From: Magnetovibrio sp.
Lineage (GTDB): Bacteria; Pseudomonadota; Alphaproteobacteria; Rhodospirillales; Magnetovibrionaceae
Assembly (NCBI GenBank): GCA_026196495.1
Contig: JAPHSY010000035.1
Span: 1 to 61,095, forward strand
Reading direction: 5' to 3'
Length of the DNA: 61,095 bases
Positions 1 through 61,095 of the stretch are shown here, piece after piece; position 1 is the stretch's first letter; each line of letters opens with the position of its first letter. The notes under the pieces are model-generated. The model was not told the origin of the DNA and did not search any database. It saw only the letters and a program-made list of their open reading frames with translations. The position numbers were made by a program, and so were the translations under genes.

Positions 1-99
1 GCTAACCTTCTTGCTCTGCAAACCCGCCAACAATTGGGTATTCAATCCCTCTCGTTTGCTGGTCAAGCTGAACAATCCGTCTTGGGTCTGTTCCGTTAA
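1..99 (+). CDS. Flagellin, C-terminal end (partial)
   Basis: The window opens inside a gene whose last 33 codons (frame 1, TAA at 97-99) encode ANLLALQTRQQLG followed by a SLSFA...QSVLGLFR ending. This matches the D0 helix at the C-terminus of bacterial flagellins, which normally ends in a Q-S-I/V-L-x-L-F/L pattern. The protein is the secreted subunit of the flagellar filament. The upstream part lies outside the window, so its length, the number of flagellin copies and its promoter cannot be seen. A strong hairpin follows, and then the carbohydrate island begins, so this gene marks the left flagellar border of that island. Confidence 0.85.
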   Translation, partial: ANLLALQTRQQLGIQSLSFAGQAEQSVLGLFR

Positions 100-151
100 T
101 ATCAGGCGCTTGATTTATAAGATCGCTTTGATCTTATGGTCTGTAGTAAAC

Positions 152-195
152 AGAACCTCCCACTGCAAACAATTCGCAGTGGGAGGTTCTTTACT
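152..195 (+). terminator. Intrinsic terminator after flagellin
   Basis: A perfect 15-bp inverted repeat (AGAACCTCCCACTGC at 152-166, reverse complement at 176-190) encloses a 9-nt loop. It is followed by TTTACTT. It lies about 50 bp after the flagellin stop and before the next gene, so it should insulate the filament gene from the island. Confidence 0.85.
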
Positions 196-239
196 TCAAG
201 CCTAAAACAAGTATCAGCATGCTAACGATAGAGTGCCCC

Positions 240-1409
240 ATGAATTTTTCAGTTGAACACCCCGTTCGTATCGTGTTTGGCCCTGCCAAAAGTGCAGACC
301 TAGCTGAGGTCTGCGCGCAATATGGTGAAAAGGCCTTCATTGTTACGATGTCTGAGTTGGCCAACTTAGGTTTGTTGAAAAGTGCGCTTGCTGGCTTTGA
401 TCAGCAGGGGCGGGAATACACTCTCTACACGGATGTGAAACCAGAACCCCAAAAAGAAGATTTTGATGCCGCCATTAGCGCCATTCGTGAAGGAAACTAT
501 GATGTTGTGGTGGGTGTCGGTGGTGGTAGCTGTGTAGATTTTGCCAAAGCATTGGCCATCTGTGCGACACATCCCCATGATGTGTGGAGCTATGTAAACC
601 TATCAAATAAGCCACCAAAACCGGTTGATGCCGATAAGGTTCTCCCCGTTATTGCAGTTCCGACCACATCGGGAACGGGTTCAGAAGTAACGCCATTTTC
701 GGTCGTGATTAATCGAGATACGATGCAAGAAGGCACCATAAAAGAGCCTTCCATATTTCCAAAGGTTGCCATTGTTGATCCTGAATTGATGGTTGGTTTG
801 CCAGCTAACTGGACGGCCATTACAGGCGTGGATGCATTTTCCCATGCTTTGGAATCGTATTTTAACAAACAAAACCGCACACCTTATTCGGACATGATTT
901 GTCTCGAAGCCATTCGTTGGATTGTAGAGCATCTCCCCACTGCGTATCGTGATGGTTCGGATATGGTGGCGCGTTCCGGTATGGCCTATGGCGCGACGTT
1001 GGCGGGCTTGGCGATTTCTATGGCTGGAACGACCGTTGGCCATGCCTTGGTTCATCCCACAGATGCCCGAGTGGGCACGCCACACGGTGTGTCGGTGAGC
1101 ATTTATTTACTGGCCGTTTTGAAGCATACGTTGCCTACTGAAGGTGATCGATTCGTCAATATCGCCAAAATTTTTGCCCCAGATTTTCAAGGGTCACAAA
1201 ATGAGGTTATTCAACACGGCGTAGAGAGTATTGAAACCTTTTTAGCGCAATTTGATTTTCCCAAGAAATTGTCAGATTACGGTGTGACGATGGATCAAGT
1301 GGAAGAAATTGTAGATGATACGGTTGGTTATATGTTTAGGCCATTGAATCAACATGTTAAGAGTTTTAATCGAGATGATTTGCATGCCATTGTGATGGAC
1401 TCGTATTAA
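240..1409 (+). CDS. Iron-containing alcohol dehydrogenase family protein
   Basis: About 389 aa. It belongs to the Fe-dependent (type III) alcohol dehydrogenase/dehydroquinate-synthase-like fold and is an NAD(P)-dependent oxidoreductase of alcohols or aldehydes. The nucleotide-binding GGGS motif is at about residues 93-97. The metal ligands expected for the family are present: Asp and His in GVDAFSHALE (about 198 and 202), His in TVGHALVHP (about 267) and His in TPHGVS (about 281). I prefer ATG 240 because MNFSVEHPVRIVFGP is a normal family N-terminus; an in-frame ATG at 219 adds only seven residues. It is the first gene of a plus-strand run with short gaps reaching 11086. In this setting it probably reduces or oxidises a sugar-derived carbonyl, but the substrate is unknown. 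Confidence 0.85.
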   Translation: MNFSVEHPVRIVFGPAKSADLAEVCAQYGEKAFIVTMSELANLGLLKSALAGFDQQGREYTLYTDVKPEPQKEDFDAAISAIREGNYDVVVGVGGGSCVDFAKALAICATHPHDVWSYVNLSNKPPKPVDADKVLPVIAVPTTSGTGSEVTPFSVVINRDTMQEGTIKEPSIFPKVAIVDPELMVGLPANWTAITGVDAFSHALESYFNKQNRTPYSDMICLEAIRWIVEHLPTAYRDGSDMVARSGMAYGATLAGLAISMAGTTVGHALVHPTDARVGTPHGVSVSIYLLAVLKHTLPTEGDRFVNIAKIFAPDFQGSQNEVIQHGVESIETFLAQFDFPKKLSDYGVTMDQVEEIVDDTVGYMFRPLNQHVKSFNRDDLHAIVMDSY

Positions 1410-1424
1410 ACTGAAGGCGCAACA

Positions 1425-3251
1425 GTGAACACAGACCAAGGACAAGAAATGTCTAGCTTAATTGATCAAGTTTCCGCAGAAGGTGGAATTCAGTCTCTCA
1501 CCCGCGAACAGCTTCCCGCACTTGCAGATGAAATACGTGATTTCCTGATCCATTCAGTGTGTCGTACGGGTGGCCACTTGGGCGTGAACACAGGTATTGT
1601 CGAAGTCACAATTGCTATGCATTACGTATTTGATTCTCCCAAAGATAAGTTCGTCTGGGACGTTGGGCATCAGGTTTATGTACACAAGATTCTGACCGGC
1701 CGGGCACATACCTTAAAAACGATGCGCCAAGATGGTGGCAGCCCAGGTTTCCCTGCAAAGGATGAGAGTGAGCACGATTTGATGGATGTTAGCCACGGTG
1801 GCACATCCTTGTCTGTTGCTTCTGGGATTGCGCTTGCCAATAAGATCAAAGGTACGGATGGTTATCCCATTGCCATTATTGGTGATTCTGCCTTGGGAGA
1901 GGGCCTGGCGTTAGAAGCACTCAATCAAATCGGATATGACAAACCGAAAATGCTGATGATCGTCAATGACAACGGTTGGGGTATTACTGAAAACAAAACG
2001 GCGTTGAAAGCACACTTGGCCTCCAAAACTGAAATGATGAGCAATCAAGATGGATTGTTCGAAGCTATGGGCCTTAAGTATGTGGGGCCTGTAGATGGTC
2101 ACGACCTTGATGCACTGATCGATGTGTTGGAGGAGGTCAAAGATGAGCCCGGCCCTGTGGCGTTGCACGTCAAAACGGAAAAAGGTCGGGGTGTGCCATT
2201 TCCCACTGATGACATCACGAAATATCACTTCTGTTTCCCGCTGAACACGGAAACCGGTAAACCCATTACCGAAGATATCGGCACGGAAGAGGGGGTGTTT
2301 TATAAACCATTGTCAAGTTTTAACGCGGCTTTGGTTGGTGCCAAAATCAAGGAAATTGCTGAAAGTGATGACGATATTGCCTTGATTACGCCAGCCACAA
2401 TGGGGGCTTCTGAGACATTGGGGGCCTTTAATGCGGTGCCTGATCGAGCCTTTGATGTGGGTATGGCTGAACAGCATGCACTGACACTTGGCGTTGGTCT
2501 GTCTTTGCAGGGCATGAAGCCAATCATTTCCTATCAATCTACGTTCTTCCAACGTGCCTATGACCAATTGGTACATGATGCATGTGTGAACAATGTGCCG
2601 TTACTGATTATCTTAGCGCGCTCTGGTTTGGCCGGGTTGGACCATGCGACCCATCATGCGGTATTAGACCTGTCGTACCTGTCTTGTGTACCAAACTTGG
2701 AAATCTATTTTCCCCCCGATCACAAAAGCTTCAACGCTTTGTTGGAAGACAAAGCCCGCAATTGGGTCAGTGGACCGACCATTCTCATGAATCCTTATGG
2801 CACCTTGGAAATGATTGAACCTTCGGATGAAGAGCTCCAATCCATGGTGGATAATTTGTACAATGCAGATAATGTTGGCGTCATTCTAACCACGGCCGGG
2901 TTCTTGAAATCTGCACTAAAGGTTCAGGCCAAATTGCAAGAGGCTGGTGCCAAATGGGCTGTGTTGAACGTCACGAAGATTGCACCGTTGGACCAAGACT
3001 TATTTGCCAAGTTATTCGGACAGTATGACCGTTTTGTCACCATGGAAGAAAATGTCAGTCGTGGTGGTATGGGCAGTTCTGTATTAGAGATAGCCAACGA
3101 TATGGGCAAACCGATCGAAGCTTTACGTATCACTTTAGGTGACAAGTTTGTTGATCATGGCACGCGCCCGTATTTGCATGCCCAATGCGATATTGGCGCT
3201 GATAACGTGGTGGCCAAAGTTAAGGCCAAGTGGCCAGACCTGAAGTCTTGA
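1425..3251 (+). CDS. DXS-like transketolase-family enzyme (ThDP-dependent)
   Basis: 608 aa, full length for the 1-deoxy-xylulose-5-phosphate synthase (DXS) family, with both halves of a transketolase in one chain. It has an N-terminal ThDP/Mg region with GDS (about 153-155) and NDN (about 181-183), and a pyrimidine-binding domain with the catalytic Glu in AEQHA (about 348). Motifs diverge from housekeeping DXS: GDS replaces GDG, and GLDHATHHA replaces the usual GxDGxTHxG. The GTG start at 1425 has GAAGG about 8 nt upstream; ATG 1449 is an alternative. It sits 15 bp after the Fe-ADH gene and 22 bp before a Zn-ADH gene, so a paralogue working on sugars in this pathway is more likely than the isoprenoid enzyme. 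The acceptor and donor are not evident. Confidence 0.8.
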   Translation: MNTDQGQEMSSLIDQVSAEGGIQSLTREQLPALADEIRDFLIHSVCRTGGHLGVNTGIVEVTIAMHYVFDSPKDKFVWDVGHQVYVHKILTGRAHTLKTMRQDGGSPGFPAKDESEHDLMDVSHGGTSLSVASGIALANKIKGTDGYPIAIIGDSALGEGLALEALNQIGYDKPKMLMIVNDNGWGITENKTALKAHLASKTEMMSNQDGLFEAMGLKYVGPVDGHDLDALIDVLEEVKDEPGPVALHVKTEKGRGVPFPTDDITKYHFCFPLNTETGKPITEDIGTEEGVFYKPLSSFNAALVGAKIKEIAESDDDIALITPATMGASETLGAFNAVPDRAFDVGMAEQHALTLGVGLSLQGMKPIISYQSTFFQRAYDQLVHDACVNNVPLLIILARSGLAGLDHATHHAVLDLSYLSCVPNLEIYFPPDHKSFNALLEDKARNWVSGPTILMNPYGTLEMIEPSDEELQSMVDNLYNADNVGVILTTAGFLKSALKVQAKLQEAGAKWAVLNVTKIAPLDQDLFAKLFGQYDRFVTMEENVSRGGMGSSVLEIANDMGKPIEALRITLGDKFVDHGTRPYLHAQCDIGADNVVAKVKAKWPDLKS

Positions 3252-3273
3252 TTTAGGGAGCTATACGCACACG

Positions 3274-4332
3274 ATGAAAATCACTGAAGCCATACTTACT
3301 GGACCCAACACCATTGAGCTGCAGAATCATGATGTGCCGCTGCTTAATGATGATGAGTTGTTGGTGGAGGTGTCTGTCTGTGGTGTGTGCAGCAGTGAGT
3401 TCCCGGTTCTACGCGGTGAAGTTCAAGGCAAGTGCGGCGTGTCATTTCGCTATGCAGATTATCCCTGTTTTCTTGGCCATGAGGTTTCAGGGGTGGTTGT
3501 GGATAAAGGGACAGCTGTCTCTCAGTTCAACATTGGGGATCGTGTAACGGGTGTGGCGTATGAGGGCTCTGGCTTTGCAACGCACGTGGTTGCTCCGGCT
3601 TCGATGATGGTCAAGGTTGCTGACAACATTCCGTTGGATTATGCCTTGGGTGAGCCCGTGATGGCGGTGATGAATGCTGTACGCATGGCAGAGCCTGAGC
3701 TTGGTGATCAAGCTTTGTTGGTGGGTGACGGCTTCATGTCCTTAATGACGGTGGCAGCGCTGTCTCAATATGGACTGAAAAATATTATCGTTACCGGGCA
3801 TCATGCTGAACGTTTGTCTATCGCCAAAGCTTTAGGTGCTACCACAGTGGTCAATTCCAAAGATACGGATGCCTATTGGGCTGTTAGAGAATTGTTAGAT
3901 GGAGATGATTTTGATCGCAATGTCACATTGTGGAAAAACGGTGTTGATATTGCGTTCGAATATGCGGGGAAAATGGAAACCCTGCAACTGTGTGCAAGCC
4001 TATGTAAGCCCAAGCAACGTGCTAAGTTGATGATGACTTCGTTTTATCCAGAAGAACCCTTTACCCTAGGTCATTATTTGATCAACCGTGCCCCATCTTT
4101 GGTGCCGTCATTCCCAGCCCACTCTAAGGATGTGTTGGATGATTTGGATCGGGGTATGTGGGCACTGGAACAAGGGACGTTCCAAATGGATAAGCTGGTT
4201 ACTCACGCGTTTGAATTAAACAATATTGACGCTGCGATGGCTTATGCCAGTGGACGCACCGATGGTTATATAAAGGGCATTGTAACCCCCAGCTTTGACA
4301 AGCTTGAAACAAATGTAAGGCAAGTCTCATGA
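3274..4332 (+). CDS. Zinc-type (MDR) alcohol/polyol dehydrogenase
   Basis: 352 aa, medium-chain dehydrogenase/reductase. The catalytic-zinc Cys lies in the CGVC segment (residues 36-39) and GHE is at 68-70. The Rossmann domain follows around residue 145 onward (LVGDGFMSL). The four-cysteine structural-zinc lobe of classical ADHs is absent: the chain runs from VTGVAYEGSG straight to the FATHVVAP segment. It probably interconverts a sugar hydroxyl and ketone using NAD(P). Its 3' end overlaps the next gene in an ATGA arrangement (4329-4332), indicating translational coupling with the ATP-grasp protein. SD-like AGGGAG lies upstream of ATG 3274. Confidence 0.82.
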   Translation: MKITEAILTGPNTIELQNHDVPLLNDDELLVEVSVCGVCSSEFPVLRGEVQGKCGVSFRYADYPCFLGHEVSGVVVDKGTAVSQFNIGDRVTGVAYEGSGFATHVVAPASMMVKVADNIPLDYALGEPVMAVMNAVRMAEPELGDQALLVGDGFMSLMTVAALSQYGLKNIIVTGHHAERLSIAKALGATTVVNSKDTDAYWAVRELLDGDDFDRNVTLWKNGVDIAFEYAGKMETLQLCASLCKPKQRAKLMMTSFYPEEPFTLGHYLINRAPSLVPSFPAHSKDVLDDLDRGMWALEQGTFQMDKLVTHAFELNNIDAAMAYASGRTDGYIKGIVTPSFDKLETNVRQVS

Positions 4333-5552
4333 GTGATAAGAGATGTTTGCTGATTGTCGGTGCAGGGTTTGAGCAAATTTATGCTTACAATATGGCGCAT
4401 AAAATGGGGCTTGAAGTTGTAGCGTCTGATTATGACCCGCAAGCCCCAGCCTTTGAATATGCCGATTATAAATTAATAGCATCAACCCGTAATCCTGAAG
4501 AAACCATAACAGCAGCCAAGAAATTTCACCAAGAGCAACGGCCAATTGATGGTGTAATGACGGTTGCAAACGATGTTCCCTTAACCGTTGCCAGCGTTGC
4601 TGATGCGTTGGGGTTGCCGGGAATATCGATAGATGCGGCACGTATTGCGTCGGACAAGTTTTTGATGAAGCGCGAATTTGAAGCAGCTGGTGTCCCGGTG
4701 CCGAGGTATGAAGAAATTTTTTCAGCAGATGATATCAGGCGCCTTGCCAAAGACGGGGGCTTGCCCTTGGTTATTAAACCCAATGATGGGCGCGGTGCGC
4801 GGGGCGTTTTGCGTATTACCCAAGATATTGATTTTGACTGGGCCTTTGCTTACACCAAGAAGACCTCAGAAAGTGGACAAGTCCTAGCAGAGGCGTTTGT
4901 CAACGGTCCACAGCTGAGCTCGGAATCGATGATATACAATGGCAAGTGCTACACTGCTGCCGTCTCGCATCGCAACTATGAACTCTTGGACACGTATGCC
5001 CCTTATATTATCGAAAATGGCGGTGTGATCCCTGCAGATCTAAGTGAAATAGACTTAAAATCCATTGATAGAGTCATACACGATGCGGCCAAAGCCATGG
5101 GGGTGGAGCGGGGCACAGTCAAAGGTGATATCGTTCTGTCCGAGGACGGTCCCGTTGTAATTGAATTGGCGGCTCGTTTGAGTGGTGGCGGTTTGTGTAC
5201 CGACCAAATTCCATTGTCCCGTGGTGTTGACTTGGTCGAGCAGACCATTCGCTTGGCCTTAGGGGAAGAGTTGGACGTCAATGATTTGATCCCACAAGAC
5301 CTCTGCAAAATTGGCATTCGCTACATTTTTCCAAAACCAGGAGTCGTTCAGAGTGTTCAAGGTTTTGATGATTTGGATAAGCTGGAATGGATTTCAAAGA
5401 AAAAACTATTGGTTGAGGTGGGAGACATCATTGAAGATGTCGTGAGCCATCCGTCTCGTGTTGGCTTTGTCCACGCTGTTGGACAAAGCTATGATGAAGC
5501 GGAGCACCGAGCTATTTCTGCCGTAGAACAAGTTGTTATTAAAACGGCCTGA
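4329..5552 (+). CDS. ATP-grasp ligase
   Basis: 407 aa. The N-terminal pre-ATP-grasp Rossmann-like domain starts LLIVGAGFEQIYAYN. The ATP-grasp fold has the phosphate-binding Lys/glycine loop IKPNDGRGARGV (about 150-161) and the Mg-binding strand VIELAARLSGGG (about 275-286), close to the E-x-N-x-R-x-GG pattern of active enzymes. Such enzymes join a carboxylate to an amine, thiol or imine through an acylphosphate. In a carbohydrate island a likely job is amide formation between an amino or hydroxy acid and an amino sugar, but that is inference. It overlaps the Zn-ADH gene by 4 bp. Two further ATP-grasp genes lie at 11092-13391. Confidence 0.85.
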   Translation: MSDKRCLLIVGAGFEQIYAYNMAHKMGLEVVASDYDPQAPAFEYADYKLIASTRNPEETITAAKKFHQEQRPIDGVMTVANDVPLTVASVADALGLPGISIDAARIASDKFLMKREFEAAGVPVPRYEEIFSADDIRRLAKDGGLPLVIKPNDGRGARGVLRITQDIDFDWAFAYTKKTSESGQVLAEAFVNGPQLSSESMIYNGKCYTAAVSHRNYELLDTYAPYIIENGGVIPADLSEIDLKSIDRVIHDAAKAMGVERGTVKGDIVLSEDGPVVIELAARLSGGGLCTDQIPLSRGVDLVEQTIRLALGEELDVNDLIPQDLCKIGIRYIFPKPGVVQSVQGFDDLDKLEWISKKKLLVEVGDIIEDVVSHPSRVGFVHAVGQSYDEAEHRAISAVEQVVIKTA

Positions 5553-5570
5553 AGCCGAAGGAGAACACCT

Positions 5571-6407
5571 GTGAGTTCCGATACAGATATTGATCTGAAA
5601 GCCTTGGCACTGGAAATGCGCGGCAACATCATAAAGATGAATTGCCATGCTGGTTCCGGGCATCCGGGGGGCGCGCTTTCTTCGGTGGAGATGCTGACCT
5701 ACTTATTCTTTAAAGAAATGAATTTTGGTCCGAACAATGCCTTGGACAATGACCGGGATCGTTTCATTCTGTCCAAAGGTCACGGCTGTATGTCGCTTTA
5801 CGCGGCATTGGCAAAAAAAGGATTTTTTGATGAGGAAGAATTTAAGCATCTGCGTCATATCGATAGTATGCTTCAAGGCCATCCTGATCGGGTGAAAACC
5901 CCTGGAGTTGAATTTAACTCTGGTTCTTTGGGCCAAGGTTTTTCGTTTTCCCTGGGCTGTGCGCTGGCAGGCAAACGCCGCGGCAGTGACGGGCGGATCT
6001 ATGCGTTGTTGGGCGATGGTGAACTAAATGAAGGCCAAGTGTGGGAAGGCTTGATGTTTGGAGCGCACTATAAATTGGATAACATTGTTGCTTTGGTTGA
6101 TTACAACAAACTGCAAAGCGACGATTTAAATTCCAACATCACAGCGTTGGAACCTTTAATGGATAAGTTCAGCGCATTTGGTTGGCACGCCATTGAAATT
6201 GATGGGCACAATTTTGATGAGATAGCGGCCGCACTGGCCGAGGCCCGCACCGTTCAAGGCAAACCCACCATCATCTTAGCTCATACGGTGAAGGGCAAAG
6301 GCATTTCATATATGGAAGGTGTGCCCAAGTGGCATGGCTCGCTGGCACCCCAAGGGGAAGAACGCAGTCAAGCCCTGCGTGAATGTGGGTTGGAGGGATT
6401 GGACTGA
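5571..6407 (+). CDS. Transketolase, N-terminal (ThDP-binding) subunit
   Basis: 278 aa, corresponding to only the first domain of transketolase. It shows the transketolase markers GHPGGALSS near the N-terminus, SKGHGCMSLYAAL, and the ThDP/Mg motif GDGELNEG (about 149) followed by VDYNKLQSDD. The GTG start at 5571 is chosen because AAGGAGA lies 7-8 nt upstream. The stop overlaps the start of the C-terminal subunit gene by one base (TGATG at 6405-6409), so the two halves should be made together as a heteromeric two-carbon transferase. A second split pair is encoded on the minus strand at 28243-30019. Confidence 0.9.
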   Translation: MSSDTDIDLKALALEMRGNIIKMNCHAGSGHPGGALSSVEMLTYLFFKEMNFGPNNALDNDRDRFILSKGHGCMSLYAALAKKGFFDEEEFKHLRHIDSMLQGHPDRVKTPGVEFNSGSLGQGFSFSLGCALAGKRRGSDGRIYALLGDGELNEGQVWEGLMFGAHYKLDNIVALVDYNKLQSDDLNSNITALEPLMDKFSAFGWHAIEIDGHNFDEIAAALAEARTVQGKPTIILAHTVKGKGISYMEGVPKWHGSLAPQGEERSQALRECGLEGLD

Positions 6408-7351
6408 TGATCAGCTTACGTGAAGCCTTTGGTAATTCCCTTGTTGAGTTGGCCAAAACTCGTGATGATTTTGTCGTGTTGGATGCTGATGTTGCAGGTG
6501 GGACCGGAGTAAATATTTTTCGGGATGCCTATCCAGACCGCTTTATTCAGTGCGCCATTGCGGAACAAAATATGGTGAGTATGGCTGCTGGCTTGGCCAG
6601 TACAGGTGTTATCCCCATTGTCACGTGCTATGCCGTGTTTGCATCTATGCGCGCCATTGAACAGGCACGAAACGGTGTGGGCTATCCCAACTTCAATGTC
6701 AAGATTGCAGCCAGCCACATTGGCATGGATGTTGGGCCAGATGGTGCCAGTCATCAATGTGTTGAAGATGTCGCAATCTATCGAGCAATTCCAAATTATT
6801 CCGTGGTCTCACCGGCGGACCCAACGGAATTGAAACGTTCTTTATCGGCAATATTGGATCATCAAGGCCCGGTGTACTTCCGCACAGGGCGCAGTCCCGT
6901 TCCAGAAATTGAAGGTAACAATCCCTCAGCACCGTTTCTACTGGGTAAAGGCCAATTGGTTCGTGAGGGTACGGACCTCACCATCATTGCTGTTGGTATT
7001 ATGGTTCACCGCGCCGTGTTGGCGGCTGAACTGCTTGCAACCCAGGGGGTGTCGTGTCGCGTGGTGAACATGGCTTCCTTAAAGCCTATTGACCGAGATT
7101 TGGTGATTAAGTGTGCTGCGGAAACAGGTGCCATTGTCACCGCCGAAGATCACAATGTGATGGGTGGCCTAGGCAGTGCCGTGGCCGAAGTGGTGGTCAG
7201 TGCTTCACCATGCCCGATGGATTTTGTTGGGATACAGGATACCTTTGGCGAGTCTGGTGAGCCGGATGATCTGGCCGCTAAGTATGGCCTGACTGAAAAA
7301 GATATGGTTGAGGCAGCAGAGCGTGTTTTGGCACGCAAAGTGGGGCAATGA
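6407..7351 (+). CDS. Transketolase, C-terminal subunit
   Basis: 314 aa. This is the pyrimidine-binding plus C-terminal domain of a split transketolase. The catalytic glutamate is in AEQNMVSMAAGLA (Glu at about 52), and the C-terminal domain has MASLKPID and TAEDHNVMGGLGSAV, typical of these subunits. ATG 6407 is preferred over the in-frame upstream ATG at 6383 because it has TGGAGGG upstream and overlaps the previous stop. Together with the preceding subunit it should transfer a ketol (C2) unit between sugars. Its 3' end overlaps the following SDR gene in an ATGATG arrangement, which ties the reductase to the transketolase product. Confidence 0.9.
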   Translation: MISLREAFGNSLVELAKTRDDFVVLDADVAGGTGVNIFRDAYPDRFIQCAIAEQNMVSMAAGLASTGVIPIVTCYAVFASMRAIEQARNGVGYPNFNVKIAASHIGMDVGPDGASHQCVEDVAIYRAIPNYSVVSPADPTELKRSLSAILDHQGPVYFRTGRSPVPEIEGNNPSAPFLLGKGQLVREGTDLTIIAVGIMVHRAVLAAELLATQGVSCRVVNMASLKPIDRDLVIKCAAETGAIVTAEDHNVMGGLGSAVAEVVVSASPCPMDFVGIQDTFGESGEPDDLAAKYGLTEKDMVEAAERVLARKVGQ

Positions 7352-8103
7352 TGAACTCCTTAAACAACAAGGTTGTTGTCGTCACAGGCGGTAGTCGTGG
7401 AATTGGTCGTGGCATCGCCTTGCGCTGTGCTGAAGCCGGGGCACGGGTTGCGTTGAGCTATAGCTCCCAAAAACAAGCTTCTGATGATGTGGTTTCAGAA
7501 ATTGAAGCAGCGGGTGGTCAGGCATTATCCATGGAATTGCATGTCGAAGACCGGGGCTCCATTCAATCTGCGCTGGATACGGTTAATGATACATTTGGTG
7601 GTGTGGACGTGTTGATCAACAATGCGGCGATTTCACAGGAAAAACCATTTTTAGAAATTACCGATGATGACTGGGACGTCATGTTGGCAATCAATTTACG
7701 TGGTGCATTTTCGTTTTCTCAAATGGTTCTTCCGCACATGATTGAAAAGGGTTGGGGGCGAATTATCAATATTTCTTCTATTGGTGGACAATGGGGTGGC
7801 TTTAACCAAGTTCATTATGCAGCTTCAAAGGCGGCACTGATAAGCCTGACGCAGTCACTGGCAAAAATTTATAGTGGTGAAGGGGTGACTGCCAATGCTA
7901 TTGCGCCAGGGTTGGTGGCAACGGATATGGCTGCGGCTGAACTTGATAGTGATGAAGGCCAAAAGAAAGTCGCAGGTATTCCCGCAGGGCGCATTGGCAC
8001 AACGACGGAAATTGCCGATGCCGTGGTGTTCCTCGCAAGTGAGGAATCCGGGTACATTACCGGTCAAACCTTAAACTTGAATGGTGGAATGTATTTTTCA
8101 TAA
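7348..8103 (+). CDS. SDR family oxidoreductase (FabG-like)
   Basis: 251 aa classical short-chain dehydrogenase. It has the NAD(P)-binding TGGSRGIGRG (about 14-23), NNAA, an active-site Ser in NISSIGG, and the catalytic Tyr/Lys of YAASK (about 157/161). The C-terminus GYITGQTLNLNGG is typical of FabG-type enzymes. The start codon overlaps the transketolase C-subunit stop by 4 bp. A reasonable inference is that it reduces or oxidises the keto product of the split transketolase. A fatty-acid role is unlikely because no acyl-carrier genes are nearby. Confidence 0.87.
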   Translation: MMNSLNNKVVVVTGGSRGIGRGIALRCAEAGARVALSYSSQKQASDDVVSEIEAAGGQALSMELHVEDRGSIQSALDTVNDTFGGVDVLINNAAISQEKPFLEITDDDWDVMLAINLRGAFSFSQMVLPHMIEKGWGRIINISSIGGQWGGFNQVHYAASKAALISLTQSLAKIYSGEGVTANAIAPGLVATDMAAAELDSDEGQKKVAGIPAGRIGTTTEIADAVVFLASEESGYITGQTLNLNGGMYFS

Positions 8104-8148
8104 ACATTTTTTGATGTGGTTATCGAAGTGATTAGGAAAGGTGTTTCG

Positions 8149-9309
8149 ATGCATAAAAGGCTCTGTGCCATTCAGATGCACTACACAGACATATTTCCAG
8201 GTTTAAAAGAAAACAACTGCGTATCGACAATGATACAAAGCGGATTGTTCGATGATGTCGTGATCGTTGCGGCGGATGTTGAGCAGAATAAAGTTTTGCA
8301 AAACTACGCTTCGGATTGGGGGGTCGAGCTTCATTTGGGTGCAGTTGAAAACGTCACACAGCGTCTCTTCGAAATTTCCCAGAAATATGGTGCAAACAGT
8401 ATTCTTAGGGTTTTACCACAATGGTATTTCATCGATGTCGCGTTTGTGGAAAGCATGCTTGAGACATTGGAAAGCCAAGATGCGGATTATTTAATTGTCC
8501 CCACTGATTTTGATTTTCGCTTTGGTGGGGATGTTTTCTCTGGACGGTTCTTAGAGACCCTTCTCCATGACTTTGAAAATATGACGGATTGTCCACGCCA
8601 ATACCTGTTTAACCCCTGGGGATACGTTAATGCTTTTGGTCATCCTTCCCTGAAATTGATTGAACATAAAGATGTCCCGCAATGTTCAAATGATGATTTT
8701 GTAGAGTTTCGTGCCCGTTATAATGATGTTTGGCCGGAACAATGGGACAAAGCGGATACTCCTCAGGCGCCATACAAAATGTGTCATGAGTATATTTCAA
8801 ATGACATGGCGGCATTGGATATAGCCTGTGGTCACGGTTCAGGTTCAAAGTTTCTCATTGATCAAGGTTGTCAATCTGTTGTGGGTGTCGATGTGTCTCA
8901 GGCGGCAATCGACCATTGCCAGAACAAATTTCTGGATGACAAACGGCTCTCATTTCATTGTGGCGATGCATTGGGTATTGATTTTGTATCGGAACAGTTC
9001 GACCTGATCGTGACCATTCACACCATGGAACACGTAAGTGACGATATGGCATTTTTGGATAAACTGAAGTCATGGTTGAAGCCAGGGGGAACAATAGTTC
9101 TTGAGGTGCCATTATTGATGCGTCTTCCCTTTAAGGATTCAGATCAACCTTTCAGCGATGGTCATATTCGTGAGTATTATCCCAGACCATTGGTCGATTT
9201 GTTTCAAAATTTTTTTATGATAACAAAACAATTTGGCGTGAGCCGTGGATTTTATGTTGAGCCGAATAAGGCACGCAACGCAATGATGATAATTGGGCAA
9301 AGAACCTAG
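8149..9309 (+). CDS. Cytidylyltransferase-like domain fused to SAM methyltransferase
   Basis: 386 aa. Residues 1 to about 150 resemble the SpsF/NeuA-like nucleotidyltransferase fold (VVIVAADVEQN, a WGVELHLGAVENVTQRLF stretch, then SILRVLPQWYFID). The usual N-terminal nucleotide-binding loop (A-R-x-x-S-x-R-L-P-G-K) is absent; the protein starts KRLCAIQMHYTDIFPG. Residues from about 220 form a class I methyltransferase with motif I DIACGHGSGSKF, an acidic VVGVD and a late VTIHTMEHV. ATG 8149 is preferred to an upstream GTG at 8116 because AGGAAAGG lies 8 nt before it. It ends 4 bp before the next gene, which carries an intact cytidylyltransferase domain. Catalysis by the first domain is doubtful; methylation of a nucleotide sugar or glycan is the likely role. 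Confidence 0.7.
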   Translation: MHKRLCAIQMHYTDIFPGLKENNCVSTMIQSGLFDDVVIVAADVEQNKVLQNYASDWGVELHLGAVENVTQRLFEISQKYGANSILRVLPQWYFIDVAFVESMLETLESQDADYLIVPTDFDFRFGGDVFSGRFLETLLHDFENMTDCPRQYLFNPWGYVNAFGHPSLKLIEHKDVPQCSNDDFVEFRARYNDVWPEQWDKADTPQAPYKMCHEYISNDMAALDIACGHGSGSKFLIDQGCQSVVGVDVSQAAIDHCQNKFLDDKRLSFHCGDALGIDFVSEQFDLIVTIHTMEHVSDDMAFLDKLKSWLKPGGTIVLEVPLLMRLPFKDSDQPFSDGHIREYYPRPLVDLFQNFFMITKQFGVSRGFYVEPNKARNAMMIIGQRT

Positions 9310-9313
9310 TGCC

Positions 9314-11086
9314 GTGACAAACGATAACAAACACGACATAAAAATTGTTGCGGTGATAGGTGCTCGGCTGAATTCGAGTCGCCTGCCAGGAAAGCAATTA
9401 TTGAATTTGTGTGGCAAGCCAATCATTGAACACATTTTCAATCGCTTAGATGCAGTCACAGAAATTGATCAAGTGGTTTTGGCGACAACTGCAGATGACT
9501 TCAACAAGCCATTGGTGAACTGGGCTACTGACAATAATCGTGAAGTGTTTCCATTTGCAGGTGACGTAAACGATTTGATGGGACGCATTGATGTCGTGTT
9601 TCAGGAAACACGTCCTGACATTCTTGTTTATATTTGTGGCGATAGCCCGTTAATCGAGCCACCGACCCTTTCACGCATGCTTCGTGCAATGCTTGATCAT
9701 TATGAGTATGATACCGTTGATGTTATTCCTCCGGATGATGGTCGCCGTTATATTCATGAGGGGTTTACCATCTATACAAGCGCGTTCTGGCGAACATTGA
9801 TGAAATTGTCCGAAAGCCCAGATGAACGCGAACATGTCGGGTTTGCCAAAGAAAAAATCCCCGGAGGCCCCAAAGTTTTTATGGCGGAACCGGAACCGGA
9901 AATCTATTCCAAATCCCAGCATCGCATTTCAGTGGACACTCCGTCTGACTACCAGTTCATGAAAACGGTTTATGAACGCTGGTATGCCAACAACGGTGTA
10001 GAGACCTTGGTGTCGTTGCCGTGGGTCATTGAACAGGTCTTGGCAGATGAAAACCTAAGATCTATTAACGAACAAGTTGAACAAAAACAGGTTGGGGAAC
10101 AATTCATTTCGGTCTTGTTGGTGACAGAAACAGGACCGGGCATTGGTTTGGGGCATCTTCGACGCGTTGCTGTGGCCGCCCGTGCTTTGCAAGATTATGC
10201 CAAAGCGACAGTCCATGTGGTAGTTGTTGGTGAGAACCCGTTTTTGTCGTGGATGGATTTAATTCCCCAGACTTGGTTGCCGGACCACAATCACTTATTT
10301 GCTTATCTGGATGAACACTTGGGTAGCTATCAAACTCTTGTTGTCGATGTGAAAGAAGACGACGACCTGCGTGAACGATTGCGTCCGGTGTTGGAAACCA
10401 ACAAAATGGCAGGACGACATGCCGTTGCTATTGATAACCTAACAGACTTGCATGACACTTTGGATTTCATCTGGTCTCCCAGTTTTTATGTTTCACAAAC
10501 CGTTCGTGCACTTGTACCAGACGAAAAATTGGTTAGCGGATGGGATTGCTATTTGTTAGAGGACAGTCCTCAGCACCACACTATTCGCGATGTCAAATCT
10601 ATTTTGGTGATGCTTGGGGGCGCGGATACGGATGGCATGGGGGAAAAGCTTCCGGCTCTGTTGAATCTGGCCCTTCCTCAAGGTTTCCATGTGCATTGGG
10701 TTCAAGGTCCCTATGCGCCTGCCCCCCGTGTTGAAGATGTGTTAAAGCTCAAATGGACCACACATAAATCCCCTGATGATGTTCAAGCTCTTTACCAGAA
10801 TGTTGATGTGGCTTTAGTCTCTTATGGGGTGAGCTTGTTTGAATTGTTGAAATACGGCATGCCGACGGTGGTTATTCCAACCTCTGCCGGTCCAAACGCA
10901 GATGAGTGGGCCGCTTTGCAGACTGAGGATATCTGCATGTGTGCAGATGATATAGCGTCAGCATCCGATGCCATCGCGCAGTTGTTGGCGGAACAATCCA
11001 AACGCAAAGACTTCAGCCGTAAGGCCCAAACCAAAGTTGATGGTTTGGGAGCCAAACGGTTTGTGGATGCTGTCGTGGCTCTGTGA
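9314..11086 (+). CDS. Cytidylyltransferase (SpsF-like) fused to PseG-like hydrolase
   Basis: About 590 aa. The N-terminal 240 residues are an SpsF/NeuA-type cytidylyltransferase with an intact nucleotide-binding loop (GARLNSSRLPGKQL, about 15-28) and CGDSPLIEP. The C-terminal part, from about residue 262, resembles PseG, the UDP-sugar hydrolase of pseudaminic acid synthesis, a GT-B-like fold. It contains GIGLGHLRRV with the expected glycine/His-x-x-Arg motif and a C-terminal VSYGVSLFELLKYGMPTVVIPT. GTG 9314 gives MTNDNKHDIKIVAVIGAR; a TTG at 9293 is also open. The two activities bracket condensation to a nonulosonic acid (UDP release before it, CMP activation after it). It converges on the next gene, only 5 bp away. 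Confidence 0.8.
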   Translation: MTNDNKHDIKIVAVIGARLNSSRLPGKQLLNLCGKPIIEHIFNRLDAVTEIDQVVLATTADDFNKPLVNWATDNNREVFPFAGDVNDLMGRIDVVFQETRPDILVYICGDSPLIEPPTLSRMLRAMLDHYEYDTVDVIPPDDGRRYIHEGFTIYTSAFWRTLMKLSESPDEREHVGFAKEKIPGGPKVFMAEPEPEIYSKSQHRISVDTPSDYQFMKTVYERWYANNGVETLVSLPWVIEQVLADENLRSINEQVEQKQVGEQFISVLLVTETGPGIGLGHLRRVAVAARALQDYAKATVHVVVVGENPFLSWMDLIPQTWLPDHNHLFAYLDEHLGSYQTLVVDVKEDDDLRERLRPVLETNKMAGRHAVAIDNLTDLHDTLDFIWSPSFYVSQTVRALVPDEKLVSGWDCYLLEDSPQHHTIRDVKSILVMLGGADTDGMGEKLPALLNLALPQGFHVHWVQGPYAPAPRVEDVLKLKWTTHKSPDDVQALYQNVDVALVSYGVSLFELLKYGMPTVVIPTSAGPNADEWAALQTEDICMCADDIASASDAIAQLLAEQSKRKDFSRKAQTKVDGLGAKRFVDAVVAL

Positions 11087-11091
11087 ATGAT

Positions 11092-12264
11092 CTAGCTGAA
11101 TGTTAGTTTGGTTTGAACAGTTTTTAATGTGGTTTTGAGCACTTTGACATTATCACCAGACCCAAATACATATCCCACGACTTCAGTGTTATCGGTATAA
11201 GCAGTCGTCGATGACGATCTGTTGAGTAACAGAATTTCGGCACCACTTTGGCTCAGAACATCAATATTTTCTACATTGGAAAATGGTTTTCCGGGGTGTT
11301 CAATGATCTCGTATGTCGCTACGGACTGTTGTGCAGGATCAGATTTTGGTGCTTTCACATCACCCATGTCGGTTAGAACATCGAAGATACGTTCAAGATG
11401 ATTTTGCCCATCGACCATGGCTGTCAGGTATAGCGTTCCTTTAGGTCCGTGCAGACGTGGTGCGAGTTCTAGAATCATGAAACCATCGGCGGACAATACC
11501 AAATCGGATTTGACCGGCCCCCAATTTATGCCGACTGCCCGTGCCGCGTGCTCAGTGAGTGCGTAGGCTTGTTTAAGTTGCTCGGGTAATAACTGGCTGG
11601 GGTATACGGCCCCTGTCTCCAATGGGTTCTGTGTTGCAAAGGTGCGATCAAAACACCCCAATGGTACAAAGTGACCCTGACGATCAAATACACCATTGAC
11701 GTCATGCATGCTGCCATCAATGTGGGTTTCAATGATAGCCGGGCCTTTGCTGAAATCATATTGGTCTAAGTCAGATGGTGATGAAGCCTTGATGATGCCT
11801 TTCCCGCCAAATCCGATGATTGGTTTTAGAATCACCTTTCCGCTAAGATCCGTGAGGAATGCAGTAGCCTCTTCCTTGCTGCCAACCATTTTTCCTTGTG
11901 GGGTTGAGATCCCAGATTTTAGCCAAGCTTGCTTGGACAGTTGTTTGTTTTGACAACTGACCGCACTTAACACTGAAACGCCGGGCAACCCTGTGGCTGT
12001 GGCGACGGTGGCTACTGATGTGACCAATTCGGTTAGGGTAAAGATACCTTGGATATTGAGTTCATTTTTGTGTAGAGCCGTGTATGCGATTAGCTCTTCC
12101 ACATTTCGTCCATCCAAGACAGCCGTAAAATCGGCAAATTCAAAACACGGTGATGTTTCAGAGCGATCAGAAACCAAAACCCGATATCCACATCTTTGTG
12201 CGGCTTGAACGGCTTTGATTTGTTGGATGCCGCCCCCAATCATCATGATTGTAGGTTTTGTCAT
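11092..12264 (-). CDS. ATP-grasp family protein
   Basis: 390 aa. The N-terminal Rossmann-like half starts IMMIGGGIQQIKAVQAA, like the ATP-grasp encoded at 4329. The ATP-binding region has VILKPIIGFGGKGI and the metal-binding strand ILELAPRLHGPKG, where the usual R-x-x-GG is R-L-H-G. It probably forms an amide or ester by acyl-phosphate chemistry on an unknown substrate. Its start overlaps the stop of the ATP-grasp gene upstream on the same strand by 4 bp (ATGA), so the two are translationally coupled. The pair forms a minus-strand island between two plus-strand blocks. Confidence 0.82.
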   Translation of the reverse strand: MTKPTIMMIGGGIQQIKAVQAAQRCGYRVLVSDRSETSPCFEFADFTAVLDGRNVEELIAYTALHKNELNIQGIFTLTELVTSVATVATATGLPGVSVLSAVSCQNKQLSKQAWLKSGISTPQGKMVGSKEEATAFLTDLSGKVILKPIIGFGGKGIIKASSPSDLDQYDFSKGPAIIETHIDGSMHDVNGVFDRQGHFVPLGCFDRTFATQNPLETGAVYPSQLLPEQLKQAYALTEHAARAVGINWGPVKSDLVLSADGFMILELAPRLHGPKGTLYLTAMVDGQNHLERIFDVLTDMGDVKAPKSDPAQQSVATYEIIEHPGKPFSNVENIDVLSQSGAEILLLNRSSSTTAYTDNTEVVGYVFGSGDNVKVLKTTLKTVQTKLTFS

Positions 12265-13391
12265 TGGACCTCAAACAGCGGTGGATCGCTTTCCATAAGA
12301 GTAGAGATATATGCCTGTTCGCCTATCACCCATCCAATGACATCGGATATGGATTTTGGGGAGGTGACGGCACTGCCCTGGGATTGTTCCCATTCGACAC
12401 CTGGTGTGTCAGGGGCGAGTATGTTCAATGTTCCTGTAGTTTGCGCAAACATAAACCGTAAGTCATGCACAGTTGGGGTGTTGTCTATGGTTGGCTCATA
12501 GCCGGTAATCAGTTGGATCAATATCTTGTAAATATCGATGCCGTCAAAATACAACAAGCGATCAATCTTGCAATCGAGCATAACCCCACATTCAATAATT
12601 TTGGGCCCCTGGGGGCTGTCGATGACATCAATGCTAAACATTGAATTGTTTAGGTCCAGAGCACCAACGGCCTGAAGCGCTGTGGCTTCAAGGATTGGGT
12701 TAGGCGGTGCCGCCGTGAATCCAGACATAACAAACCCGTGCTCAGCCCCCAAGGAATGCTTTTGACGCAATGAGAGAGTGTGTGGGGTGCCGTTGATGAT
12801 GATCCCATCAACACTATATTCGGGTCCTTGTAGATATTCTTCCAGCACCACCTTGCCGTCTGTGGAAACAAAAGCGGCTTGATCAAAATGGCGGCGAAGT
12901 TCGTCAGTGTTCTCGACCAAGGCCACACCTTGCGAACCTTGTGCGCCTTTGGCGGGTTTGACAATGATGGGACCGCGAACAAAGGTTGCGGCATCGTCGA
13001 ATTTATCAGTGGTAAGCCATTGAGCTGTAGGGATACCTGCAGCTGTAAAGCAGGTCTTCATACGGGTCTTGTCCATCATTGTAGCAAGGGAGGCTGTCGA
13101 AAATGATGGTAGGCCTAAGTGTTCGCATGCCAGGGCCACAGCCATCAGCGTATGTTCATGCGCGCTGTAGGTCATAACGCCGGCGATGTCGTGGTCTTTT
13201 GAAAGTGTCCGGATGCGACCCACCAAAGGGGTAGTTTCACGGATACTCTGAATGTAAAAGAGATCTGCCACCGTTGCCCCAGGGCAATCAGCGTTTAAGT
13301 CAAAAACGATGGTTCTAAAGCCCAAGTCCTGAGCTGCCCGAATAAACGGCAGTTGGGATTTTCCGCCCCCGATGATGACAATGTGGCTCAC
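12261..13391 (-). CDS. ATP-grasp family protein, divergent metal site
   Basis: 376 aa. It begins IVIIGGGKSQLPFIRAAQ and has the central nucleotide-binding strand IIVKPAKGAQGSQGV. The C-terminal metal-binding strand reads IIECGVMLDCKID instead of the family E-x-N-x-R-x-GG, so the usual second Mg ligand and Arg are not evident. It is related to BtrJ/carnosine-synthase-like ATP-grasp ligases only at the level of fold. It is the first gene of a two-gene minus-strand operon and faces a divergent gene at 13525 across 133 bp. It may ligate an amino acid to a sugar, or be an inactive partner of the gene at 11092. Confidence 0.78.
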   Translation of the reverse strand: MSHIVIIGGGKSQLPFIRAAQDLGFRTIVFDLNADCPGATVADLFYIQSIRETTPLVGRIRTLSKDHDIAGVMTYSAHEHTLMAVALACEHLGLPSFSTASLATMMDKTRMKTCFTAAGIPTAQWLTTDKFDDAATFVRGPIIVKPAKGAQGSQGVALVENTDELRRHFDQAAFVSTDGKVVLEEYLQGPEYSVDGIIINGTPHTLSLRQKHSLGAEHGFVMSGFTAAPPNPILEATALQAVGALDLNNSMFSIDVIDSPQGPKIIECGVMLDCKIDRLLYFDGIDIYKILIQLITGYEPTIDNTPTVHDLRFMFAQTTGTLNILAPDTPGVEWEQSQGSAVTSPKSISDVIGWVIGEQAYISTLMESDPPLFEVQ

Positions 13392-13524
13392 GCGACAACC
13401 TTCCGAAAGTTCTTTTCGTCAATGTTCATTGAGCTTAACCGGAATGCATCAAGATCACCAGCCCAACGTTGACAGATTGGTCATCTAATGCCTTATTTAA
13501 CTTAGGTTTTAAGGAGCTTCCACG
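13392..13524. promoter_or_regulatory. Divergent intergenic region
   Basis: This 133-bp gap lies between a minus-strand ATP-grasp operon and a plus-strand block, so promoters for both should lie here. A perfect TTGACA occurs at 13469-13474 on the plus strand, but the region 17-19 bp downstream (CTTATTTA) is a poor -10. A clear ribosome-binding AAGGAG (13511-13516) serves the GTG at 13525. Confidence 0.4.
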
Positions 13525-14883
13525 GTGGACTATTTAGACAACTTGAACGACATCCCGATGCAGGCAAAAATATGTCTGTATGGGGCGGGAGATTATGGCA
13601 TTTCGTTGTTCCGTTTGATCGAAAAGAAACGCTCTGATGTGGAAGTCGTGTGTTTTGTTGATGGCTTCAAAACGGCCGACACCTGTGGTTTGAAAACCAT
13701 AACTCCTCAAGAATTGCTGGGTGTCGAGTATGATTTTGTGGTTATCGCCTCGCACCTATTTGAAAAAAGTATTTCAGAAAATTTGCGGGCATTAGGTGTT
13801 GCCAAGTTTGTTGGTCTCAATACGTTGTTCAATTCGAAGTATGCCAAGACTGATTATTATAACGCGGCACCCGATTATGCGGATGATGTGCTTTACGCGT
13901 TTTATGATTTTTCCGTATCCCCCTACGGATTTGATTTTATTTTTTTCCTCTATCTGGCCGAAATTGAACGCCAAAAACTGGGCGTTTCGAAAATTCATCC
14001 CGTATTGGTTCCCGCACCAACAGATATGTTGATCCAAGATGATGGGACCAATTTTGAAGAAGGGATGAGCAGCCGTTTACGCTATGCCAACACCAATAAC
14101 TGGTGGTACCGTAACATCATTGTTCCCACCACGTGGTTATTGGAATCGTGCAATCAATTAACGGTGTGCAATTCACGTGATGAAGCTTGGGATATCTTTA
14201 CTCGTGCAAAATCAATTTATCCTGGTGAGTATAGTCCTCACCATCCTGTCCAAGGCTATTCAGACAGCTTGGTGGTTGCAGGTTTTGGTGAGACCGAAGC
14301 CGAAGATATGCCTTCGCTAAAGGCAACGCCAATGGCGCTGCAATTTGTCGAGCAATGGGTAGATAACAATGTTGGTGGACGAAAGCTAATCCCCATTACA
14401 CTGCGTGAAGCTCCATTTTCTATGAACCAGGATAAAAACAGCAACATCGCGGAGTGGGTTGCTTTTGCTCAGCAATTGAACCCGGATCAGTATTATCCAG
14501 TGTTCGTTCGTGATACATCCATGGCGTTGGAGACACTTCCTGATGAGCTCAGCGATTGCGTGGTGTTTCCCGAAGCTCCATGGAACCTTGATATTCGTAT
14601 GGGGCTCTATCAATTGGGTTATCTGAATATGTTTGTGGGTAACGGGCCGGGCATGTTGTGCTTGTTGAACAGGGAAAACCGGGCGTTGATGTTTCAGCGT
14701 CCGGGATCGGGTAATGTCAAAGCCACCGATCAGCTGAAGATTGCTGGTGTTGCTGAAGGTGATCATTATCCAAATCTTGGCAAATTCCAGCGTATCTTGT
14801 TTGCTGAGAAAGATAACGCTGACATCATACGCCAGGAGTTTGATGCCATGTGTGAACGTATTGAAACAGAAGCTGCGCAGTAG
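13525..14883 (+). CDS. Unrecognised protein with N-terminal sugar-enzyme-like Rossmann domain
   Basis: 452 aa; I do not recognise the full-length family. Residues 15 to about 110 look like the Rossmann-type domain found before sugar acetyl- and methyltransferases (ICLYGAGDYGISLF, VVCFVDGFK, DFVVIAS). The remaining 340 residues have no motif I can name. They contain RKLIPITLREAPFSM, YYPVFVRDTSM and YLNMFVGNGPGMLCLL, which could be a GT-B-like glycosyltransferase or glycan-binding fold; this is a guess. The GTG start has AAGGAG 8 nt upstream. It is followed 8 bp later by an FkbM methyltransferase gene. In an island without an obvious glycosyltransferase it is one of the better candidates for that job. 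Confidence 0.6.
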   Translation: MDYLDNLNDIPMQAKICLYGAGDYGISLFRLIEKKRSDVEVVCFVDGFKTADTCGLKTITPQELLGVEYDFVVIASHLFEKSISENLRALGVAKFVGLNTLFNSKYAKTDYYNAAPDYADDVLYAFYDFSVSPYGFDFIFFLYLAEIERQKLGVSKIHPVLVPAPTDMLIQDDGTNFEEGMSSRLRYANTNNWWYRNIIVPTTWLLESCNQLTVCNSRDEAWDIFTRAKSIYPGEYSPHHPVQGYSDSLVVAGFGETEAEDMPSLKATPMALQFVEQWVDNNVGGRKLIPITLREAPFSMNQDKNSNIAEWVAFAQQLNPDQYYPVFVRDTSMALETLPDELSDCVVFPEAPWNLDIRMGLYQLGYLNMFVGNGPGMLCLLNRENRALMFQRPGSGNVKATDQLKIAGVAEGDHYPNLGKFQRILFAEKDNADIIRQEFDAMCERIETEAAQ

Positions 14884-14891
14884 GATTGAAC

Positions 14892-15857
14892 GTGGATACG
14901 ACAATTACGGTATTGGATGCAGGCGGACGCTATGGCATCCACCCCACGTGGAAGGGATTTGCGGGGGATATAAGCTACATCATGTTCGAGCCTGAACGTG
15001 ATGAAGCAGCCCGTTTGGCCGCAAGCTATGGTGAGACACGCCCGGATATACGCGTGGAAAACATGGCTTTGGGTGAGCAGGCGGGTGAATTGGAAATGCA
15101 CGTCTATCGCCATCGTGGACAGAGCTCGCATTACAAGCCGAACGATGCAAACCTTTGGTTTGCCGTTGCACGTCCAGGTGAAGGCGAAATCATTGATACC
15201 TATGCAGCCCCGGTTGTGACGGTGGATGGTTATGCCCAAGATCATGATTTACAGTTTGATTTTATGAAAATCGATACTGAGGGCCATGAACTTTCGATCC
15301 TGAAGGGAGCAGAAAAACAGCTCTCGGACCATGTTTTGGGGGTTCGGGCAGAAGTTTATTTTGACCAAGTTCTTCACGATATTCCGCTGTTTTCAGAACT
15401 CCACGACTTTTTCATGGCGCGGGGTTTTCAGTTGTTGAATCTTGGTTATTCAGGTCGAGGACAGCATATGAATGCTTTTGCTGCAGGTGACCGCTATGGC
15501 ATTTTGTTGGACAGTGATGCCGTTTGGGTCCGCCGTTTAGATAGTCTTGAAGGTCTGGGCGGTGCTGTTAAGTGTTTGAAATATGCAGCTTTTTGCCTGA
15601 AAAACGATGCATCAGACGTAGCTATGGCGGCTTTGTTGAAAGGTGTGGATACGTGGGGATATGACTATTCTGCCTATGCCGGGACCGTGCTTTATAAAGG
15701 CCTGGATGTGAGCATTCAGCGCTTGTGTAAGGGCCTGCAAGACCGCCCAGGCCAAGATCCGGTTGTTCTTGAGGATGCGTATCGAAAAGTGTTTGCACGT
15801 AAGCTCAAAAGCATGCACGATTTCTATCAATCAGAGGAAATCAATCCCCTAACATAG
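14892..15857 (+). CDS. FkbM family methyltransferase
   Basis: 321 aa. It has the FkbM O-methyltransferase features: VLDAGGRYG as motif I, YIMFEPERDEA (acidic end of the second strand), and MKIDTEGHELSILKGAE, the hallmark central motif. The last 100 residues after about 215 extend beyond the catalytic domain and look helical. GTG 14892 follows AGGA by 6 nt; a TTG at 14886 is also possible. It likely O-methylates a sugar hydroxyl, and its coupling to the preceding unknown gene suggests they act on the same glycan. Confidence 0.85.
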   Translation: MDTTITVLDAGGRYGIHPTWKGFAGDISYIMFEPERDEAARLAASYGETRPDIRVENMALGEQAGELEMHVYRHRGQSSHYKPNDANLWFAVARPGEGEIIDTYAAPVVTVDGYAQDHDLQFDFMKIDTEGHELSILKGAEKQLSDHVLGVRAEVYFDQVLHDIPLFSELHDFFMARGFQLLNLGYSGRGQHMNAFAAGDRYGILLDSDAVWVRRLDSLEGLGGAVKCLKYAAFCLKNDASDVAMAALLKGVDTWGYDYSAYAGTVLYKGLDVSIQRLCKGLQDRPGQDPVVLEDAYRKVFARKLKSMHDFYQSEEINPLT

Positions 15858-15910
15858 AACGTGTAAACGGGGTAAACTGTGGGACGTGGATCCAGAATGG
15901 AGAAGCCAAC

Positions 15911-16834
15911 ATGACCAATACTGGTCAATTGACAGGGCTAAATGGCCCTAAACGCATAATTATTATTGGTGCTTCCGGCATGATCGGAAGCCGTTTATGT
16001 GCGTTGGCATCTGATCAAGATATCCCTCTTATCGCGACATGTCGTTCTCATCCCGTTGAGGGGTGCAGGCTATTCGACATGGCTTATGATCACTTAGTTC
16101 AGCTGGCTCCTACATTGGGGGCTGGAGATGTTGTTTATTTGTTGGCCGCAAACTCTGACCCCAATGCCGTGTTCCGTGAGCCGGATGCTGCGCGTTTACT
16201 GAATGTAAATGCGACATTGCGTTTGGCCCGAGAAGCTATGGCAGTAGGGGCCCGGGTGGTTTTCGTGTCTACGGAACAGGTTTTTGATGGAGCTGGTGGG
16301 TTCTGTGAAGATGATATGCCGAAGCCTCAATGCCTATATGCACAACAAAAAGTGGAAGTGGAGCAAACGCTCTTGGCGGAACACGGCGATATCTGCATTG
16401 TCCGTGCTGGGGCTCTGGTTGGTGATCTTCCCAGTGATAATTGCATCGTCGCAAAAACGTATGAGACCTTGCTGAAACCAGAAGCTTGCATGGCTCGGGA
16501 TAATGTCTTTACCGTCACCGACGTTCACGATATCGCAAATGTTTTATTGTTATTGTCCAATCCATCCCAACATCGTTTGTATCATGTGGCGGCGGGGCCT
16601 GAAGTCTCACGCACTGTGTTGGCAGACCTCGTGATGGAAATGAGCCGATATGGTTCTGATATGACCTATAAAACAGTAAATTTTGCCGACATTCCATATG
16701 CCGAACCGCGTGGTTGTGTCACATGGATGAAAAGTAAGCGGATACAGGATGAATTCGGGTATAGTTTTACCCCAACACCACAAGTGGTTCGGCAAAAAGT
16801 CCAACTGCTTGATGATTGGAGAAAAGCCTCATGA
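15911..16834 (+). CDS. NAD-dependent sugar epimerase/reductase (RmlD-like SDR)
   Basis: 307 aa extended SDR. Nucleotide-binding motif IIIGASGMIGSRL at about 18-30, VVFVSTEQVFDG carrying the active-site Ser/Thr region, and the YAQQK catalytic pair (Tyr about 143, Lys about 147). The pattern EQVFDG...YAQQKVEVEQ is like dTDP-4-dehydrorhamnose reductase (RmlD), so reduction of a nucleotide-4-keto-sugar is the most likely reaction. It is preceded by GGAGAAG and its stop overlaps the next start (ATGA at 16831-16834). Confidence 0.82.
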   Translation: MTNTGQLTGLNGPKRIIIIGASGMIGSRLCALASDQDIPLIATCRSHPVEGCRLFDMAYDHLVQLAPTLGAGDVVYLLAANSDPNAVFREPDAARLLNVNATLRLAREAMAVGARVVFVSTEQVFDGAGGFCEDDMPKPQCLYAQQKVEVEQTLLAEHGDICIVRAGALVGDLPSDNCIVAKTYETLLKPEACMARDNVFTVTDVHDIANVLLLLSNPSQHRLYHVAAGPEVSRTVLADLVMEMSRYGSDMTYKTVNFADIPYAEPRGCVTWMKSKRIQDEFGYSFTPTPQVVRQKVQLLDDWRKAS

Positions 16835-18684
16835 CTGTGACTGTAAAAACAAAAACCACCAGTCCAGCTCGCGACTTTGTCGATGGCTTATTCCAGGGCG
16901 TGCCAGTGAAAAGGGTGTTGTTGGTCAATCCTCCAGATGCTGATAGCAGCTTGTTCCAACGTGAAACGGCATTGCGGGGGCGCTATACCAACTATCCACC
17001 TTATGGACTGCTGGTCTTAGCGCAAAAATTACGTGATCAAGGATATGAAGTTGATGTGGTCAACCTTAACCACGTGGTTTTGCAAACGGCGCGCAATGTA
17101 GAGTCGGAAGACGACTTTGATTTTGATGTGGCGTGGAAAGCGGCGTTGGCATCAAAGCTTGATAGATTTTCTCCTGATGTGGTGGGTATCACATGCATGT
17201 TTACCATGACCCACACCTCATTTGAGCATGTGGTCGATGAGGTGGCGAACAAAGGCATCCCTGTAATTGCAGGGGGTGTGCATATTACCAATGATGTTGA
17301 ACGTATTCTGAATGAAATCCCGGCGATCAATATTGCCGTGTTAAGTGAGGGGGAGCTGGCACTGCCCACCTTGTTGAGTTTCATCAATCACGAAATTGGT
17401 GAAGATTCATTGGGACAAGTGGTGATGAATGCCCCTGATTTTGAGCGTCTCCATTTCCCCCAAATTTTGCGTCCTGAAAGTGATGACCTTGATATTTTGC
17501 CTGCATACGATTTGTCGGATATGCGCAATTTGTCGAGCCAAGGTACCATTGGTGCGTTCTATTGCTTTAAACCCAAAGACACAATTTTTGCCACCGTGTT
17601 ATCAAACCGGGGATGCCGTGGTTCGTGTACGTTCTGTTCTGTACGAAATTTTAACGGTAAAGGTGTGCGTCAACGCTCTGTATCCTCAGTCATTGATGAG
17701 TTGGAAGTCCTCTACAACGATTATGGTGTCCGCCATGTCATGTGGCTGGATGATGACCTGTTAAAAGATCATGGTCGTGCTGTGGAACTGTTCTCGGAGA
17801 TGACCAAGCGCAACATGAAGGATTTGACGTGGGATGCTACCAATGGCGTCATTGCATCATCTTGTACCGAAGAAGTTGTTGCTGCCATGGCAGAAAGCGG
17901 CTGTATCGCCATCAACATCGGCATGGAATCGGGAAACCCTGAAATCCTACGGTCAGTAAAGAAACCAGGTACGGTGGATAATTTCCTCAAAGCGGCAGAA
18001 ATTTTGCGTAAATACGAGACCATTCATTCCAGTTTATTTTTGATGATCGGTTTTCCTGGGGAAACGTTGTCCATGATCATGGACACAATGAACGTGGCGC
18101 GGGAAATGGATTTGGATTGGTGTCGTGTAAGCCAACTGCAACCGCTTCCCAACACCCCTGTCTATGATGCCATGGTGCAGCAGGGCTTAATTCAGGAGGT
18201 TGGTAGCAAGAACTTACGCTTCAATGGTGGGGCGTATGGCAAACAAACACAGATTGAACAGGGCAAAGCCAAAGCCCTGACAGATGATTTTGCCGAAGCA
18301 TTTTCGGCCATCCCTATGGACGGCATGCCAACAGGGGAGCAGCTGACCGATATTTGGTTTTTTATGAACTATCATTTGAATTTCAATCGTATCTTCCATG
18401 AAATTCGGCCGATTAAAATTCGTCAACTGGAACAGCACTTGGCTGCCTTGGCTGATGTTATTTCGCCGGAAAACGGATTTGCTATTTATTTCCAAGGTTA
18501 CTTGGAGCACGCCACTACGGGTTCGATTGATCCAAGTCTGATTGAGCGTCTGCGCGTTCGTTTGGAAACATCAGATTATTGGCAAGACCGCTTTGATGCT
18601 TTTGGCTTATCTTTAAGTGATTTGGAAACTGCGACCTTTAAGAACAAGGAACAGCTTTGGGGGCAGGTGAAGTGCAAGGCGTAA
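16831..18684 (+). CDS. B12-binding radical SAM protein
   Basis: 617 aa. An N-terminal cobalamin-binding-like domain (about 25-190; RVLLVNPPDAD, PPYGLLVLAQKLRDQGYEV, DVVGITCMFTM, VIAGGVHITND) is followed by a radical SAM core with the 4Fe-4S cluster triad CRGSCTFC (about 261-268). A C-terminal extension of about 180 aa has no recognised motif. Such class B enzymes methylate unreactive carbons or carry out other radical rearrangements. ATG 16831 overlaps the previous stop and has GGAGAA upstream; TTG 16816 is less likely. In this cluster a C-methylation or carbon-skeleton change on a sugar is plausible but unproven. The 3' end overlaps the cupin gene by about 13 bp. Confidence 0.87.
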   Translation: MTVTVKTKTTSPARDFVDGLFQGVPVKRVLLVNPPDADSSLFQRETALRGRYTNYPPYGLLVLAQKLRDQGYEVDVVNLNHVVLQTARNVESEDDFDFDVAWKAALASKLDRFSPDVVGITCMFTMTHTSFEHVVDEVANKGIPVIAGGVHITNDVERILNEIPAINIAVLSEGELALPTLLSFINHEIGEDSLGQVVMNAPDFERLHFPQILRPESDDLDILPAYDLSDMRNLSSQGTIGAFYCFKPKDTIFATVLSNRGCRGSCTFCSVRNFNGKGVRQRSVSSVIDELEVLYNDYGVRHVMWLDDDLLKDHGRAVELFSEMTKRNMKDLTWDATNGVIASSCTEEVVAAMAESGCIAINIGMESGNPEILRSVKKPGTVDNFLKAAEILRKYETIHSSLFLMIGFPGETLSMIMDTMNVAREMDLDWCRVSQLQPLPNTPVYDAMVQQGLIQEVGSKNLRFNGGAYGKQTQIEQGKAKALTDDFAEAFSAIPMDGMPTGEQLTDIWFFMNYHLNFNRIFHEIRPIKIRQLEQHLAALADVISPENGFAIYFQGYLEHATTGSIDPSLIERLRVRLETSDYWQDRFDAFGLSLSDLETATFKNKEQLWGQVKCKA

Positions 18685-19220
18685 CATTTCTCGATACTCA
18701 TCCAGATTTTGAGCGGGTCGACAGTGGTAAATCGCCAGCATACTTTGCACGCTTTCCCAATGTCAGTGTTGGGGAAGCTGAAATAGCAGCATTGTTTTCT
18801 GAGGCTGAAGCGTTGGGGCAAGTGAACATGCGCATTTGTTTGCATGGGGCGTCTGATGACCCGTTTCACAACATGATTATCTTGGAATACCCTGGTAGCC
18901 GATATTTTCGTCCTCACCGTCATCGTGAAAAGGGTGAGACCTGCCATATGATTGACGGTAGTTTGCAGTTGTTTGTTTTTGATGATGACGGACGTATCCT
19001 CAAATCTGAAAATATGAGTGCAGACGACAATCCGATCTTTCGAGTTGGAGCAAAGCAATGGCATACCTTGATCCCCGTTTCATCCCCGGTGATTTATCAC
19101 GAAAGTAAACCAGGACCGTTTTTCGGTGATGAGGATAGCCTTTACCCAACTTGGGCACCCGATGGTGTGGATGAAAATGAAGCTCAGCGTTACGTACAAA
19201 ACCTGATGGGTGAGGGCTGA
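18672..19220 (+). CDS. WbuC-like cupin-fold metalloprotein
   Basis: About 182 aa. The C-terminal two thirds form a single cupin with FRPHRHREKGETCHMIDG (His and Glu in the order of cupin motif 1) and a late AKQWHTLIP (His of motif 2). This arrangement matches the WbuC family seen in O-antigen clusters, whose function is not established. The start is uncertain: GTG 18672 lies inside the end of the radical SAM gene with a purine-rich GGGGGCAGG upstream; TTG 18657 is also open. It is probably an isomerase or sugar-binding protein acting beside the radical SAM enzyme. Confidence 0.78.
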   Translation: MQGVTFLDTHPDFERVDSGKSPAYFARFPNVSVGEAEIAALFSEAEALGQVNMRICLHGASDDPFHNMIILEYPGSRYFRPHRHREKGETCHMIDGSLQLFVFDDDGRILKSENMSADDNPIFRVGAKQWHTLIPVSSPVIYHESKPGPFFGDEDSLYPTWAPDGVDENEAQRYVQNLMGEG

Positions 19221-19223
19221 AAT

Positions 19224-20087
19224 ATGCAGGTTCTGATCACAGGTGCTGGTGGTGCTGTTGGCTGTGCCTTGGCCAAAACGTATGCTGAGGCGGGTGATCA
19301 AGTCTTGGGTCTTTATCGTTCAACACCTCCAAACTTTGAACATAAAAACCTCGTAGCGATGCCTTTCAGTTTGGCGGATAGCTTTGAGCAGTTTGATCGA
19401 GTTGATCTTGTTATTCATGCTGCGGCCGAGACGCATTTAAACCTGAAGGCAACGGCTGAAAGCTATGCCTGTAGTAATATTGATGGGGTTTTAGCCTTGG
19501 CTGCATATCTGCGCCGAACCCAGCCTCAATTAGCTGTGTTTTTGTCGACGATTTCTGTCTATGGGGATATCCAGACAGAGGTTTTGGATGAAAACCAACC
19601 CTATCGGGGACCAAACCTCTATGGCGTCAGTAAGCTATTTGGTGAAGGCATTATGCAAGAGGTTGGTACTGATGTTCCAACCATAGCTCTCCGCCTTCCT
19701 GGGGTGGTTGGGGGGGATCTGATGACCCCGTGGTTGGGGCGTGCGTTGGAAAAACTAAAAGCCAACGAGAAAGTCGAATTCTTCAATGGTTCCAATCCGT
19801 TCAACAATTTGATCGACCCTGATGGATTGCGTGATTTGATCAATGATGTGTTGTCCTCTGGCCCGGAAGGCTTTACTCTTATGAACGTAGGAGCCAGCGC
19901 GCCGATGGCTTTGAGTGATGTGCTCAAGGTGATGGCTGAAATGCTGGGTTCTCAATCTGAAATCATAGAAATGGACAGTGATAAAACGTCCTTTTCCATT
20001 GATATCGAGCCGCTGCGGGAGCGGTTTGGACATACACCCCGCACAACGAAAGAAATCGTTGGGTCATATGTGAACGCAAACACATAA
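19224..20087 (+). CDS. NAD-dependent epimerase/dehydratase family SDR
   Basis: 287 aa extended SDR with LITGAGGAVGCALAKTYA (NAD-binding glycine motif at 4-18), VDLVIHAAAETH, FLSTISVYGD (active-site Ser), and YGVSK catalytic Tyr/Lys. It should act on a nucleotide sugar. It begins 4 bp after the cupin gene with GAGGG upstream. It is shorter than UDP-hexose 4-epimerases, closer to reductases/epimerases of deoxysugars. The substrate cannot be read from the sequence. Confidence 0.83.
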   Translation: MQVLITGAGGAVGCALAKTYAEAGDQVLGLYRSTPPNFEHKNLVAMPFSLADSFEQFDRVDLVIHAAAETHLNLKATAESYACSNIDGVLALAAYLRRTQPQLAVFLSTISVYGDIQTEVLDENQPYRGPNLYGVSKLFGEGIMQEVGTDVPTIALRLPGVVGGDLMTPWLGRALEKLKANEKVEFFNGSNPFNNLIDPDGLRDLINDVLSSGPEGFTLMNVGASAPMALSDVLKVMAEMLGSQSEIIEMDSDKTSFSIDIEPLRERFGHTPRTTKEIVGSYVNANT

Positions 20088-20116
20088 ATGGCCATATAGA
20101 CAGAAGGACTATACAG

Positions 20117-21220
20117 ATGGCGAATATTTTGGTTATTGGCGGCGGCTTTGCCGGCTGCATCGCAGGCCATATCCTTTCCGAACAAGGTAATAAGGTTACA
20201 TTGGTCGAACGCGGCCCCCGTTTGGGTGGTAGCTGCGTCACCGATTTTTATGGCGGCCACCCCTATACGCTGGGCCCACGGCACTTTCTGGCGCACAAGC
20301 CAGGTATATTTGATTTCTTAGATCGTTTTTGTCCGATGAAGCGCTATGAAGGCCATGAATTTTTAACCTATATCGAACGAGATCAAAATTTTTACCACTT
20401 CCCCATTCACAAAGATGAAGTGGCTGAAATGCCCGATGCAGCACAGATTCACAAAGAGCTGGAAGCCTGCCCCGGCCCTGAAGGCGCTCAGAACCTGAAG
20501 GAATATTGGCAGCTGTCCGTGGGTGATACGCTGTATGACAAATTCGTGAAAAGCTATTCCAAGAAAATGTGGGATATCGACAGTAATTCTGAAATTACCG
20601 ACTTTGGCTTCACCCCCAAAGGTGTCGCGCTGAAAAGCGGCCCGGTCAAAGCAGCTTGGACAGAAGCTGATGCTGGGTTCCCAAAAGCCCCGGATGGTTA
20701 CAACCAGTACTTCGGCCTGTCGACACAAAACTGTGATGTGCATTTGAACACTGAAATCACCGACTTTGATGTGGAAAAACGTCGTGTGGAAATTGATGGC
20801 GAGTGGCATACTTTTGACCGCATCGTCAGTACCATTTCACCGGAAATTATTTTAAAGAATGCATTCGGTGAATTGCGGTGGTCTGGCCGTGACTTTATGA
20901 AAGTTGTTCTGCCAGTTGAAAGTGTGTTCCCTGACGATGTGTATTTCTTGTACTACGCCAATGATGAGCCTTTCACACGCATCGTGGAATATAAGAAATT
21001 CTATGAGAATAAATCTCCCACCACGTTGATCGGCATTGAAATCCCATCTAACAGCAATAAGCTCTATCCGTATCCGATGAAGAAAGACCAGGACCGTGCA
21101 CAGCAGTATTTTGATGCATTGCCGGAATGGGTCGACTCTATTGGTCGGGCTGGGCGCTATCGCTATCTCGATGTTGGTATGATCATCGATGATTGTATGG
21201 ACCTGTATGGGAAAATTTAA
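20117..21220 (+). CDS. UDP-galactopyranose mutase-like flavoprotein
   Basis: 367 aa. The FAD-binding glycine motif IGGGFAG is at 7-13, and VERGPRLGGSCVTDF follows, similar to the Glf signature. The RHFLAHKP region corresponds to the Glf HIFHT loop, and the C-terminus GRAGRYRYLDVG resembles the GRLGEYRYLDM of Glf. Glf enzymes interconvert pyranose and furanose forms of UDP-galactose using reduced FAD. Several canonical residues differ, so the substrate may be another UDP-hexose. SD AGAAGGA lies 8 nt before ATG. It sits between an SDR and a radical SAM gene. Confidence 0.75.
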   Translation: MANILVIGGGFAGCIAGHILSEQGNKVTLVERGPRLGGSCVTDFYGGHPYTLGPRHFLAHKPGIFDFLDRFCPMKRYEGHEFLTYIERDQNFYHFPIHKDEVAEMPDAAQIHKELEACPGPEGAQNLKEYWQLSVGDTLYDKFVKSYSKKMWDIDSNSEITDFGFTPKGVALKSGPVKAAWTEADAGFPKAPDGYNQYFGLSTQNCDVHLNTEITDFDVEKRRVEIDGEWHTFDRIVSTISPEIILKNAFGELRWSGRDFMKVVLPVESVFPDDVYFLYYANDEPFTRIVEYKKFYENKSPTTLIGIEIPSNSNKLYPYPMKKDQDRAQQYFDALPEWVDSIGRAGRYRYLDVGMIIDDCMDLYGKI

Positions 21221-21240
21221 TCTGAAACGGGACTGATGAA

Positions 21241-22383
21241 ATGGCTTTACAGCCTATCCAAGCGGGAATTCTAGAAGATGAAGAAGGCAAGCCTATTGAT
21301 TTGCCGTCTCCCGAGCCCGTCCCCAATCAGGCAACCTATGATGCTGAACGCCAACGGGCGTTGGCGTTCAGCGATAAGCGACGAGATAACTATGAACGCT
21401 ATATGTCCTCTGGACGTCGTGGGGTTGAGGTTGATTACCTTCCCGTTCGTCTTGATCTTGAAAATGTAAGTCGCTGTAATTTTCGCTGCACCATGTGCCA
21501 AGTAAGTGAATGGGATAAAGGTAAACGTGCCCGTGACCTGACCTTGGATGAATTTAAAAATCTCATCGATGAACAGTACGGCTTGGTCGAAATTAAGCTT
21601 CAAGGCATGGGGGAACCAACCATGCAGGGTGATGATTTTTTCGAAATGATTCGTTACGCCCGGGAACGTGCCATTTGGGTCCGCACGGTAACCAATGCAT
21701 CCTTACTCCATTTAAAGAACAATGCAGAAAAGCTCATCGACAGTGGTGTGAATGAAGTGCAAATATCCATAGATGGAGCCGATAAGGAAACTTATGAAAG
21801 CATCCGTCAAGGCGCAGTCTTTGAACAGGTGGTGGAGAACTGCAAGCATATCAATGCCTATTGTGCGGACAAAGGCATTGAGCGCACAAAGATGTGGACT
21901 GTGGTTCAGCGTTCAAATCAACATCAAATCGAAGATTTAATCCATCTTGGCAAAGACATGGGGTTTCGGCATCTTGTGTTTTCTCTCAACCTTGTGGACT
22001 GGGGGGCGGATGAATGGCGCGACCGTAACGCCAATGCCACCATTGAACACCTCTTCCCCAACTCGAAGGCGTTGGAGTACATCAAGCTTGGTGATGAATT
22101 GGGATTAAACGTTCGGTTTTGGCGCCAAACAGATAAATACGATACGGATAAGCCAGCGTCATTATGTCCGTGGCCATTTGAACGGGGCTATGTGTCATCG
22201 GATATGCGGATTGTTCCATGCTGTGTACTTGGAAATCCGGAAGTTGCTGACCTGGGGGATGCAAATGATTTCTCCAGCGTCTGGTATGGTGAGGTGTGGA
22301 AGGAGTTCCGTCAACGCCATATTGATGGTGATATCCCGAAGTATTGCCAAGCCTGTTACAAGGGATTTGATGATGAGGCGTGA
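21241..22383 (+). CDS. Radical SAM protein with SPASM-like C-terminus
   Basis: 380 aa. The radical SAM triad is CNFRCTMC (about 79-86) after LDLENVSR. The core contains KLQGMGEPTMQ (equivalent of the GGEP motif) and VQISIDGADKETYESIRQG. A C-terminal cysteine cluster (CPWPFERGYV, PCCVLGN, CQACYKGF) resembles a SPASM/Twitch auxiliary Fe-S domain. Such enzymes include sugar dehydrogenases and epimerases as well as peptide modifiers; with no peptide substrate gene nearby, radical chemistry on a sugar is the better inference. Its stop overlaps the next gene by 14 bp. Confidence 0.86.
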   Translation: MALQPIQAGILEDEEGKPIDLPSPEPVPNQATYDAERQRALAFSDKRRDNYERYMSSGRRGVEVDYLPVRLDLENVSRCNFRCTMCQVSEWDKGKRARDLTLDEFKNLIDEQYGLVEIKLQGMGEPTMQGDDFFEMIRYARERAIWVRTVTNASLLHLKNNAEKLIDSGVNEVQISIDGADKETYESIRQGAVFEQVVENCKHINAYCADKGIERTKMWTVVQRSNQHQIEDLIHLGKDMGFRHLVFSLNLVDWGADEWRDRNANATIEHLFPNSKALEYIKLGDELGLNVRFWRQTDKYDTDKPASLCPWPFERGYVSSDMRIVPCCVLGNPEVADLGDANDFSSVWYGEVWKEFRQRHIDGDIPKYCQACYKGFDDEA

Positions 22384-23536
22384 TTGCTGCCTGTGTGGGG
22401 CACTTGTCGAAGATTTTGAAAGCAAGCCTTGGAAAATTCCAAACCTTGGCGTGCAGACGATCTCTTATGGTTTGTGCCCGTCGTGTGGCATGGTGTTGGA
22501 AACAGACACACTGAGTGTTGAAGACATGAACACTTATTATCGGTTTAATGCCACCTATATCAATCCTGGACGTGGTGGCAAACCATCTGCGGCAAAGGTG
22601 CGGGTTCTGACACGATTGGGAAATCTCGTCCAAGATGTTTTTGGGCAGATGCCAAAGTCTGTGTTTCAAGTGGGTTGCTCTGACGGGTACACCCTGTCGC
22701 GATTTAAAGAGTTTGGGGCAGAGATTGTCTCTGGTATGGACCTAAGCGAAGCCAGTTGTGAACTTGCACAGCGTCAATATGGTGTTGATGTATCAGTGGG
22801 GGACTTTGAAAGCTTCGATCCGGATGGTCAGAGATATGATTTGTTTGTCCTAACCCACATATTGGAACATCTTTATGATCCGGCCGCTGTGCTTCAGAAG
22901 TGTTCTGAGATGCAAGATGATGAAGGCCGATTGCTGGTTGAAGTTCCGCTGTTGGAAAATGTAGATTGTTTTTCCCCCGGCAGTCTAACCTTGGAGCACC
23001 TCAATTATTTTACGGAGCGAACGATGCGCCAACTTTTGGCACGCTCCGGGTATGATGTGAAAGGTGTATTTAAGGACTTTACACTTTCTGTCTATCCCGT
23101 CATCACTTTGTTCTGTCAAAAGGGTGATGTGCGCTACGATACGGAATTTTCCCCAAGCGTTGAAGTTCAGAAGTTTGTCTCTGATTATATGGAACGTGAA
23201 AAGATAGTCTGGGGACGTTCGAACCAAAAGATTAAAGCGGCAGTGCCGAAGGGGGCGCGGGCATATATTTATGGTGCGGGCGTACATACAACGCAGCTTC
23301 TGGCCAATACTGAAATTGAGAAATATCTGGATATTGTCAACATTTTGGATTCCAGCCCAACGAAGTGGGGGTGCCATCTTGGGGAACATGAGTGCAAAGG
23401 CCCTGATGATGTGGATCATGATAATGTTGATGTGGTGGTGATATCTTCGTTCAACTCTGAGAACGAAATTGCGAAGGCAATTACAGGTCAATACGGTAAC
23501 GCGAAAATATTGAAACTATATGATGAGCCCATGTGA
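22370..23536 (+). CDS. Sugar C-methyltransferase (zinc-binding, TylCIII/NovU type)
   Basis: 388 aa when started at ATG 22370 (MMRRDCCLCG). An in-frame upstream opening to 22178 is the overlap with the radical SAM gene. The order of domains is that of deoxysugar C-methyltransferases: an N-terminal zinc site (CCLCG and CPSCG), a SAM domain with VFQVGCSDGYTL (about 101), and a C-terminal domain with AYIYGAGVHTTQLL (about 300) and a DVVVISSFN strand. These enzymes methylate C3 or C5 of nucleotide-4-keto-sugars. The overlap with the upstream radical SAM gene suggests sequential action on one sugar. Confidence 0.85.
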   Translation: MMRRDCCLCGALVEDFESKPWKIPNLGVQTISYGLCPSCGMVLETDTLSVEDMNTYYRFNATYINPGRGGKPSAAKVRVLTRLGNLVQDVFGQMPKSVFQVGCSDGYTLSRFKEFGAEIVSGMDLSEASCELAQRQYGVDVSVGDFESFDPDGQRYDLFVLTHILEHLYDPAAVLQKCSEMQDDEGRLLVEVPLLENVDCFSPGSLTLEHLNYFTERTMRQLLARSGYDVKGVFKDFTLSVYPVITLFCQKGDVRYDTEFSPSVEVQKFVSDYMEREKIVWGRSNQKIKAAVPKGARAYIYGAGVHTTQLLANTEIEKYLDIVNILDSSPTKWGCHLGEHECKGPDDVDHDNVDVVVISSFNSENEIAKAITGQYGNAKILKLYDEPM

Positions 23537-23581
23537 ACAAAATGATGGTTTTTTGGTTCCTGATTTTGGACAATGTAAAAT

Positions 23582-24238
23582 ATGGTTAGTCAAAAACATA
23601 CATACTATCAGAAGCGTAGTGCCTTGATTTCGGATCAAGGCATGATATTGGCTAACCGTGAACTTCAAACACTGCAAAAGATTGAAGAGATTATTGGACA
23701 TAAACTTATTGTCGAAGGTATGACCGTTTGTGATGCTGGATGTGGGGGCAAATATTTAGAACCAATTTTTGATGATATGGGTGCTCACTATATTGGCTAT
23801 GATATTGAAGACTTAAATTTAGAGACGGATACGCTGCCCATATCAGATGCTTCAGTTGATCTTGTCTTGAATTATGCTGTTATTGAGCATTTGGCAGATC
23901 CTTCAATATTTCTAAGTGAAAGCCATCGCGTTTTGAAAGAAGGTGGTGCTCTGATTGTTGTGACACCAAACTGGCAGCACTCGAAAAATGAGTTTTACAA
24001 CGACTACACTCATGTCAAACCCTACACCCCCAGTTCATTAAGAAAAATTCTTGCTGATTTTGGTTTTGGTAAAGTTTTCGATTTCCCCAATTTGCGCTGT
24101 AAGTCCGCATTTTCGTATACCAATCAATGGAAATATTTTCTTGCGGCTCATAGACCATTCCTTGGTACCGCACCAAGTTTTATCCCTGAGTTCTTGAAAG
24201 GAAGAGCAAAAGGTATAATGGCGGTAGCCATTAAATGA
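23582..24238 (+). CDS. Class I SAM-dependent methyltransferase
   Basis: 218 aa. Motif I VCDAGCGGKYLEPIF, acidic IGYDIEDL, LVLNYAVIEHLADPS (post-II) and GGALIVVTPNW (motif III region) are typical of small-molecule class I methyltransferases. The ribosome-binding site before ATG 23582 is weak. The local sequence is A/T richer than the neighbours upstream by eye. It follows the C-methyltransferase by 45 bp. The target is unknown; an O-methyl group on the glycan is a fair guess. Confidence 0.83.
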   Translation: MVSQKHTYYQKRSALISDQGMILANRELQTLQKIEEIIGHKLIVEGMTVCDAGCGGKYLEPIFDDMGAHYIGYDIEDLNLETDTLPISDASVDLVLNYAVIEHLADPSIFLSESHRVLKEGGALIVVTPNWQHSKNEFYNDYTHVKPYTPSSLRKILADFGFGKVFDFPNLRCKSAFSYTNQWKYFLAAHRPFLGTAPSFIPEFLKGRAKGIMAVAIK

Positions 24239-24367
24239 TTGATGATGGAGTTCAAATCCTGCGATTGCTAATTGCTATGTCTTTCGACAATATTTCATGA
24301 AGGCTTTTGTCTTCTAAAGATTTAGCATTATTAGGTTCAGTATTTTTCAAGTGATAGGTTCGTTTTA

Positions 24368-26359
24368 TTGGCACGCTTAAACCTGTATACATGTTTTCAC
24401 CTAAACCTTGCGTTTTCCTCAATAGAAGGGCAGGACCGTGAGCTTGTGTTGAAACAATGCTATTGGCCATTGCTGAAAATTACGCGGGAATTGGGCATGG
24501 CAATTGGTTTGGAAGCCAATGCTTCATCACTGGAGATGATCCGTGATATGGATCCAAGTTTCATTGAATATCTCAAAGAATCGATTGAACTTGGCCAAAT
24601 TGAATTTATTGGCAGTGGCTATGTGCAAATTATAGGCCCACTTATTCCTGCGGATGTAAATCGCGCGAACCTTCATATTGGTAATAAAGTTTATGCAGAT
24701 CTGTTGGGAACACGTCCACGGATTGCTTTGGTCAATGAGCAAGCATATTCACCAGGCCTAGTCCCGCTGTATTTAGAAGCAGGTTATGATTGCATCATTA
24801 TGGATTGGGCGGGACCATTTTCGCATAACAACACCTGGTCATCGGATTGGCAGTATCAACCGCAAAAAGTGTTGGGCACAGATGGTTCTTCTATCGATAT
24901 GCTCTGGAACCATTCAATTTCATTTCAGCGGTTTCAAAAGTACGTTTATGGTGAAATGTCTTTGGATGAACACCTTGAATATCTGTCAGGCCATCTGTCG
25001 ACGGATGCCCGGGCATTTAATTTGTATGGTAGTGATGTTGAAGTCTTTGATTATCGCCCCAAACGCTATGCACATGAACAGCCGCAAGATAGGCATGAAT
25101 GGGAGCGAATTAAGAAGCTTTTTGTAATATTGCAAAATGACCCTCGCTATGAGTTTGTAACTCCATCTGATGTATTTGCAACTATTCCCCACGGTGAACA
25201 GTTGTTGTCATTGGAAAGTCCGGATGATCCGATCCCCGTCAAAAAGCAAACAAAGTATAATATTACCCGATGGGCCGTATCTGGCAGAGATGATATTTGG
25301 AGCAATACGGTCTGTTGGCGCGCTTATGAGCAGTTGGATAAAAATCTAGAAATTACCGATGATCAGTGGCGCAATGTTTGTTTGAAATGGCGTAGTGATT
25401 ATCGCACCCACATTACACAATCGCGTTGGAATGTTTTTTGTCGTGATATGTCACGGCAGTTTGGTGAGGAAACTGAACCCAAGAAAATAGAGACCAAAGG
25501 AAAACGACCATTTTCAATGGTTGATGGCGTTGCGGAAACTTCAGGCGTGTTCACCCTTGTGCGCAATGGTCACATATTGTCGATCTCTGCAGGGCAAAGT
25601 GAAGTTGAGCTCAACTTGCGCCGTGGGCTTACCATCCGTTCTTACAAAGTACCGCAATTCAGTGATGAGATGATCTACGGTACTTATCCATTGGGCTACT
25701 ACACCGACATCAACTGGGTGGCGGATTACTACAGTGGTCACTTGGTTGCTGAGGTCGCGGGCCGCCACAAGGTATCTGACTTAGACATTATGGATAGCCT
25801 CTACGATGTAGAGCACACAGAGACGACATTGACATTGCGTGCACGGATTGAAACAAATTTTGGTGACATTGATAAAGTCCTGACCATACATGCAGATAAG
25901 CCCAAACTGGATTTGTCATATCATGTGGGTTGGTCGGATATTCCGACTTCGAACCTTCGTATGGGTCACGTGACATTAAATCCAGAGTTGTTTGAACGTG
26001 GTTCTCTTTATTATGAAACCCACAACGGCGGTAAATCCTCGGAGGTTCATGGTCTGTCGGACGCGGATGTGAACTTTGGTCGGGCCGTGTCGTTCTTAAC
26101 TTCAGCACACAGTTGTCTGGGCATGACCGAAGGCACCTTAGAAATCGGTGATGACAATTTGGCTGTGGTGTTGTCCACCGACAAAACCGTGGCGGCTTTG
26201 GTGGGGATGGTTCAATGTATGAGCGTGGAAGATAGCTATTTTTGCCGTGCGAGCTTAAGTGCGCGGGAATTTGATGATACGTCACGTGATGATGGACCGT
26301 TTTTGGACATTGCAGGCCGCAATCAATTTACCTGTTCCATTGAAGTGAAGCAGAAATAA
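24368..26359 (+). CDS. Glycoside hydrolase family 57/38-like protein
   Basis: 663 aa. The N-terminal 300 residues resemble the seven-stranded barrel of GH57/GH38-type enzymes: LYTCFHLNLAFSSI at the start, GLEANASSLEMI, a LGQIEFIGSGYVQIIGP strand, and ALVNEQAYSPGLVPL followed by GYDCIIMDW. The C-terminal half looks like the beta-rich domain that follows. GH57 enzymes are retaining amylases, branching enzymes or galactosidases, and some relatives are deacetylases. The start must be TTG 24368, since no ATG or GTG fits before the conserved N-terminus. It ends one base before a convergent gene. Its presence among synthetic genes suggests glycan remodelling or turnover. Confidence 0.7.
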   Translation: MARLNLYTCFHLNLAFSSIEGQDRELVLKQCYWPLLKITRELGMAIGLEANASSLEMIRDMDPSFIEYLKESIELGQIEFIGSGYVQIIGPLIPADVNRANLHIGNKVYADLLGTRPRIALVNEQAYSPGLVPLYLEAGYDCIIMDWAGPFSHNNTWSSDWQYQPQKVLGTDGSSIDMLWNHSISFQRFQKYVYGEMSLDEHLEYLSGHLSTDARAFNLYGSDVEVFDYRPKRYAHEQPQDRHEWERIKKLFVILQNDPRYEFVTPSDVFATIPHGEQLLSLESPDDPIPVKKQTKYNITRWAVSGRDDIWSNTVCWRAYEQLDKNLEITDDQWRNVCLKWRSDYRTHITQSRWNVFCRDMSRQFGEETEPKKIETKGKRPFSMVDGVAETSGVFTLVRNGHILSISAGQSEVELNLRRGLTIRSYKVPQFSDEMIYGTYPLGYYTDINWVADYYSGHLVAEVAGRHKVSDLDIMDSLYDVEHTETTLTLRARIETNFGDIDKVLTIHADKPKLDLSYHVGWSDIPTSNLRMGHVTLNPELFERGSLYYETHNGGKSSEVHGLSDADVNFGRAVSFLTSAHSCLGMTEGTLEIGDDNLAVVLSTDKTVAALVGMVQCMSVEDSYFCRASLSAREFDDTSRDDGPFLDIAGRNQFTCSIEVKQK

Positions 26360-27022
26360 TTATTCAAAATATATAAAATCGAAATCGCCTTCATACCCTG
26401 TTTTTTTGGCAAACCAATCCCATTCTTCTGGTGTGTAGAACGTTTCACAGGTCAGTTGCCAGTACAGTAAGTTGGCTTTTTCCGAATGATTACGGTAGCT
26501 CTCAACACAGACAAATCGATCTTTATGTCCAACGCGTTGGATTTCTTGAAATGCGTTCCAGAGCTCAAAATTTTTGAGATTGTGAAAAGTGTTGATAGAA
26601 TAAACGAGATCAAAGCTGTTGTCTTCATAGGGTAGCTTGTCGGCACTTGCCACTTGTAAGAACGGTTTGATTTCTTCTTTGGCATTTTCAATGCCGTACT
26701 CAGATATATCCATACCTGCGACGATTAAACCCGGCACGGCCTGGGTCAATTCATAGAGCAAATAGGCCTTTCCGCATCCTACGTCTAAAACCTTGTTACC
26801 GGCTTTGAGGTTATAGTGTTTGGCGATGGCTTCTGCGATAGGATACCAACGTCCGTCATAAGAATAACCGCCATAACCATATTGACGTTCACCGTCCCAA
26901 TAATCTTGTCCCCACTGGCATGCAACTTCGGCACACTTGCCTTTATCATGCTCGACCACACGTTGGACATAATCGCGTTTGGTGCTGGTGTGAAGCGGAG
27001 TGAGAAAATCGAGTGTCTTCAT
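26360..27022 (-). CDS. Class I SAM-dependent methyltransferase
   Basis: 220 aa. Motif I VLDVGCGKAYLLYEL (about 78-92), acidic VAGMDISEYG, and FDLVYSINTFHNL (motif II) identify a small-molecule methyltransferase. It is the last gene of a minus-strand operon running 33123 to 26360 and overlaps the LIC12192-family gene by 4 bp (ATGA). Its stop codon directly abuts the stop of the convergent GH57-like gene. It probably methylates the sugar made by the split transketolase and 2OG oxygenase of the same operon. Confidence 0.85.
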   Translation of the reverse strand: MKTLDFLTPLHTSTKRDYVQRVVEHDKGKCAEVACQWGQDYWDGERQYGYGGYSYDGRWYPIAEAIAKHYNLKAGNKVLDVGCGKAYLLYELTQAVPGLIVAGMDISEYGIENAKEEIKPFLQVASADKLPYEDNSFDLVYSINTFHNLKNFELWNAFQEIQRVGHKDRFVCVESYRNHSEKANLLYWQLTCETFYTPEEWDWFAKKTGYEGDFDFIYFE

Positions 27023-27435
27023 AGGAAAGCTCCCAAATCGATTTGGCGGTTTTGGGTGATGTGATGGATACCAAGCAACTCTTCAAGATGCTCAAGGTCT
27101 TCAAGATTTGAGATGGAGATGTTCTCCACCGCACCATGGAGGGTGCAACCTGCCTTAAAGATGCTCTGAATACAGGCAAGGCGCCGTTTTTGATTTTGTG
27201 GCAACATGAAGATTGAGTACATCACAATACCTTGAACGGAAGACAGTTCTCGAAGAACTTCTTCCAACATGATGTAACAACCGTCCATATGGTATTCGGT
27301 TGCGGACAGAAGGTATGGGTACTCATGACGCTGGCAGAAATCACGTATGACCAAGTTTTGCACATGTTGAGGTGTATTTTGACCCCGGTATGGTCGTGAT
27401 CCGATATATCCGCGATATCCCAATTGCTTATTCAT
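27019..27435 (-). CDS. LIC12192-family sporadic carbohydrate cluster protein
   Basis: 138 aa. The sequence GYRGYIGSRPYRGQNTPQHV, followed by NLVIRDFC, matches from memory the small LIC12192 family found sporadically in carbohydrate clusters (named after a Leptospira protein). Its biochemical function is unknown. No membrane segment or signal peptide is visible. It overlaps the 2OG oxygenase gene by 8 bp upstream and the methyltransferase by 4 bp downstream, with AGGG about 8 nt before ATG. The tight coupling suggests it is a partner or enzyme of the same modification step. Confidence 0.75.
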   Translation of the reverse strand: MNKQLGYRGYIGSRPYRGQNTPQHVQNLVIRDFCQRHEYPYLLSATEYHMDGCYIMLEEVLRELSSVQGIVMYSIFMLPQNQKRRLACIQSIFKAGCTLHGAVENISISNLEDLEHLEELLGIHHITQNRQIDLGAFL

Positions 27436-28243
27436 CTTTGAAGCCCTGGTGATATTGATACTTCATACCGAGTTTTGTAATGGGCCGCACAGAGATAGGT
27501 TCAAAGTATTCGCCCAATTTTTTATCATCGTATGGTGTAAGGGCACCTTTAAAGCGAACGTTCATAGACCACCGTGTGGTATCTTCCAAATTGACACGAT
27601 TGCCATGCATAAGGCTCAAGCTGAAGATCATTACTTGCCCCTTATTCACTTTCATGAATTGAGCACGACCTTTGACAGCTTGGTATAAGTCTTCAGCATT
27701 TTTGTTGGTGAAGTTGTGAAACTGATTGTGCATAGCATAGTCATCAGTCGGCGATAACAAGTACATGGTTTTCGTGCCATAACAGTCCACCAGTGGAAGC
27801 CATACCACCACTTCAAACGGCGAATTTCCGTCCCACACATCGGCATGAATAGGCAGGAGGGAACTATCATCATCGGGGAGTTGAATGCTCAGATTCACAT
27901 TACGTTGCATCACCAGTTCATTGCCAACCAATGCTTCTATATGTTTGCGAGCCAGTTCAAAGTATGCCTGCCGAAACCATGTTTCTTGTTTTAGCCCATT
28001 GATCACATGTAGACGCAGATCATTTAACGATTGTGACGATATATGATCATGTATCTGGTCAAGATACGTTGTGGCATCGGCCGGTTTCTCATGACCTAAG
28101 TGTCTAGCGGCTATTTCTGCCACACAGCTTTGAATGCGGTCCAGAGCATCAGTATCCTCAACATCAAAAATTGCGAAGCCATTGGTGAGGAAGTCCTCCC
28201 CCAATTTTTGATCATCAATGCTCAGGAATGATTGTTTGCTCAT
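27428..28243 (-). CDS. 2OG-Fe(II) oxygenase of carbohydrate cluster (PhyH-like)
   Basis: 271 aa. A 2-oxoglutarate/Fe(II) dioxygenase with the facial triad visible as HAD (His 133, Asp 135) and a distal His 213 in LMHGNRV, with Arg 224 in TTRWSMNVRF as the likely 2OG-binding residue. It fits the carbohydrate-cluster 2OG oxygenase family that co-occurs with LIC12192-type proteins. It probably hydroxylates or oxidises a sugar. ATG 28243 overlaps the transketolase C-subunit stop by one base; the upstream in-frame opening to 28264 lies inside that gene. Confidence 0.83.
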   Translation of the reverse strand: MSKQSFLSIDDQKLGEDFLTNGFAIFDVEDTDALDRIQSCVAEIAARHLGHEKPADATTYLDQIHDHISSQSLNDLRLHVINGLKQETWFRQAYFELARKHIEALVGNELVMQRNVNLSIQLPDDDSSLLPIHADVWDGNSPFEVVVWLPLVDCYGTKTMYLLSPTDDYAMHNQFHNFTNKNAEDLYQAVKGRAQFMKVNKGQVMIFSLSLMHGNRVNLEDTTRWSMNVRFKGALTPYDDKKLGEYFEPISVRPITKLGMKYQYHQGFKDE

Positions 28244-29178
28244 CAGGCTTTCGTCTCCGCCCATGCATCACTTACGGCTTTGTGGATGTGTTCGGGGCCT
28301 AAGCCCATAGCATCCAGGAGGTTCTCTTGTCGGCCATAGTCATGTGCAAAGGCATCGTCAAAGCCCAGGCGCAGAACACGGGGCATAGGATTGACATTAT
28401 GATCCAACACCACATCGCCAACAGCACTTCCTAAACCGCCAATGCGGGTATGTTCTTCCAGGGTTACGATCAATTGCGATGTCTTGGCTGCTTTCAATAC
28501 AATGTCGGTATCCAAGGGTTTGACAGTGTGCATGTGTACCACACCACAATTTATCCCTTCGGCGGCGAGTTGATCAGCCAAGTTGAGTGCACGATTGGTC
28601 ATGATGCCAGTGGAAATCACGGTGATATCCGCCAAGTCGCGCATGATGATGGCCTTGCCGTGGGTAAAGCCAGATTCGTTTGTTGAAACGATTGGGTCGC
28701 CGCCGCGTCCCAATCGAATGTAAACTGGGCCTGGTGTGTCTAAGGTGGTTGGCATGAAGCGTTTCATTTCATCTGCATCAACAGGGGCAACAACACTCAT
28801 GTTGGGCAGGGCGCGGAAAATAGCAATGTCTTCTACAGCCAAATGGGTTGGCCCCAATGGCGCATATACAACACCACCTCCATTCCCGATCAAACGAACG
28901 GGAAGATTGTGAAGGCATAAATCCAGTGCCACTTGTTCATAACAACGGCGGGTCAAAAATGTAGCAATGGTGTTGACGTAGGGAATGAACCCTTCCATAG
29001 CAAGTCCTGCGGCTACACCAATGACGTTGGCTTCCGATACACCTTCCATATAAAAACGTTCGGGCATTTCGGCTTGCATTTCAGCCAATACACCCGGGCC
29101 TAGGTCAGAGCCAACAAACACAACGCGGGAATCTTGTTTGGCAAGCTCATAAATGCTGTTGAGACAAGTTTTACGCAT
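28243..29178 (-). CDS. Transketolase, C-terminal subunit (second pair)
   Basis: 311 aa from ATG 29178 (MRKTCLNSIYELA), chosen because GGAGG lies 6 nt upstream; the open frame to 29298 overlaps the N-subunit gene. It has the catalytic Glu in GVSEANVIGVAAGLA (the usual AEQN reads SEAN) and the C-terminal domain VHMHTVKPLDTD and EHTRIGGLGSAV. It pairs with the N-terminal subunit encoded just upstream (8-bp overlap). Compared with the plus-strand pair at 5571-7351 it is clearly related but diverged, which suggests a different acceptor. Confidence 0.9.
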   Translation of the reverse strand: MRKTCLNSIYELAKQDSRVVFVGSDLGPGVLAEMQAEMPERFYMEGVSEANVIGVAAGLAMEGFIPYVNTIATFLTRRCYEQVALDLCLHNLPVRLIGNGGGVVYAPLGPTHLAVEDIAIFRALPNMSVVAPVDADEMKRFMPTTLDTPGPVYIRLGRGGDPIVSTNESGFTHGKAIIMRDLADITVISTGIMTNRALNLADQLAAEGINCGVVHMHTVKPLDTDIVLKAAKTSQLIVTLEEHTRIGGLGSAVGDVVLDHNVNPMPRVLRLGFDDAFAHDYGRQENLLDAMGLGPEHIHKAVSDAWAETKA

Positions 29179-30019
29179 CGTAAGCCTCCAGGGCTGCATA
29201 CATCTTTTTGATATCTTCGGGTGGTAAATTCGATTTGTGGTGCCATGTTGCTTGGCCCTCGGCAAAGGGTATGCCTTTGCCTTTGACTGTATTGGCAATC
29301 ACCGCCGTGGGCTTATTGCTGCTCAGTGGTGCTTTTAGGGCATCTAACAATGCGTTGGTGTCGTGCCCATCAATAGAAACGGTTTCAAACCCAAAGCTTT
29401 GCCATTTGTCCACCAAAGGCTCCATTGGTTGAACTACATGTGTAGGGCCGTAAGATTGGATTTTATTGTAGTCTACAATAGCCGTGAGATTGGTAAGGCT
29501 GTGTTTTGAGGCACACATAGCGGCTTCCCATACGGAACCTTCGTTGATTTCGCCATCCCCCATAATGACGAATACGCGGCTGTCACGTTTGTGAATGCGT
29601 TGTGCCAAGGCCATACCAACACCAATGGACAAACCATGACCCAATGCCCCAGTAGAAGCTTCAACACCCGGTATTTTGCCCCGTTCGGGGTGGCCGCCTA
29701 AATACGATCCAGGGCGGCAAAATGTTCGCAGATCTTGGGCGGGGAAAAAACCTTTGTCAGCCAAGAGGGCATAAAGGGTTAGACAGCCATGCCCCTTGGA
29801 TAAAATACAGCGATCACGCCCATCCCACATGGGTTCATCAGCTTTAAAGCGCAAAACATCATCGTAGAGCACACGCAGGATTTCGATTAAAGACATAGAC
29901 GAGCCGATGTGACCGCGGCCACCACCGTCTAGGGCGTCTAAGACCATACGCCGCAAGTCCTTGGATCGTTGATCCATAGGCGGTGATGCGGGGTGGAGAT
30001 GAGCGACTTCAGATGTCAT
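29171..30019 (-). CDS. Transketolase, N-terminal subunit (second pair)
   Basis: 282 aa from ATG 30019 (MTSEVAHLHP); GGAG lies about 9 nt upstream, and further in-frame ATGs reach 30070 inside the preceding gene. ThDP-binding features: GGRGHIGSSMSL, SKGHGCLTLYALL, and the GDGEINEGSVWEAAMC motif followed by VDYNKIQSYG. It forms, with the next gene, a complete split transketolase expected to move a C2 ketol unit. It overlaps the end of the HAD-kinase gene by 11 bp and the C subunit by 8 bp, so the block is tightly co-translated. Confidence 0.9.
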   Translation of the reverse strand: MTSEVAHLHPASPPMDQRSKDLRRMVLDALDGGGRGHIGSSMSLIEILRVLYDDVLRFKADEPMWDGRDRCILSKGHGCLTLYALLADKGFFPAQDLRTFCRPGSYLGGHPERGKIPGVEASTGALGHGLSIGVGMALAQRIHKRDSRVFVIMGDGEINEGSVWEAAMCASKHSLTNLTAIVDYNKIQSYGPTHVVQPMEPLVDKWQSFGFETVSIDGHDTNALLDALKAPLSSNKPTAVIANTVKGKGIPFAEGQATWHHKSNLPPEDIKKMYAALEAYDA

Positions 30020-31568
30020 AGGGGAATTCTCCATGTATTTTGAAGACTGTATCATAGAGTGCTTGTGCACGGGTTAATCGAACGTCAAGAAACTCAGCGG
30101 TGGGTGGTGAGCCATCTTGGAGCCTGGGCACAAACGGATTGAGGATAATAGCGCACCAGCGCAAAGCATAGAGCGGGTAGTGATTTTTCAAACGCTCAGT
30201 AAAACCTGATTGAGTGTTAAACAGTGCACCGATGGCCTTGGTAAATATGCGTTTGTGTTCGTTTGATACATTCATGCCGGGGTGAAGGATAAAATCAGAT
30301 AACAATTTCACAGGGTCATCCCAACCAAAATATTCCATATCAATAAAAATGACGGTTCCATCATCTTGGCGCAATGCATTGTGAAAGCCAAAATCTGAAG
30401 GACTTAATATTTGTTCGGTTGCGGGTAGTGTGGTGTTACCAGGAAGTTGATTTCTTAATTCAGTAAAGCGCGGTAGAAGGTGATCGTTGAGAAAGGCTTC
30501 AAGGCTGCTGTGAAGGCAGGCAACATCAGCCAACCTGTTTAAGCGGGTCTCTACCTGTTCTACCAATGTAGATTGAGATAAGCATGCTTCCGATGCATTG
30601 GGGAGTGTGTCGGAATTTGTAAGCTTTGAGTATTCATTCAAGCGCATGACAAATGCGATGGCTTGGAATAGGTCGTCATCGGTTGGTGTGGTGATTGTCT
30701 CTCCATCAATCCAGCTGATGATAGCGGCTCGATGGTCTGTATGGCTTGCGTAAAATTTCGGGACATGCCTCTCACCTTGATCGGAAAGGTACTGTAACGC
30801 AGTTCTTTCGACGCTCAAGCGGTCCCGCATGTCTAATGGATTGGTGTTGTAGAGTTTAAGTGCCTGTGGGGGCTCTGTTCCCATTATTTGTAGGACGGTA
30901 TTGTTCCCGCCTGATATGGCCTCATCAACTGTAACGTTGGGGGTGTTGCAAAGCTTTTGGGCAATGACCTGGGCAGAGGGTTTAGATGTAGCATGTGGAA
31001 ATACATGTCGAGTTAGGTCAGCCCAGGTTTCAAACTGATTCGGTGCAAAGTGCAACTTTTCTGTAGATGTAGGGAAGTTGGGATGATCAAAAACTTTGTC
31101 CAAATCATCGATGAACAGATCAAGATTGAGTTCTGTGATCTTAGCAATCTTGTCATCCAAGGTATCAGCAAAGAAAACATTGTCGTGCGCTAACGCAAAG
31201 ATATTTTCATTAAAAAAGTGATGGTCTTTGAGCCAGCGCAGTGCCGCTTTGCGCAAGTCGTAGCGTTCTTCATCAAAATGTCCAAATTGGGTTTTGTGAC
31301 TGACGATATAAACCTCATGAGTTTTCGTCAGGGACAAAAATTCAGCAGCCCCGGGAAACATGTCGGCTGCCGACATATATCGACCATAGACTTGCCCCTG
31401 TAAACGCATCCATCCTTCTTCGCCAGCTGGCGTTTGACGTATGGATTCTCGGACATCTTGCTTATTGCCAACAAAGGATGATGGCAACAGGTCGAGACGT
31501 TGGGCAATGGCCGGGAACACGCGGTCATAACAGACAAGTGTATTGTCGAGGTCTAAACCGATGCGCAT
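30009..31568 (-). CDS. HAD phosphatase-like domain fused to APH-type kinase
   Basis: 519 aa. Residues 1 to about 200 are a HAD-like domain opening with GLDLDNTLVCYD (DxDxT motif I) and containing IVSHKTQ and FIDDLDKV. From about 215 the protein resembles the aminoglycoside/choline phosphotransferase fold: AIISWIDGE, then LSPSDFGFHNAL, where the catalytic-loop H-x-D reads S-x-D-F-G-F-H-N, and VIFIDMEYFGWDDPV with the Mg-binding Asp. A phosphatase and a small-molecule kinase in one chain is unusual. It may phosphorylate a sugar and dephosphorylate an intermediate. It sits between the NT-PfkB protein and the transketolase pair. Confidence 0.78.
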   Translation of the reverse strand: MRIGLDLDNTLVCYDRVFPAIAQRLDLLPSSFVGNKQDVRESIRQTPAGEEGWMRLQGQVYGRYMSAADMFPGAAEFLSLTKTHEVYIVSHKTQFGHFDEERYDLRKAALRWLKDHHFFNENIFALAHDNVFFADTLDDKIAKITELNLDLFIDDLDKVFDHPNFPTSTEKLHFAPNQFETWADLTRHVFPHATSKPSAQVIAQKLCNTPNVTVDEAISGGNNTVLQIMGTEPPQALKLYNTNPLDMRDRLSVERTALQYLSDQGERHVPKFYASHTDHRAAIISWIDGETITTPTDDDLFQAIAFVMRLNEYSKLTNSDTLPNASEACLSQSTLVEQVETRLNRLADVACLHSSLEAFLNDHLLPRFTELRNQLPGNTTLPATEQILSPSDFGFHNALRQDDGTVIFIDMEYFGWDDPVKLLSDFILHPGMNVSNEHKRIFTKAIGALFNTQSGFTERLKNHYPLYALRWCAIILNPFVPRLQDGSPPTAEFLDVRLTRAQALYDTVFKIHGEFPYDI

Positions 31569-31590
31569 GTCCTGTGCGTCATCCTTCCAA

Positions 31591-33123
31591 CTATTTCAAA
31601 AGTGCGGTGAGGTAGCTGATCAAAGCTGGTTTTTCAACCGACTTGGAATGTCCAACAATCCCCACCTTTAGAGCACCTGCTGCATTGCCCAAAAATGCCA
31701 CCTGTTCTGGCGGCGCACCGATAGCTGCCATGGATGAGGCAATGGATAAAAATGCATCGCCAGCCCCTACGGTGTCGACCACACTTTTGGTAAATGCTGG
31801 AATGCGAGAAATATCGCCATCTTCACCAAATACCAGACAGCCTTCTTCACCATGTGTGGTGATAATGTTTGAACAGGCTATGCGATCTGACAGGGTGCGC
31901 AGCACGTCTTCGATGGGACTGTGTTTGTCACGAACCGCTAGGCGTGCTTCAGGTGCATCGATGCAGACAAAGTCCGCATGTCCATATTTGGTGATCATGT
32001 TATAGCCATGATTGGCACTGTTTGATTGCGCATTGGCCGCCAAGAACTTGGCACCCTTTTGAATCAAATCGATGGTTGATTGTGCCAACAGTCCATGTCC
32101 AAAGTCGTTTACGACCACCAAGTCGTATTGCCCCAGTTCTTCGGCCACCATGTCATCAAACTGATCTTGCAGATTCGGGGGGAGAGGGTCATCTTCGAAG
32201 TCGTAAACTTCAAACAATTTACGCAGATACGATTTGTCGATGTAACGTGTCTTGCGTGTGGTTGGGGCCCCCGGGCGATCAATTGTTTTGAGTGTGACGT
32301 TGGGCTTCAAGCTGGCATTGATGGTGTCTAAGTCGGTGCGATCAACCCCAAGACATGTCAGTACGGTGACTTCGGCACACATGCTTGCCATATGGTTGGC
32401 CGTAGCAAATACACCGCCTGCAAACAGTTCTTGTTCCATCAGGCGTGTGCAAATGATGTTTTCCTTTGATGCTTTGCCTAGTGAATGGACATAAATGTAT
32501 TCATCCATGATGGCATCACCAATAATCAAAACTTTAAGTTTATTGGCGGCCTCCAAATAACCAAACAGTTGATCACGAAATTTTCCATTGCGACGATCTG
32601 TCAGATACATCTGCAATTCATCACTGTAGAGGTCTGAAAACTGGCGATTGATTAGGTTGGAAGAGCTAAACACCACATCATCGGTAAAAGTGATGCGACC
32701 ACCGTGCGCTTCCACAGCTTTTTGCTCAGCAGTAATTTTGCCAGTGACATCGTCAGCAGGATTGGCGTAATCAGACCCTTTTACGTAGACATCGGGCTTA
32801 ATGCGTTTGAGCATCGGAATGGCGCTGGCACCGTGATTGACCACAACACCATCGACAATGTCTAACGAAGCCAACATTTCGGCACGGACTCGTGCGGTGA
32901 AAAATGGGCGGTCAGGTCCTTTGTTTACAAACTCATCATCGGTGATGGATACGATCAACACATCGCCTTCTTCTTTGGCGCGGTTGAGGTGGCGAACATG
33001 TCCGAGATGAAGAACGTCAAAAACGCCATGGGCCATAACCACTTGTTTGCCTGATTTGCGACAATCTGCAGCAAAGGTTTCAGCATGTTCAGGGGTGAAG
33101 ATGAATTCTAATTTTTCGATCAT
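31591..33123 (-). CDS. Nucleotidyltransferase-PfkB kinase fusion (HldE-like, reversed domain order)
   Basis: 510 aa. The N-terminal domain has the cytidylyltransferase signature GVFDVLHLGHV (about 33-43) and a fold as in HldE/TagD-type enzymes. The C-terminal domain, from about residue 170, is a PfkB/ribokinase-type sugar kinase with VLIIGDAIMDEY and the catalytic VVDTVGAGDAF (about 448-458). HldE (RfaE) of ADP-heptose synthesis has the same two activities but the kinase first. ATG 33123 (MIEKLEF) is preferred; the frame is open to 33156. It starts the minus-strand operon and could phosphorylate and nucleotidyl-activate the sugar made downstream. Confidence 0.83.
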   Translation of the reverse strand: MIEKLEFIFTPEHAETFAADCRKSGKQVVMAHGVFDVLHLGHVRHLNRAKEEGDVLIVSITDDEFVNKGPDRPFFTARVRAEMLASLDIVDGVVVNHGASAIPMLKRIKPDVYVKGSDYANPADDVTGKITAEQKAVEAHGGRITFTDDVVFSSSNLINRQFSDLYSDELQMYLTDRRNGKFRDQLFGYLEAANKLKVLIIGDAIMDEYIYVHSLGKASKENIICTRLMEQELFAGGVFATANHMASMCAEVTVLTCLGVDRTDLDTINASLKPNVTLKTIDRPGAPTTRKTRYIDKSYLRKLFEVYDFEDDPLPPNLQDQFDDMVAEELGQYDLVVVNDFGHGLLAQSTIDLIQKGAKFLAANAQSNSANHGYNMITKYGHADFVCIDAPEARLAVRDKHSPIEDVLRTLSDRIACSNIITTHGEEGCLVFGEDGDISRIPAFTKSVVDTVGAGDAFLSIASSMAAIGAPPEQVAFLGNAAGALKVGIVGHSKSVEKPALISYLTALLK

Positions 33124-33574
33124 GATCGGTCTTTCAATGACGTAACCTGACCGCATGGAAACCCAGGATGGGAGGCCAAAAAGCTTTCAGTTTTTGCGGA
33201 AAAGCCGGGACGATTTTGTGCATGAAAATGGACGAAACAGCGTCCTATAAGGCATCGAGTCCCTAGGTCAGTCATAGGTCATTCCAAACGTATTCTGCGT
33301 TTATATGGGCCAGCCTGATTCTCAGGTGGATTGGTCCCTTTATAGTGCCAAAAAAACCAATATTGCACAATGATTAAGGCTTGTTTTCTGCGCTTTTTGG
33401 GGGATAAGGTCCATGAAATATAAGAAAATTGTCTAGAACGGCATTTTCTGTCCTCAAATGTACAAAAAACCATAGGGGAATGCCCCAACCAAGTGTATGT
33501 TATAGGTCGAAGAAATCGATGAATACATGCATGCTCGAGACCTAGATGCATACCGGGAAAACGGGAAGAAAACC
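33124..33574. other. 450-bp divergent intergenic region
   Basis: No credible gene is seen; a 90-codon minus-strand reading frame at 33279-33551 lacks any familiar pattern. The region separates two divergent operons, so it must hold promoters in both directions, but I cannot point to convincing -35/-10 pairs. It is A/T-rich by eye between about 33330 and 33500 and contains a short GGGG-AATG-CCCC hairpin near 33475-33486. Confidence 0.4.
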
Positions 33575-34645
33575 ATGACCCGCCAAGGACTGTATAGTTC
33601 GCTCAAAGCCTTTCATTATGCCGATCGCCTGGACCAGGTTGCCGATGGCAAAGTGCCTGCGCCTGTCCATATCCGCATTAAGCCCACCAATCGCTGCAAT
33701 CATAATTGTTGGTACTGCGCCTATCGCGTGGATAACCTGAAGCTGGGTGAAGACATGTCTGAGGCGGATGCGATCCCCGAAGATAAAATGATGACGATTG
33801 TCGATGATCTGATCGATATGGATGTCAAGGCTGTGACCTTCTCCGGCGGGGGAGAGCCGCTGATCTACAAAAAACTTCCCACCGTTATCGAACGCTTAGG
33901 TGAAGCAGGCATTAAGATCGGTTGTCTGACCAATGGCTCCAACCTACAAGGCAAACATGCCGATGCTCTGGCTAAATATGGCACATGGGTGCGGATCTCT
34001 ATCGATGCATGGGATGATGCCAGCTATGCCAAGGCGCGTGAAACCACATCTAATGCTTTTAGTCGCATGATTGAAAATATCCGAGCTTTTCAACAGCGTG
34101 GTTCTGCTTGTGAACTGGGTGTGAGTATGATCATTGGTAAAGAAAACCATGACAAAGTTTATGAGCTTTGTGAGCTGCTTAAAGGTGCTGGTGTGCGCCA
34201 CGTCAAACTTTCGGCCACCGTGGTATCCAACGATGTTGCAGAAAACAATGCATACCACGAAGCTTTGATGGATGTGGTGATCGCCCAGGCTGAAAAATCC
34301 CAAGCTTTGGAAGACAATAACTTCAAGGTTGTGAACCACTATCACACTATGAGTGACCGCTTCGATAAGGATTATTCCATGTGTCCGTCGACGTATTTGT
34401 TGACGGTGATAGGCGCAGACCAAAGCGTTTATACCTGTCAGGATAAGGCCTATCATAACTCGGGGCTGTTAGGGTCTATTGAAAAGACTTCGTTCAAAGA
34501 ATTTTGGTATTCTGATAAAAACCGGGAACGATTGAAAACCATCGACCCGCGCACGGATTGCCGACACCACTGTATGAGCCACGCGAAAAACGTGACGCTC
34601 TGGGAATATCTCAACCTAAATCTAGACCATATTCCATTTGTCTAA
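33575..34645 (+). CDS. Radical SAM protein
   Basis: 356 aa. The radical SAM triad is CNHNCWYC after IRIKPTNR, and the AVTFSGGGEPL region gives the GGEP-type SAM-binding motif; GTWVRISIDAWD follows. A cysteine-bearing C-terminal segment (SMCPSTYLLTVIG, VYTCQDKAY, DCRHHCMSH) suggests an auxiliary Fe-S cluster domain. I choose ATG 33575 (MTRQGLYSSLKAF) because GGGAAG lies 8 nt upstream; ATG 33527 would add 16 residues with no clear ribosome site. It heads the right-hand plus-strand sugar block of three SDRs and an aminotransferase. A radical oxidation or epimerisation of a nucleotide sugar is a reasonable inference. Confidence 0.83.
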   Translation: MTRQGLYSSLKAFHYADRLDQVADGKVPAPVHIRIKPTNRCNHNCWYCAYRVDNLKLGEDMSEADAIPEDKMMTIVDDLIDMDVKAVTFSGGGEPLIYKKLPTVIERLGEAGIKIGCLTNGSNLQGKHADALAKYGTWVRISIDAWDDASYAKARETTSNAFSRMIENIRAFQQRGSACELGVSMIIGKENHDKVYELCELLKGAGVRHVKLSATVVSNDVAENNAYHEALMDVVIAQAEKSQALEDNNFKVVNHYHTMSDRFDKDYSMCPSTYLLTVIGADQSVYTCQDKAYHNSGLLGSIEKTSFKEFWYSDKNRERLKTIDPRTDCRHHCMSHAKNVTLWEYLNLNLDHIPFV

Positions 34646-34689
34646 GGGCAAGTGTACAAGAATATAAATTAATTTGAGGAGTGTTCAGA

Positions 34690-35700
34690 ATGAACCAATT
34701 TGAAACAATACTCGTAACAGGCGGCGCTGGATATGTGGGCAGCTTGCTTGTGCCACAATTGTTGGATAAGGGCCACAAGGTTGTGGTCTATGACATTATG
34801 TATTTTGGCAATGACTTCTTGCCGAAAGATAACCCTAACCTGACCGTGATTGAAGGCGACATCCGCAATGCGGAAAAATTTGGAAAAGCATGTGAAGGGG
34901 TGGATGCTGTTATTCACTTGGCATGCATTTCCAATGATACCAGCTTTGATTTGGATGAAGCGTTGTCCACCACCATCAACTTGGACGCGTTTGAGCCCAT
35001 GGTGATTGCGGCTAAGGCTGCTGGTGTGAAACGCTTTGTCTATGCATCGACCAGCTCCGTTTATGGTGTATCAGAACAACCGGATGTCAAAGAAGACCAC
35101 CCTTTGATACCTTTGACGCTGTACAATGATTTCAAGGGGCAGTGTGAACCGCGTTTGTTCAAGCACATGGATGATAACTTTACCTGTGTGACCATTCGTC
35201 CCGCTACTGTGTGTGGCTATGCCCCACGCTTGCGTTTGGATTTGTCGGTAAACATTCTGACCAACCATGCCATCACCAATGGAAAAATCACCGTATTTGG
35301 TGGTGAACAGTTGCGTCCGAACCTAAACGTAAAAGACATGTGCCGTCTGTACCACCTTCTGATGGAGCTTCCGGCTGATAAAATCCAGGGCAAGACCTAC
35401 AATGCGGGTTATCAAAACCGTTCCATCATGGATATTGCCAAGATCGTTCAAAAGGTCGTGGAAGAAGAATTCCCGGAAAAAGCACCTATCGAAATCGTCA
35501 CCACGCCAAGTGATGACAAACGTTCTTACCACATCAATTCTGATAAAATTCGCGAAGAGTTGGGTTTTGAGCCGCAACACACGATCGAAGATGCTGTGCG
35601 TGAATTGTGTCAAGCTTTTCGAGAAGATAAAATTCCCGATAGTATGGATGATGACTGGTACTACAACGTTCGTTTGATGAAAAAGTTAGGCGCAAAATGA
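34690..35700 (+). CDS. NAD-dependent epimerase/dehydratase (extended SDR)
   Basis: 336 aa. ILVTGGAGYVGSLL binds NAD at the N-terminus; YASTSSVYGV carries the active-site Ser, and the catalytic pair is in LYNDFKGQCE (Y-x-x-x-K). The C-terminus SYHINSDKIREELGF is usual for epimerases of nucleotide sugars. It resembles UDP-glucose 4-epimerase-type enzymes with a less typical YNDFK motif. ATG 34690 has GAGGA 9 nt before it. Its end overlaps the next epimerase gene (ATGA at 35697-35700). Confidence 0.85.
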   Translation: MNQFETILVTGGAGYVGSLLVPQLLDKGHKVVVYDIMYFGNDFLPKDNPNLTVIEGDIRNAEKFGKACEGVDAVIHLACISNDTSFDLDEALSTTINLDAFEPMVIAAKAAGVKRFVYASTSSVYGVSEQPDVKEDHPLIPLTLYNDFKGQCEPRLFKHMDDNFTCVTIRPATVCGYAPRLRLDLSVNILTNHAITNGKITVFGGEQLRPNLNVKDMCRLYHLLMELPADKIQGKTYNAGYQNRSIMDIAKIVQKVVEEEFPEKAPIEIVTTPSDDKRSYHINSDKIREELGFEPQHTIEDAVRELCQAFREDKIPDSMDDDWYYNVRLMKKLGAK

Positions 35701-36692
35701 GCGACAAACCCATTGCTGTTGTCACAGGTGGTGCCGGGTTTATTGGTAGCCACATGGTCGACTTACTGCTTGGTAATGGTTTCCACGTTAACATCGTGGA
35801 TAACCTTGCCGGTGGACACAAGAAGAACTTGTCCCACGTCGCCCACCGCCCTGATGTAGAGTGCTTTTGGAATGACATTCGTACATTGGATGCTGACCAT
35901 AAAGCGTTTCAAGGGGCGAAGTTTGTTTTTCACTTCGCGGGCATTGGCGACATCGTGCCGTCCATCGAACAGCCCGTGGATTACATGGATGTTAATGTGC
36001 AAGGTACTGTGCGAGTATTGGAATGTGCCCGCGCCAATAATGTACAAAAATTTGTCTATGCAGCATCGTCATCGTGTTATGGCCTAGCAGATGTGCCGAC
36101 ACCGGAAACGGCCCCAAAATCACCGCAATATCCGTATGCGCTATCCAAGTATTTAGGTGAACAAGCGGTGTTCCATTGGAACCAAGTTTATGATTTGCCG
36201 TGCAACAGTGTGCGCATCTTTAACGCCTATGGTCCGCGTGTTCGCACCACCGGGGCGTATGGCGCAGTGTTTGGTGTGTTTTTCAAACAAAAGCTTGCAG
36301 GTAAGCCTTATACGGTTGTTGGTGACGGTACGCAGACCAGAGATTTCATCTTTGTCACAGATATCGCTCGGGCATTTTGGGCGGCAGCGGATACGGATAT
36401 CTCTGGTGAGATGTGGAATGCCGGTGCCGGTAATCCACAATCAGTGAACCGCCTTGTCGAATTATTGGAAGGCGACGTGGTTTATGTGCCCAAGCGCCCT
36501 GGGGAGCCCGACAGCACCCATGCTGACATCACCAAGATTACTCGTGATTTGGGGTGGTCGGCCAAGGTCCCGTTTGAAGATGGTGTTGCTGAAATGCTCA
36601 AAGACATTGATGCGTGGCAAGATGCCCCGCTTTGGGACCCTGACAGCATTGCCGATGCCACGGAGACTTGGTTCAAACATTTGGGTGACTAA
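35697..36692 (+). CDS. NAD-dependent epimerase (UDP-glucose 4-epimerase-like)
   Basis: 331 aa. It has VTGGAGFIGSHM, YAASSSCYGLA and YALSKYLGEQ (catalytic Tyr/Lys), and FNAYGPRVRTTGAYGAVFG with GDGTQTRDFIFVTDIARAF, both typical of the GalE/WbpP-like group. It likely epimerises or dehydrates a UDP- or dTDP-hexose. It is translationally coupled to the SDR upstream and lies 6 bp before an aminotransferase gene. The keto intermediate could feed that aminotransferase. Confidence 0.87.
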   Translation: MSDKPIAVVTGGAGFIGSHMVDLLLGNGFHVNIVDNLAGGHKKNLSHVAHRPDVECFWNDIRTLDADHKAFQGAKFVFHFAGIGDIVPSIEQPVDYMDVNVQGTVRVLECARANNVQKFVYAASSSCYGLADVPTPETAPKSPQYPYALSKYLGEQAVFHWNQVYDLPCNSVRIFNAYGPRVRTTGAYGAVFGVFFKQKLAGKPYTVVGDGTQTRDFIFVTDIARAFWAAADTDISGEMWNAGAGNPQSVNRLVELLEGDVVYVPKRPGEPDSTHADITKITRDLGWSAKVPFEDGVAEMLKDIDAWQDAPLWDPDSIADATETWFKHLGD

Positions 36693-36698
36693 CATCAT

Positions 36699-37997
36699 AT
36701 GCGCCATCAGTTGAACAAATTCCCCCATCAACCGCTGCCTCTTGAGGTTGTGTGCGGTGATGGTCTGTATTTGGAACTGGAAAATGGAAAACGGGTTTTG
36801 GATGTCACGTCCGGGACCACATCCAATGCGGTGCTGGGATTTTCTCACCCAAAAGTCTTGAACGCCATGCGCGCCCAAATGGATAAGTTTTGCCACGTCG
36901 ATATCAATCAGTGGCAAAACCCGATGTTGGAAGAGCTAGCAGAATTACTGTTGTCACAGGCCCCTCGGGGTTTAGACAAAGTTTATTTCTGTGGGAACTC
37001 TGGCAGCGAAGCCATTGAAGCTGCTATGCGCTTAGCTCACCAAACTCAGTATGACCGTGGTGAACAAAAACGACAGTGGTTTATTGCCCGTGAGCAATCT
37101 TATCATGGTGCCACATTGCATGCGGCATCGGTGACGGATTTTCCCTTGTTTGAATATCTGCAAGGTGTAACACCTGACAAAATTGCGCACATACCTCAAC
37201 ACAATTCTGCTGATCACTGTGCGGGTGGCGAAGATATAACGGCCTATACCCAACAAAGTATTCGTTACCTAGAGGATAAGATACTAGAACTTGGCTCTGA
37301 AAATGTGTGTGCGTTTGTAGGGGAAACCATGCTGGGGTCTTTGGTAGGCGATGTGCCGCCTGCGACTGGATACTGGCAAGGAATTCGTGAAGTTTGCGAC
37401 CGCTACGGCGTGTTTTTGATTTTGGATGAGGTTTATTGCGGTTTAGGTCGATCAGGCCAAGTTTATTGCTGTGAGCTGGATGGTGTTACTCCTGACTTTG
37501 TCTGTGTCGGTAAAAATCTTGGTGCGGGCTATGCACCGCTGAGTGCCGTTATTACTGATGTAGCCAAGGAAACGGTAATTGCAAATGGCAGTGGGCGCGT
37601 GATGCATGGTCACACATATCAAGGATACGCATTGGGCGCCGCAGCGGCCTTGGCTGTACAACAAGAAGTTCATACCACTGAAATGTTAGATCACATTGCC
37701 GCGTTAGGGAAACATATCGCCGCCTCGTTGCAATCGGAATTGGGGGATCATCCATTTTTCCGTAATGTTCGCGGGCGCGGGCTATTACAATCCATCAGTT
37801 ATGACTGCCCCAAACAAGCAGAATTCAGCGTGTCTCTGCAACGTCAAATGTTTGAGAACCACGATATTCTCATCAATGCTAAATGGCACCGCACCTCTTT
37901 GACACCAGCATATATTTTTGATCAAGATATTATGGATCGGGTTTTGGATATTTATATTGAAACCTTTAAGTCCACAGCACAGGGATGGCCGTCATGA
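36699..37997 (+). CDS. Class III PLP aminotransferase
   Basis: 432 aa. Fold-type I, class III (glutamate-1-semialdehyde/ornithine transaminase-like). It has FCGNSGSEAIEAAMRLA (cofactor phosphate region), FLILDEVYCGLGRSG with the PLP-binding Asp, the Schiff-base Lys in VCVGKNLGAGYAP (about 272), and MHGHTYQGYALG. This is not the DegT family usually paired with PseB, so it probably aminates an aldehyde or keto position of a different or modified sugar. Its stop overlaps the next SDR start by 4 bp (37994-37997). Confidence 0.87.
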   Translation: MRHQLNKFPHQPLPLEVVCGDGLYLELENGKRVLDVTSGTTSNAVLGFSHPKVLNAMRAQMDKFCHVDINQWQNPMLEELAELLLSQAPRGLDKVYFCGNSGSEAIEAAMRLAHQTQYDRGEQKRQWFIAREQSYHGATLHAASVTDFPLFEYLQGVTPDKIAHIPQHNSADHCAGGEDITAYTQQSIRYLEDKILELGSENVCAFVGETMLGSLVGDVPPATGYWQGIREVCDRYGVFLILDEVYCGLGRSGQVYCCELDGVTPDFVCVGKNLGAGYAPLSAVITDVAKETVIANGSGRVMHGHTYQGYALGAAAALAVQQEVHTTEMLDHIAALGKHIAASLQSELGDHPFFRNVRGRGLLQSISYDCPKQAEFSVSLQRQMFENHDILINAKWHRTSLTPAYIFDQDIMDRVLDIYIETFKSTAQGWPS

Positions 37998-38869
37998 GGG
38001 TTGCATTGGTCACGGGCTGTGCGGGTTTTCTGGGCCGCAATATGACGAAATGCTTGTTGGCTGATGGTTGGCAGGTACGGGGCGTGGATTTACCCTCGGC
38101 CAATTGGTCTGAGGTGGATCATAGGGTAGAGGGATTGGAAGTAGATATTGCTGATTTATCCTCTGACGATTCCATCCTAAAGGATGTTAATGCTGCGTTC
38201 TATTTTTCCGGTCTTGCGGATAATCGCCCGGCGTTGAGCCGTCCTCTGGAATACTTAGATACCAATACACGGTCATTTGCTCAATTTCTTGAAGCTGTAC
38301 GTGGAAGTGGTTTGCCGAAAGTTTTGTTTGCTTCTAGCTCTGCTGTTTATGCGCCACATAATAGGCCGATGGGCGAGGATGCCAAGTGCGACCCCGCAAA
38401 TCCTTATGGGCTCAGCAAAATGTTGTCGGAAAATATTGCCAGCCATTGGCGTAAGGTCTATGGCTTGCCGACGGTGTCTCTTCGTATCTTTCAATGCTAT
38501 GGACCAGGTGCCGTGTTCGGTGGTGCCGTGACGGGTTTTTTTAACCGTCATCAAGAAGGTTTGCCGCTGACAGTGGTCGGGGATGGTTCTCAGGTCCGTG
38601 ATTTTATTCATGTTGATGATGTGTGCGAAGGTTTCCTGCGTGTGGCGGAAGCGGATCAATTTGCCGATATTTACAACTTGGGTACTGGTCAGCACACGAC
38701 TATTTTGGATTTGGCCCAATTAATTGATCCGGACAATATTGAATTCCTGGCGCCGCGTGACGGTGATGTGCCAATGATGTTGGCGGATATGTCGCGGTTT
38801 AAGGCAGATATGGGGTGGCTGCCTGAAATTACTTTGGTTGATGGTGTCGGGCATCTTTTGAAAACCTAA
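37994..38869 (+). CDS. NAD-dependent epimerase/reductase (extended SDR)
   Basis: 291 aa from ATG 37994 (MRVALVTGCAGFLGRN), preceded by AGGGA at 8 nt; an ATG at 37985 adds three residues. LFASSSAVYAP and YGLSKMLSEN give the catalytic Ser and Tyr/Lys, and GDGSQVRDFIHVDDVCEGF is the usual nucleotide-sugar epimerase segment. It is the last gene of the plus-strand block and ends one base from the stop of the convergent NeuB-like gene, so the two transcripts must overlap at their 3' ends. Confidence 0.85.
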   Translation: MRVALVTGCAGFLGRNMTKCLLADGWQVRGVDLPSANWSEVDHRVEGLEVDIADLSSDDSILKDVNAAFYFSGLADNRPALSRPLEYLDTNTRSFAQFLEAVRGSGLPKVLFASSSAVYAPHNRPMGEDAKCDPANPYGLSKMLSENIASHWRKVYGLPTVSLRIFQCYGPGAVFGGAVTGFFNRHQEGLPLTVVGDGSQVRDFIHVDDVCEGFLRVAEADQFADIYNLGTGQHTTILDLAQLIDPDNIEFLAPRDGDVPMMLADMSRFKADMGWLPEITLVDGVGHLLKT

Positions 38870-38870
38870 G

Positions 38871-41291
<2,421 letters not shown>

Positions 41292-41361
41292 GTTGTATTC
41301 TCCAATAGCCAACCCGGCATGTGATATGGGGGGGAAAGACGATGTTGTCAGAAATGCTTGC

Positions 41362-42231
41362 TTAGCTAAATAAATTCATTACCGAACCAGGCTCAATTTT
41401 ACCTCCAGCTAACGATTCTCCCAGTTTCTCGGCAGAGTTCGCTTGAGCTTCGAAGGATAATGAAATCATCCGTAAAATGTTGCCGTAATCTGCTTTGATT
41501 TGGTCGATTTCTTCCTCACGGCGTTTTAATTCCACCGTGGAAATGGTGGTTAAGTCTGCAGCATTACCTGCCAATTTTGCTTGGAGGTTTAATGATACAG
41601 AAAACAAATCTTCTTGGACGACTGTGCCAACATTTTTCGCAGTGGAAATAAGCGTGTCTAAAGAATTAAGGCTATCGAGGATGTCACGATTGCTGTTGGA
41701 AGGGGAACCAGAGCCTTCGGCATCAACCACCCCAACGACAGGTTCCATGGCTTGCAAGGTTGCCAGTTGGTTTTTGATGTCGCGGATAGCAGTTGGATGA
41801 GCGTAATTCGGATGTACCGTTGACAGTAGACGTTGTGTGTCTTCAATCAGCGCATCGCGTTTGGCCTCAATGGTCGTAACTTCATCGGCTGTTAAGTTGG
41901 TGTTGTCATCATCAGTTGAAAAGGCGGAAATGGCAGCGGTCACGTTTTCTTGCATGGTATCAAGACGTGAATTGTTGTGACGAACGCTTTCTTCGTACGT
42001 GTCAATCAGGCCTTTGTTACGTTCGATTTTGCGATATTCGCTTTCCAAAGTAGCAAGGCGCCGCGGAGTATCATCTTCGCGCGCAATTCGGTCAATCTCA
42101 TCATTGATGCGATTGGCAACAGTGTTTTGAATTTGTTGGAAAGAGTTCTCAAAACCGAGACGAAAACGCCCTTGCGCGATCTTTGATAAGACCTCTCCGA
42201 TTTGAACTCCATAGGCGCTAAGCGGGTTCAT
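41362..42231 (-). CDS. Flagellin-like coiled-coil protein between flaF and flbT
   Basis: 289 aa with no family I can name. The protein is rich in long heptad-like helices (residues 1-130, for example RLATLESEYRKIERN, and 200-270). It has a low-complexity linker VVDAEGSGSPSNSNRD near 175, and a C-terminus EPGSVMNLFS resembling the hydrophobic end of flagellins. No signal peptide or membrane helix is visible, compatible with flagellar type III export. ATG 42231 is closely preceded by GGGAAGA. Its position between flaF and flbT suggests a role in filament assembly or flagellin control. Confidence 0.6.
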   Translation of the reverse strand: MNPLSAYGVQIGEVLSKIAQGRFRLGFENSFQQIQNTVANRINDEIDRIAREDDTPRRLATLESEYRKIERNKGLIDTYEESVRHNNSRLDTMQENVTAAISAFSTDDDNTNLTADEVTTIEAKRDALIEDTQRLLSTVHPNYAHPTAIRDIKNQLATLQAMEPVVGVVDAEGSGSPSNSNRDILDSLNSLDTLISTAKNVGTVVQEDLFSVSLNLQAKLAGNAADLTTISTVELKRREEEIDQIKADYGNILRMISLSFEAQANSAEKLGESLAGGKIEPGSVMNLFS

Positions 42232-42376
42232 TCTTCCCGTACTCCATTTCGACAGTGCCCATATGCTTGCTTGATTACCAGCACAGGACGTATCTACTAA
42301 GCCCTTCTGGGCACTTTCCTATGTAACAATGGGAAGTGTAGCATTCATACCCTTAAAACTCAAGGGTTTGGGTCCT

Positions 42377-42841
42377 TTAAGCGTTGGTGTTCAAGGTGCC
42401 ACCACTGCTGGTGGCTGGACTCTCAGGTTCTTCGTTCTCTTTATTTTGTTTTGCATCATTGCTTATGCCTTCCAAAAGGCCCTGGGCAATGTTGCGATTG
42501 ATATCAATTAAGGTTGCAACTTGATCTGGATTCAATTCGCTCATGCATACAATTGTATGATTATCAACAAATTGGCACAGGGTAAGCATATTTTGGCGCA
42601 TATCCATGGGAACTGGGTTGGTTTCCAAGGTTAATTCAGCCTGAAATATTGTCCAAAGGCGCCAATTTAAGCGAATTGCATCACGTAGTTCACGTTTTGC
42701 CGCAGGCGTATGTATATCATCGGCAGCAGCAACATTTTCTATAGCTACAGCAATCCTGCGGGCTGCCTCCGTCAATGCCCAAGCCTCTGTATGGCTGGGT
42801 GAGCCGGCAGTGGGTACAGATGAATAATTCTGAGTAGACAT
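42377..42841 (-). CDS. flaF: Flagellar biosynthesis regulator FlaF
   Basis: 154 aa. It fits the FlaF family of alphaproteobacteria: EAWALTEAARRIAVAIE, LRDAIRLNWRLWTIFQAEL (the conserved N-R-x-L-W region) and LIDINRNIAQGLLEG. FlaF promotes flagellin synthesis or secretion and counterbalances FlbT. GGAG precedes ATG 42841. The C-terminal 25 residues are polar and low-complexity. It is followed by a 145-bp gap and then the unnamed coiled-coil gene and flbT. Confidence 0.88.
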   Translation of the reverse strand: MSTQNYSSVPTAGSPSHTEAWALTEAARRIAVAIENVAAADDIHTPAAKRELRDAIRLNWRLWTIFQAELTLETNPVPMDMRQNMLTLCQFVDNHTIVCMSELNPDQVATLIDINRNIAQGLLEGISNDAKQNKENEEPESPATSSGGTLNTNA

Positions 42842-42961
42842 GAGTGCTCCGCTTTAATGTATTTGGCTGTAGTCAGTCTGGCGCAAAACGTAGGCTAATA
42901 CGATAAGGTTCTAGGGGGGCGTGTGTCTAGGGTCAATCGGCCTTAGACGTATTCAAATTAA

Positions 42962-44776
42962 TTACATAAATTTAACAAGGCTGAGTTCACGTATACGTGC
43001 CAGTGACATATATGACGCTTCCAATGCATTTTGTTCGTCTTGCAATGCAACGATGGTTTCCAATGGATCTGAATCTTCGATGCTGCTGATTTGTCCTTCA
43101 AGGTAGCCCTTATAGGTGGTGTGCGTTTTGGTTGTTTGTTCGATCAAAACCACCTGATAGGCGTTGGTGGTGATCAGTGATCTGATATTTGAGGTTAGCT
43201 CAGTGCCATAAGGGGCCGTCCCGGTTGTGCTGCCATCAAACGCGCTTTGCAGTAGATAGATTGCATCATCAAGGCGTGTCAGGTTTTGGTCCAACCCACC
43301 TTCTGTGCCATATGCGCCCTGGGCAATAATAGACATGGCGCGAATTGCTTTTTCAAACGCAGGGTCCAATCCGTTGATGTCGAAATCGAAACTGCGAAAT
43401 TCATCAACGCGATGGGTTTGGGCGAGTTGATCTCCACCATAGTAACGCACAGATGAAATTGTGCCATCGGCTTCAGTCACGTCAGCGTTACTGGCAACGG
43501 TTTCGTCAGTTGCAATGGTTTGAGAAACAGTCAGTGTTGACCCATCGCTGGATACATTTGTGATGGTATAAGATTGATTGTTGCCAACAGCCGCACCGGT
43601 GATGTCGATAATCATCCCAGCCGATAAGCTAGAATAGGTTCCTGCAGCTGCTGAGATTGTGTTGTTAGCAGTGCTAAAGGTTTGCGCCGTGAGGTTTAAA
43701 TCCAAAGTCGGAGTTGCAGCAGTACCTTCATCCGTAAGTTTGTTTTCGACGATGGTCAGTGTTGTACCGGATGTGTTCGTGGCGACCGTATAGGTCCCAT
43801 CATTTTGAGCCGTACCGGAAATGGTGAATGAAGAGCCAACTGTTAGGGACGTTAAAGCCGTGGCGGTGGCGGAAACAATACTGTTGCCTGCACGGTTGAA
43901 CGTCAAATCTGTGAAGTTGGTTGCATCCAGGGTGGACCCATCTGGCAAGGTAATGGTCGCGGCAGCATTGTTAAGCTCATCGGTTAACATGCGTGTTTCG
44001 ACTTCGATGTACATGCCTGCACCATCAACCGTTTTGACGGTGTAGGTGCCGTTGTTATTGGCCGTTCCCGTAACTTCGATTGTGGTTCCGACTTCAACGT
44101 TAAGGAACTGAGCAGATGTCGCCGTGATACGGCCGTTGCCAGCAGTTGTCGTGACACCATCACCGTCTTGTGTAAAGGTCAACCAGTTGGTTGTGCCGGA
44201 TGAATCCTTTGAGATATCGAAATTTTCAATATGGGCTGTACGGGTTGTTGGGTAGGTCGTTGTTGAACCATTATACTTTGTTTGAAAATCTGTAAGATTT
44301 GTCAAACCTAAGTCAACCGGCGTGTCGTTCACACGACCACCGCCAAACAGAAAACGCCCACCTGAGGTGACATTCAGATCACCCTCCAATGCGAGCAGGG
44401 CGTTGTAGGCCTGCTGTTGGATTGTGGCGATAGAATCTTGGGTTTTGCCCGTAAGGCCCTTAAATGTTTTGAGTTGGCTTAGGAAATTTTTGACGGTTGT
44501 CTCGATACCACCGCCTTCGGTTGTTCCACCCAATGCCAAGTTTGTAATGGATAAACGCAAATCCATTAAATCATTGTTCTTCATATAACCATTGAGATGG
44601 TCGAGTGAGTTCTCCAAATTTGTGAGATATTGTGCGTTTCTGGCGATACCTTGGTAATCGGGGGATATTTTTTGTGTGCTTACCCGATATTGCATATCCA
44701 GCATGCGGGTTTGAGAAATATTCAAATAACTCAAAAGATTTGTGCTGGTGGCGTAGTTTGCGATCCGGTCAGACAT
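42962..44776 (-). CDS. flgL: Flagellar hook-filament junction protein FlgL, enlarged
   Basis: 604 aa, about twice the usual FlgL. The N-terminal D0/D1 segment (about 1-180) has NISQTRMLDMQYRVSTQ and LEGDLNVTSGGRFLFGGG; the matching C-terminal helical segment is at about 455-604 and ends ASYMSLARIRELSLVKFM. Between them lie three related beta-rich units of about 70-85 residues (198-433). FlgL is secreted and joins hook to filament. The gene is last in the flgI-flgJ-flgN-flgK-flgL run and lies 23 bp after flgK with GGAG before ATG. The insert probably forms surface domains exposed on the junction. Confidence 0.88.
   Translation of the reverse strand: MSDRIANYATSTNLLSYLNISQTRMLDMQYRVSTQKISPDYQGIARNAQYLTNLENSLDHLNGYMKNNDLMDLRLSITNLALGGTTEGGGIETTVKNFLSQLKTFKGLTGKTQDSIATIQQQAYNALLALEGDLNVTSGGRFLFGGGRVNDTPVDLGLTNLTDFQTKYNGSTTTYPTTRTAHIENFDISKDSSGTTNWLTFTQDGDGVTTTAGNGRITATSAQFLNVEVGTTIEVTGTANNNGTYTVKTVDGAGMYIEVETRMLTDELNNAAATITLPDGSTLDATNFTDLTFNRAGNSIVSATATALTSLTVGSSFTISGTAQNDGTYTVATNTSGTTLTIVENKLTDEGTAATPTLDLNLTAQTFSTANNTISAAAGTYSSLSAGMIIDITGAAVGNNQSYTITNVSSDGSTLTVSQTIATDETVASNADVTEADGTISSVRYYGGDQLAQTHRVDEFRSFDFDINGLDPAFEKAIRAMSIIAQGAYGTEGGLDQNLTRLDDAIYLLQSAFDGSTTGTAPYGTELTSNIRSLITTNAYQVVLIEQTTKTHTTYKGYLEGQISSIEDSDPLETIVALQDEQNALEASYMSLARIRELSLVKFM
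43477..44185 (-). repeat. Three diverged intragenic repeats within flgL
   Basis: FlgL residues about 198-281, 288-361 and 363-433 share one pattern: a start like F-x-x-x-x-N-x-I-x-A, then L-x-V/A-G-x-x-x-x-I-x-G-x-A, then a glycine-Y-T-V/I strand (GTYTVKT, GTYTVAT, QSYTITN), then TL-x-V, and a T-D-E end (MLTDEL, KLTDEG, IATDET). The copies are diverged at protein level and are not exact DNA repeats. They look like small beta-sandwich domains arising by duplication. Confidence 0.75.
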
Positions 44777-44799
44777 TTTCTAGGTCTCCTTTACGCTTA

Positions 44800-47001
44800 T
44801 CAACCGATGATACGGTCGAGTGATTCGAACATGCTCTGAATAACAGAGATCACACGTGCCGCCGCTGAATATGATTGTTCAAACAGGATCAAGTTGGACA
44901 TTTCTTCGTCCAAGTTAACCCCACGAAATGAATCTGATTTGAGTTTCAGACTGGCCGTCAGGCTGTTTTGGTATGTCAGTCGTGTTTCATTTTGATCCGC
45001 GAGTGTCGAGTTATAAGAAAGTATCCCCGTCGCCCGCGAAGAAAATGTGACTGTGGTTGAAGCTAGCCCACCGGCTGCATCAAAAGCATTACCCGCTTGG
45101 AACATTACGGCCATATCATTGATGGTTGTATTGTCGGCCTTACTTTGGAAATACTCACCGCCAACACCCTTGGCCGAATCCCACTGCATGGTTCCACGTG
45201 TCACAAGCCCGGGGGTGGAGACTAGGTCCGTGCGGACTTTGATGGTTTGACTGACACGCACGTCTGAACTGTGCATGGATGTATCTGTCAGGAACGTATT
45301 GCCTGCCGCTTGAACGACGGTGAAGTCAGAGCCGTTATCTGAGGTGATGCGGAGGCGTTCGCCGGAACCATCGGGAACAACGGTTGCGGTGACCCCTGCG
45401 CTTGCATTGTTGATGGATGTTGCAATGGTTGAAAGGCTGTCACCAGCCGTTACGGTGACATTCGTGGTTGTGGCGTTGTCAAAGAAAATGGTCAGCGTTG
45501 CCGCCGTTGCCGTAAATGTTGTGGTTTGAATCTCGGTTTCCATAATGTTGTCGGGCATATCGTCAACAAAATAATCATTGAGACCGAAGAAATTGGCAAA
45601 GCCACTTACCGTTTCATCTGTGGTACCGTCTGCATTGACATCAAATTGGATGGTGGCGTCTGAAGCAGTGCTGCCAACGGGGGCGGGGACGGAGCCGGCT
45701 GAGTTCACTTCATCGCGAAATGCAATGGCATAGGTTGTGGTGTTGAGCTCGATGTTCATTTTTTTTGTCGTTGCATCAATCGCTACGGTTGCACTACTTG
45801 CACCGTTGCTTCGCAACCAAGTTTGAACAGATGATGCAACGTCATCAATGGCCCAGGCAGCGCCAGCTACAAATCCAGCATCAACCATCATCTGTTGAAC
45901 AGTAGTCGTGGCAAACTGATTGCCAGATGTATCAAACACCGTTAGGCGACTATCTGAATTGTTAGCCATGGTGATCGTTGATGTTGCGGAATCCAAAAAG
46001 GAACGGGTGCCGTTCATGGATGTCAAACCAGGATAAGCAGTACCGCGATTGTGAATTAAGTTTACGGCGTCGCGAAGTTCAGCCGCCATTTCGTCAAGTT
46101 GGCTTTGCAAATCGGCCAATGTGCCATCACGTAAATCGACGAGACCTTTAAGCTCACCATCGCGCAATTCATTGGTGATGTCATTTGAAGAGGTCACCGT
46201 GCCAATATAAATACCGTTAAAATCACCTTCAGCATGCGTTGTCGTTGGTGCAACCGTGCTTGCGGCAAGGTGAGAAACAGAAACGCTGGAATTATCGACG
46301 AGTGTGCGACCACTATTGGTGAAAACAGCCACACTCCCATCACCGCGATAAAAGTACGAGATGTCCATATATTGAGACAGTTCGTTTAATTTCGCGTCTC
46401 GCTTATCTTGCAAGTCGGTAACATCGGCACCAGCCGTTTGGTTTTGAATGATGTTGTTGTTGAGGTCGACCAATTCTGATGCAATGGTATTGATGGTATC
46501 AACGCGCAGTGCAATTTCTCCATCAGCTTGCTGACGCAATTCTTGGAGCGTATCGCTCATTTGTTGGAATTTATTGGCAAGGTCTTGGCCTTGACGAACG
46601 AACTCAGTAAGCTCCAATGTCTGTTCAGGCGCCAATGCCAAGCTTTCCATCGCAACACCAAATTGTGTTGTTATATGGGCAATGGATGTGTTGTCACCGG
46701 GTGCCCCGAACAAATCTTGCATGCGTCCGTAATAGCTGCTCTTGGAATCGTACTGACCGACGGTGCTGAGCTCTTTACGCAGGCTTTCCAGTAATCCCTC
46801 GTCAACAGCACGAACAACTTCGGACAGTTGTACACCTGCGCCAACGCCACCAACCACGCGTTGTTCCATATGAACAATCTTGCGTGAGTAGTCGGGCGAA
46901 TTGACGTTCGCAACGTTCTGTGCGACGGCGTCAAGTGCGCTTTGACTTGTTAACAGACCGCTCTGTGCGGTTCTTAGGGCTAGTGTCAAACTGCCGGACA
47001 T
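44800..47001 (-). CDS. flgK: Flagellar hook-associated protein FlgK, enlarged
   Basis: 733 aa, longer than the 550 or so usual for FlgK. The N-terminus LTLALRTAQSGLLTSQSALD with NVANVNSPDYSRK is the conserved rod/hook-family motif. The C-terminus has NLDEEMSNLILFEQSYSAAARVI, also diagnostic. Residues about 330-600 are a beta-rich variable region, including a Flagellin_IN-like unit near 500-565 (VTAGDSLSTIATSIN, then RLRITSDNGSDF). FlgK is secreted and forms the first hook-filament junction layer. AGGAAG precedes ATG 47001. flgN, encoding its probable chaperone, is immediately upstream. Confidence 0.93.
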   Translation of the reverse strand: MSGSLTLALRTAQSGLLTSQSALDAVAQNVANVNSPDYSRKIVHMEQRVVGGVGAGVQLSEVVRAVDEGLLESLRKELSTVGQYDSKSSYYGRMQDLFGAPGDNTSIAHITTQFGVAMESLALAPEQTLELTEFVRQGQDLANKFQQMSDTLQELRQQADGEIALRVDTINTIASELVDLNNNIIQNQTAGADVTDLQDKRDAKLNELSQYMDISYFYRGDGSVAVFTNSGRTLVDNSSVSVSHLAASTVAPTTTHAEGDFNGIYIGTVTSSNDITNELRDGELKGLVDLRDGTLADLQSQLDEMAAELRDAVNLIHNRGTAYPGLTSMNGTRSFLDSATSTITMANNSDSRLTVFDTSGNQFATTTVQQMMVDAGFVAGAAWAIDDVASSVQTWLRSNGASSATVAIDATTKKMNIELNTTTYAIAFRDEVNSAGSVPAPVGSTASDATIQFDVNADGTTDETVSGFANFFGLNDYFVDDMPDNIMETEIQTTTFTATAATLTIFFDNATTTNVTVTAGDSLSTIATSINNASAGVTATVVPDGSGERLRITSDNGSDFTVVQAAGNTFLTDTSMHSSDVRVSQTIKVRTDLVSTPGLVTRGTMQWDSAKGVGGEYFQSKADNTTINDMAVMFQAGNAFDAAGGLASTTVTFSSRATGILSYNSTLADQNETRLTYQNSLTASLKLKSDSFRGVNLDEEMSNLILFEQSYSAAARVISVIQSMFESLDRIIG

Positions 47002-47034
47002 GGTGGCTTCCTTTCTGGTGCTTGTCCTAAAGCT

Positions 47035-47478
47035 CTAAAGCGTTTCATCCAAGGCCATGGATGGTGCATTGTTGCGGGAAGCATAGGTTTGCGTGTCAGC
47101 ATGACCTCTGGCCCCGTATGCACCAGTACCGGGAGTGCTTTTTTTCACGGCATTTGCGACGACATCCATGAACCGTCGCCGGACTTCCAATTCAACACTC
47201 AACAGTTGTTCGTTGGTTGTAATCAGTTCATCAACTTGCAACCCAAGTTCACGAAGGAGCTCGACTTTTTCTAAGTCTTCACCTTCGTACTGAGCGTCGT
47301 CTTGTTTCAGTCCGAATGCACGAATTTCATATGCATGGCAGAGCTTGTTTTTGCGGTCTAAGAGTTGGTGCACAACATCAAGGTTTTTACTGCTGAGAGC
47401 TGCATTTTCTTGCGTTAAGAGCTCAATCAGTCCATTGACGATAAACAACATGTCATCAAGGCGTTTCCCCGTTTCCAT
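47035..47478 (-). CDS. flgN: FlgN-like flagellar export chaperone
   Basis: 147 aa, largely helical: DDMLFIVNGLIELLTQENAAL and LLDRKNKLCHAYE resemble FlgN-type chaperones, which bind the C-terminal helices of FlgK and FlgL before export. The C-terminal 35 residues (STPGTGAYGARGH onward) are low-complexity. The call rests on size, helical pattern and position directly upstream of flgK; motif similarity is weak. It begins 1 bp after flgJ with GAGGT 8 nt before ATG. Confidence 0.7.
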   Translation of the reverse strand: METGKRLDDMLFIVNGLIELLTQENAALSSKNLDVVHQLLDRKNKLCHAYEIRAFGLKQDDAQYEGEDLEKVELLRELGLQVDELITTNEQLLSVELEVRRRFMDVVANAVKKSTPGTGAYGARGHADTQTYASRNNAPSMALDETL

Positions 47479-47479
47479 G

Positions 47480-47794
47480 TTACTGTACCTCCTGCATTTT
47501 GATCATTTCTGACATCACCGCGTCTGCGATTCCGATGCCGCCGGATTTAGCGATGGATTTGCCGTATTCGTCGACCATCAGTGAACGCCACATTTCTTCA
47601 GCTTGTCCGCCACCAAACATACCGTCGGTTTCAAGGCCTTCGAACATGGGTTTCAACATTTGGGACAGGAACACAGCTTCAAAATCTTGTGCCGTGTCTC
47701 GTAGCTTGTTGAGATCTGCACCTTTCGGGGCTGAAGGCAGAGACTGGGTCTGTGTCATTGCCATTGATGCGTCCATTTGCAGCATATTGGTCAT
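47480..47794 (-). CDS. flgJ: Rod-binding/rod-cap protein FlgJ (single domain)
   Basis: 104 aa from ATG 47794 (MTNMLQMDAS), which has GAGG 7 nt upstream and overlaps the flgI stop; a GTG at 47797 is also in frame. The family markers are DTAQDFEAVFLSQMLKPMF and EEMWRSLMVDEYGKSIAKSGGIGIAD. Only the N-terminal rod-capping domain of enterobacterial FlgJ is present; the muramidase domain is absent, as is usual in alphaproteobacteria, so another hydrolase must open the peptidoglycan. Confidence 0.88.
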   Translation of the reverse strand: MTNMLQMDASMAMTQTQSLPSAPKGADLNKLRDTAQDFEAVFLSQMLKPMFEGLETDGMFGGGQAEEMWRSLMVDEYGKSIAKSGGIGIADAVMSEMIKMQEVQ

Positions 47795-49002
47795 CACATC
47801 ACCTCGATTTCGGCTTGAAGCGCGCCTGCTGCCTTGACAGCTTGCAAAATGGTGATCATGTCACGTGGACCAATGCCAAGGGCGTTCAGGCTGTTGACGA
47901 ATTCTTGCAATGACACGCCGTCTTGAACCACTGTCAGGCGGCTGTCTGAATCTTGGTCCACTTGAATGTCTGTACGTGCCACAGTCGTCGTTGTGCCTGT
48001 GGTGGAAAATGGACCAGGCTGGGAAACCTGTTCGGTTTCTGTGATGCGGATTGTCAAATTGCCTTGGGCAATGGCGACTGTAGATAAGCGGACGTTTTCG
48101 CCCATGACGATAACGCCGGATTGCTCATCGATGATTATCCGTGCGATTTGGTCGGGTTCGATGCGCAGTTGTTCGATATCAGTGATCAGGTTGACCACTT
48201 GACCTGCGTAAGCACCTGGGACATCGACTTCTACCGTGCTGGGGTCGGTTGCATTTGCTGCGGTTGTGCCCAGGAATGCGTTAACCGCCTGGGCAATGCG
48301 ACGTGATGTGGTGAAATCTGGATTACGCAGGCTTAGTTTGACGGTTCTCATAGTATCCATGTCAAAGTCGATTTCACGTTCAACGATGGCACCGTTTGCG
48401 ATGCGAGCTGACGTGGGGACACCTTTGGTAACGGTTTCGGCGTTACCGCCTGCGGTGAAGCCGCCAACTGCAACTTGACCTTGGGATACGGCGTAAACTT
48501 CGCCATCGGCACCCAACAGCGGGGTAACCAATAATGTGCCGCCTAACAAGCTGCTGGCATCGCCCAGTGCGCTGACGGTTACGTCGAAGCGAGCACCTTT
48601 AGATGAGAAGGCAGGGAGGGCGGCTGTGACCATCACTGCAGCAACGTTGTCTGAGTCCAAACCTGCATCCGTAGGCTTAACGCCCATACGATTGAGCATC
48701 GCTTGTAGGCTTTGCTTGGTGAAGTGACCATCATTTAATGTGTCGCCCGTACCATTGAGACCGACAACCAGGCCGTAACCGACCAACATGTTGTCGCGGA
48801 CGCCTTCGAAGTCGACCACATCTTTGATGCGGGATGCAGCGTTTGCCGGAGATACCCAAGCCAACAAAATCAACAAGATCAAGCTGGCAATGCCGAAGCT
48901 CACGGCTTGCACGAACACCTGACGAGATTTGACACCCGTCGTTGGGGCGTTTGCTGTGAGCGCTGTTTGGTTCTGTGTCGAACTGGCTATTGCGCGGTAC
49001 AT
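47794..49002 (-). CDS. flgI: Flagellar P-ring protein FlgI
   Basis: 402 aa from ATG 49002. A signal peptide with a long hydrophobic stretch (ASLILLILLAWVSPANA) ends before SRIKDVVDFEGVRDN, the conserved mature start. LVGYGLVVGLNGTGDT, LLVTPLLGADGEVYAVSQG and a C-terminal MITILQAVKAAGALQAEIEVM are FlgI landmarks. The protein forms the periplasmic P ring around the rod. The n-region is unusually long and polar (about 35 residues), and upstream in-frame starts reach 49107 with no ribosome site. A sigma-54 type promoter lies about 85 bp upstream. Confidence 0.93.
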   Translation of the reverse strand: MYRAIASSTQNQTALTANAPTTGVKSRQVFVQAVSFGIASLILLILLAWVSPANAASRIKDVVDFEGVRDNMLVGYGLVVGLNGTGDTLNDGHFTKQSLQAMLNRMGVKPTDAGLDSDNVAAVMVTAALPAFSSKGARFDVTVSALGDASSLLGGTLLVTPLLGADGEVYAVSQGQVAVGGFTAGGNAETVTKGVPTSARIANGAIVEREIDFDMDTMRTVKLSLRNPDFTTSRRIAQAVNAFLGTTAANATDPSTVEVDVPGAYAGQVVNLITDIEQLRIEPDQIARIIIDEQSGVIVMGENVRLSTVAIAQGNLTIRITETEQVSQPGPFSTTGTTTTVARTDIQVDQDSDSRLTVVQDGVSLQEFVNSLNALGIGPRDMITILQAVKAAGALQAEIEVM

Positions 49003-49084
49003 GGTTTTTTTCCCGTTAACTTCACCCATTGTTGGGCTTTTCGTAAATTGTTTGCGAGCTGTGATGCCGCTTTTCTTATAAGAA

Positions 49085-49100
49085 TGCGAATATCGTGCCA
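49085..49100 (-). promoter_or_regulatory. Sigma-54 promoter for the flgI operon
   Basis: On the minus strand the sequence reads TGGCACGATATTCGCA, with a perfect -24 element (TGGCACG) and GC exactly 10 nt after GG. The -12 half is TCGCA rather than TTGCA. It lies about 83 bp upstream of the flgI start, the expected place for a class III flagellar promoter. Confidence 0.75.
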
Positions 49101-49156
49101 CATACAAAATTATTTTATCTATTTGATATTAAACGAAAAAAATAGATGGCAGGTGG

Positions 49157-49200
49157 GCAAAACAAACCCCCGCAAGGCAGGGACTGCCGTGCGGGGGAAA
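49157..49200 (-). terminator. Intrinsic terminator after flgE
   Basis: A GC-rich hairpin has outer stem CCCCCGC/GCGGGGG and inner GGCA/TGCC (49167-49197). Read on the minus strand it is followed by TTTGTTTTGC. It lies 43 bp past the flgE stop and separates flgE from the flgI operon. Confidence 0.75.
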
Positions 49201-49239
49201 AATGTGCCGAGTAGGCTCAAAATGCTTGTTTTACAAGGC

Positions 49240-50823
49240 TTAGCGTTTCAGGTCGCGTGCCACGGTTATCATTTCATCGGTGGTTTTAAATACTGTTGAT
49301 GATGCGGTGTATGCTGTTTGCGTTGTCATCATTTTGGTGAACTCTTCGGCGATATCAACGTTGGAAAGTTCACGGGCATTGGGGGTGAATGATGCGTATC
49401 CGTTAGATCCTGCCGTGGTGATGGTTACAGATCCAGAATCTGGACTTTCGGCGTAGACGTTACCATTTTTGGCATCTAAGCCATTGGCATTGGAAAACAC
49501 CCCCAGAGCGAGCTTGTAGATGGTTCTAAAGGTGTTGTCTTCGAATACACCGACGATGTTCCCGGTATCGTCAAAGCTAAAGGATCTCATGCTTGATGAG
49601 GCATAGCCATCACGAGAGTAGATGGGGTTCAAGTCTGTGCCATCACTTGAGAATTGGGTCATGTCTTCAATGGTTAAAGTCATTGTAGAGGTTGCCCCCC
49701 CATTGAAGCTTAGCGCCAATGCCAATGTTGTTGGAGACAGCAATTGACCATTTGAACCAAAGGTCAATGTTGTTGATGCACCCGTTTGGGTGTTTGCCAC
49801 ATTGGCTGTCGTGGTGGCCAATGTGGCTGTGTTATCTGCTGTTACGCCACCATTGGTCGCCGAAGAGCTTGCGGTAAATGCAGAGCCCGCCGTAACCGCG
49901 GTGAGCGTCAGTTCACCGGCCCCGCCAGCGGCAGCCGTGACAGTTGCAGAAACCGTAGTGTCAAGATTGATTTGTGCAACCAAAGCATCGCGGATTGCAT
50001 CAAGGCTAGCCTCTGTTCCGTCGGTGGTGTACGTAACAGTCGTGCCATTTACGGTCACTGAATATGTATCGCCAACTTCACCCGCCGTACCCGCCATCGT
50101 CACCGTATCAATTTGCGAAACGGGGGTTTGGGATGTTGTTGACGTCACCCCCCAGGTGTTTAGCCCGGTTTTGGTGAAGGTCATTTTGTTGGTTTGCTGC
50201 ACCCCTGCACTGTCGATCAGGGTAATATCGTACTGACGTGTATCGTTAATAGCATCCGTGGCAGGAAGATTCATGCTCAAGTTTGCTGCGGACGTTGTTT
50301 CAAACTCATCGATAAAGGCATATTGATCAACGCGTAGGCTGGTGGGGGTAGCCGATGTTGTTACGGCACCGTTTACATAGGCCCACCCTTGAACAAAATA
50401 TCCATTTTTATCTGTTAGATAGCCATCTTTCGTCGTGACATTTGTGTTGCCAATGCCGGTTACGGAGATGTCATTAACAGGGGCAATATCAAAACTTCCA
50501 TCACGGGTGAAAAGAGAATCTCCGGTGCCGTCCTGGGCGGAGTTCAAAACAAAGAACCCTTTACCCGCAATAGCGACATCAGTAGCAAGTGAGCTGGTGA
50601 CAATATTGCCCTGTTGTGTGATTGTGGATTTATCGGTTGGGCGTACCCCGCCATTGTCAGATGTCTCTTGCAATGAACGACTTAGCACTGTCGAAAAGGC
50701 TGTATCCGTTCGTTTGTAGCCGCCAGTGTTTACATTGGCAACGTTGGTACCAATGTTGTGTAGGGCTCTAGCTTGGCTCATCATGCCGAGCACAGAATTG
50801 GAAAAGGCACCGTAGAGGGCCAT
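49240..50823 (-). CDS. flgE: Flagellar hook protein FlgE
   Basis: 527 aa from ATG 50823 (MALYGAFSNSVLGMMSQ), with GGAGAA 6 nt upstream; the longer frame to 50874 is not used. ALHNIGTNVANVNTGGYKRTD is the conserved D0 motif and VDIAEEFTKMMTTQTAYTASS the C-terminal one. Residues about 235-350 form an insert: GEVGDTYSVTVNGTTVTYTT, a helix with IRDALVAQIN, then GELTLTAVTAGSAFTASS. This pattern is common in repeat domains of large bacterial adhesins. FlgE is exported and polymerises into the hook. It is monocistronic, with its own promoter and terminator. Confidence 0.93.
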   Translation of the reverse strand: MALYGAFSNSVLGMMSQARALHNIGTNVANVNTGGYKRTDTAFSTVLSRSLQETSDNGGVRPTDKSTITQQGNIVTSSLATDVAIAGKGFFVLNSAQDGTGDSLFTRDGSFDIAPVNDISVTGIGNTNVTTKDGYLTDKNGYFVQGWAYVNGAVTTSATPTSLRVDQYAFIDEFETTSAANLSMNLPATDAINDTRQYDITLIDSAGVQQTNKMTFTKTGLNTWGVTSTTSQTPVSQIDTVTMAGTAGEVGDTYSVTVNGTTVTYTTDGTEASLDAIRDALVAQINLDTTVSATVTAAAGGAGELTLTAVTAGSAFTASSSATNGGVTADNTATLATTTANVANTQTGASTTLTFGSNGQLLSPTTLALALSFNGGATSTMTLTIEDMTQFSSDGTDLNPIYSRDGYASSSMRSFSFDDTGNIVGVFEDNTFRTIYKLALGVFSNANGLDAKNGNVYAESPDSGSVTITTAGSNGYASFTPNARELSNVDIAEEFTKMMTTQTAYTASSTVFKTTDEMITVARDLKR

Positions 50824-50890
50824 GGGATTTCTCCGTCTTACTTTTAAGGGTGCAGACAAGTTGCCTGCACGCAATTACCTACGGGTAACA

Positions 50891-50908
50891 AAGCAAGATA
50901 GATGCCAA
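50891..50908 (-). promoter_or_regulatory. Sigma-54 promoter for flgE
   Basis: On the minus strand TTGGCATCTATCTTGCTT matches the sigma-54 consensus: TTGGCA at -24, TTGC at -12, and exactly 10 nt between GG and GC. It lies about 68 bp before the flgE ATG. The remaining bases between 50824 and 51021 show no gene. Confidence 0.8.
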
Positions 50909-51021
50909 GTTTAGTGCAGCGTTAATCTATTGAAATTAAAGCTTTAAAGATTCAGGTGTGGGCAATGATTACCTGTTTCAGCAGGTCAATTGTGCGGGGG
51001 TGAAAAACTTGCCGGGCCAGA

Positions 51022-52122
51022 TCAATCAGCAGCGAAGACAAATGCTTGTTTCGGATCAGCCCAAACCGTGACCGTGGCGCCGGATTCGGGTTTCATCACG
51101 CCAGAAACACGGACATGCAATAAGACCTTTTCTCCATCGGGGTGGCCATGGTTTTTGGGGACACGAATATGTAGGTGAGATGAGCGACCCAAGAGGTAGG
51201 CATCTTCAATTTTACCCGTAGTGTAACAGCAATCCTTCGGCATTTCTTCAGGATGTCCATCGGCATTGCCCATGGTAACGTTAATGCCCTCCATGCGTAC
51301 CAAGACTTTGGCTTGTTCACCGTCAGGAATAGCCGGAATGGGAAAGAGACCAAAGGGAGTTTGCAGGGCCCCCTTGTCAACAATGCCGTCAAAATGGTTC
51401 ATGGGGCCAAATAATTCGGCAACAAACGCATCGACAGGATGGAAATAGGTTTGCACCGGTGTGCCCGCTTGTACCACTTTTCCGTCTTTCATAACGACGA
51501 TGTGATCGGCCATGAACATGGCTTCTTCGGGATCATGGGTGACCATCAAAACGGCGACACCACATTCTTTCAAAAAATTCAAAGTGTCTTCGCGTACTTG
51601 TGCACGGCGGGTGACATCCAGGCCGGAAAACGGTTCATCCAATAACAGGATTTTAGGTTCTGGTGCCAAAGCGCGCAACAAGGCGACGCGTTGCTGTTGA
51701 CCACCGGATAAAACATGGGGGTAACTGTTGCGGTGTTTTGCCAATCCCATGCGTTCTAAGCCGGCCTCGATCCATTCGCGTCGTTCCGCTGTTAGGTTCT
51801 TGATTCCGAAAGCAATGTTTTTAAAAACACTGAGGTGTGGAAACAGGGCATAGTCTTGAAACATCAAGCCAATGTCACGTTTTTCCGGCGGCAGGCTGAA
51901 CTTTTCAGCGCCATTGCCAACCGTGTGACCTTGCAGGAGGATACGGCCTCCTTGCACACTTTCAAGGCCAGCCGCCAATCGCAGCAAAGTTGTTTTTCCG
52001 CAGCCACTGGGACCCAACAAACAGGTGAGCTTTCCTGCTTCGGCGACCAAGGAGACGTCTTGTAAGACTTCCATGGGGCCAAATGCGTGGCGAATGCGTT
52101 CCATTACCAAGCCTGTGGTCAT
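51022..52122 (-). CDS. fbpC: Ferric iron ABC transporter ATP-binding protein
   Basis: 366 aa. The ABC ATPase domain has Walker A GPSGCGKTT (about 37-45), signature LSGGQQQRVALLRAL, Walker B KILLLDEPFSGLD and switch His in VTHDPEEA. A C-terminal TOBE-like domain (about 240-366) has VLVRMEGINV and HLHIRVPKNHG. It powers uptake through the permease encoded upstream; the start overlaps that gene by 4 bp. The sequence fits the FbpC/SfuC class of Fe(III) importers, consistent with Fur-like sites upstream of the operon. Confidence 0.9.
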   Translation of the reverse strand: MTTGLVMERIRHAFGPMEVLQDVSLVAEAGKLTCLLGPSGCGKTTLLRLAAGLESVQGGRILLQGHTVGNGAEKFSLPPEKRDIGLMFQDYALFPHLSVFKNIAFGIKNLTAERREWIEAGLERMGLAKHRNSYPHVLSGGQQQRVALLRALAPEPKILLLDEPFSGLDVTRRAQVREDTLNFLKECGVAVLMVTHDPEEAMFMADHIVVMKDGKVVQAGTPVQTYFHPVDAFVAELFGPMNHFDGIVDKGALQTPFGLFPIPAIPDGEQAKVLVRMEGINVTMGNADGHPEEMPKDCCYTTGKIEDAYLLGRSSHLHIRVPKNHGHPDGEKVLLHVRVSGVMKPESGATVTVWADPKQAFVFAAD

Positions 52123-53855
52123 GGTGCGGCTTCCTCCATTTCAATGAGGTGCGGTTCTTCGGGGGCATAGTGCCCTGCACGTGAACGCGCAATGGTGATG
52201 GATAACAAAATTACTGGAATGATTCCGGCAACGACGATGCTGAGTGCCGCCAGGGATGCTTCGGGCAGCATTTCATCAGCGGCGTATTGATGTACAAAAG
52301 TGGCCAATGTTTCAAAGTTGAATGGGCGCAACATTACCGTCATAGGTAATTCTTTCATGCAATCGACAAACACCAACAATGCGGCCGTCATAATTGAACC
52401 GCGCATAATGGGCAAGTGTACCCTGCGCAAAGTCGCAAACGGGCCTGCCCCCAATGTCCGTGCTGCACCGTCCATGTTGGCAGTGATCTTACCCAATCCG
52501 GCTTCGGCGGAACCAAATGACAAGGACAAAAACCGCACCACATAGCCAAAGGTCACAGCAAATATGGTGCCGGAAAAGATTAAGCCTGTCGAAAAACCAA
52601 TATTATTACGTACCCAGCCATCAATGGTGTTATCCAGCCAGCCCAGGTACATCAAAATACCGATAGCCAAAACTGCTCCAGGAACGGCGTAACCTAAAGA
52701 TGCGAAGCGCGTCATTACATTGATCCAGTGGCTTTGACCAAGGCGTAGGCTGTAGGCCAAGAACACCCCTGCGACGATTGCGACGATTGCGGCTATGCTC
52801 GATAACAGCAAAGAATTCCAGGTGGTGATCCAATAGTTTGCGTCCAAGGTGTCTTGGTAAAAGTCTATGGCGTAAGAGCCCAGCACCCAAGCGGGTATCA
52901 AGAAACCCAACAGGACAGGGATGGCACAGGCCAAGAATGCCAACGTTGCCAGCATGGGTGACAACTTAAACCCAGGCAATTCACGTATGTGGGTGGAGGT
53001 ATGATGGAATTTTTGTTTTCTCCGCCCATATCGCTCCAAGCCGATTAGCACCATTACGAACATCAACAACATGCACGCTAACTGAGCTGCACCCGATGGA
53101 CTATTCATGTTCAGCCAGACATCGTAGATGCCTTTGGAAAAAGTTGAGACGGCAAAAAAATCGACAGTGCCGTAATCGTTTAGGGTTTCCATCATCACCA
53201 AACTCACCCCAACTGCAATGGCTGGGCGGGCAAGGGGGAGCGCCACTTTGAAAAAGCTTTGCCATGGTCCTTTTCCAAGTGTGCGGCTGGCTTCTAACAC
53301 ACACACGCTTTGTTCCAGAAATGATGCGCGGGCCAGTAAATAGACATAGGGATACAGCACCAAGGTCATCATGGTGATGGCGCCGCCGAGGGAACGGATT
53401 TCCGGGAACCAGTAATCATGTTTAGATTCAAATCCAAACATGTCCCGGATGATTCCTTGAATGGGACCGGAATATTCCAACAAGTCAGTGTAGACATAAG
53501 CGATAACATAGGCTGGAACCGCCATGGGGATGAGCAATGCCCATTCAAAAATGCGTTTGCCTGGGAAGCGACACATGGTGACGATCCACGCGGTACCCGT
53601 GCCTATGACAAGGGTGCCAAGGCCAACACCAATCATCAACATCAAGGTGGTGATGATCAAATTGCCCAGAACGGTGTCGACCAGATGTTGCCATATGTCT
53701 CCGGAAGGCGTTAGGGCCAATCCAATCACCCAGACAATTGGCATCGCCACAGCAAGGCAAACCATAAGCGTGCCAAACGCCCAGACATCAATGCTGGGCG
53801 TCTTTAGACGTTTTTCGATTGTGCTTGCCAAGATTGGCGGGGCCGTTTGGGTCAT
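52119..53855 (-). CDS. fbpB: Ferric iron ABC transporter permease (fused, FbpB type)
   Basis: 578 aa with about 12 predicted transmembrane helices in two homologous halves, as in FbpB/SfuB. Each half carries an EAA-type loop: EASRTLGKGPWQSFFKVALP in the first, and a related loop with DGAARTLGAGPFATLRRVHLP in the second, which contact the ATPase. The hydrophilic loop near 300 joins the halves. It starts at ATG 53855, 67 bp after fbpA and beyond a strong hairpin, so it is probably expressed at a lower level than the binding protein. Confidence 0.92.
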   Translation of the reverse strand: MTQTAPPILASTIEKRLKTPSIDVWAFGTLMVCLAVAMPIVWVIGLALTPSGDIWQHLVDTVLGNLIITTLMLMIGVGLGTLVIGTGTAWIVTMCRFPGKRIFEWALLIPMAVPAYVIAYVYTDLLEYSGPIQGIIRDMFGFESKHDYWFPEIRSLGGAITMMTLVLYPYVYLLARASFLEQSVCVLEASRTLGKGPWQSFFKVALPLARPAIAVGVSLVMMETLNDYGTVDFFAVSTFSKGIYDVWLNMNSPSGAAQLACMLLMFVMVLIGLERYGRRKQKFHHTSTHIRELPGFKLSPMLATLAFLACAIPVLLGFLIPAWVLGSYAIDFYQDTLDANYWITTWNSLLLSSIAAIVAIVAGVFLAYSLRLGQSHWINVMTRFASLGYAVPGAVLAIGILMYLGWLDNTIDGWVRNNIGFSTGLIFSGTIFAVTFGYVVRFLSLSFGSAEAGLGKITANMDGAARTLGAGPFATLRRVHLPIMRGSIMTAALLVFVDCMKELPMTVMLRPFNFETLATFVHQYAADEMLPEASLAALSIVVAGIIPVILLSITIARSRAGHYAPEEPHLIEMEEAAP

Positions 53856-53878
53856 GGGTGTTCCGGCTTAAAAGATTA

Positions 53879-53916
53879 AGACACCCCATGAAAGATATAG
53901 CTTCCATGGGGTGTCT
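53879..53916 (-). terminator. Attenuating hairpin between fbpA and fbpB
   Basis: A perfect 12-bp stem AGACACCCCATG/CATGGGGTGTCT (53879-53890 and 53905-53916) with a 14-nt loop. On the minus strand it is followed by TAATCTTTT. It sits 7 bp after the fbpA stop inside an operon, so it may partly terminate or stabilise the fbpA mRNA and give excess binding protein. Confidence 0.7.
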
Positions 53917-53922
53917 CAGGGT

Positions 53923-54960
53923 TTATTGATCGAACGCGACCTTGTCCATCAATTTTGTCGCAGCTGTCTGTGCGGCGACGACGTCTGCCAGGTTGCGGTC
54001 ATCAGCTTTGAACTTGCCCCAGCTTGCAACCAGCGGATCCATCTTGATGCCGGCCTTGAGCGGGTATTCAAAGTTAGCGGAAGAGTAGATGGTTTGTGCT
54101 TCGTTAGAAGATAGGAAGGCTAAGAATTTTGCTGCCAGTTCCGGTTGTTTTGAAGCTTTGGTAATTGCACCGGTGGAAACGTTTACGTGGGTGCCACGGT
54201 CAGCTTGGTTTGGGAATATGATGTTTACGGAAGCCGCCCATTCTTTTTGCTCGGGCTTTTTCTCGTTGGTAATCATTTTACCGAAGTAGTAGCTGTTGCC
54301 CAGCGATACATCGCACTCGCCTTCTTTGATGGCCTTGACTTGGGCGCGGTCATTACCTTGGGGCTTGCGGGCCAAGTTGGCTTTCAAGCCGCGCGCCCAT
54401 TCTTCAGCCGCAGCTTCACCCTTCGCAGCAATGATGGATGCTGTAAGCGTGACGTTGTAGGGGTGTTTCCCTGAACGGGTGCAAACGCGACCTTTCATGT
54501 GTGGCTTGGCAAGGTCTTCGTAAGAGGTAAGCTCACCAGGTTTGACGCGGGTTTTTGAAGCGTATACGGCACGGGCACGCATGGTTAGACCAGTCCACAT
54601 GCCGTTTGGTGCGCGGTATTGACTGGGGACGTTCTTTTCCAGTTCCGCACTTTTGATGGGTTGCAGCAGGTTTTCTTTTTCAAATTGGGCAATTTGACTG
54701 ACGTCAGCGGTTAAAACCACGTCAGCAGGGCTGTTCATACCTTCGGATTGCAAGCGTTGCAGCAAACCTTTTTTCGAAAAGACGATGTTCACTTTCGTGC
54801 CAGTTTCTTTTTCAAACGCTTTGACCAGCGGATCGATTAAGAAAGCTTGGCGATATGAATAGACATTCAGCTCAGCAGCTTGTGCATGGGGGGCGGCAAT
54901 GAAGGATGACAGAGCAATACCGGCGGCGGCGATGCTGAAAGAAAGTGTGCGGGCGATCAT
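53923..54960 (-). CDS. fbpA: Periplasmic ferric-iron-binding protein
   Basis: 345 aa. A Sec signal peptide (MIARTLSFSIAAAGIALSSF...AQA) precedes the mature ELNVYSYRQAFLIDPL. The fold is a type 2 extracellular solute-binding protein of the FutA/FbpA class. GNSYYFGKM contains the adjacent tyrosines that bind Fe(III), and TRSGKHPYNV is a usual segment. It hands Fe(III) to FbpB. AGGAT precedes ATG 54960. It heads the iron operon, downstream of two Fur-like sites. Confidence 0.92.
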   Translation of the reverse strand: MIARTLSFSIAAAGIALSSFIAAPHAQAAELNVYSYRQAFLIDPLVKAFEKETGTKVNIVFSKKGLLQRLQSEGMNSPADVVLTADVSQIAQFEKENLLQPIKSAELEKNVPSQYRAPNGMWTGLTMRARAVYASKTRVKPGELTSYEDLAKPHMKGRVCTRSGKHPYNVTLTASIIAAKGEAAAEEWARGLKANLARKPQGNDRAQVKAIKEGECDVSLGNSYYFGKMITNEKKPEQKEWAASVNIIFPNQADRGTHVNVSTGAITKASKQPELAAKFLAFLSSNEAQTIYSSANFEYPLKAGIKMDPLVASWGKFKADDRNLADVVAAQTAATKLMDKVAFDQ

Positions 54961-55038
54961 CTTGATATCCTACTGTTTGTTGGGGCCTCGGGGGAGGTCC
55001 GATTGATTGTGCGTTGCAATATTAGTTTAGAACGATTT

Positions 55039-55057
55039 GAAGGTGATAATCATTCTC
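55039..55057 (-). promoter_or_regulatory. Fur-box-like site 1
   Basis: GAAGGTGATAATCATTCTC matches 15 of 19 positions of the classical Fur box GATAATGATAATCATTATC, including the central TGATAATCATT. It is about 80-100 bp upstream of fbpA, so Fe-Fur is expected to repress the operon when iron is sufficient. In alphaproteobacteria Irr or RirA sites look different, so Fur is the better call. Confidence 0.7.
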
Positions 55058-55086
55058 AACTTCTGATTCCGGAACCTATAGCGACT

Positions 55087-55105
55087 GATAATGATTTGCA
55101 ACAAC
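55087..55105 (-). promoter_or_regulatory. Fur-box-like site 2
   Basis: GATAATGATTTGCAACAAC matches the first nine bases of the Fur box exactly and 13 of 19 overall. It is 30 bp from site 1, suggesting two Fur dimers on the fbpA promoter. The rest of the 54961-55280 gap shows no gene; the promoter of fliX must also lie on its right side, but I see no clear sigma-54 match there. Confidence 0.5.
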
Positions 55106-55280
55106 AAAAATACTAAATTTTGAAAAATCTTGAATTGATTCTGTACTTAGGCTTTGGAAGGGCAAAAAAGAATGCTTCAACCGTTGTTTAACCAAATGGG
55201 CTCATGCTCTATGATGATTAAAAGGTCGAGTCTCCCGGCGCGGCTATACGACAGATTAGATTAAGTGAGAAGCTTTCACG

Positions 55281-55727
55281 ATGAAGGTCGGAAACGTTGG
55301 TCAAAGCAAAGGTGTGAGCGGCACGAAGTCCAAAAAAGGGACTTCGGGTGCAGGCTCATCTGCGTTTGCTGATCAATTGCGTGGGGCTTCTGGTGGATCT
55401 GATGTTGCTGCAACTGAAACTGGGGTCGTCGATACAGCAGCTCTAGATGGTGTTGATGCACTGTTGGCGATGCAGGAAGTGGGTAATTCCACAGAAGAGC
55501 AAAACCGCAAGCAGGCGCATACATACGGCATGGACTTATTGGATCGTTTGACATCAATTCAAGATGCCCTGCTTCGGGGGGCGATTCCAAAAGAAAACCT
55601 CATGGACTTAGCCCGACGTATGCGTGAAGGACGCGCCAAGGTGCAAGATCCACGTCTTAATGACATTTTGAGTGAGATTGAGTTGCGCGCTGAAGTTGAG
55701 ATAGCAAAATTTACACGCAACAGCTGA
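55281..55727 (+). CDS. fliX: Flagellar assembly regulator FliX
   Basis: 148 aa. The C-terminal half has the FliX pattern LLDRLTSIQDALLRGAIP, then LARRMREGR, then DPRLNDILSEIELRAEVEIAKF. The N-terminal 45 residues are a low-complexity Gly/Ser/Ala segment, and ALLAMQEVGN lies between. FliX is an alphaproteobacterial cytoplasmic protein that partners with the sigma-54 activator FlbD to link basal-body assembly to late gene transcription. No FlbD gene is in the window. GTGAGAAG lies upstream of ATG 55281. Confidence 0.87.
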   Translation: MKVGNVGQSKGVSGTKSKKGTSGAGSSAFADQLRGASGGSDVAATETGVVDTAALDGVDALLAMQEVGNSTEEQNRKQAHTYGMDLLDRLTSIQDALLRGAIPKENLMDLARRMREGRAKVQDPRLNDILSEIELRAEVEIAKFTRNS

Positions 55728-55906
55728 TTTCTGGTTCAATTCATAAGGTTAATGAGGCCGTTAAGCCTGCTTTTAGGGGGAGGTTTGGTCGGTTTATCCC
55801 TTAAAACACGATTTTTTCCACAAAGAATGTGAAACGCCTCTTGCCTCAGCGCGGCTGCTTTCATATATTCCGCGCGAATTACAACCTAGGGGGACATAGG
55901 TCGAAC

Positions 55907-56323
55907 ATGAACGTTACACTTCCTCCCGATTATAAACCCTCTCCTAAAGAGGAGTTTATGAATCCGATGATGCTTGAATATTTCCGCCAAAAACTTTTGG
56001 ATTGGAAAGGTGAGCTTCTTAAGGAATCCAACGAAACTTTGGAACACCTGTCAGAGGGTGGAGTCCAGGAACCTGATATCGCAGACCGGGCGTCGATTGA
56101 AACAGATCGGGCTTTGGAGCTGCGTACGCGTGATCGTGCGCGCAAGTTGATTGCTAAAATTGACGAAGCGTTGGAACGCATTGCTGATGGGTCATATGGC
56201 TTGTGTGAAGATACACATGAACCCATTTCAATCCCACGTCTTGAGGCACGCCCAATTGCGACATTGTCTATTGATGCGCAGGAACGTCATGAACGGATGG
56301 AAAAAACCCACCGCGACGACTGA
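55907..56323 (+). CDS. dksA: RNA polymerase-binding transcription factor DksA
   Basis: 138 aa. The coiled-coil region is at about 20-95, and the tip region holds IADRASIETDRALELRTRDR. The C-terminal zinc-finger region reads SYGLCEDTHEPISIPRLEARP and ATLSIDAQERHE. Only one of the four zinc-ligand cysteines of the E. coli protein remains, as is usual for alphaproteobacterial DksA. The protein binds the RNA polymerase secondary channel and works with ppGpp. AGG is 6 nt before ATG 55907. It has its own terminator. Confidence 0.9.
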   Translation: MNVTLPPDYKPSPKEEFMNPMMLEYFRQKLLDWKGELLKESNETLEHLSEGGVQEPDIADRASIETDRALELRTRDRARKLIAKIDEALERIADGSYGLCEDTHEPISIPRLEARPIATLSIDAQERHERMEKTHRDD

Positions 56324-56342
56324 TCATTCACGTAAATAAACT

Positions 56343-56378
56343 AAAAAGGCCGGGGCTTACGCTTCGGCCTTTTTTTGT
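56343..56378 (+). terminator. Intrinsic terminator after dksA
   Basis: A stem AAAAAGGCCG/CGGCCTTTTT with a 12-nt loop and a run of seven or more T residues on the plus strand, 20 bp after the dksA stop. The A-rich left arm could make it work on both strands. Confidence 0.85.
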
Positions 56379-56404
56379 GGATTATTTGTGAAGGTACAAA
56401 AAAA

Positions 56405-56429
56405 AGGCCGGTGTAAAAAACACCGGCCT
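56405..56429 (-). terminator. Intrinsic terminator after flgH
   Basis: A perfect 10-bp stem AGGCCGGTGT/ACACCGGCCT with a 5-nt loop. Read on the minus strand it is followed by a long T run, so it ends the flgF-flgG-flgA-flgH transcript converging on dksA. Confidence 0.85.
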
Positions 56430-56438
56430 GTAAGTTTG

Positions 56439-56472
56439 TTGGAATTGGCGGGGACGGCCCGCCAATTCCAAA
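56439..56472 (-). repeat. Perfect 14-bp hairpin near flgH 3' end
   Basis: TTGGAATTGGCGGG (56439-56452) is matched exactly by its reverse complement at 56459-56472, with a 6-nt loop. It lies between the flgH stop and the terminator at 56405-56429 but lacks its own T run. It may protect the mRNA 3' end or help termination. Confidence 0.65.
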
Positions 56473-56491
56473 CGGGAACGATCAAAGCAAC

Positions 56492-57253
56492 TCAGAACGG
56501 GAATAGAATGTCGAAGAGTTGCATACCCCAGCGCGGTTGCTGGAGATCGCTAAGTGTCCCGCGGCCGCCATAGGCCACGCGCATCTCAGCAATTTTGGTG
56601 TGTTCTACAGTATTGTCGGCATCGATGTCACCGGGACGAACCACGCCGCTTAACTCCAATTCACGCATTTCAGAGTTAACAGCCACTTCTTGGCGTCCCA
56701 AAATGACCAATGCACCATTGGGAAGAATTTGTGTCACAACGGCGGCAAAAGTCAGGCTGACCGTTTCAGAGCGGTCGATGGTGCCATCTCCAGAGGTGCT
56801 GTGAACATTGCCAAAGTTGGCCGTGTTTACAGGATCAAAGCCGTTGGGCAAGTTGTTCTTCGCAAACTTTTGTGGATAGCCCAGCAGAGCTGAAATATCG
56901 GAATCCTCACGGTCGGTGCGATCCCGTTCAGTTTTGTTTGCCAATTTTGCGCTGTCGTTTAATGCCAAGTTTACGGTGACAATGTCACCAACTTCTTTTG
57001 CTCGGTGATCTTTGAAAAAGGCTTTAGCCCCTGGGCGCCACAATGAATTGTGATTAACTGTGACTTCCTTCGGCGTCGGCATCGGCATGCTGACCGGGCG
57101 GTAACTTGGCATAACCGTTGGGTTGGTGATTTGTGATAGCTCCGGTCCGTCGCCAATTTGCGAAATTCGCGACACAGTGTTGCATGCTGACAGTGAGGTT
57201 AAAACTGCGGTGGTCAGTACTACAGTTTTGAGGGTGGAGATGGTCCGTTTCAT
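56492..57253 (-). CDS. flgH: Flagellar L-ring protein FlgH
   Basis: 253 aa lipoprotein. A signal peptide ends in the lipobox LSAC, so Cys 24 should be acylated. The mature part has SLWRPGAKAFFKDHRAKEVGDIVTV, AVVTQILPNGALVILGRQEV, and GVVRPGDIDADNTV, all FlgH landmarks. It forms the L ring in the outer membrane. The gene starts 17 bp after flgA with AAGGAGAG before ATG 57253, and it is the last of the flgF-flgG-flgA-flgH run. Confidence 0.94.
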   Translation of the reverse strand: MKRTISTLKTVVLTTAVLTSLSACNTVSRISQIGDGPELSQITNPTVMPSYRPVSMPMPTPKEVTVNHNSLWRPGAKAFFKDHRAKEVGDIVTVNLALNDSAKLANKTERDRTDREDSDISALLGYPQKFAKNNLPNGFDPVNTANFGNVHSTSGDGTIDRSETVSLTFAAVVTQILPNGALVILGRQEVAVNSEMRELELSGVVRPGDIDADNTVEHTKIAEMRVAYGGRGTLSDLQQPRWGMQLFDILFPF

Positions 57254-57270
57254 GGGTCTCTCTCCTTCTT

Positions 57271-58242
57271 CTAGCGCATCGCCAGGTTGACGGGGGCATC
57301 AACACGGGCCTGTCCAGGTCCGGTGATGACGGCCTCAACCACGGTGCGGGTTTGACTGTTGGTGATACGGATGGTGTCGCCATTGGCGCCAGATTCTAAG
57401 GCCTTGCCTTTGGTGGTCAGCCGCATGATCGGGGTAGACAACACCATAGTGACACTATCGCCCTTTGATACGGACAAGGGGCGACGGATATCACTTTCCG
57501 AAATGGGTTTGCCTACTGAAATGCCACGCTTTGCAGCCATACCGACAAGACGATCCAAGTCAGTGACGGCATTGCGTGACAGGCGTGCTTGCGGCAATTC
57601 AAGCCATTCAACATCACCAGCGCGAATGATATCACCACGCATTATGCGTTTGGTCAAAACGGGGACTTCGGTCATGCGTTCCAACCGGCCGGTCACGCGG
57701 CGACGTTCGTCTTTGCCATTGCCCCAAGCCATGATTGCACTAAAACGGCCATTGGCATTGTCAAAGTTGATTTGCTCAATCCCCAGAAGGTAATTCTCAC
57801 CAACGGGAAGGTGCAGGCGAAATGAACGGTTGGCCAGAACTACACGGGCATTGGCATCTCCGCCTTCTGCGACCAAACGTTCGTGTAGGATGGTTTCAAT
57901 TTCGGATTTGGTAATAATTTGGCTGTCGCGTTCAATGACGATACGTTCTGCAGCCGAAGCCGGACGCCAGTTGAGTTTAAAAGCCAAAGCGACACGTTTG
58001 AGCCAGCGGGCATCAAACACCGAACGCGAACCGGGGCGAGGGGAGTAGGCGATAACGCGTTCTGCATATTCGCCCGTACCTTGGAACACATCGCCCAGGC
58101 GGATCACGCCGTTTTCGATGACAACGTGGTTGTTCAATGAAACGAACTTGATGTCGTCTACATCGGTTGCTTTTTTCCCTGCTGCGAATGCAGGAGAGCC
58201 GAGCAATATAACCAGACCAAATAGGATGGTGAGCAGTTTCAT
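57271..58242 (-). CDS. flgA: Flagellar P-ring assembly chaperone FlgA
   Basis: 323 aa from ATG 58242 (MKLLTILFGLVIL), chosen because GGAGG lies 7 nt upstream; ATG 58254 adds four residues. The signal peptide ends near SPAFA. The C-terminal SAF-type domain has VPVLTKRIMRGDIIRAGDVEW, RLVGMAAKRGISVGKPI and VITGPGQARVDAPV. FlgA is a periplasmic chaperone for FlgI. Its N-terminal half is longer than in E. coli, as in other alphaproteobacteria. Confidence 0.9.
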   Translation of the reverse strand: MKLLTILFGLVILLGSPAFAAGKKATDVDDIKFVSLNNHVVIENGVIRLGDVFQGTGEYAERVIAYSPRPGSRSVFDARWLKRVALAFKLNWRPASAAERIVIERDSQIITKSEIETILHERLVAEGGDANARVVLANRSFRLHLPVGENYLLGIEQINFDNANGRFSAIMAWGNGKDERRRVTGRLERMTEVPVLTKRIMRGDIIRAGDVEWLELPQARLSRNAVTDLDRLVGMAAKRGISVGKPISESDIRRPLSVSKGDSVTMVLSTPIMRLTTKGKALESGANGDTIRITNSQTRTVVEAVITGPGQARVDAPVNLAMR

Positions 58243-58253
58243 AACAGCCTCCA

Positions 58254-59039
58254 TTACCTCAGTGACGTCAAGGTGCCCATCATGTCGTCCGAAGTCTGAA
58301 TGACTTTGGAGTTCATTTCATAAGCACGCTGTGCGGAGATGAGGTTAGAGATCTCTTCAACCGCGTTGACATTAGAGGTTTCCAAGAAGCCCTGCAAAAT
58401 TGTGCCGTAACCTGTGGATCCAGGTGCGGCGGTGGTGGCGTTACCAGATGCAGGTGTTTCCAGATATAGGTTAGAGCCAATGGATTCCAGACCAGCATCA
58501 TTGGGGAAAATGGCAGTCTGGATTTGGCCGACGTTGGAATAGGACACTTGGCCGTCTAATTTGACCAAGACTTCACCTGATGTGTTGATCGCAACATCCA
58601 CGGCATTACTGGGGACCGTAATGTTGGGCTGAATGGCATAACCGTCATGGGTGACCAATTGACCATCAGCGTTCAGCTGGAACGTACCATCGCGGGTGTA
58701 GCCTGTGTCACCGTTGGGCATTTGAACTTGAAAGAAGCCACGGCCTTGGATTGCTAAGTCAAAGGCGTTATCTGTCGGGTTTAAGTTGCCCTGTTCGTGA
58801 ATACGATAAACCGCGGCAAGCTTGACACCTAAGCCCAGTTGCACACCGGATGGAACAATGTCACCAGCGTCTGATGATGTGGAACCGACACGACGCAGAT
58901 TTTGATACAAAAGATCGTGGAACTCCGTGCGGCGACGCATGTAGCCGGTGGTGTTCATGTTGGCGAGGTTGTTGGAGATGACCTCGACGTTGCGTTGTTG
59001 AGCCAACATGCCTGTGGCTCCGATGCTCAGTGATCTCAT
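58254..59039 (-). CDS. flgG: Flagellar distal rod protein FlgG
   Basis: 261 aa, the usual length. MRSLSIGATGMLAQQRNVEV and NNLANMNTTGYMRRR are the conserved N-terminal rod motif; GRGFFQVQMPNGDTGYTRDG and the C-terminal SNVNAVEEISNLISAQRAYEMNSKVIQTSD are typical of FlgG. It forms the distal rod. AAAGGA precedes ATG 59039. It lies between flgF (82-bp gap) and flgA. Confidence 0.95.
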   Translation of the reverse strand: MRSLSIGATGMLAQQRNVEVISNNLANMNTTGYMRRRTEFHDLLYQNLRRVGSTSSDAGDIVPSGVQLGLGVKLAAVYRIHEQGNLNPTDNAFDLAIQGRGFFQVQMPNGDTGYTRDGTFQLNADGQLVTHDGYAIQPNITVPSNAVDVAINTSGEVLVKLDGQVSYSNVGQIQTAIFPNDAGLESIGSNLYLETPASGNATTAAPGSTGYGTILQGFLETSNVNAVEEISNLISAQRAYEMNSKVIQTSDDMMGTLTSLR

Positions 59040-59120
59040 TGTTCCGTCCTTTCGCTCTTTGGCGTTTATCTTTTGTGTGCCGGAGGCCTGTTTTTATTAT
59101 TTGGCCTCTACAGCTTGGTC

Positions 59121-59864
59121 TTAGTTTGATGATACTTTGGCCAGTTCCGTGATGGCCTTGCGAATGCGTTCGTCTTCTTTGTCGATCATTTTTTGCACGC
59201 TTTTGTATCGGCGGTTGACCTCGATCATGCGGGTCATTTCCAAAACACTTTCGACGTTGGATTTTTCCAAGGCGTATTGTGCTACGTGAGGGGCTGCGAC
59301 GGGTGTTGCAGCTTGGTCTGTGGTGTACATGCCGTTGGCGGCGCGTTGTAGGCCCATTTCGTTGGCAAATTCTACGATTTGCAATTTTCCAACTTGGCCA
59401 TTTTCGGTAGAAATCGTGCCATCACTGTTGAACACGATAGATGTGTCTTCGGGTGAAAAGAAAATCGGAGCGCCTGCATCGGTTAAAATCGGTAGGCCAG
59501 CTTGGGTCACCAGTTGTCCGGTGTTGTCCAACCGGAAGTTACCGTTGCGGGTGTACTGCAAAGTGTCATTAGGCCCTTGAACGGCAAAGTAGCCTTTACC
59601 GTGAATGGCAACATCCAAGGTATTGCCTGTTTGTTCGATGGGGCCATCTTGGATGTTGCGGTATGATGCAATATCACGGGTGAAGGCCAAGTTTTGGTCA
59701 GCAATAAAATCACCAGACTTGGATTTTGTAAGGTGATCCACAAACATCATTCGTTCACCCTTGTAGGCGGTGGTGTTCATGTTGGCCAAATTGTTGGCGA
59801 TGGTACTCATTTCCCGACGCAACGCCCCTTGGCGTGATAGCGCGATATATCCTGTAGTTTCCAT
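59121..59864 (-). CDS. flgF: Flagellar proximal rod protein FlgF
   Basis: 247 aa. It has the rod-family N-terminus GYIALSRQGALRREM with NNLANMNTTAYKGERM, GKGYFAVQGPNDTLQYTRNGNF, and a C-terminal EKSNVESVLEMTRMIEVNRRYKSVQKMID. It differs from FlgG by the shorter middle and the lysine-rich end, as expected for FlgF. It is the first gene of the minus-strand rod/ring operon and has a sigma-54 promoter about 80 bp upstream. Confidence 0.93.
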   Translation of the reverse strand: METTGYIALSRQGALRREMSTIANNLANMNTTAYKGERMMFVDHLTKSKSGDFIADQNLAFTRDIASYRNIQDGPIEQTGNTLDVAIHGKGYFAVQGPNDTLQYTRNGNFRLDNTGQLVTQAGLPILTDAGAPIFFSPEDTSIVFNSDGTISTENGQVGKLQIVEFANEMGLQRAANGMYTTDQAATPVAAPHVAQYALEKSNVESVLEMTRMIEVNRRYKSVQKMIDKEDERIRKAITELAKVSSN

Positions 59865-60368
59865 CTGACTAGCCTTTGGTTTTGATCGTTACCGTTTCCG
59901 TCTGTTGCCACGATTTTTTAAGTGGCATTTGCTTGTTACATTGCAGAGACTGTGCCAATCAAATAAACCATGTGAATACAATGTGTTATGCTGTTTTTAG
60001 GGGTGTTTTTTAGTGGGTAGAAAACAGCATCCGGCACGGCCTGCCCGGCAGAACTTGCCCACGGTGCTTTGAGTTGGGCTGGTTCGAGGCATTTAACGCA
60101 GTGCTGATACGAGAATGGTTCACACGTTGGTGATCACTTAGGTCTTTGAGGTTTTTGGATTCGCGACCATTTTGGGAATAAGAAGTTTTTTTGAGTTGAA
60201 GATGGATGTGCAAAAACCCTTGGTTTTCTTGGGTTAGTCAACCCCTTGTTAACCATCCGCGCTTTAATGTGGTGAGCTGAGTTATGTTGCTCAGGGTGCA
60301 AGTGTTGTTTATGGGCTTGCTCCCGGTGCCGTATTAGTGGCGCAAGGTAAGCAAAAAACGGAGACGGC
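59865..60368. other. 504-bp divergent region between flgF and fliL
   Basis: There is no convincing gene. It holds the flgF sigma-54 promoter (59941-59958) and an inverted repeat ATGCTGTTTT/AAAACAGCAT (59988-59997 and 60021-60030, 23-nt spacer) that could bind a regulator. A weak sigma-54-like match for fliL lies at 60076-60092 (TGGCTGG, then GC 10 nt after GG). The segment before fliL is otherwise unremarkable. Confidence 0.45.
59941..59958 (-). promoter_or_regulatory. Sigma-54 promoter for flgF operon
   Basis: On the minus strand TTGGCACAGTCTCTGCAA has a perfect TTGGCAC at -24, exactly 10 nt between GG and GC, and CTGCA at -12. It is about 77 bp upstream of the flgF ATG. Confidence 0.8.
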
Positions 60369-60932
60369 ATGGCCGACGAGGAACTCGACGAGGATTTAGA
60401 AGAAGACATCGAAGACGGTGAATTCGATGACGAAGAGAGTGAGGGTGATGGTGGTGCCGGACGAAAGCGCCTGCTGATCGTAGTTGCTGCCGTATTGGTG
60501 TTGATTCTTGGTGGTGCAGCTGCGGCTTATTTTACCGGCTTACTTCAGCCTGTAATTGATATGCTATCAGGTGGTGAAAGTGCGGAGGCGATCGAAGAAG
60601 TCGAAGAAACCCAAATCATTTCTGGCGATGCAGTGTTTTACGATTTGCAGGAAATGTTGGTGAATATCAATACTGGCGGACGCAAAGCGGTTTACTTGAA
60701 AATCCGCGTTAGCTTGGAATTAGAAAGCAGCGATGACATCACTAAGATTGAAGAGATGATGCCGCGTATTGTTGATAATTTTCAAATCTATCTGCGGGAA
60801 TTGCGGATTGAAGATTTGAAAGGCTCAGCCGGCATGTATCGGTTGAGAGAAGAATTGTTGAAGCGCGTGAATGTGGCGGTGGCTCCTGCTGTCGTCAATG
60901 ATGTGCTGTTTAAGGAAATGTTGGTCCAATAG
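60369..60932 (+). CDS. fliL: Flagellar basal body-associated protein FliL
   Basis: 187 aa. A very acidic cytoplasmic N-terminus (about 1-32, Asp/Glu-rich) is followed by KRLLIVVAAVLVLILGGAAAAYF, a single membrane helix, and a periplasmic domain with YDLQEMLVNINTGGRKAVYLKIRVSLEL and VDNFQIYLRELRIEDLKGSAGMYRLREEL, the FliL core. FliL surrounds the stator and supports torque. GGAG precedes ATG 60369. A probable fliM follows 25 bp later, as in other alphaproteobacteria. Confidence 0.93.
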   Translation: MADEELDEDLEEDIEDGEFDDEESEGDGGAGRKRLLIVVAAVLVLILGGAAAAYFTGLLQPVIDMLSGGESAEAIEEVEETQIISGDAVFYDLQEMLVNINTGGRKAVYLKIRVSLELESSDDITKIEEMMPRIVDNFQIYLRELRIEDLKGSAGMYRLREELLKRVNVAVAPAVVNDVLFKEMLVQ

Positions 60933-60957
60933 GACTGCGTGAGGTTAGGTCGAAGCG

Positions 60958-61095
60958 ATGACAACGCCCGGAGAAGATGTCGATCAAGACGCCATGGCAG
61001 CGGCATGGGAAGCCGCCATGGGCGGCGGCGATGACGATGGCGGCGGCGGTGATGCTGGCGGCGGTGGCGATGAAGGTGACGATCTAGCGGCCGAA
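60958..61095 (+). CDS. fliM: Probable flagellar motor switch protein FliM, N-terminus (partial)
   Basis: The 46 codons at the window edge begin MTTPGEDVDQDAMAAAWEAAM and run into a long Gly/Asp-rich linker. This fits the N-terminal segment of alphaproteobacterial FliM or FliN; FliM is preferred because it normally follows fliL. AGGT lies upstream of ATG 60958. The body of the protein is outside the window, so the call rests mainly on gene order. Confidence 0.65.
   Translation, partial: MTTPGEDVDQDAMAAAWEAAMGGGDDDGGGGDAGGGGDEGDDLAAE

Follow-up and report, generated by a model that had tools for sequence, protein, structure and literature searches.

Gene content of the island

The window is the whole stretch of DNA analysed here, 61,095 nucleotides of Magnetovibrio sp. 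(contig JAPHSY010000035.1, assembly GCA_026196495.1). It contains an island that adjoins flagellar genes and encloses PseB and NeuB, genes of nonulosonic-acid glycosylation (Table 1). A preliminary description recognised three transketolase-type enzymes here, and profile matches confirm them: a DXS-like protein of 608 aa and two split transketolases, TK1 (5571-7351) and TK2 (28243-30019). The split pairs are diverged, as had been noticed, sharing 37.7% identity when the chains are joined before alignment. Each is also coupled to a redox gene: the TK1 C chain, whose likely ATG lies inside a TGATG overlap, runs into the SDR gene by a 4-bp ATGA overlap, and the TK2 C chain has a TGATG in common with the 2OG oxygenase gene. 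The island consists of two opposed operons, and relatives of each were also found apart in other genomes. The three enzymes fall into two modules. Module A comprises the DXS-like enzyme, TK1, SDR, ATP-grasp ligase, GH57-like protein, NeuB and the cytidylyltransferase/PseG-like fusion; module B contains TK2.

Table 1. Genes of the island in the window
Feature	Position	Strand	Evidence
Fe-containing alcohol dehydrogenase (module A, extended set)	219..1409	+	PF00465 2.4e-48; in L009 likewise directly before the DXS-like gene
DXS-like ThDP enzyme (DXSL), Gln392/Tyr478 clade	1425..3251	+	TIGR00204 508.8 bits (cut-off 465.95); residues, clade
Zinc-type alcohol dehydrogenase (module A, extended set)	3274..4332	+	PF08240/PF00107; only window and L009 among 24 loci (60 bits)
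ATP-grasp ligase ATPg1 (module A core)	4329..5552	+	PF18603/PF02655; 22/24 loci, partly by construction
TK1 N (ThDP) chain	5571..6407	+	PF00456 (Transketolase_N) 2.6e-51
TK1 C chain (ORF from 6383)	6407..7351	+	PF02779 (Transket_pyr) 4.4e-41; TGATG junction
SDR reductase	7348..8103	+	PF13561 1.4e-64; 4-bp overlap with TK1 C chain; 18/24 loci
Protein with C-terminal methyltransferase domain	8116..9309	+	PF13649/PF08241 at about residues 228-331; N-terminal part without family assignment
Cytidylyltransferase + PseG-like fusion	9293..11086	+	PF02348 7.6e-19; TIGR03590 50.5 bits, below cut-off 153.55
ATPg2, second ATP-grasp protein	11092..12264	-	PF13535 3.3e-10; only window and L009 of 24 loci
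ATPg3, third ATP-grasp protein	12261..13391	-	PF01071/PF02655; only window and L009 of 24 loci
Methyltransferase MT14 (our label)	22373..23536	+	PF13489 1.3e-14; 4/24 loci including window (60 bits)
GH57-like protein (module A partner)	24368..26359	+	PF03065 1.5e-16; putative catalytic Glu/Asp motifs kept
MT3 methyltransferase (module B)	26360..27022	-	PF08241 2.4e-17; 20/27 TIGR04324 stretches
Sporadic carbohydrate cluster protein 1	27019..27435	-	TIGR04323 139 bits, cut-off 55
Sporadic carbohydrate cluster 2OG-Fe(II) oxygenase	27428..28264 (likely start 28243)	-	TIGR04324 319 bits, cut-off 150; junction
TK2 C chain, Gly461/Leu469	28243..29178 (likely start)	-	PF02779 4.8e-31
TK2 N chain	29171..30019 (likely start)	-	PF00456 3e-48
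HAD+APH fusion (labelled by eye)	30009..31568	-	no Pfam/NCBIfam match; kin in 11/27 TIGR04324 stretches
HldE-like nucleotidyltransferase + PfkB kinase	31591..33156	-	PF01467, PF00294; 14/27 stretches
Epi2 sugar epimerase/dehydratase	34681..35700	+	PF01370 1.4e-33; 14/27 stretches; module B partner elsewhere
NeuB-family synthase	38871..39764	-	PF03102 1.2e-59
PseB	39757..40761	-	TIGR03589 527.4 bits, cut-off 407.75

Canonical DXS and TKT are encoded elsewhere in the genome, on contigs C17 and C15, with 638 bits to E. coli DXS and 709 bits to E. coli TktA, respectively. Therefore, a housekeeping role for the island enzymes is rejected, in line with the earlier view that they lie outside central metabolism. 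Other matches in the genome, on C35 and C59, reach no more than 75 bits with the window enzymes and 42.5 bits with E. coli DXS, and are probably E1-type proteins rather than further split transketolases.

Recurrence of module A

We compared 24 loci: the window and those found with the DXS-like enzyme (L009, L010, L024), the GH57-like protein (L164-L172, L176-L178, L203) or the ATP-grasp ligase (L204-L210) as query. At 60 bits, ATP-grasp was present in 22, GH57-like in 21, SDR in 18, and NeuB and cytidylyltransferase/PseG in 17 each; the first two counts arise partly by construction, as both proteins served as queries. Loci found by GH57 carried an ATP-grasp gene in 11/13 cases, and those found by ATP-grasp carried GH57 in 4/7. 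A ThDP carboligase was detected in 20 loci, where the slot is filled by a split transketolase (9), a DXS-like enzyme (3), an acetolactate-synthase-like (IlvB-like) enzyme (6), or transketolase and DXS-like enzyme together (2, the window and one other locus). When the window, L009, L010 and L024 are left out, 16 of the remaining 20 loci have a carboligase (TK 9, DXS-like 1, IlvB-like 6). At the same threshold, no ThDP gene was found in 4 and no SDR in 6 of the 24 loci. For 16/22 ThDP genes, the distance to an SDR gene of the same orientation is at most 11 bp, measured between stop-to-stop frames. The putative catalytic Glu and Asp motifs of the GH57-like protein are kept in 21/21 proteins. Its AlphaFold model is partly poor (mean pLDDT 60.4), residues 1 to about 285 being modelled better than the remainder; the nearest fold is 1k1x, and the best folds are GH57 4-alpha-glucanotransferase and GH38 mannosidases.

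Besides PseB, the genome encodes PseC (C40, 478.3 bits), while the best PseH match in it reaches 27.9 bits against a cut-off of 93.1. The window matches to the PseI, PseG and PseF equivalog models score 173, 50.5 and 19.3 bits, each below cut-off; NeuB and a cytidylyltransferase are present at the family level. Among 19 searched module genomes, PseC was above cut-off in 16 and PseH in none. PseH exceeds its cut-off in just 6/385 genomes of the class, so that its absence is weak evidence, and we dropped it as a strong statistical argument. The three other genomes have PseC matches below the cut-off of 423.5 bits (G140, 419.2; G116, 387.9; G004, 221). The G116 match lies at a contig end and contains one in-frame stop.

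Residues of the three enzymes

DXS-family sequences were aligned in 85 rows (the best 80 of 216 relatives and six others, less L031, whose frame is split in two). Gln392 together with Tyr478 occurs in exactly five rows, which are the five in module context, and in 0/80 others. These five form a clade of their own (SH-aLRT 100). The window enzyme resembles DXP synthase in its family score, in the ThDP-binding or catalytic residues His49, His299, Glu370, Asp427 and His431, and in Arg398 and Arg420. It differs in a gap across E. coli positions 228-229, in Gln392 and Tyr478, and in its neighbours, which are glycan rather than isoprenoid genes. Tyr392 is presumably a GAP-site residue, and it is replaced, as is Arg478, in all five DXS-like module members. 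The available part of one report describes R478 and R420 of the E. coli enzyme as important in GAP binding (PMC11908136).

Window TK1 keeps Asp155 and Asn185 of the ThDP motif, Glu411, His26, His66, His100 and His261, as well as His461, Asp469, His473 and Arg520; Ser385 aligns to Gly in a gapped region. His100 is kept in all N chains covering that position, and His461, Asp469 and Arg520 in 11/11 TK1 C chains. Position 473 is Ala in nine of these eleven; the window TK1 itself has His. The TK2 group lacks His461 and Asp469, with Gly461 and Leu469 in all 17 readable rows (of 18). From these replacements, the TK2 acceptor is predicted to be, probably, a non-phosphorylated aldehyde without an alpha-hydroxyl. 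The split-chain transketolase of Carboxydothermus hydrogenoformans (6yaj) is the top PDB sequence match for both C chains, but neither the His of E. coli position 461 nor the Asp of position 469 is present in TK2, and most TK1 relatives have Ala473. In the accessible portion of an engineering study, TKgst accepted aliphatic ketoacids after substitutions at H474 (S, N) and H102 (G, L, T), although its activity on pyruvate was low (PMC7696235).

In the transketolase tree, computed without the truncated L133, TK1 and TK2 belong to separate groups. They also belong to modules that mostly occur apart, the TK2-type pair being present in only two of the 24 module A stretches (the window and one plasmid, L203). 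This rejects the proposal of a single pathway of repeated transfers using all three enzymes. Of that functional reading, reductase coupling and probably a specialised two-carbon transfer are supported.

Module B and known systems

Module B is the 'sporadic carbohydrate cluster' of NCBIfam, as both TIGR04323 and TIGR04324 are above cut-off, although just 16 of the 27 TIGR04324 stretches examined contain a TK2-type C chain. Its HAD+APH protein resembles a gene annotated as aminoglycoside phosphotransferase family on plasmid pDCAR1 of Solidesulfovibrio carbinolicus (NZ_CP026539.1). This plasmid carries a split-TK module A beside pseB, pseC, pseF and NeuB. It also has another pair, of TK2 type, accompanied by relatives of HldE, APH and MT3. 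Unlike the window, it shows no DXS-like gene in the 29.9-kb stretch, and the record gives no function.

Among the open-access papers on related systems that we followed up (PMC3765264, PMC6335953 and PMC5207246), we found no description of a transketolase or DXS version of module A. The flagellin acyl group of Treponema denticola is reportedly 2-methoxy-4,5,6-trihydroxyhexanoyl, but is given no weight here. A system of matching gene content is sfmABCDE of Shewanella oneidensis, which, in the available part of its report, encodes NeuB, an IlvB-annotated TPP enzyme, SDR, methyltransferase and ATP-grasp (PMC3765264). The window has these gene types together, but with DXS-like and split TK enzymes in place of SfmB (no IlvB-like match was found in the window), and it adds the GH57-like gene, Fe- and Zn-dependent alcohol dehydrogenases and two further ATP-grasp genes. 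According to the same portion, sfm mutants lose flagellin mass, tying the operon genetically to flagellin modification; the flagellin carries an O-methylated 236/250/264-Da moiety on mono-acetyl Pse; and the authors found PseB and PseC homologues and no clear PseH, PseG, PseI or PseF (PMC3765264). The sfmE (ATP-grasp) mutant keeps its filament and swims, with reduced spread in soft agar, and its flagellin shift is slightly smaller than in sfmA-D mutants (PMC3765264). The fit is thus imperfect, because an SfmE that merely attached the SfmB-D product should give matching phenotypes. The increment C9H16O7 is compatible with an acyl group or a sugar residue alike and does not discriminate between them. 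The type B flagellin modification of Clostridium difficile likewise includes a candidate ATP-grasp carboxylate-amine ligase, but the portion available mentions no ThDP enzyme and describes the modification as a peptidylamido-glycan (PMC5207246).

Proposed function of the island

From the gene content and its recurrence, the clade-specific residues, the Pse genes and the genetically tested operon of like gene types, we infer the following substrates, products and order of steps. A ThDP carboligase of module A would extend an aldehyde by two carbons, with the DXS-like enzyme donating acetyl from pyruvate and TK1 a ketol unit, or perhaps an acetyl unit in Ala473 relatives. The new ketone would be reduced by the SDR and here also by both alcohol dehydrogenases. 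The ATP-grasp ligase would then join the hydroxy-acid, often O-methylated, through an amide bond to the free amine that PseC creates, a step standing in for acetylation by PseH. NeuB and the cytidylyltransferase/PseG-like fusion would finish and activate the sugar, while TK2 would act in the separate module B. No gene for supply of the aldehyde-acid acceptor was recognised. We put the odds at about even that the product is such a modified sugar of pseudaminic-acid type, with flagellin as its most likely destination. Because a SAR11 contig and two MAGs filed as archaea contain the DXS-like module as well, flagellin need not be the target. More broadly, and somewhat more tentatively, module A may be an interchangeable unit for nonulosonic acids, in which TK, DXS and acetolactate-synthase types share one slot for making the hydroxy-acyl cap, which an ATP-grasp ligase would install in place of the PseH acetyl group. 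Gln392/Tyr478 would then be natural swaps at GAP-binding positions, and Ala473 of TK1 relatives and Gly461/Leu469 of TK2 swaps at positions engineered for donor or acceptor range. This would give a testable biochemical role to a flagellin-modification operon type reported in 2013 without assigned reactions, name a specific candidate PseH replacement, and offer natural DXS and transketolase variants, the latter changed at positions targeted in engineered carboligases.

The preliminary description favoured a branched or elongated sugar, formed by two-carbon transfer onto an NDP-keto-sugar or a free sugar aldehyde and subsequent reduction. We consider this unlikely. The conserved His461, Asp469 and Arg520 of TK1 do suit sugar-like acceptors, and the window encodes several epimerases/dehydratases. 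However, 19/20 carboligase loci have an ATP-grasp ligase, which extension does not need, and PseB/PseC/NeuB chemistry already explains the nine-carbon backbone. For the DXS-like/TK1 module, the frequent partners SDR, ATP-grasp ligase, NeuB and PseB/PseC suggest an amide-linked hydroxy-acyl substituent on a pseudaminic-type sugar instead; for TK2, sugar or aldehyde extension is possible. The inner sugar of Shewanella is likewise assigned as mono-acetyl Pse in the available part of the report (PMC3765264).

It is improbable that the enzymes supply extra DXP, sedoheptulose or heptose precursors to nearby glycan genes. The HldE-like kinase/nucleotidyltransferase of module B and the SIS-domain gene near the pDCAR1 relative would fit, but DXS Tyr392/Arg478 and TK2 His461/Asp469 are replaced, and housekeeping copies exist. 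Slightly less credible still are E1-like acyl donors to a carrier protein feeding the ATP-grasp enzyme, as proposed for QncN/QncL and SclQ2-Q4. The scleric acid cluster pairs a split TK-type pair with an ATP-grasp ligase, as far as the accessible text describes it (PMC6335953), but none of the 50 window proteins scanned, a set without carrier-sized small ORFs, matched lipoyl, E2 or acyl-carrier Pfam families. Least probable of all is a mosaic glycan locus with unrelated ThDP paralogues as chance neighbours: gene shuffling in glycan islands and the separateness of TK2 speak for it, but for module A it is already largely refuted; two classes of the phylum to which the window belongs, a desulfovibrio plasmid and MAG contigs all show similar sets of neighbours.

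Three ThDP systems as extra copies

The preliminary description placed three ThDP systems in one island, a DXS-like enzyme and two split transketolases (TK1 and TK2, each made of an N and a C chain), and all three were confirmed as full-length with open reading frames. Their coupling to redox enzymes also held: TGATG or ATGA overlaps join the C chain of TK1 to the SDR gene and that of TK2 to the 2OG oxygenase gene, and the N/C junction of TK1 is an overlap of the same kind. The genome (3.1 Mb, 86 contigs, the window being contig C23) has housekeeping DXS and TKT on other contigs, and is thus not dependent on the window for its only transketolase or DXS. Therefore, the window copies are additional and probably specialised.

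The left half of the window is a glycan island with NeuB and PseB at its end, and FlbT, FlaF, FlgK, FlgI, FlgH, FlgA and FlgG-type genes all lie in the right half. FlbT and FlaF point to an alphaproteobacterium. An ABC transporter (solute-binding, permease and ATPase genes) lies within this flagellar block. A tRNA search of the window found none, and an Rfam scan gave zero matches at gathering score.

Features and their positions
Feature	Sequence	Position	Strand
DXS-like enzyme	window	1425-3251	
Split transketolase TK1	window	5571-7351	
Two extra ATP-grasp genes	window	11092-13391	
B12-binding radical SAM protein	window	16816-18684	
WbuC-family cupin	window	18657-19220	
Split transketolase TK2	window	28243-30019	minus
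ABC transporter	window	51022-54960	
Second NeuB-family gene and Fe-ADH	L176	12253-15451	
Overlapping giant ORFs	L024	1266-9391	minus and plus

One slot, three enzyme families

The GH57-like protein of module A, the cluster holding the DXS-like enzyme and TK1, is rare, matching in 10/385 class genomes and 4/398 genomes of the phylum sample (own genome in both counts). In its neighbourhoods the order ThDP enzyme, SDR, ATP-grasp, GH57 frequently recurs, with PseB/PseC, NeuB and cytidylyltransferase/PseG-like genes alongside. When a different class of the phylum was queried with an ATP-grasp protein, 11/321 genomes matched: the query's own, seven that were fetched and three weak ones left out. Across 24 loci, window included, the ThDP slot holds a split transketolase in nine, an IlvB-like enzyme in six, a DXS-like enzyme in three, and transketolase and DXS-like together in two (the window and L009). 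One slot is filled by three ThDP enzyme families. Three of the six IlvB-like proteins were tested by Pfam, and all had the TPP_enzyme N/M/C three-domain architecture. No ThDP gene was seen in L169 (a short contig), L176, L205 and L210. In L176 an Fe-ADH and an additional NeuB-family gene occupy the slot, which suggests a PEP-dependent route towards a different acyl chain.

Zn-ADH and two extra ATP-grasp genes occur only in the two dual-enzyme loci. This confinement suggests that these loci make a longer chain or add a second substituent. The L009 contig, assigned to a Candidatus Aenigmatarchaeota MAG, has transposase genes and is possibly mis-binned. Adjoining the DXS-like gene of the SAR11 contig L024, ORFs of 2706 aa (minus) and 2686 aa (plus) overlap on opposite strands, perhaps representing one repetitive giant gene.

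Active-site residues

His49, His299, Glu370, Arg398, Arg420 and His431 (E. coli DXS numbering) are kept in 85/85 DXS-family rows. Gln392 with Tyr478 occurs in exactly five, the module rows, which form one clade (SH-aLRT 100, in a tree made by a quick method with long branches flagged). The remaining 80 all have Tyr392, and at position 478 have Arg (71), Lys (six), Ala (two) or Ser (one). GAP binding by E. coli DXS is reported to depend importantly on Arg478 and Arg420 (PMC11908136); of these, the module rows retain Arg420.

TK1 C chains keep His461, Asp469 and Arg520 (E. coli transketolase numbering) in 11/11 rows. Ala473 is found in 9/11, His473 being kept in the window and in the Solidesulfovibrio carbinolicus plasmid pDCAR1. 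Gly461 and Leu469 occur in every one of the 17 readable TK2 rows (of 18). In these rows, position 473 is His in 16 (Tyr in L148) and position 520 is Lys in 16 (Arg in the window). Every N chain covering the position retains His100. PMC7696235 describes engineered TKgst H102/H474 variants that accept aliphatic ketoacids, pyruvate poorly, and lists propanal for TKgst L191I/D470L and glycolaldehyde for EcTK H461S. Judging from the numbering, TKgst H102, H474 and D470 would correspond to E. coli positions 100, 473 and 469. A tree of 33 rows divided TK1 from TK2, each group requiring a single change in 100% of 200 bootstrap trees. The TktA proteins of E. coli and of the own genome fell on the side of TK1, the DXS rows on that of TK2.

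A putative hydroxy-acyl cap

Family, context and residues, from which we infer the chemistry of both modules, indicate that module A most likely makes a hydroxy-acyl cap and attaches it to a pseudaminic-type sugar. We treat sfmABCDE of Shewanella oneidensis as the experimentally studied sister of module A. These genes encode NeuB, an ilvB-annotated TPP enzyme, an SDR, a methyltransferase and an ATP-grasp protein, and every single sfmA-E deletion shifted flagellin mass (PMC3765264). The glycan was assigned as mono-N-acetyl pseudaminic acid plus C9H16O7, C10H18O7 or C11H20O7, with O-methyl groups. No oxonium ion was seen for the outer moiety, and the inner sugar retained a charged amino group; both would fit an amide-linked acid leaving as a lactone. 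The sfmE mutant still swam, with reduced soft-agar spread, and had a slightly smaller flagellin shift; the retained swimming and smaller shift count against a simple order of steps.

PseB and PseC homologues were noted in S. oneidensis by the authors, PseH, PseG, PseI and PseF not being clearly present (PMC3765264). Among 19 module genomes searched (loci L009, L010, L024, L203 and L210 left out), PseC was over cut-off in 16 (own and 15/18 others) and PseH in none (own, nine class genomes, nine others). This pattern is only suggestive of a replacement of PseH, because PseH is rare in the class (over cut-off in 6/385 genomes). In the own genome, PseC and two further NeuB-family genes lie on contig C40, separate from the window; therefore, it may produce more than one nonulosonic acid.

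Module B

TIGR04324, the 2OG oxygenase accompanying TK2, was over cut-off in 29/385 class genomes, own included. In 27 stretches from 26 of these (own, G225 and G370 left out), relatives at 60 bits were found for Spo1 (24), MT3 (20), the TK2 C chain (16), the HldE-like protein (14) and Epi2 (14). Module B is a separate cluster, perhaps heptose-like, with an altered transketolase.

For the B12-binding radical SAM protein of the window, P-methyltransferase models were nearest, with scores far under their cut-offs. The cupin scored 96.8 bits against TIGR04366 (cut-off 42), and several module-B loci have its relatives adjoining.
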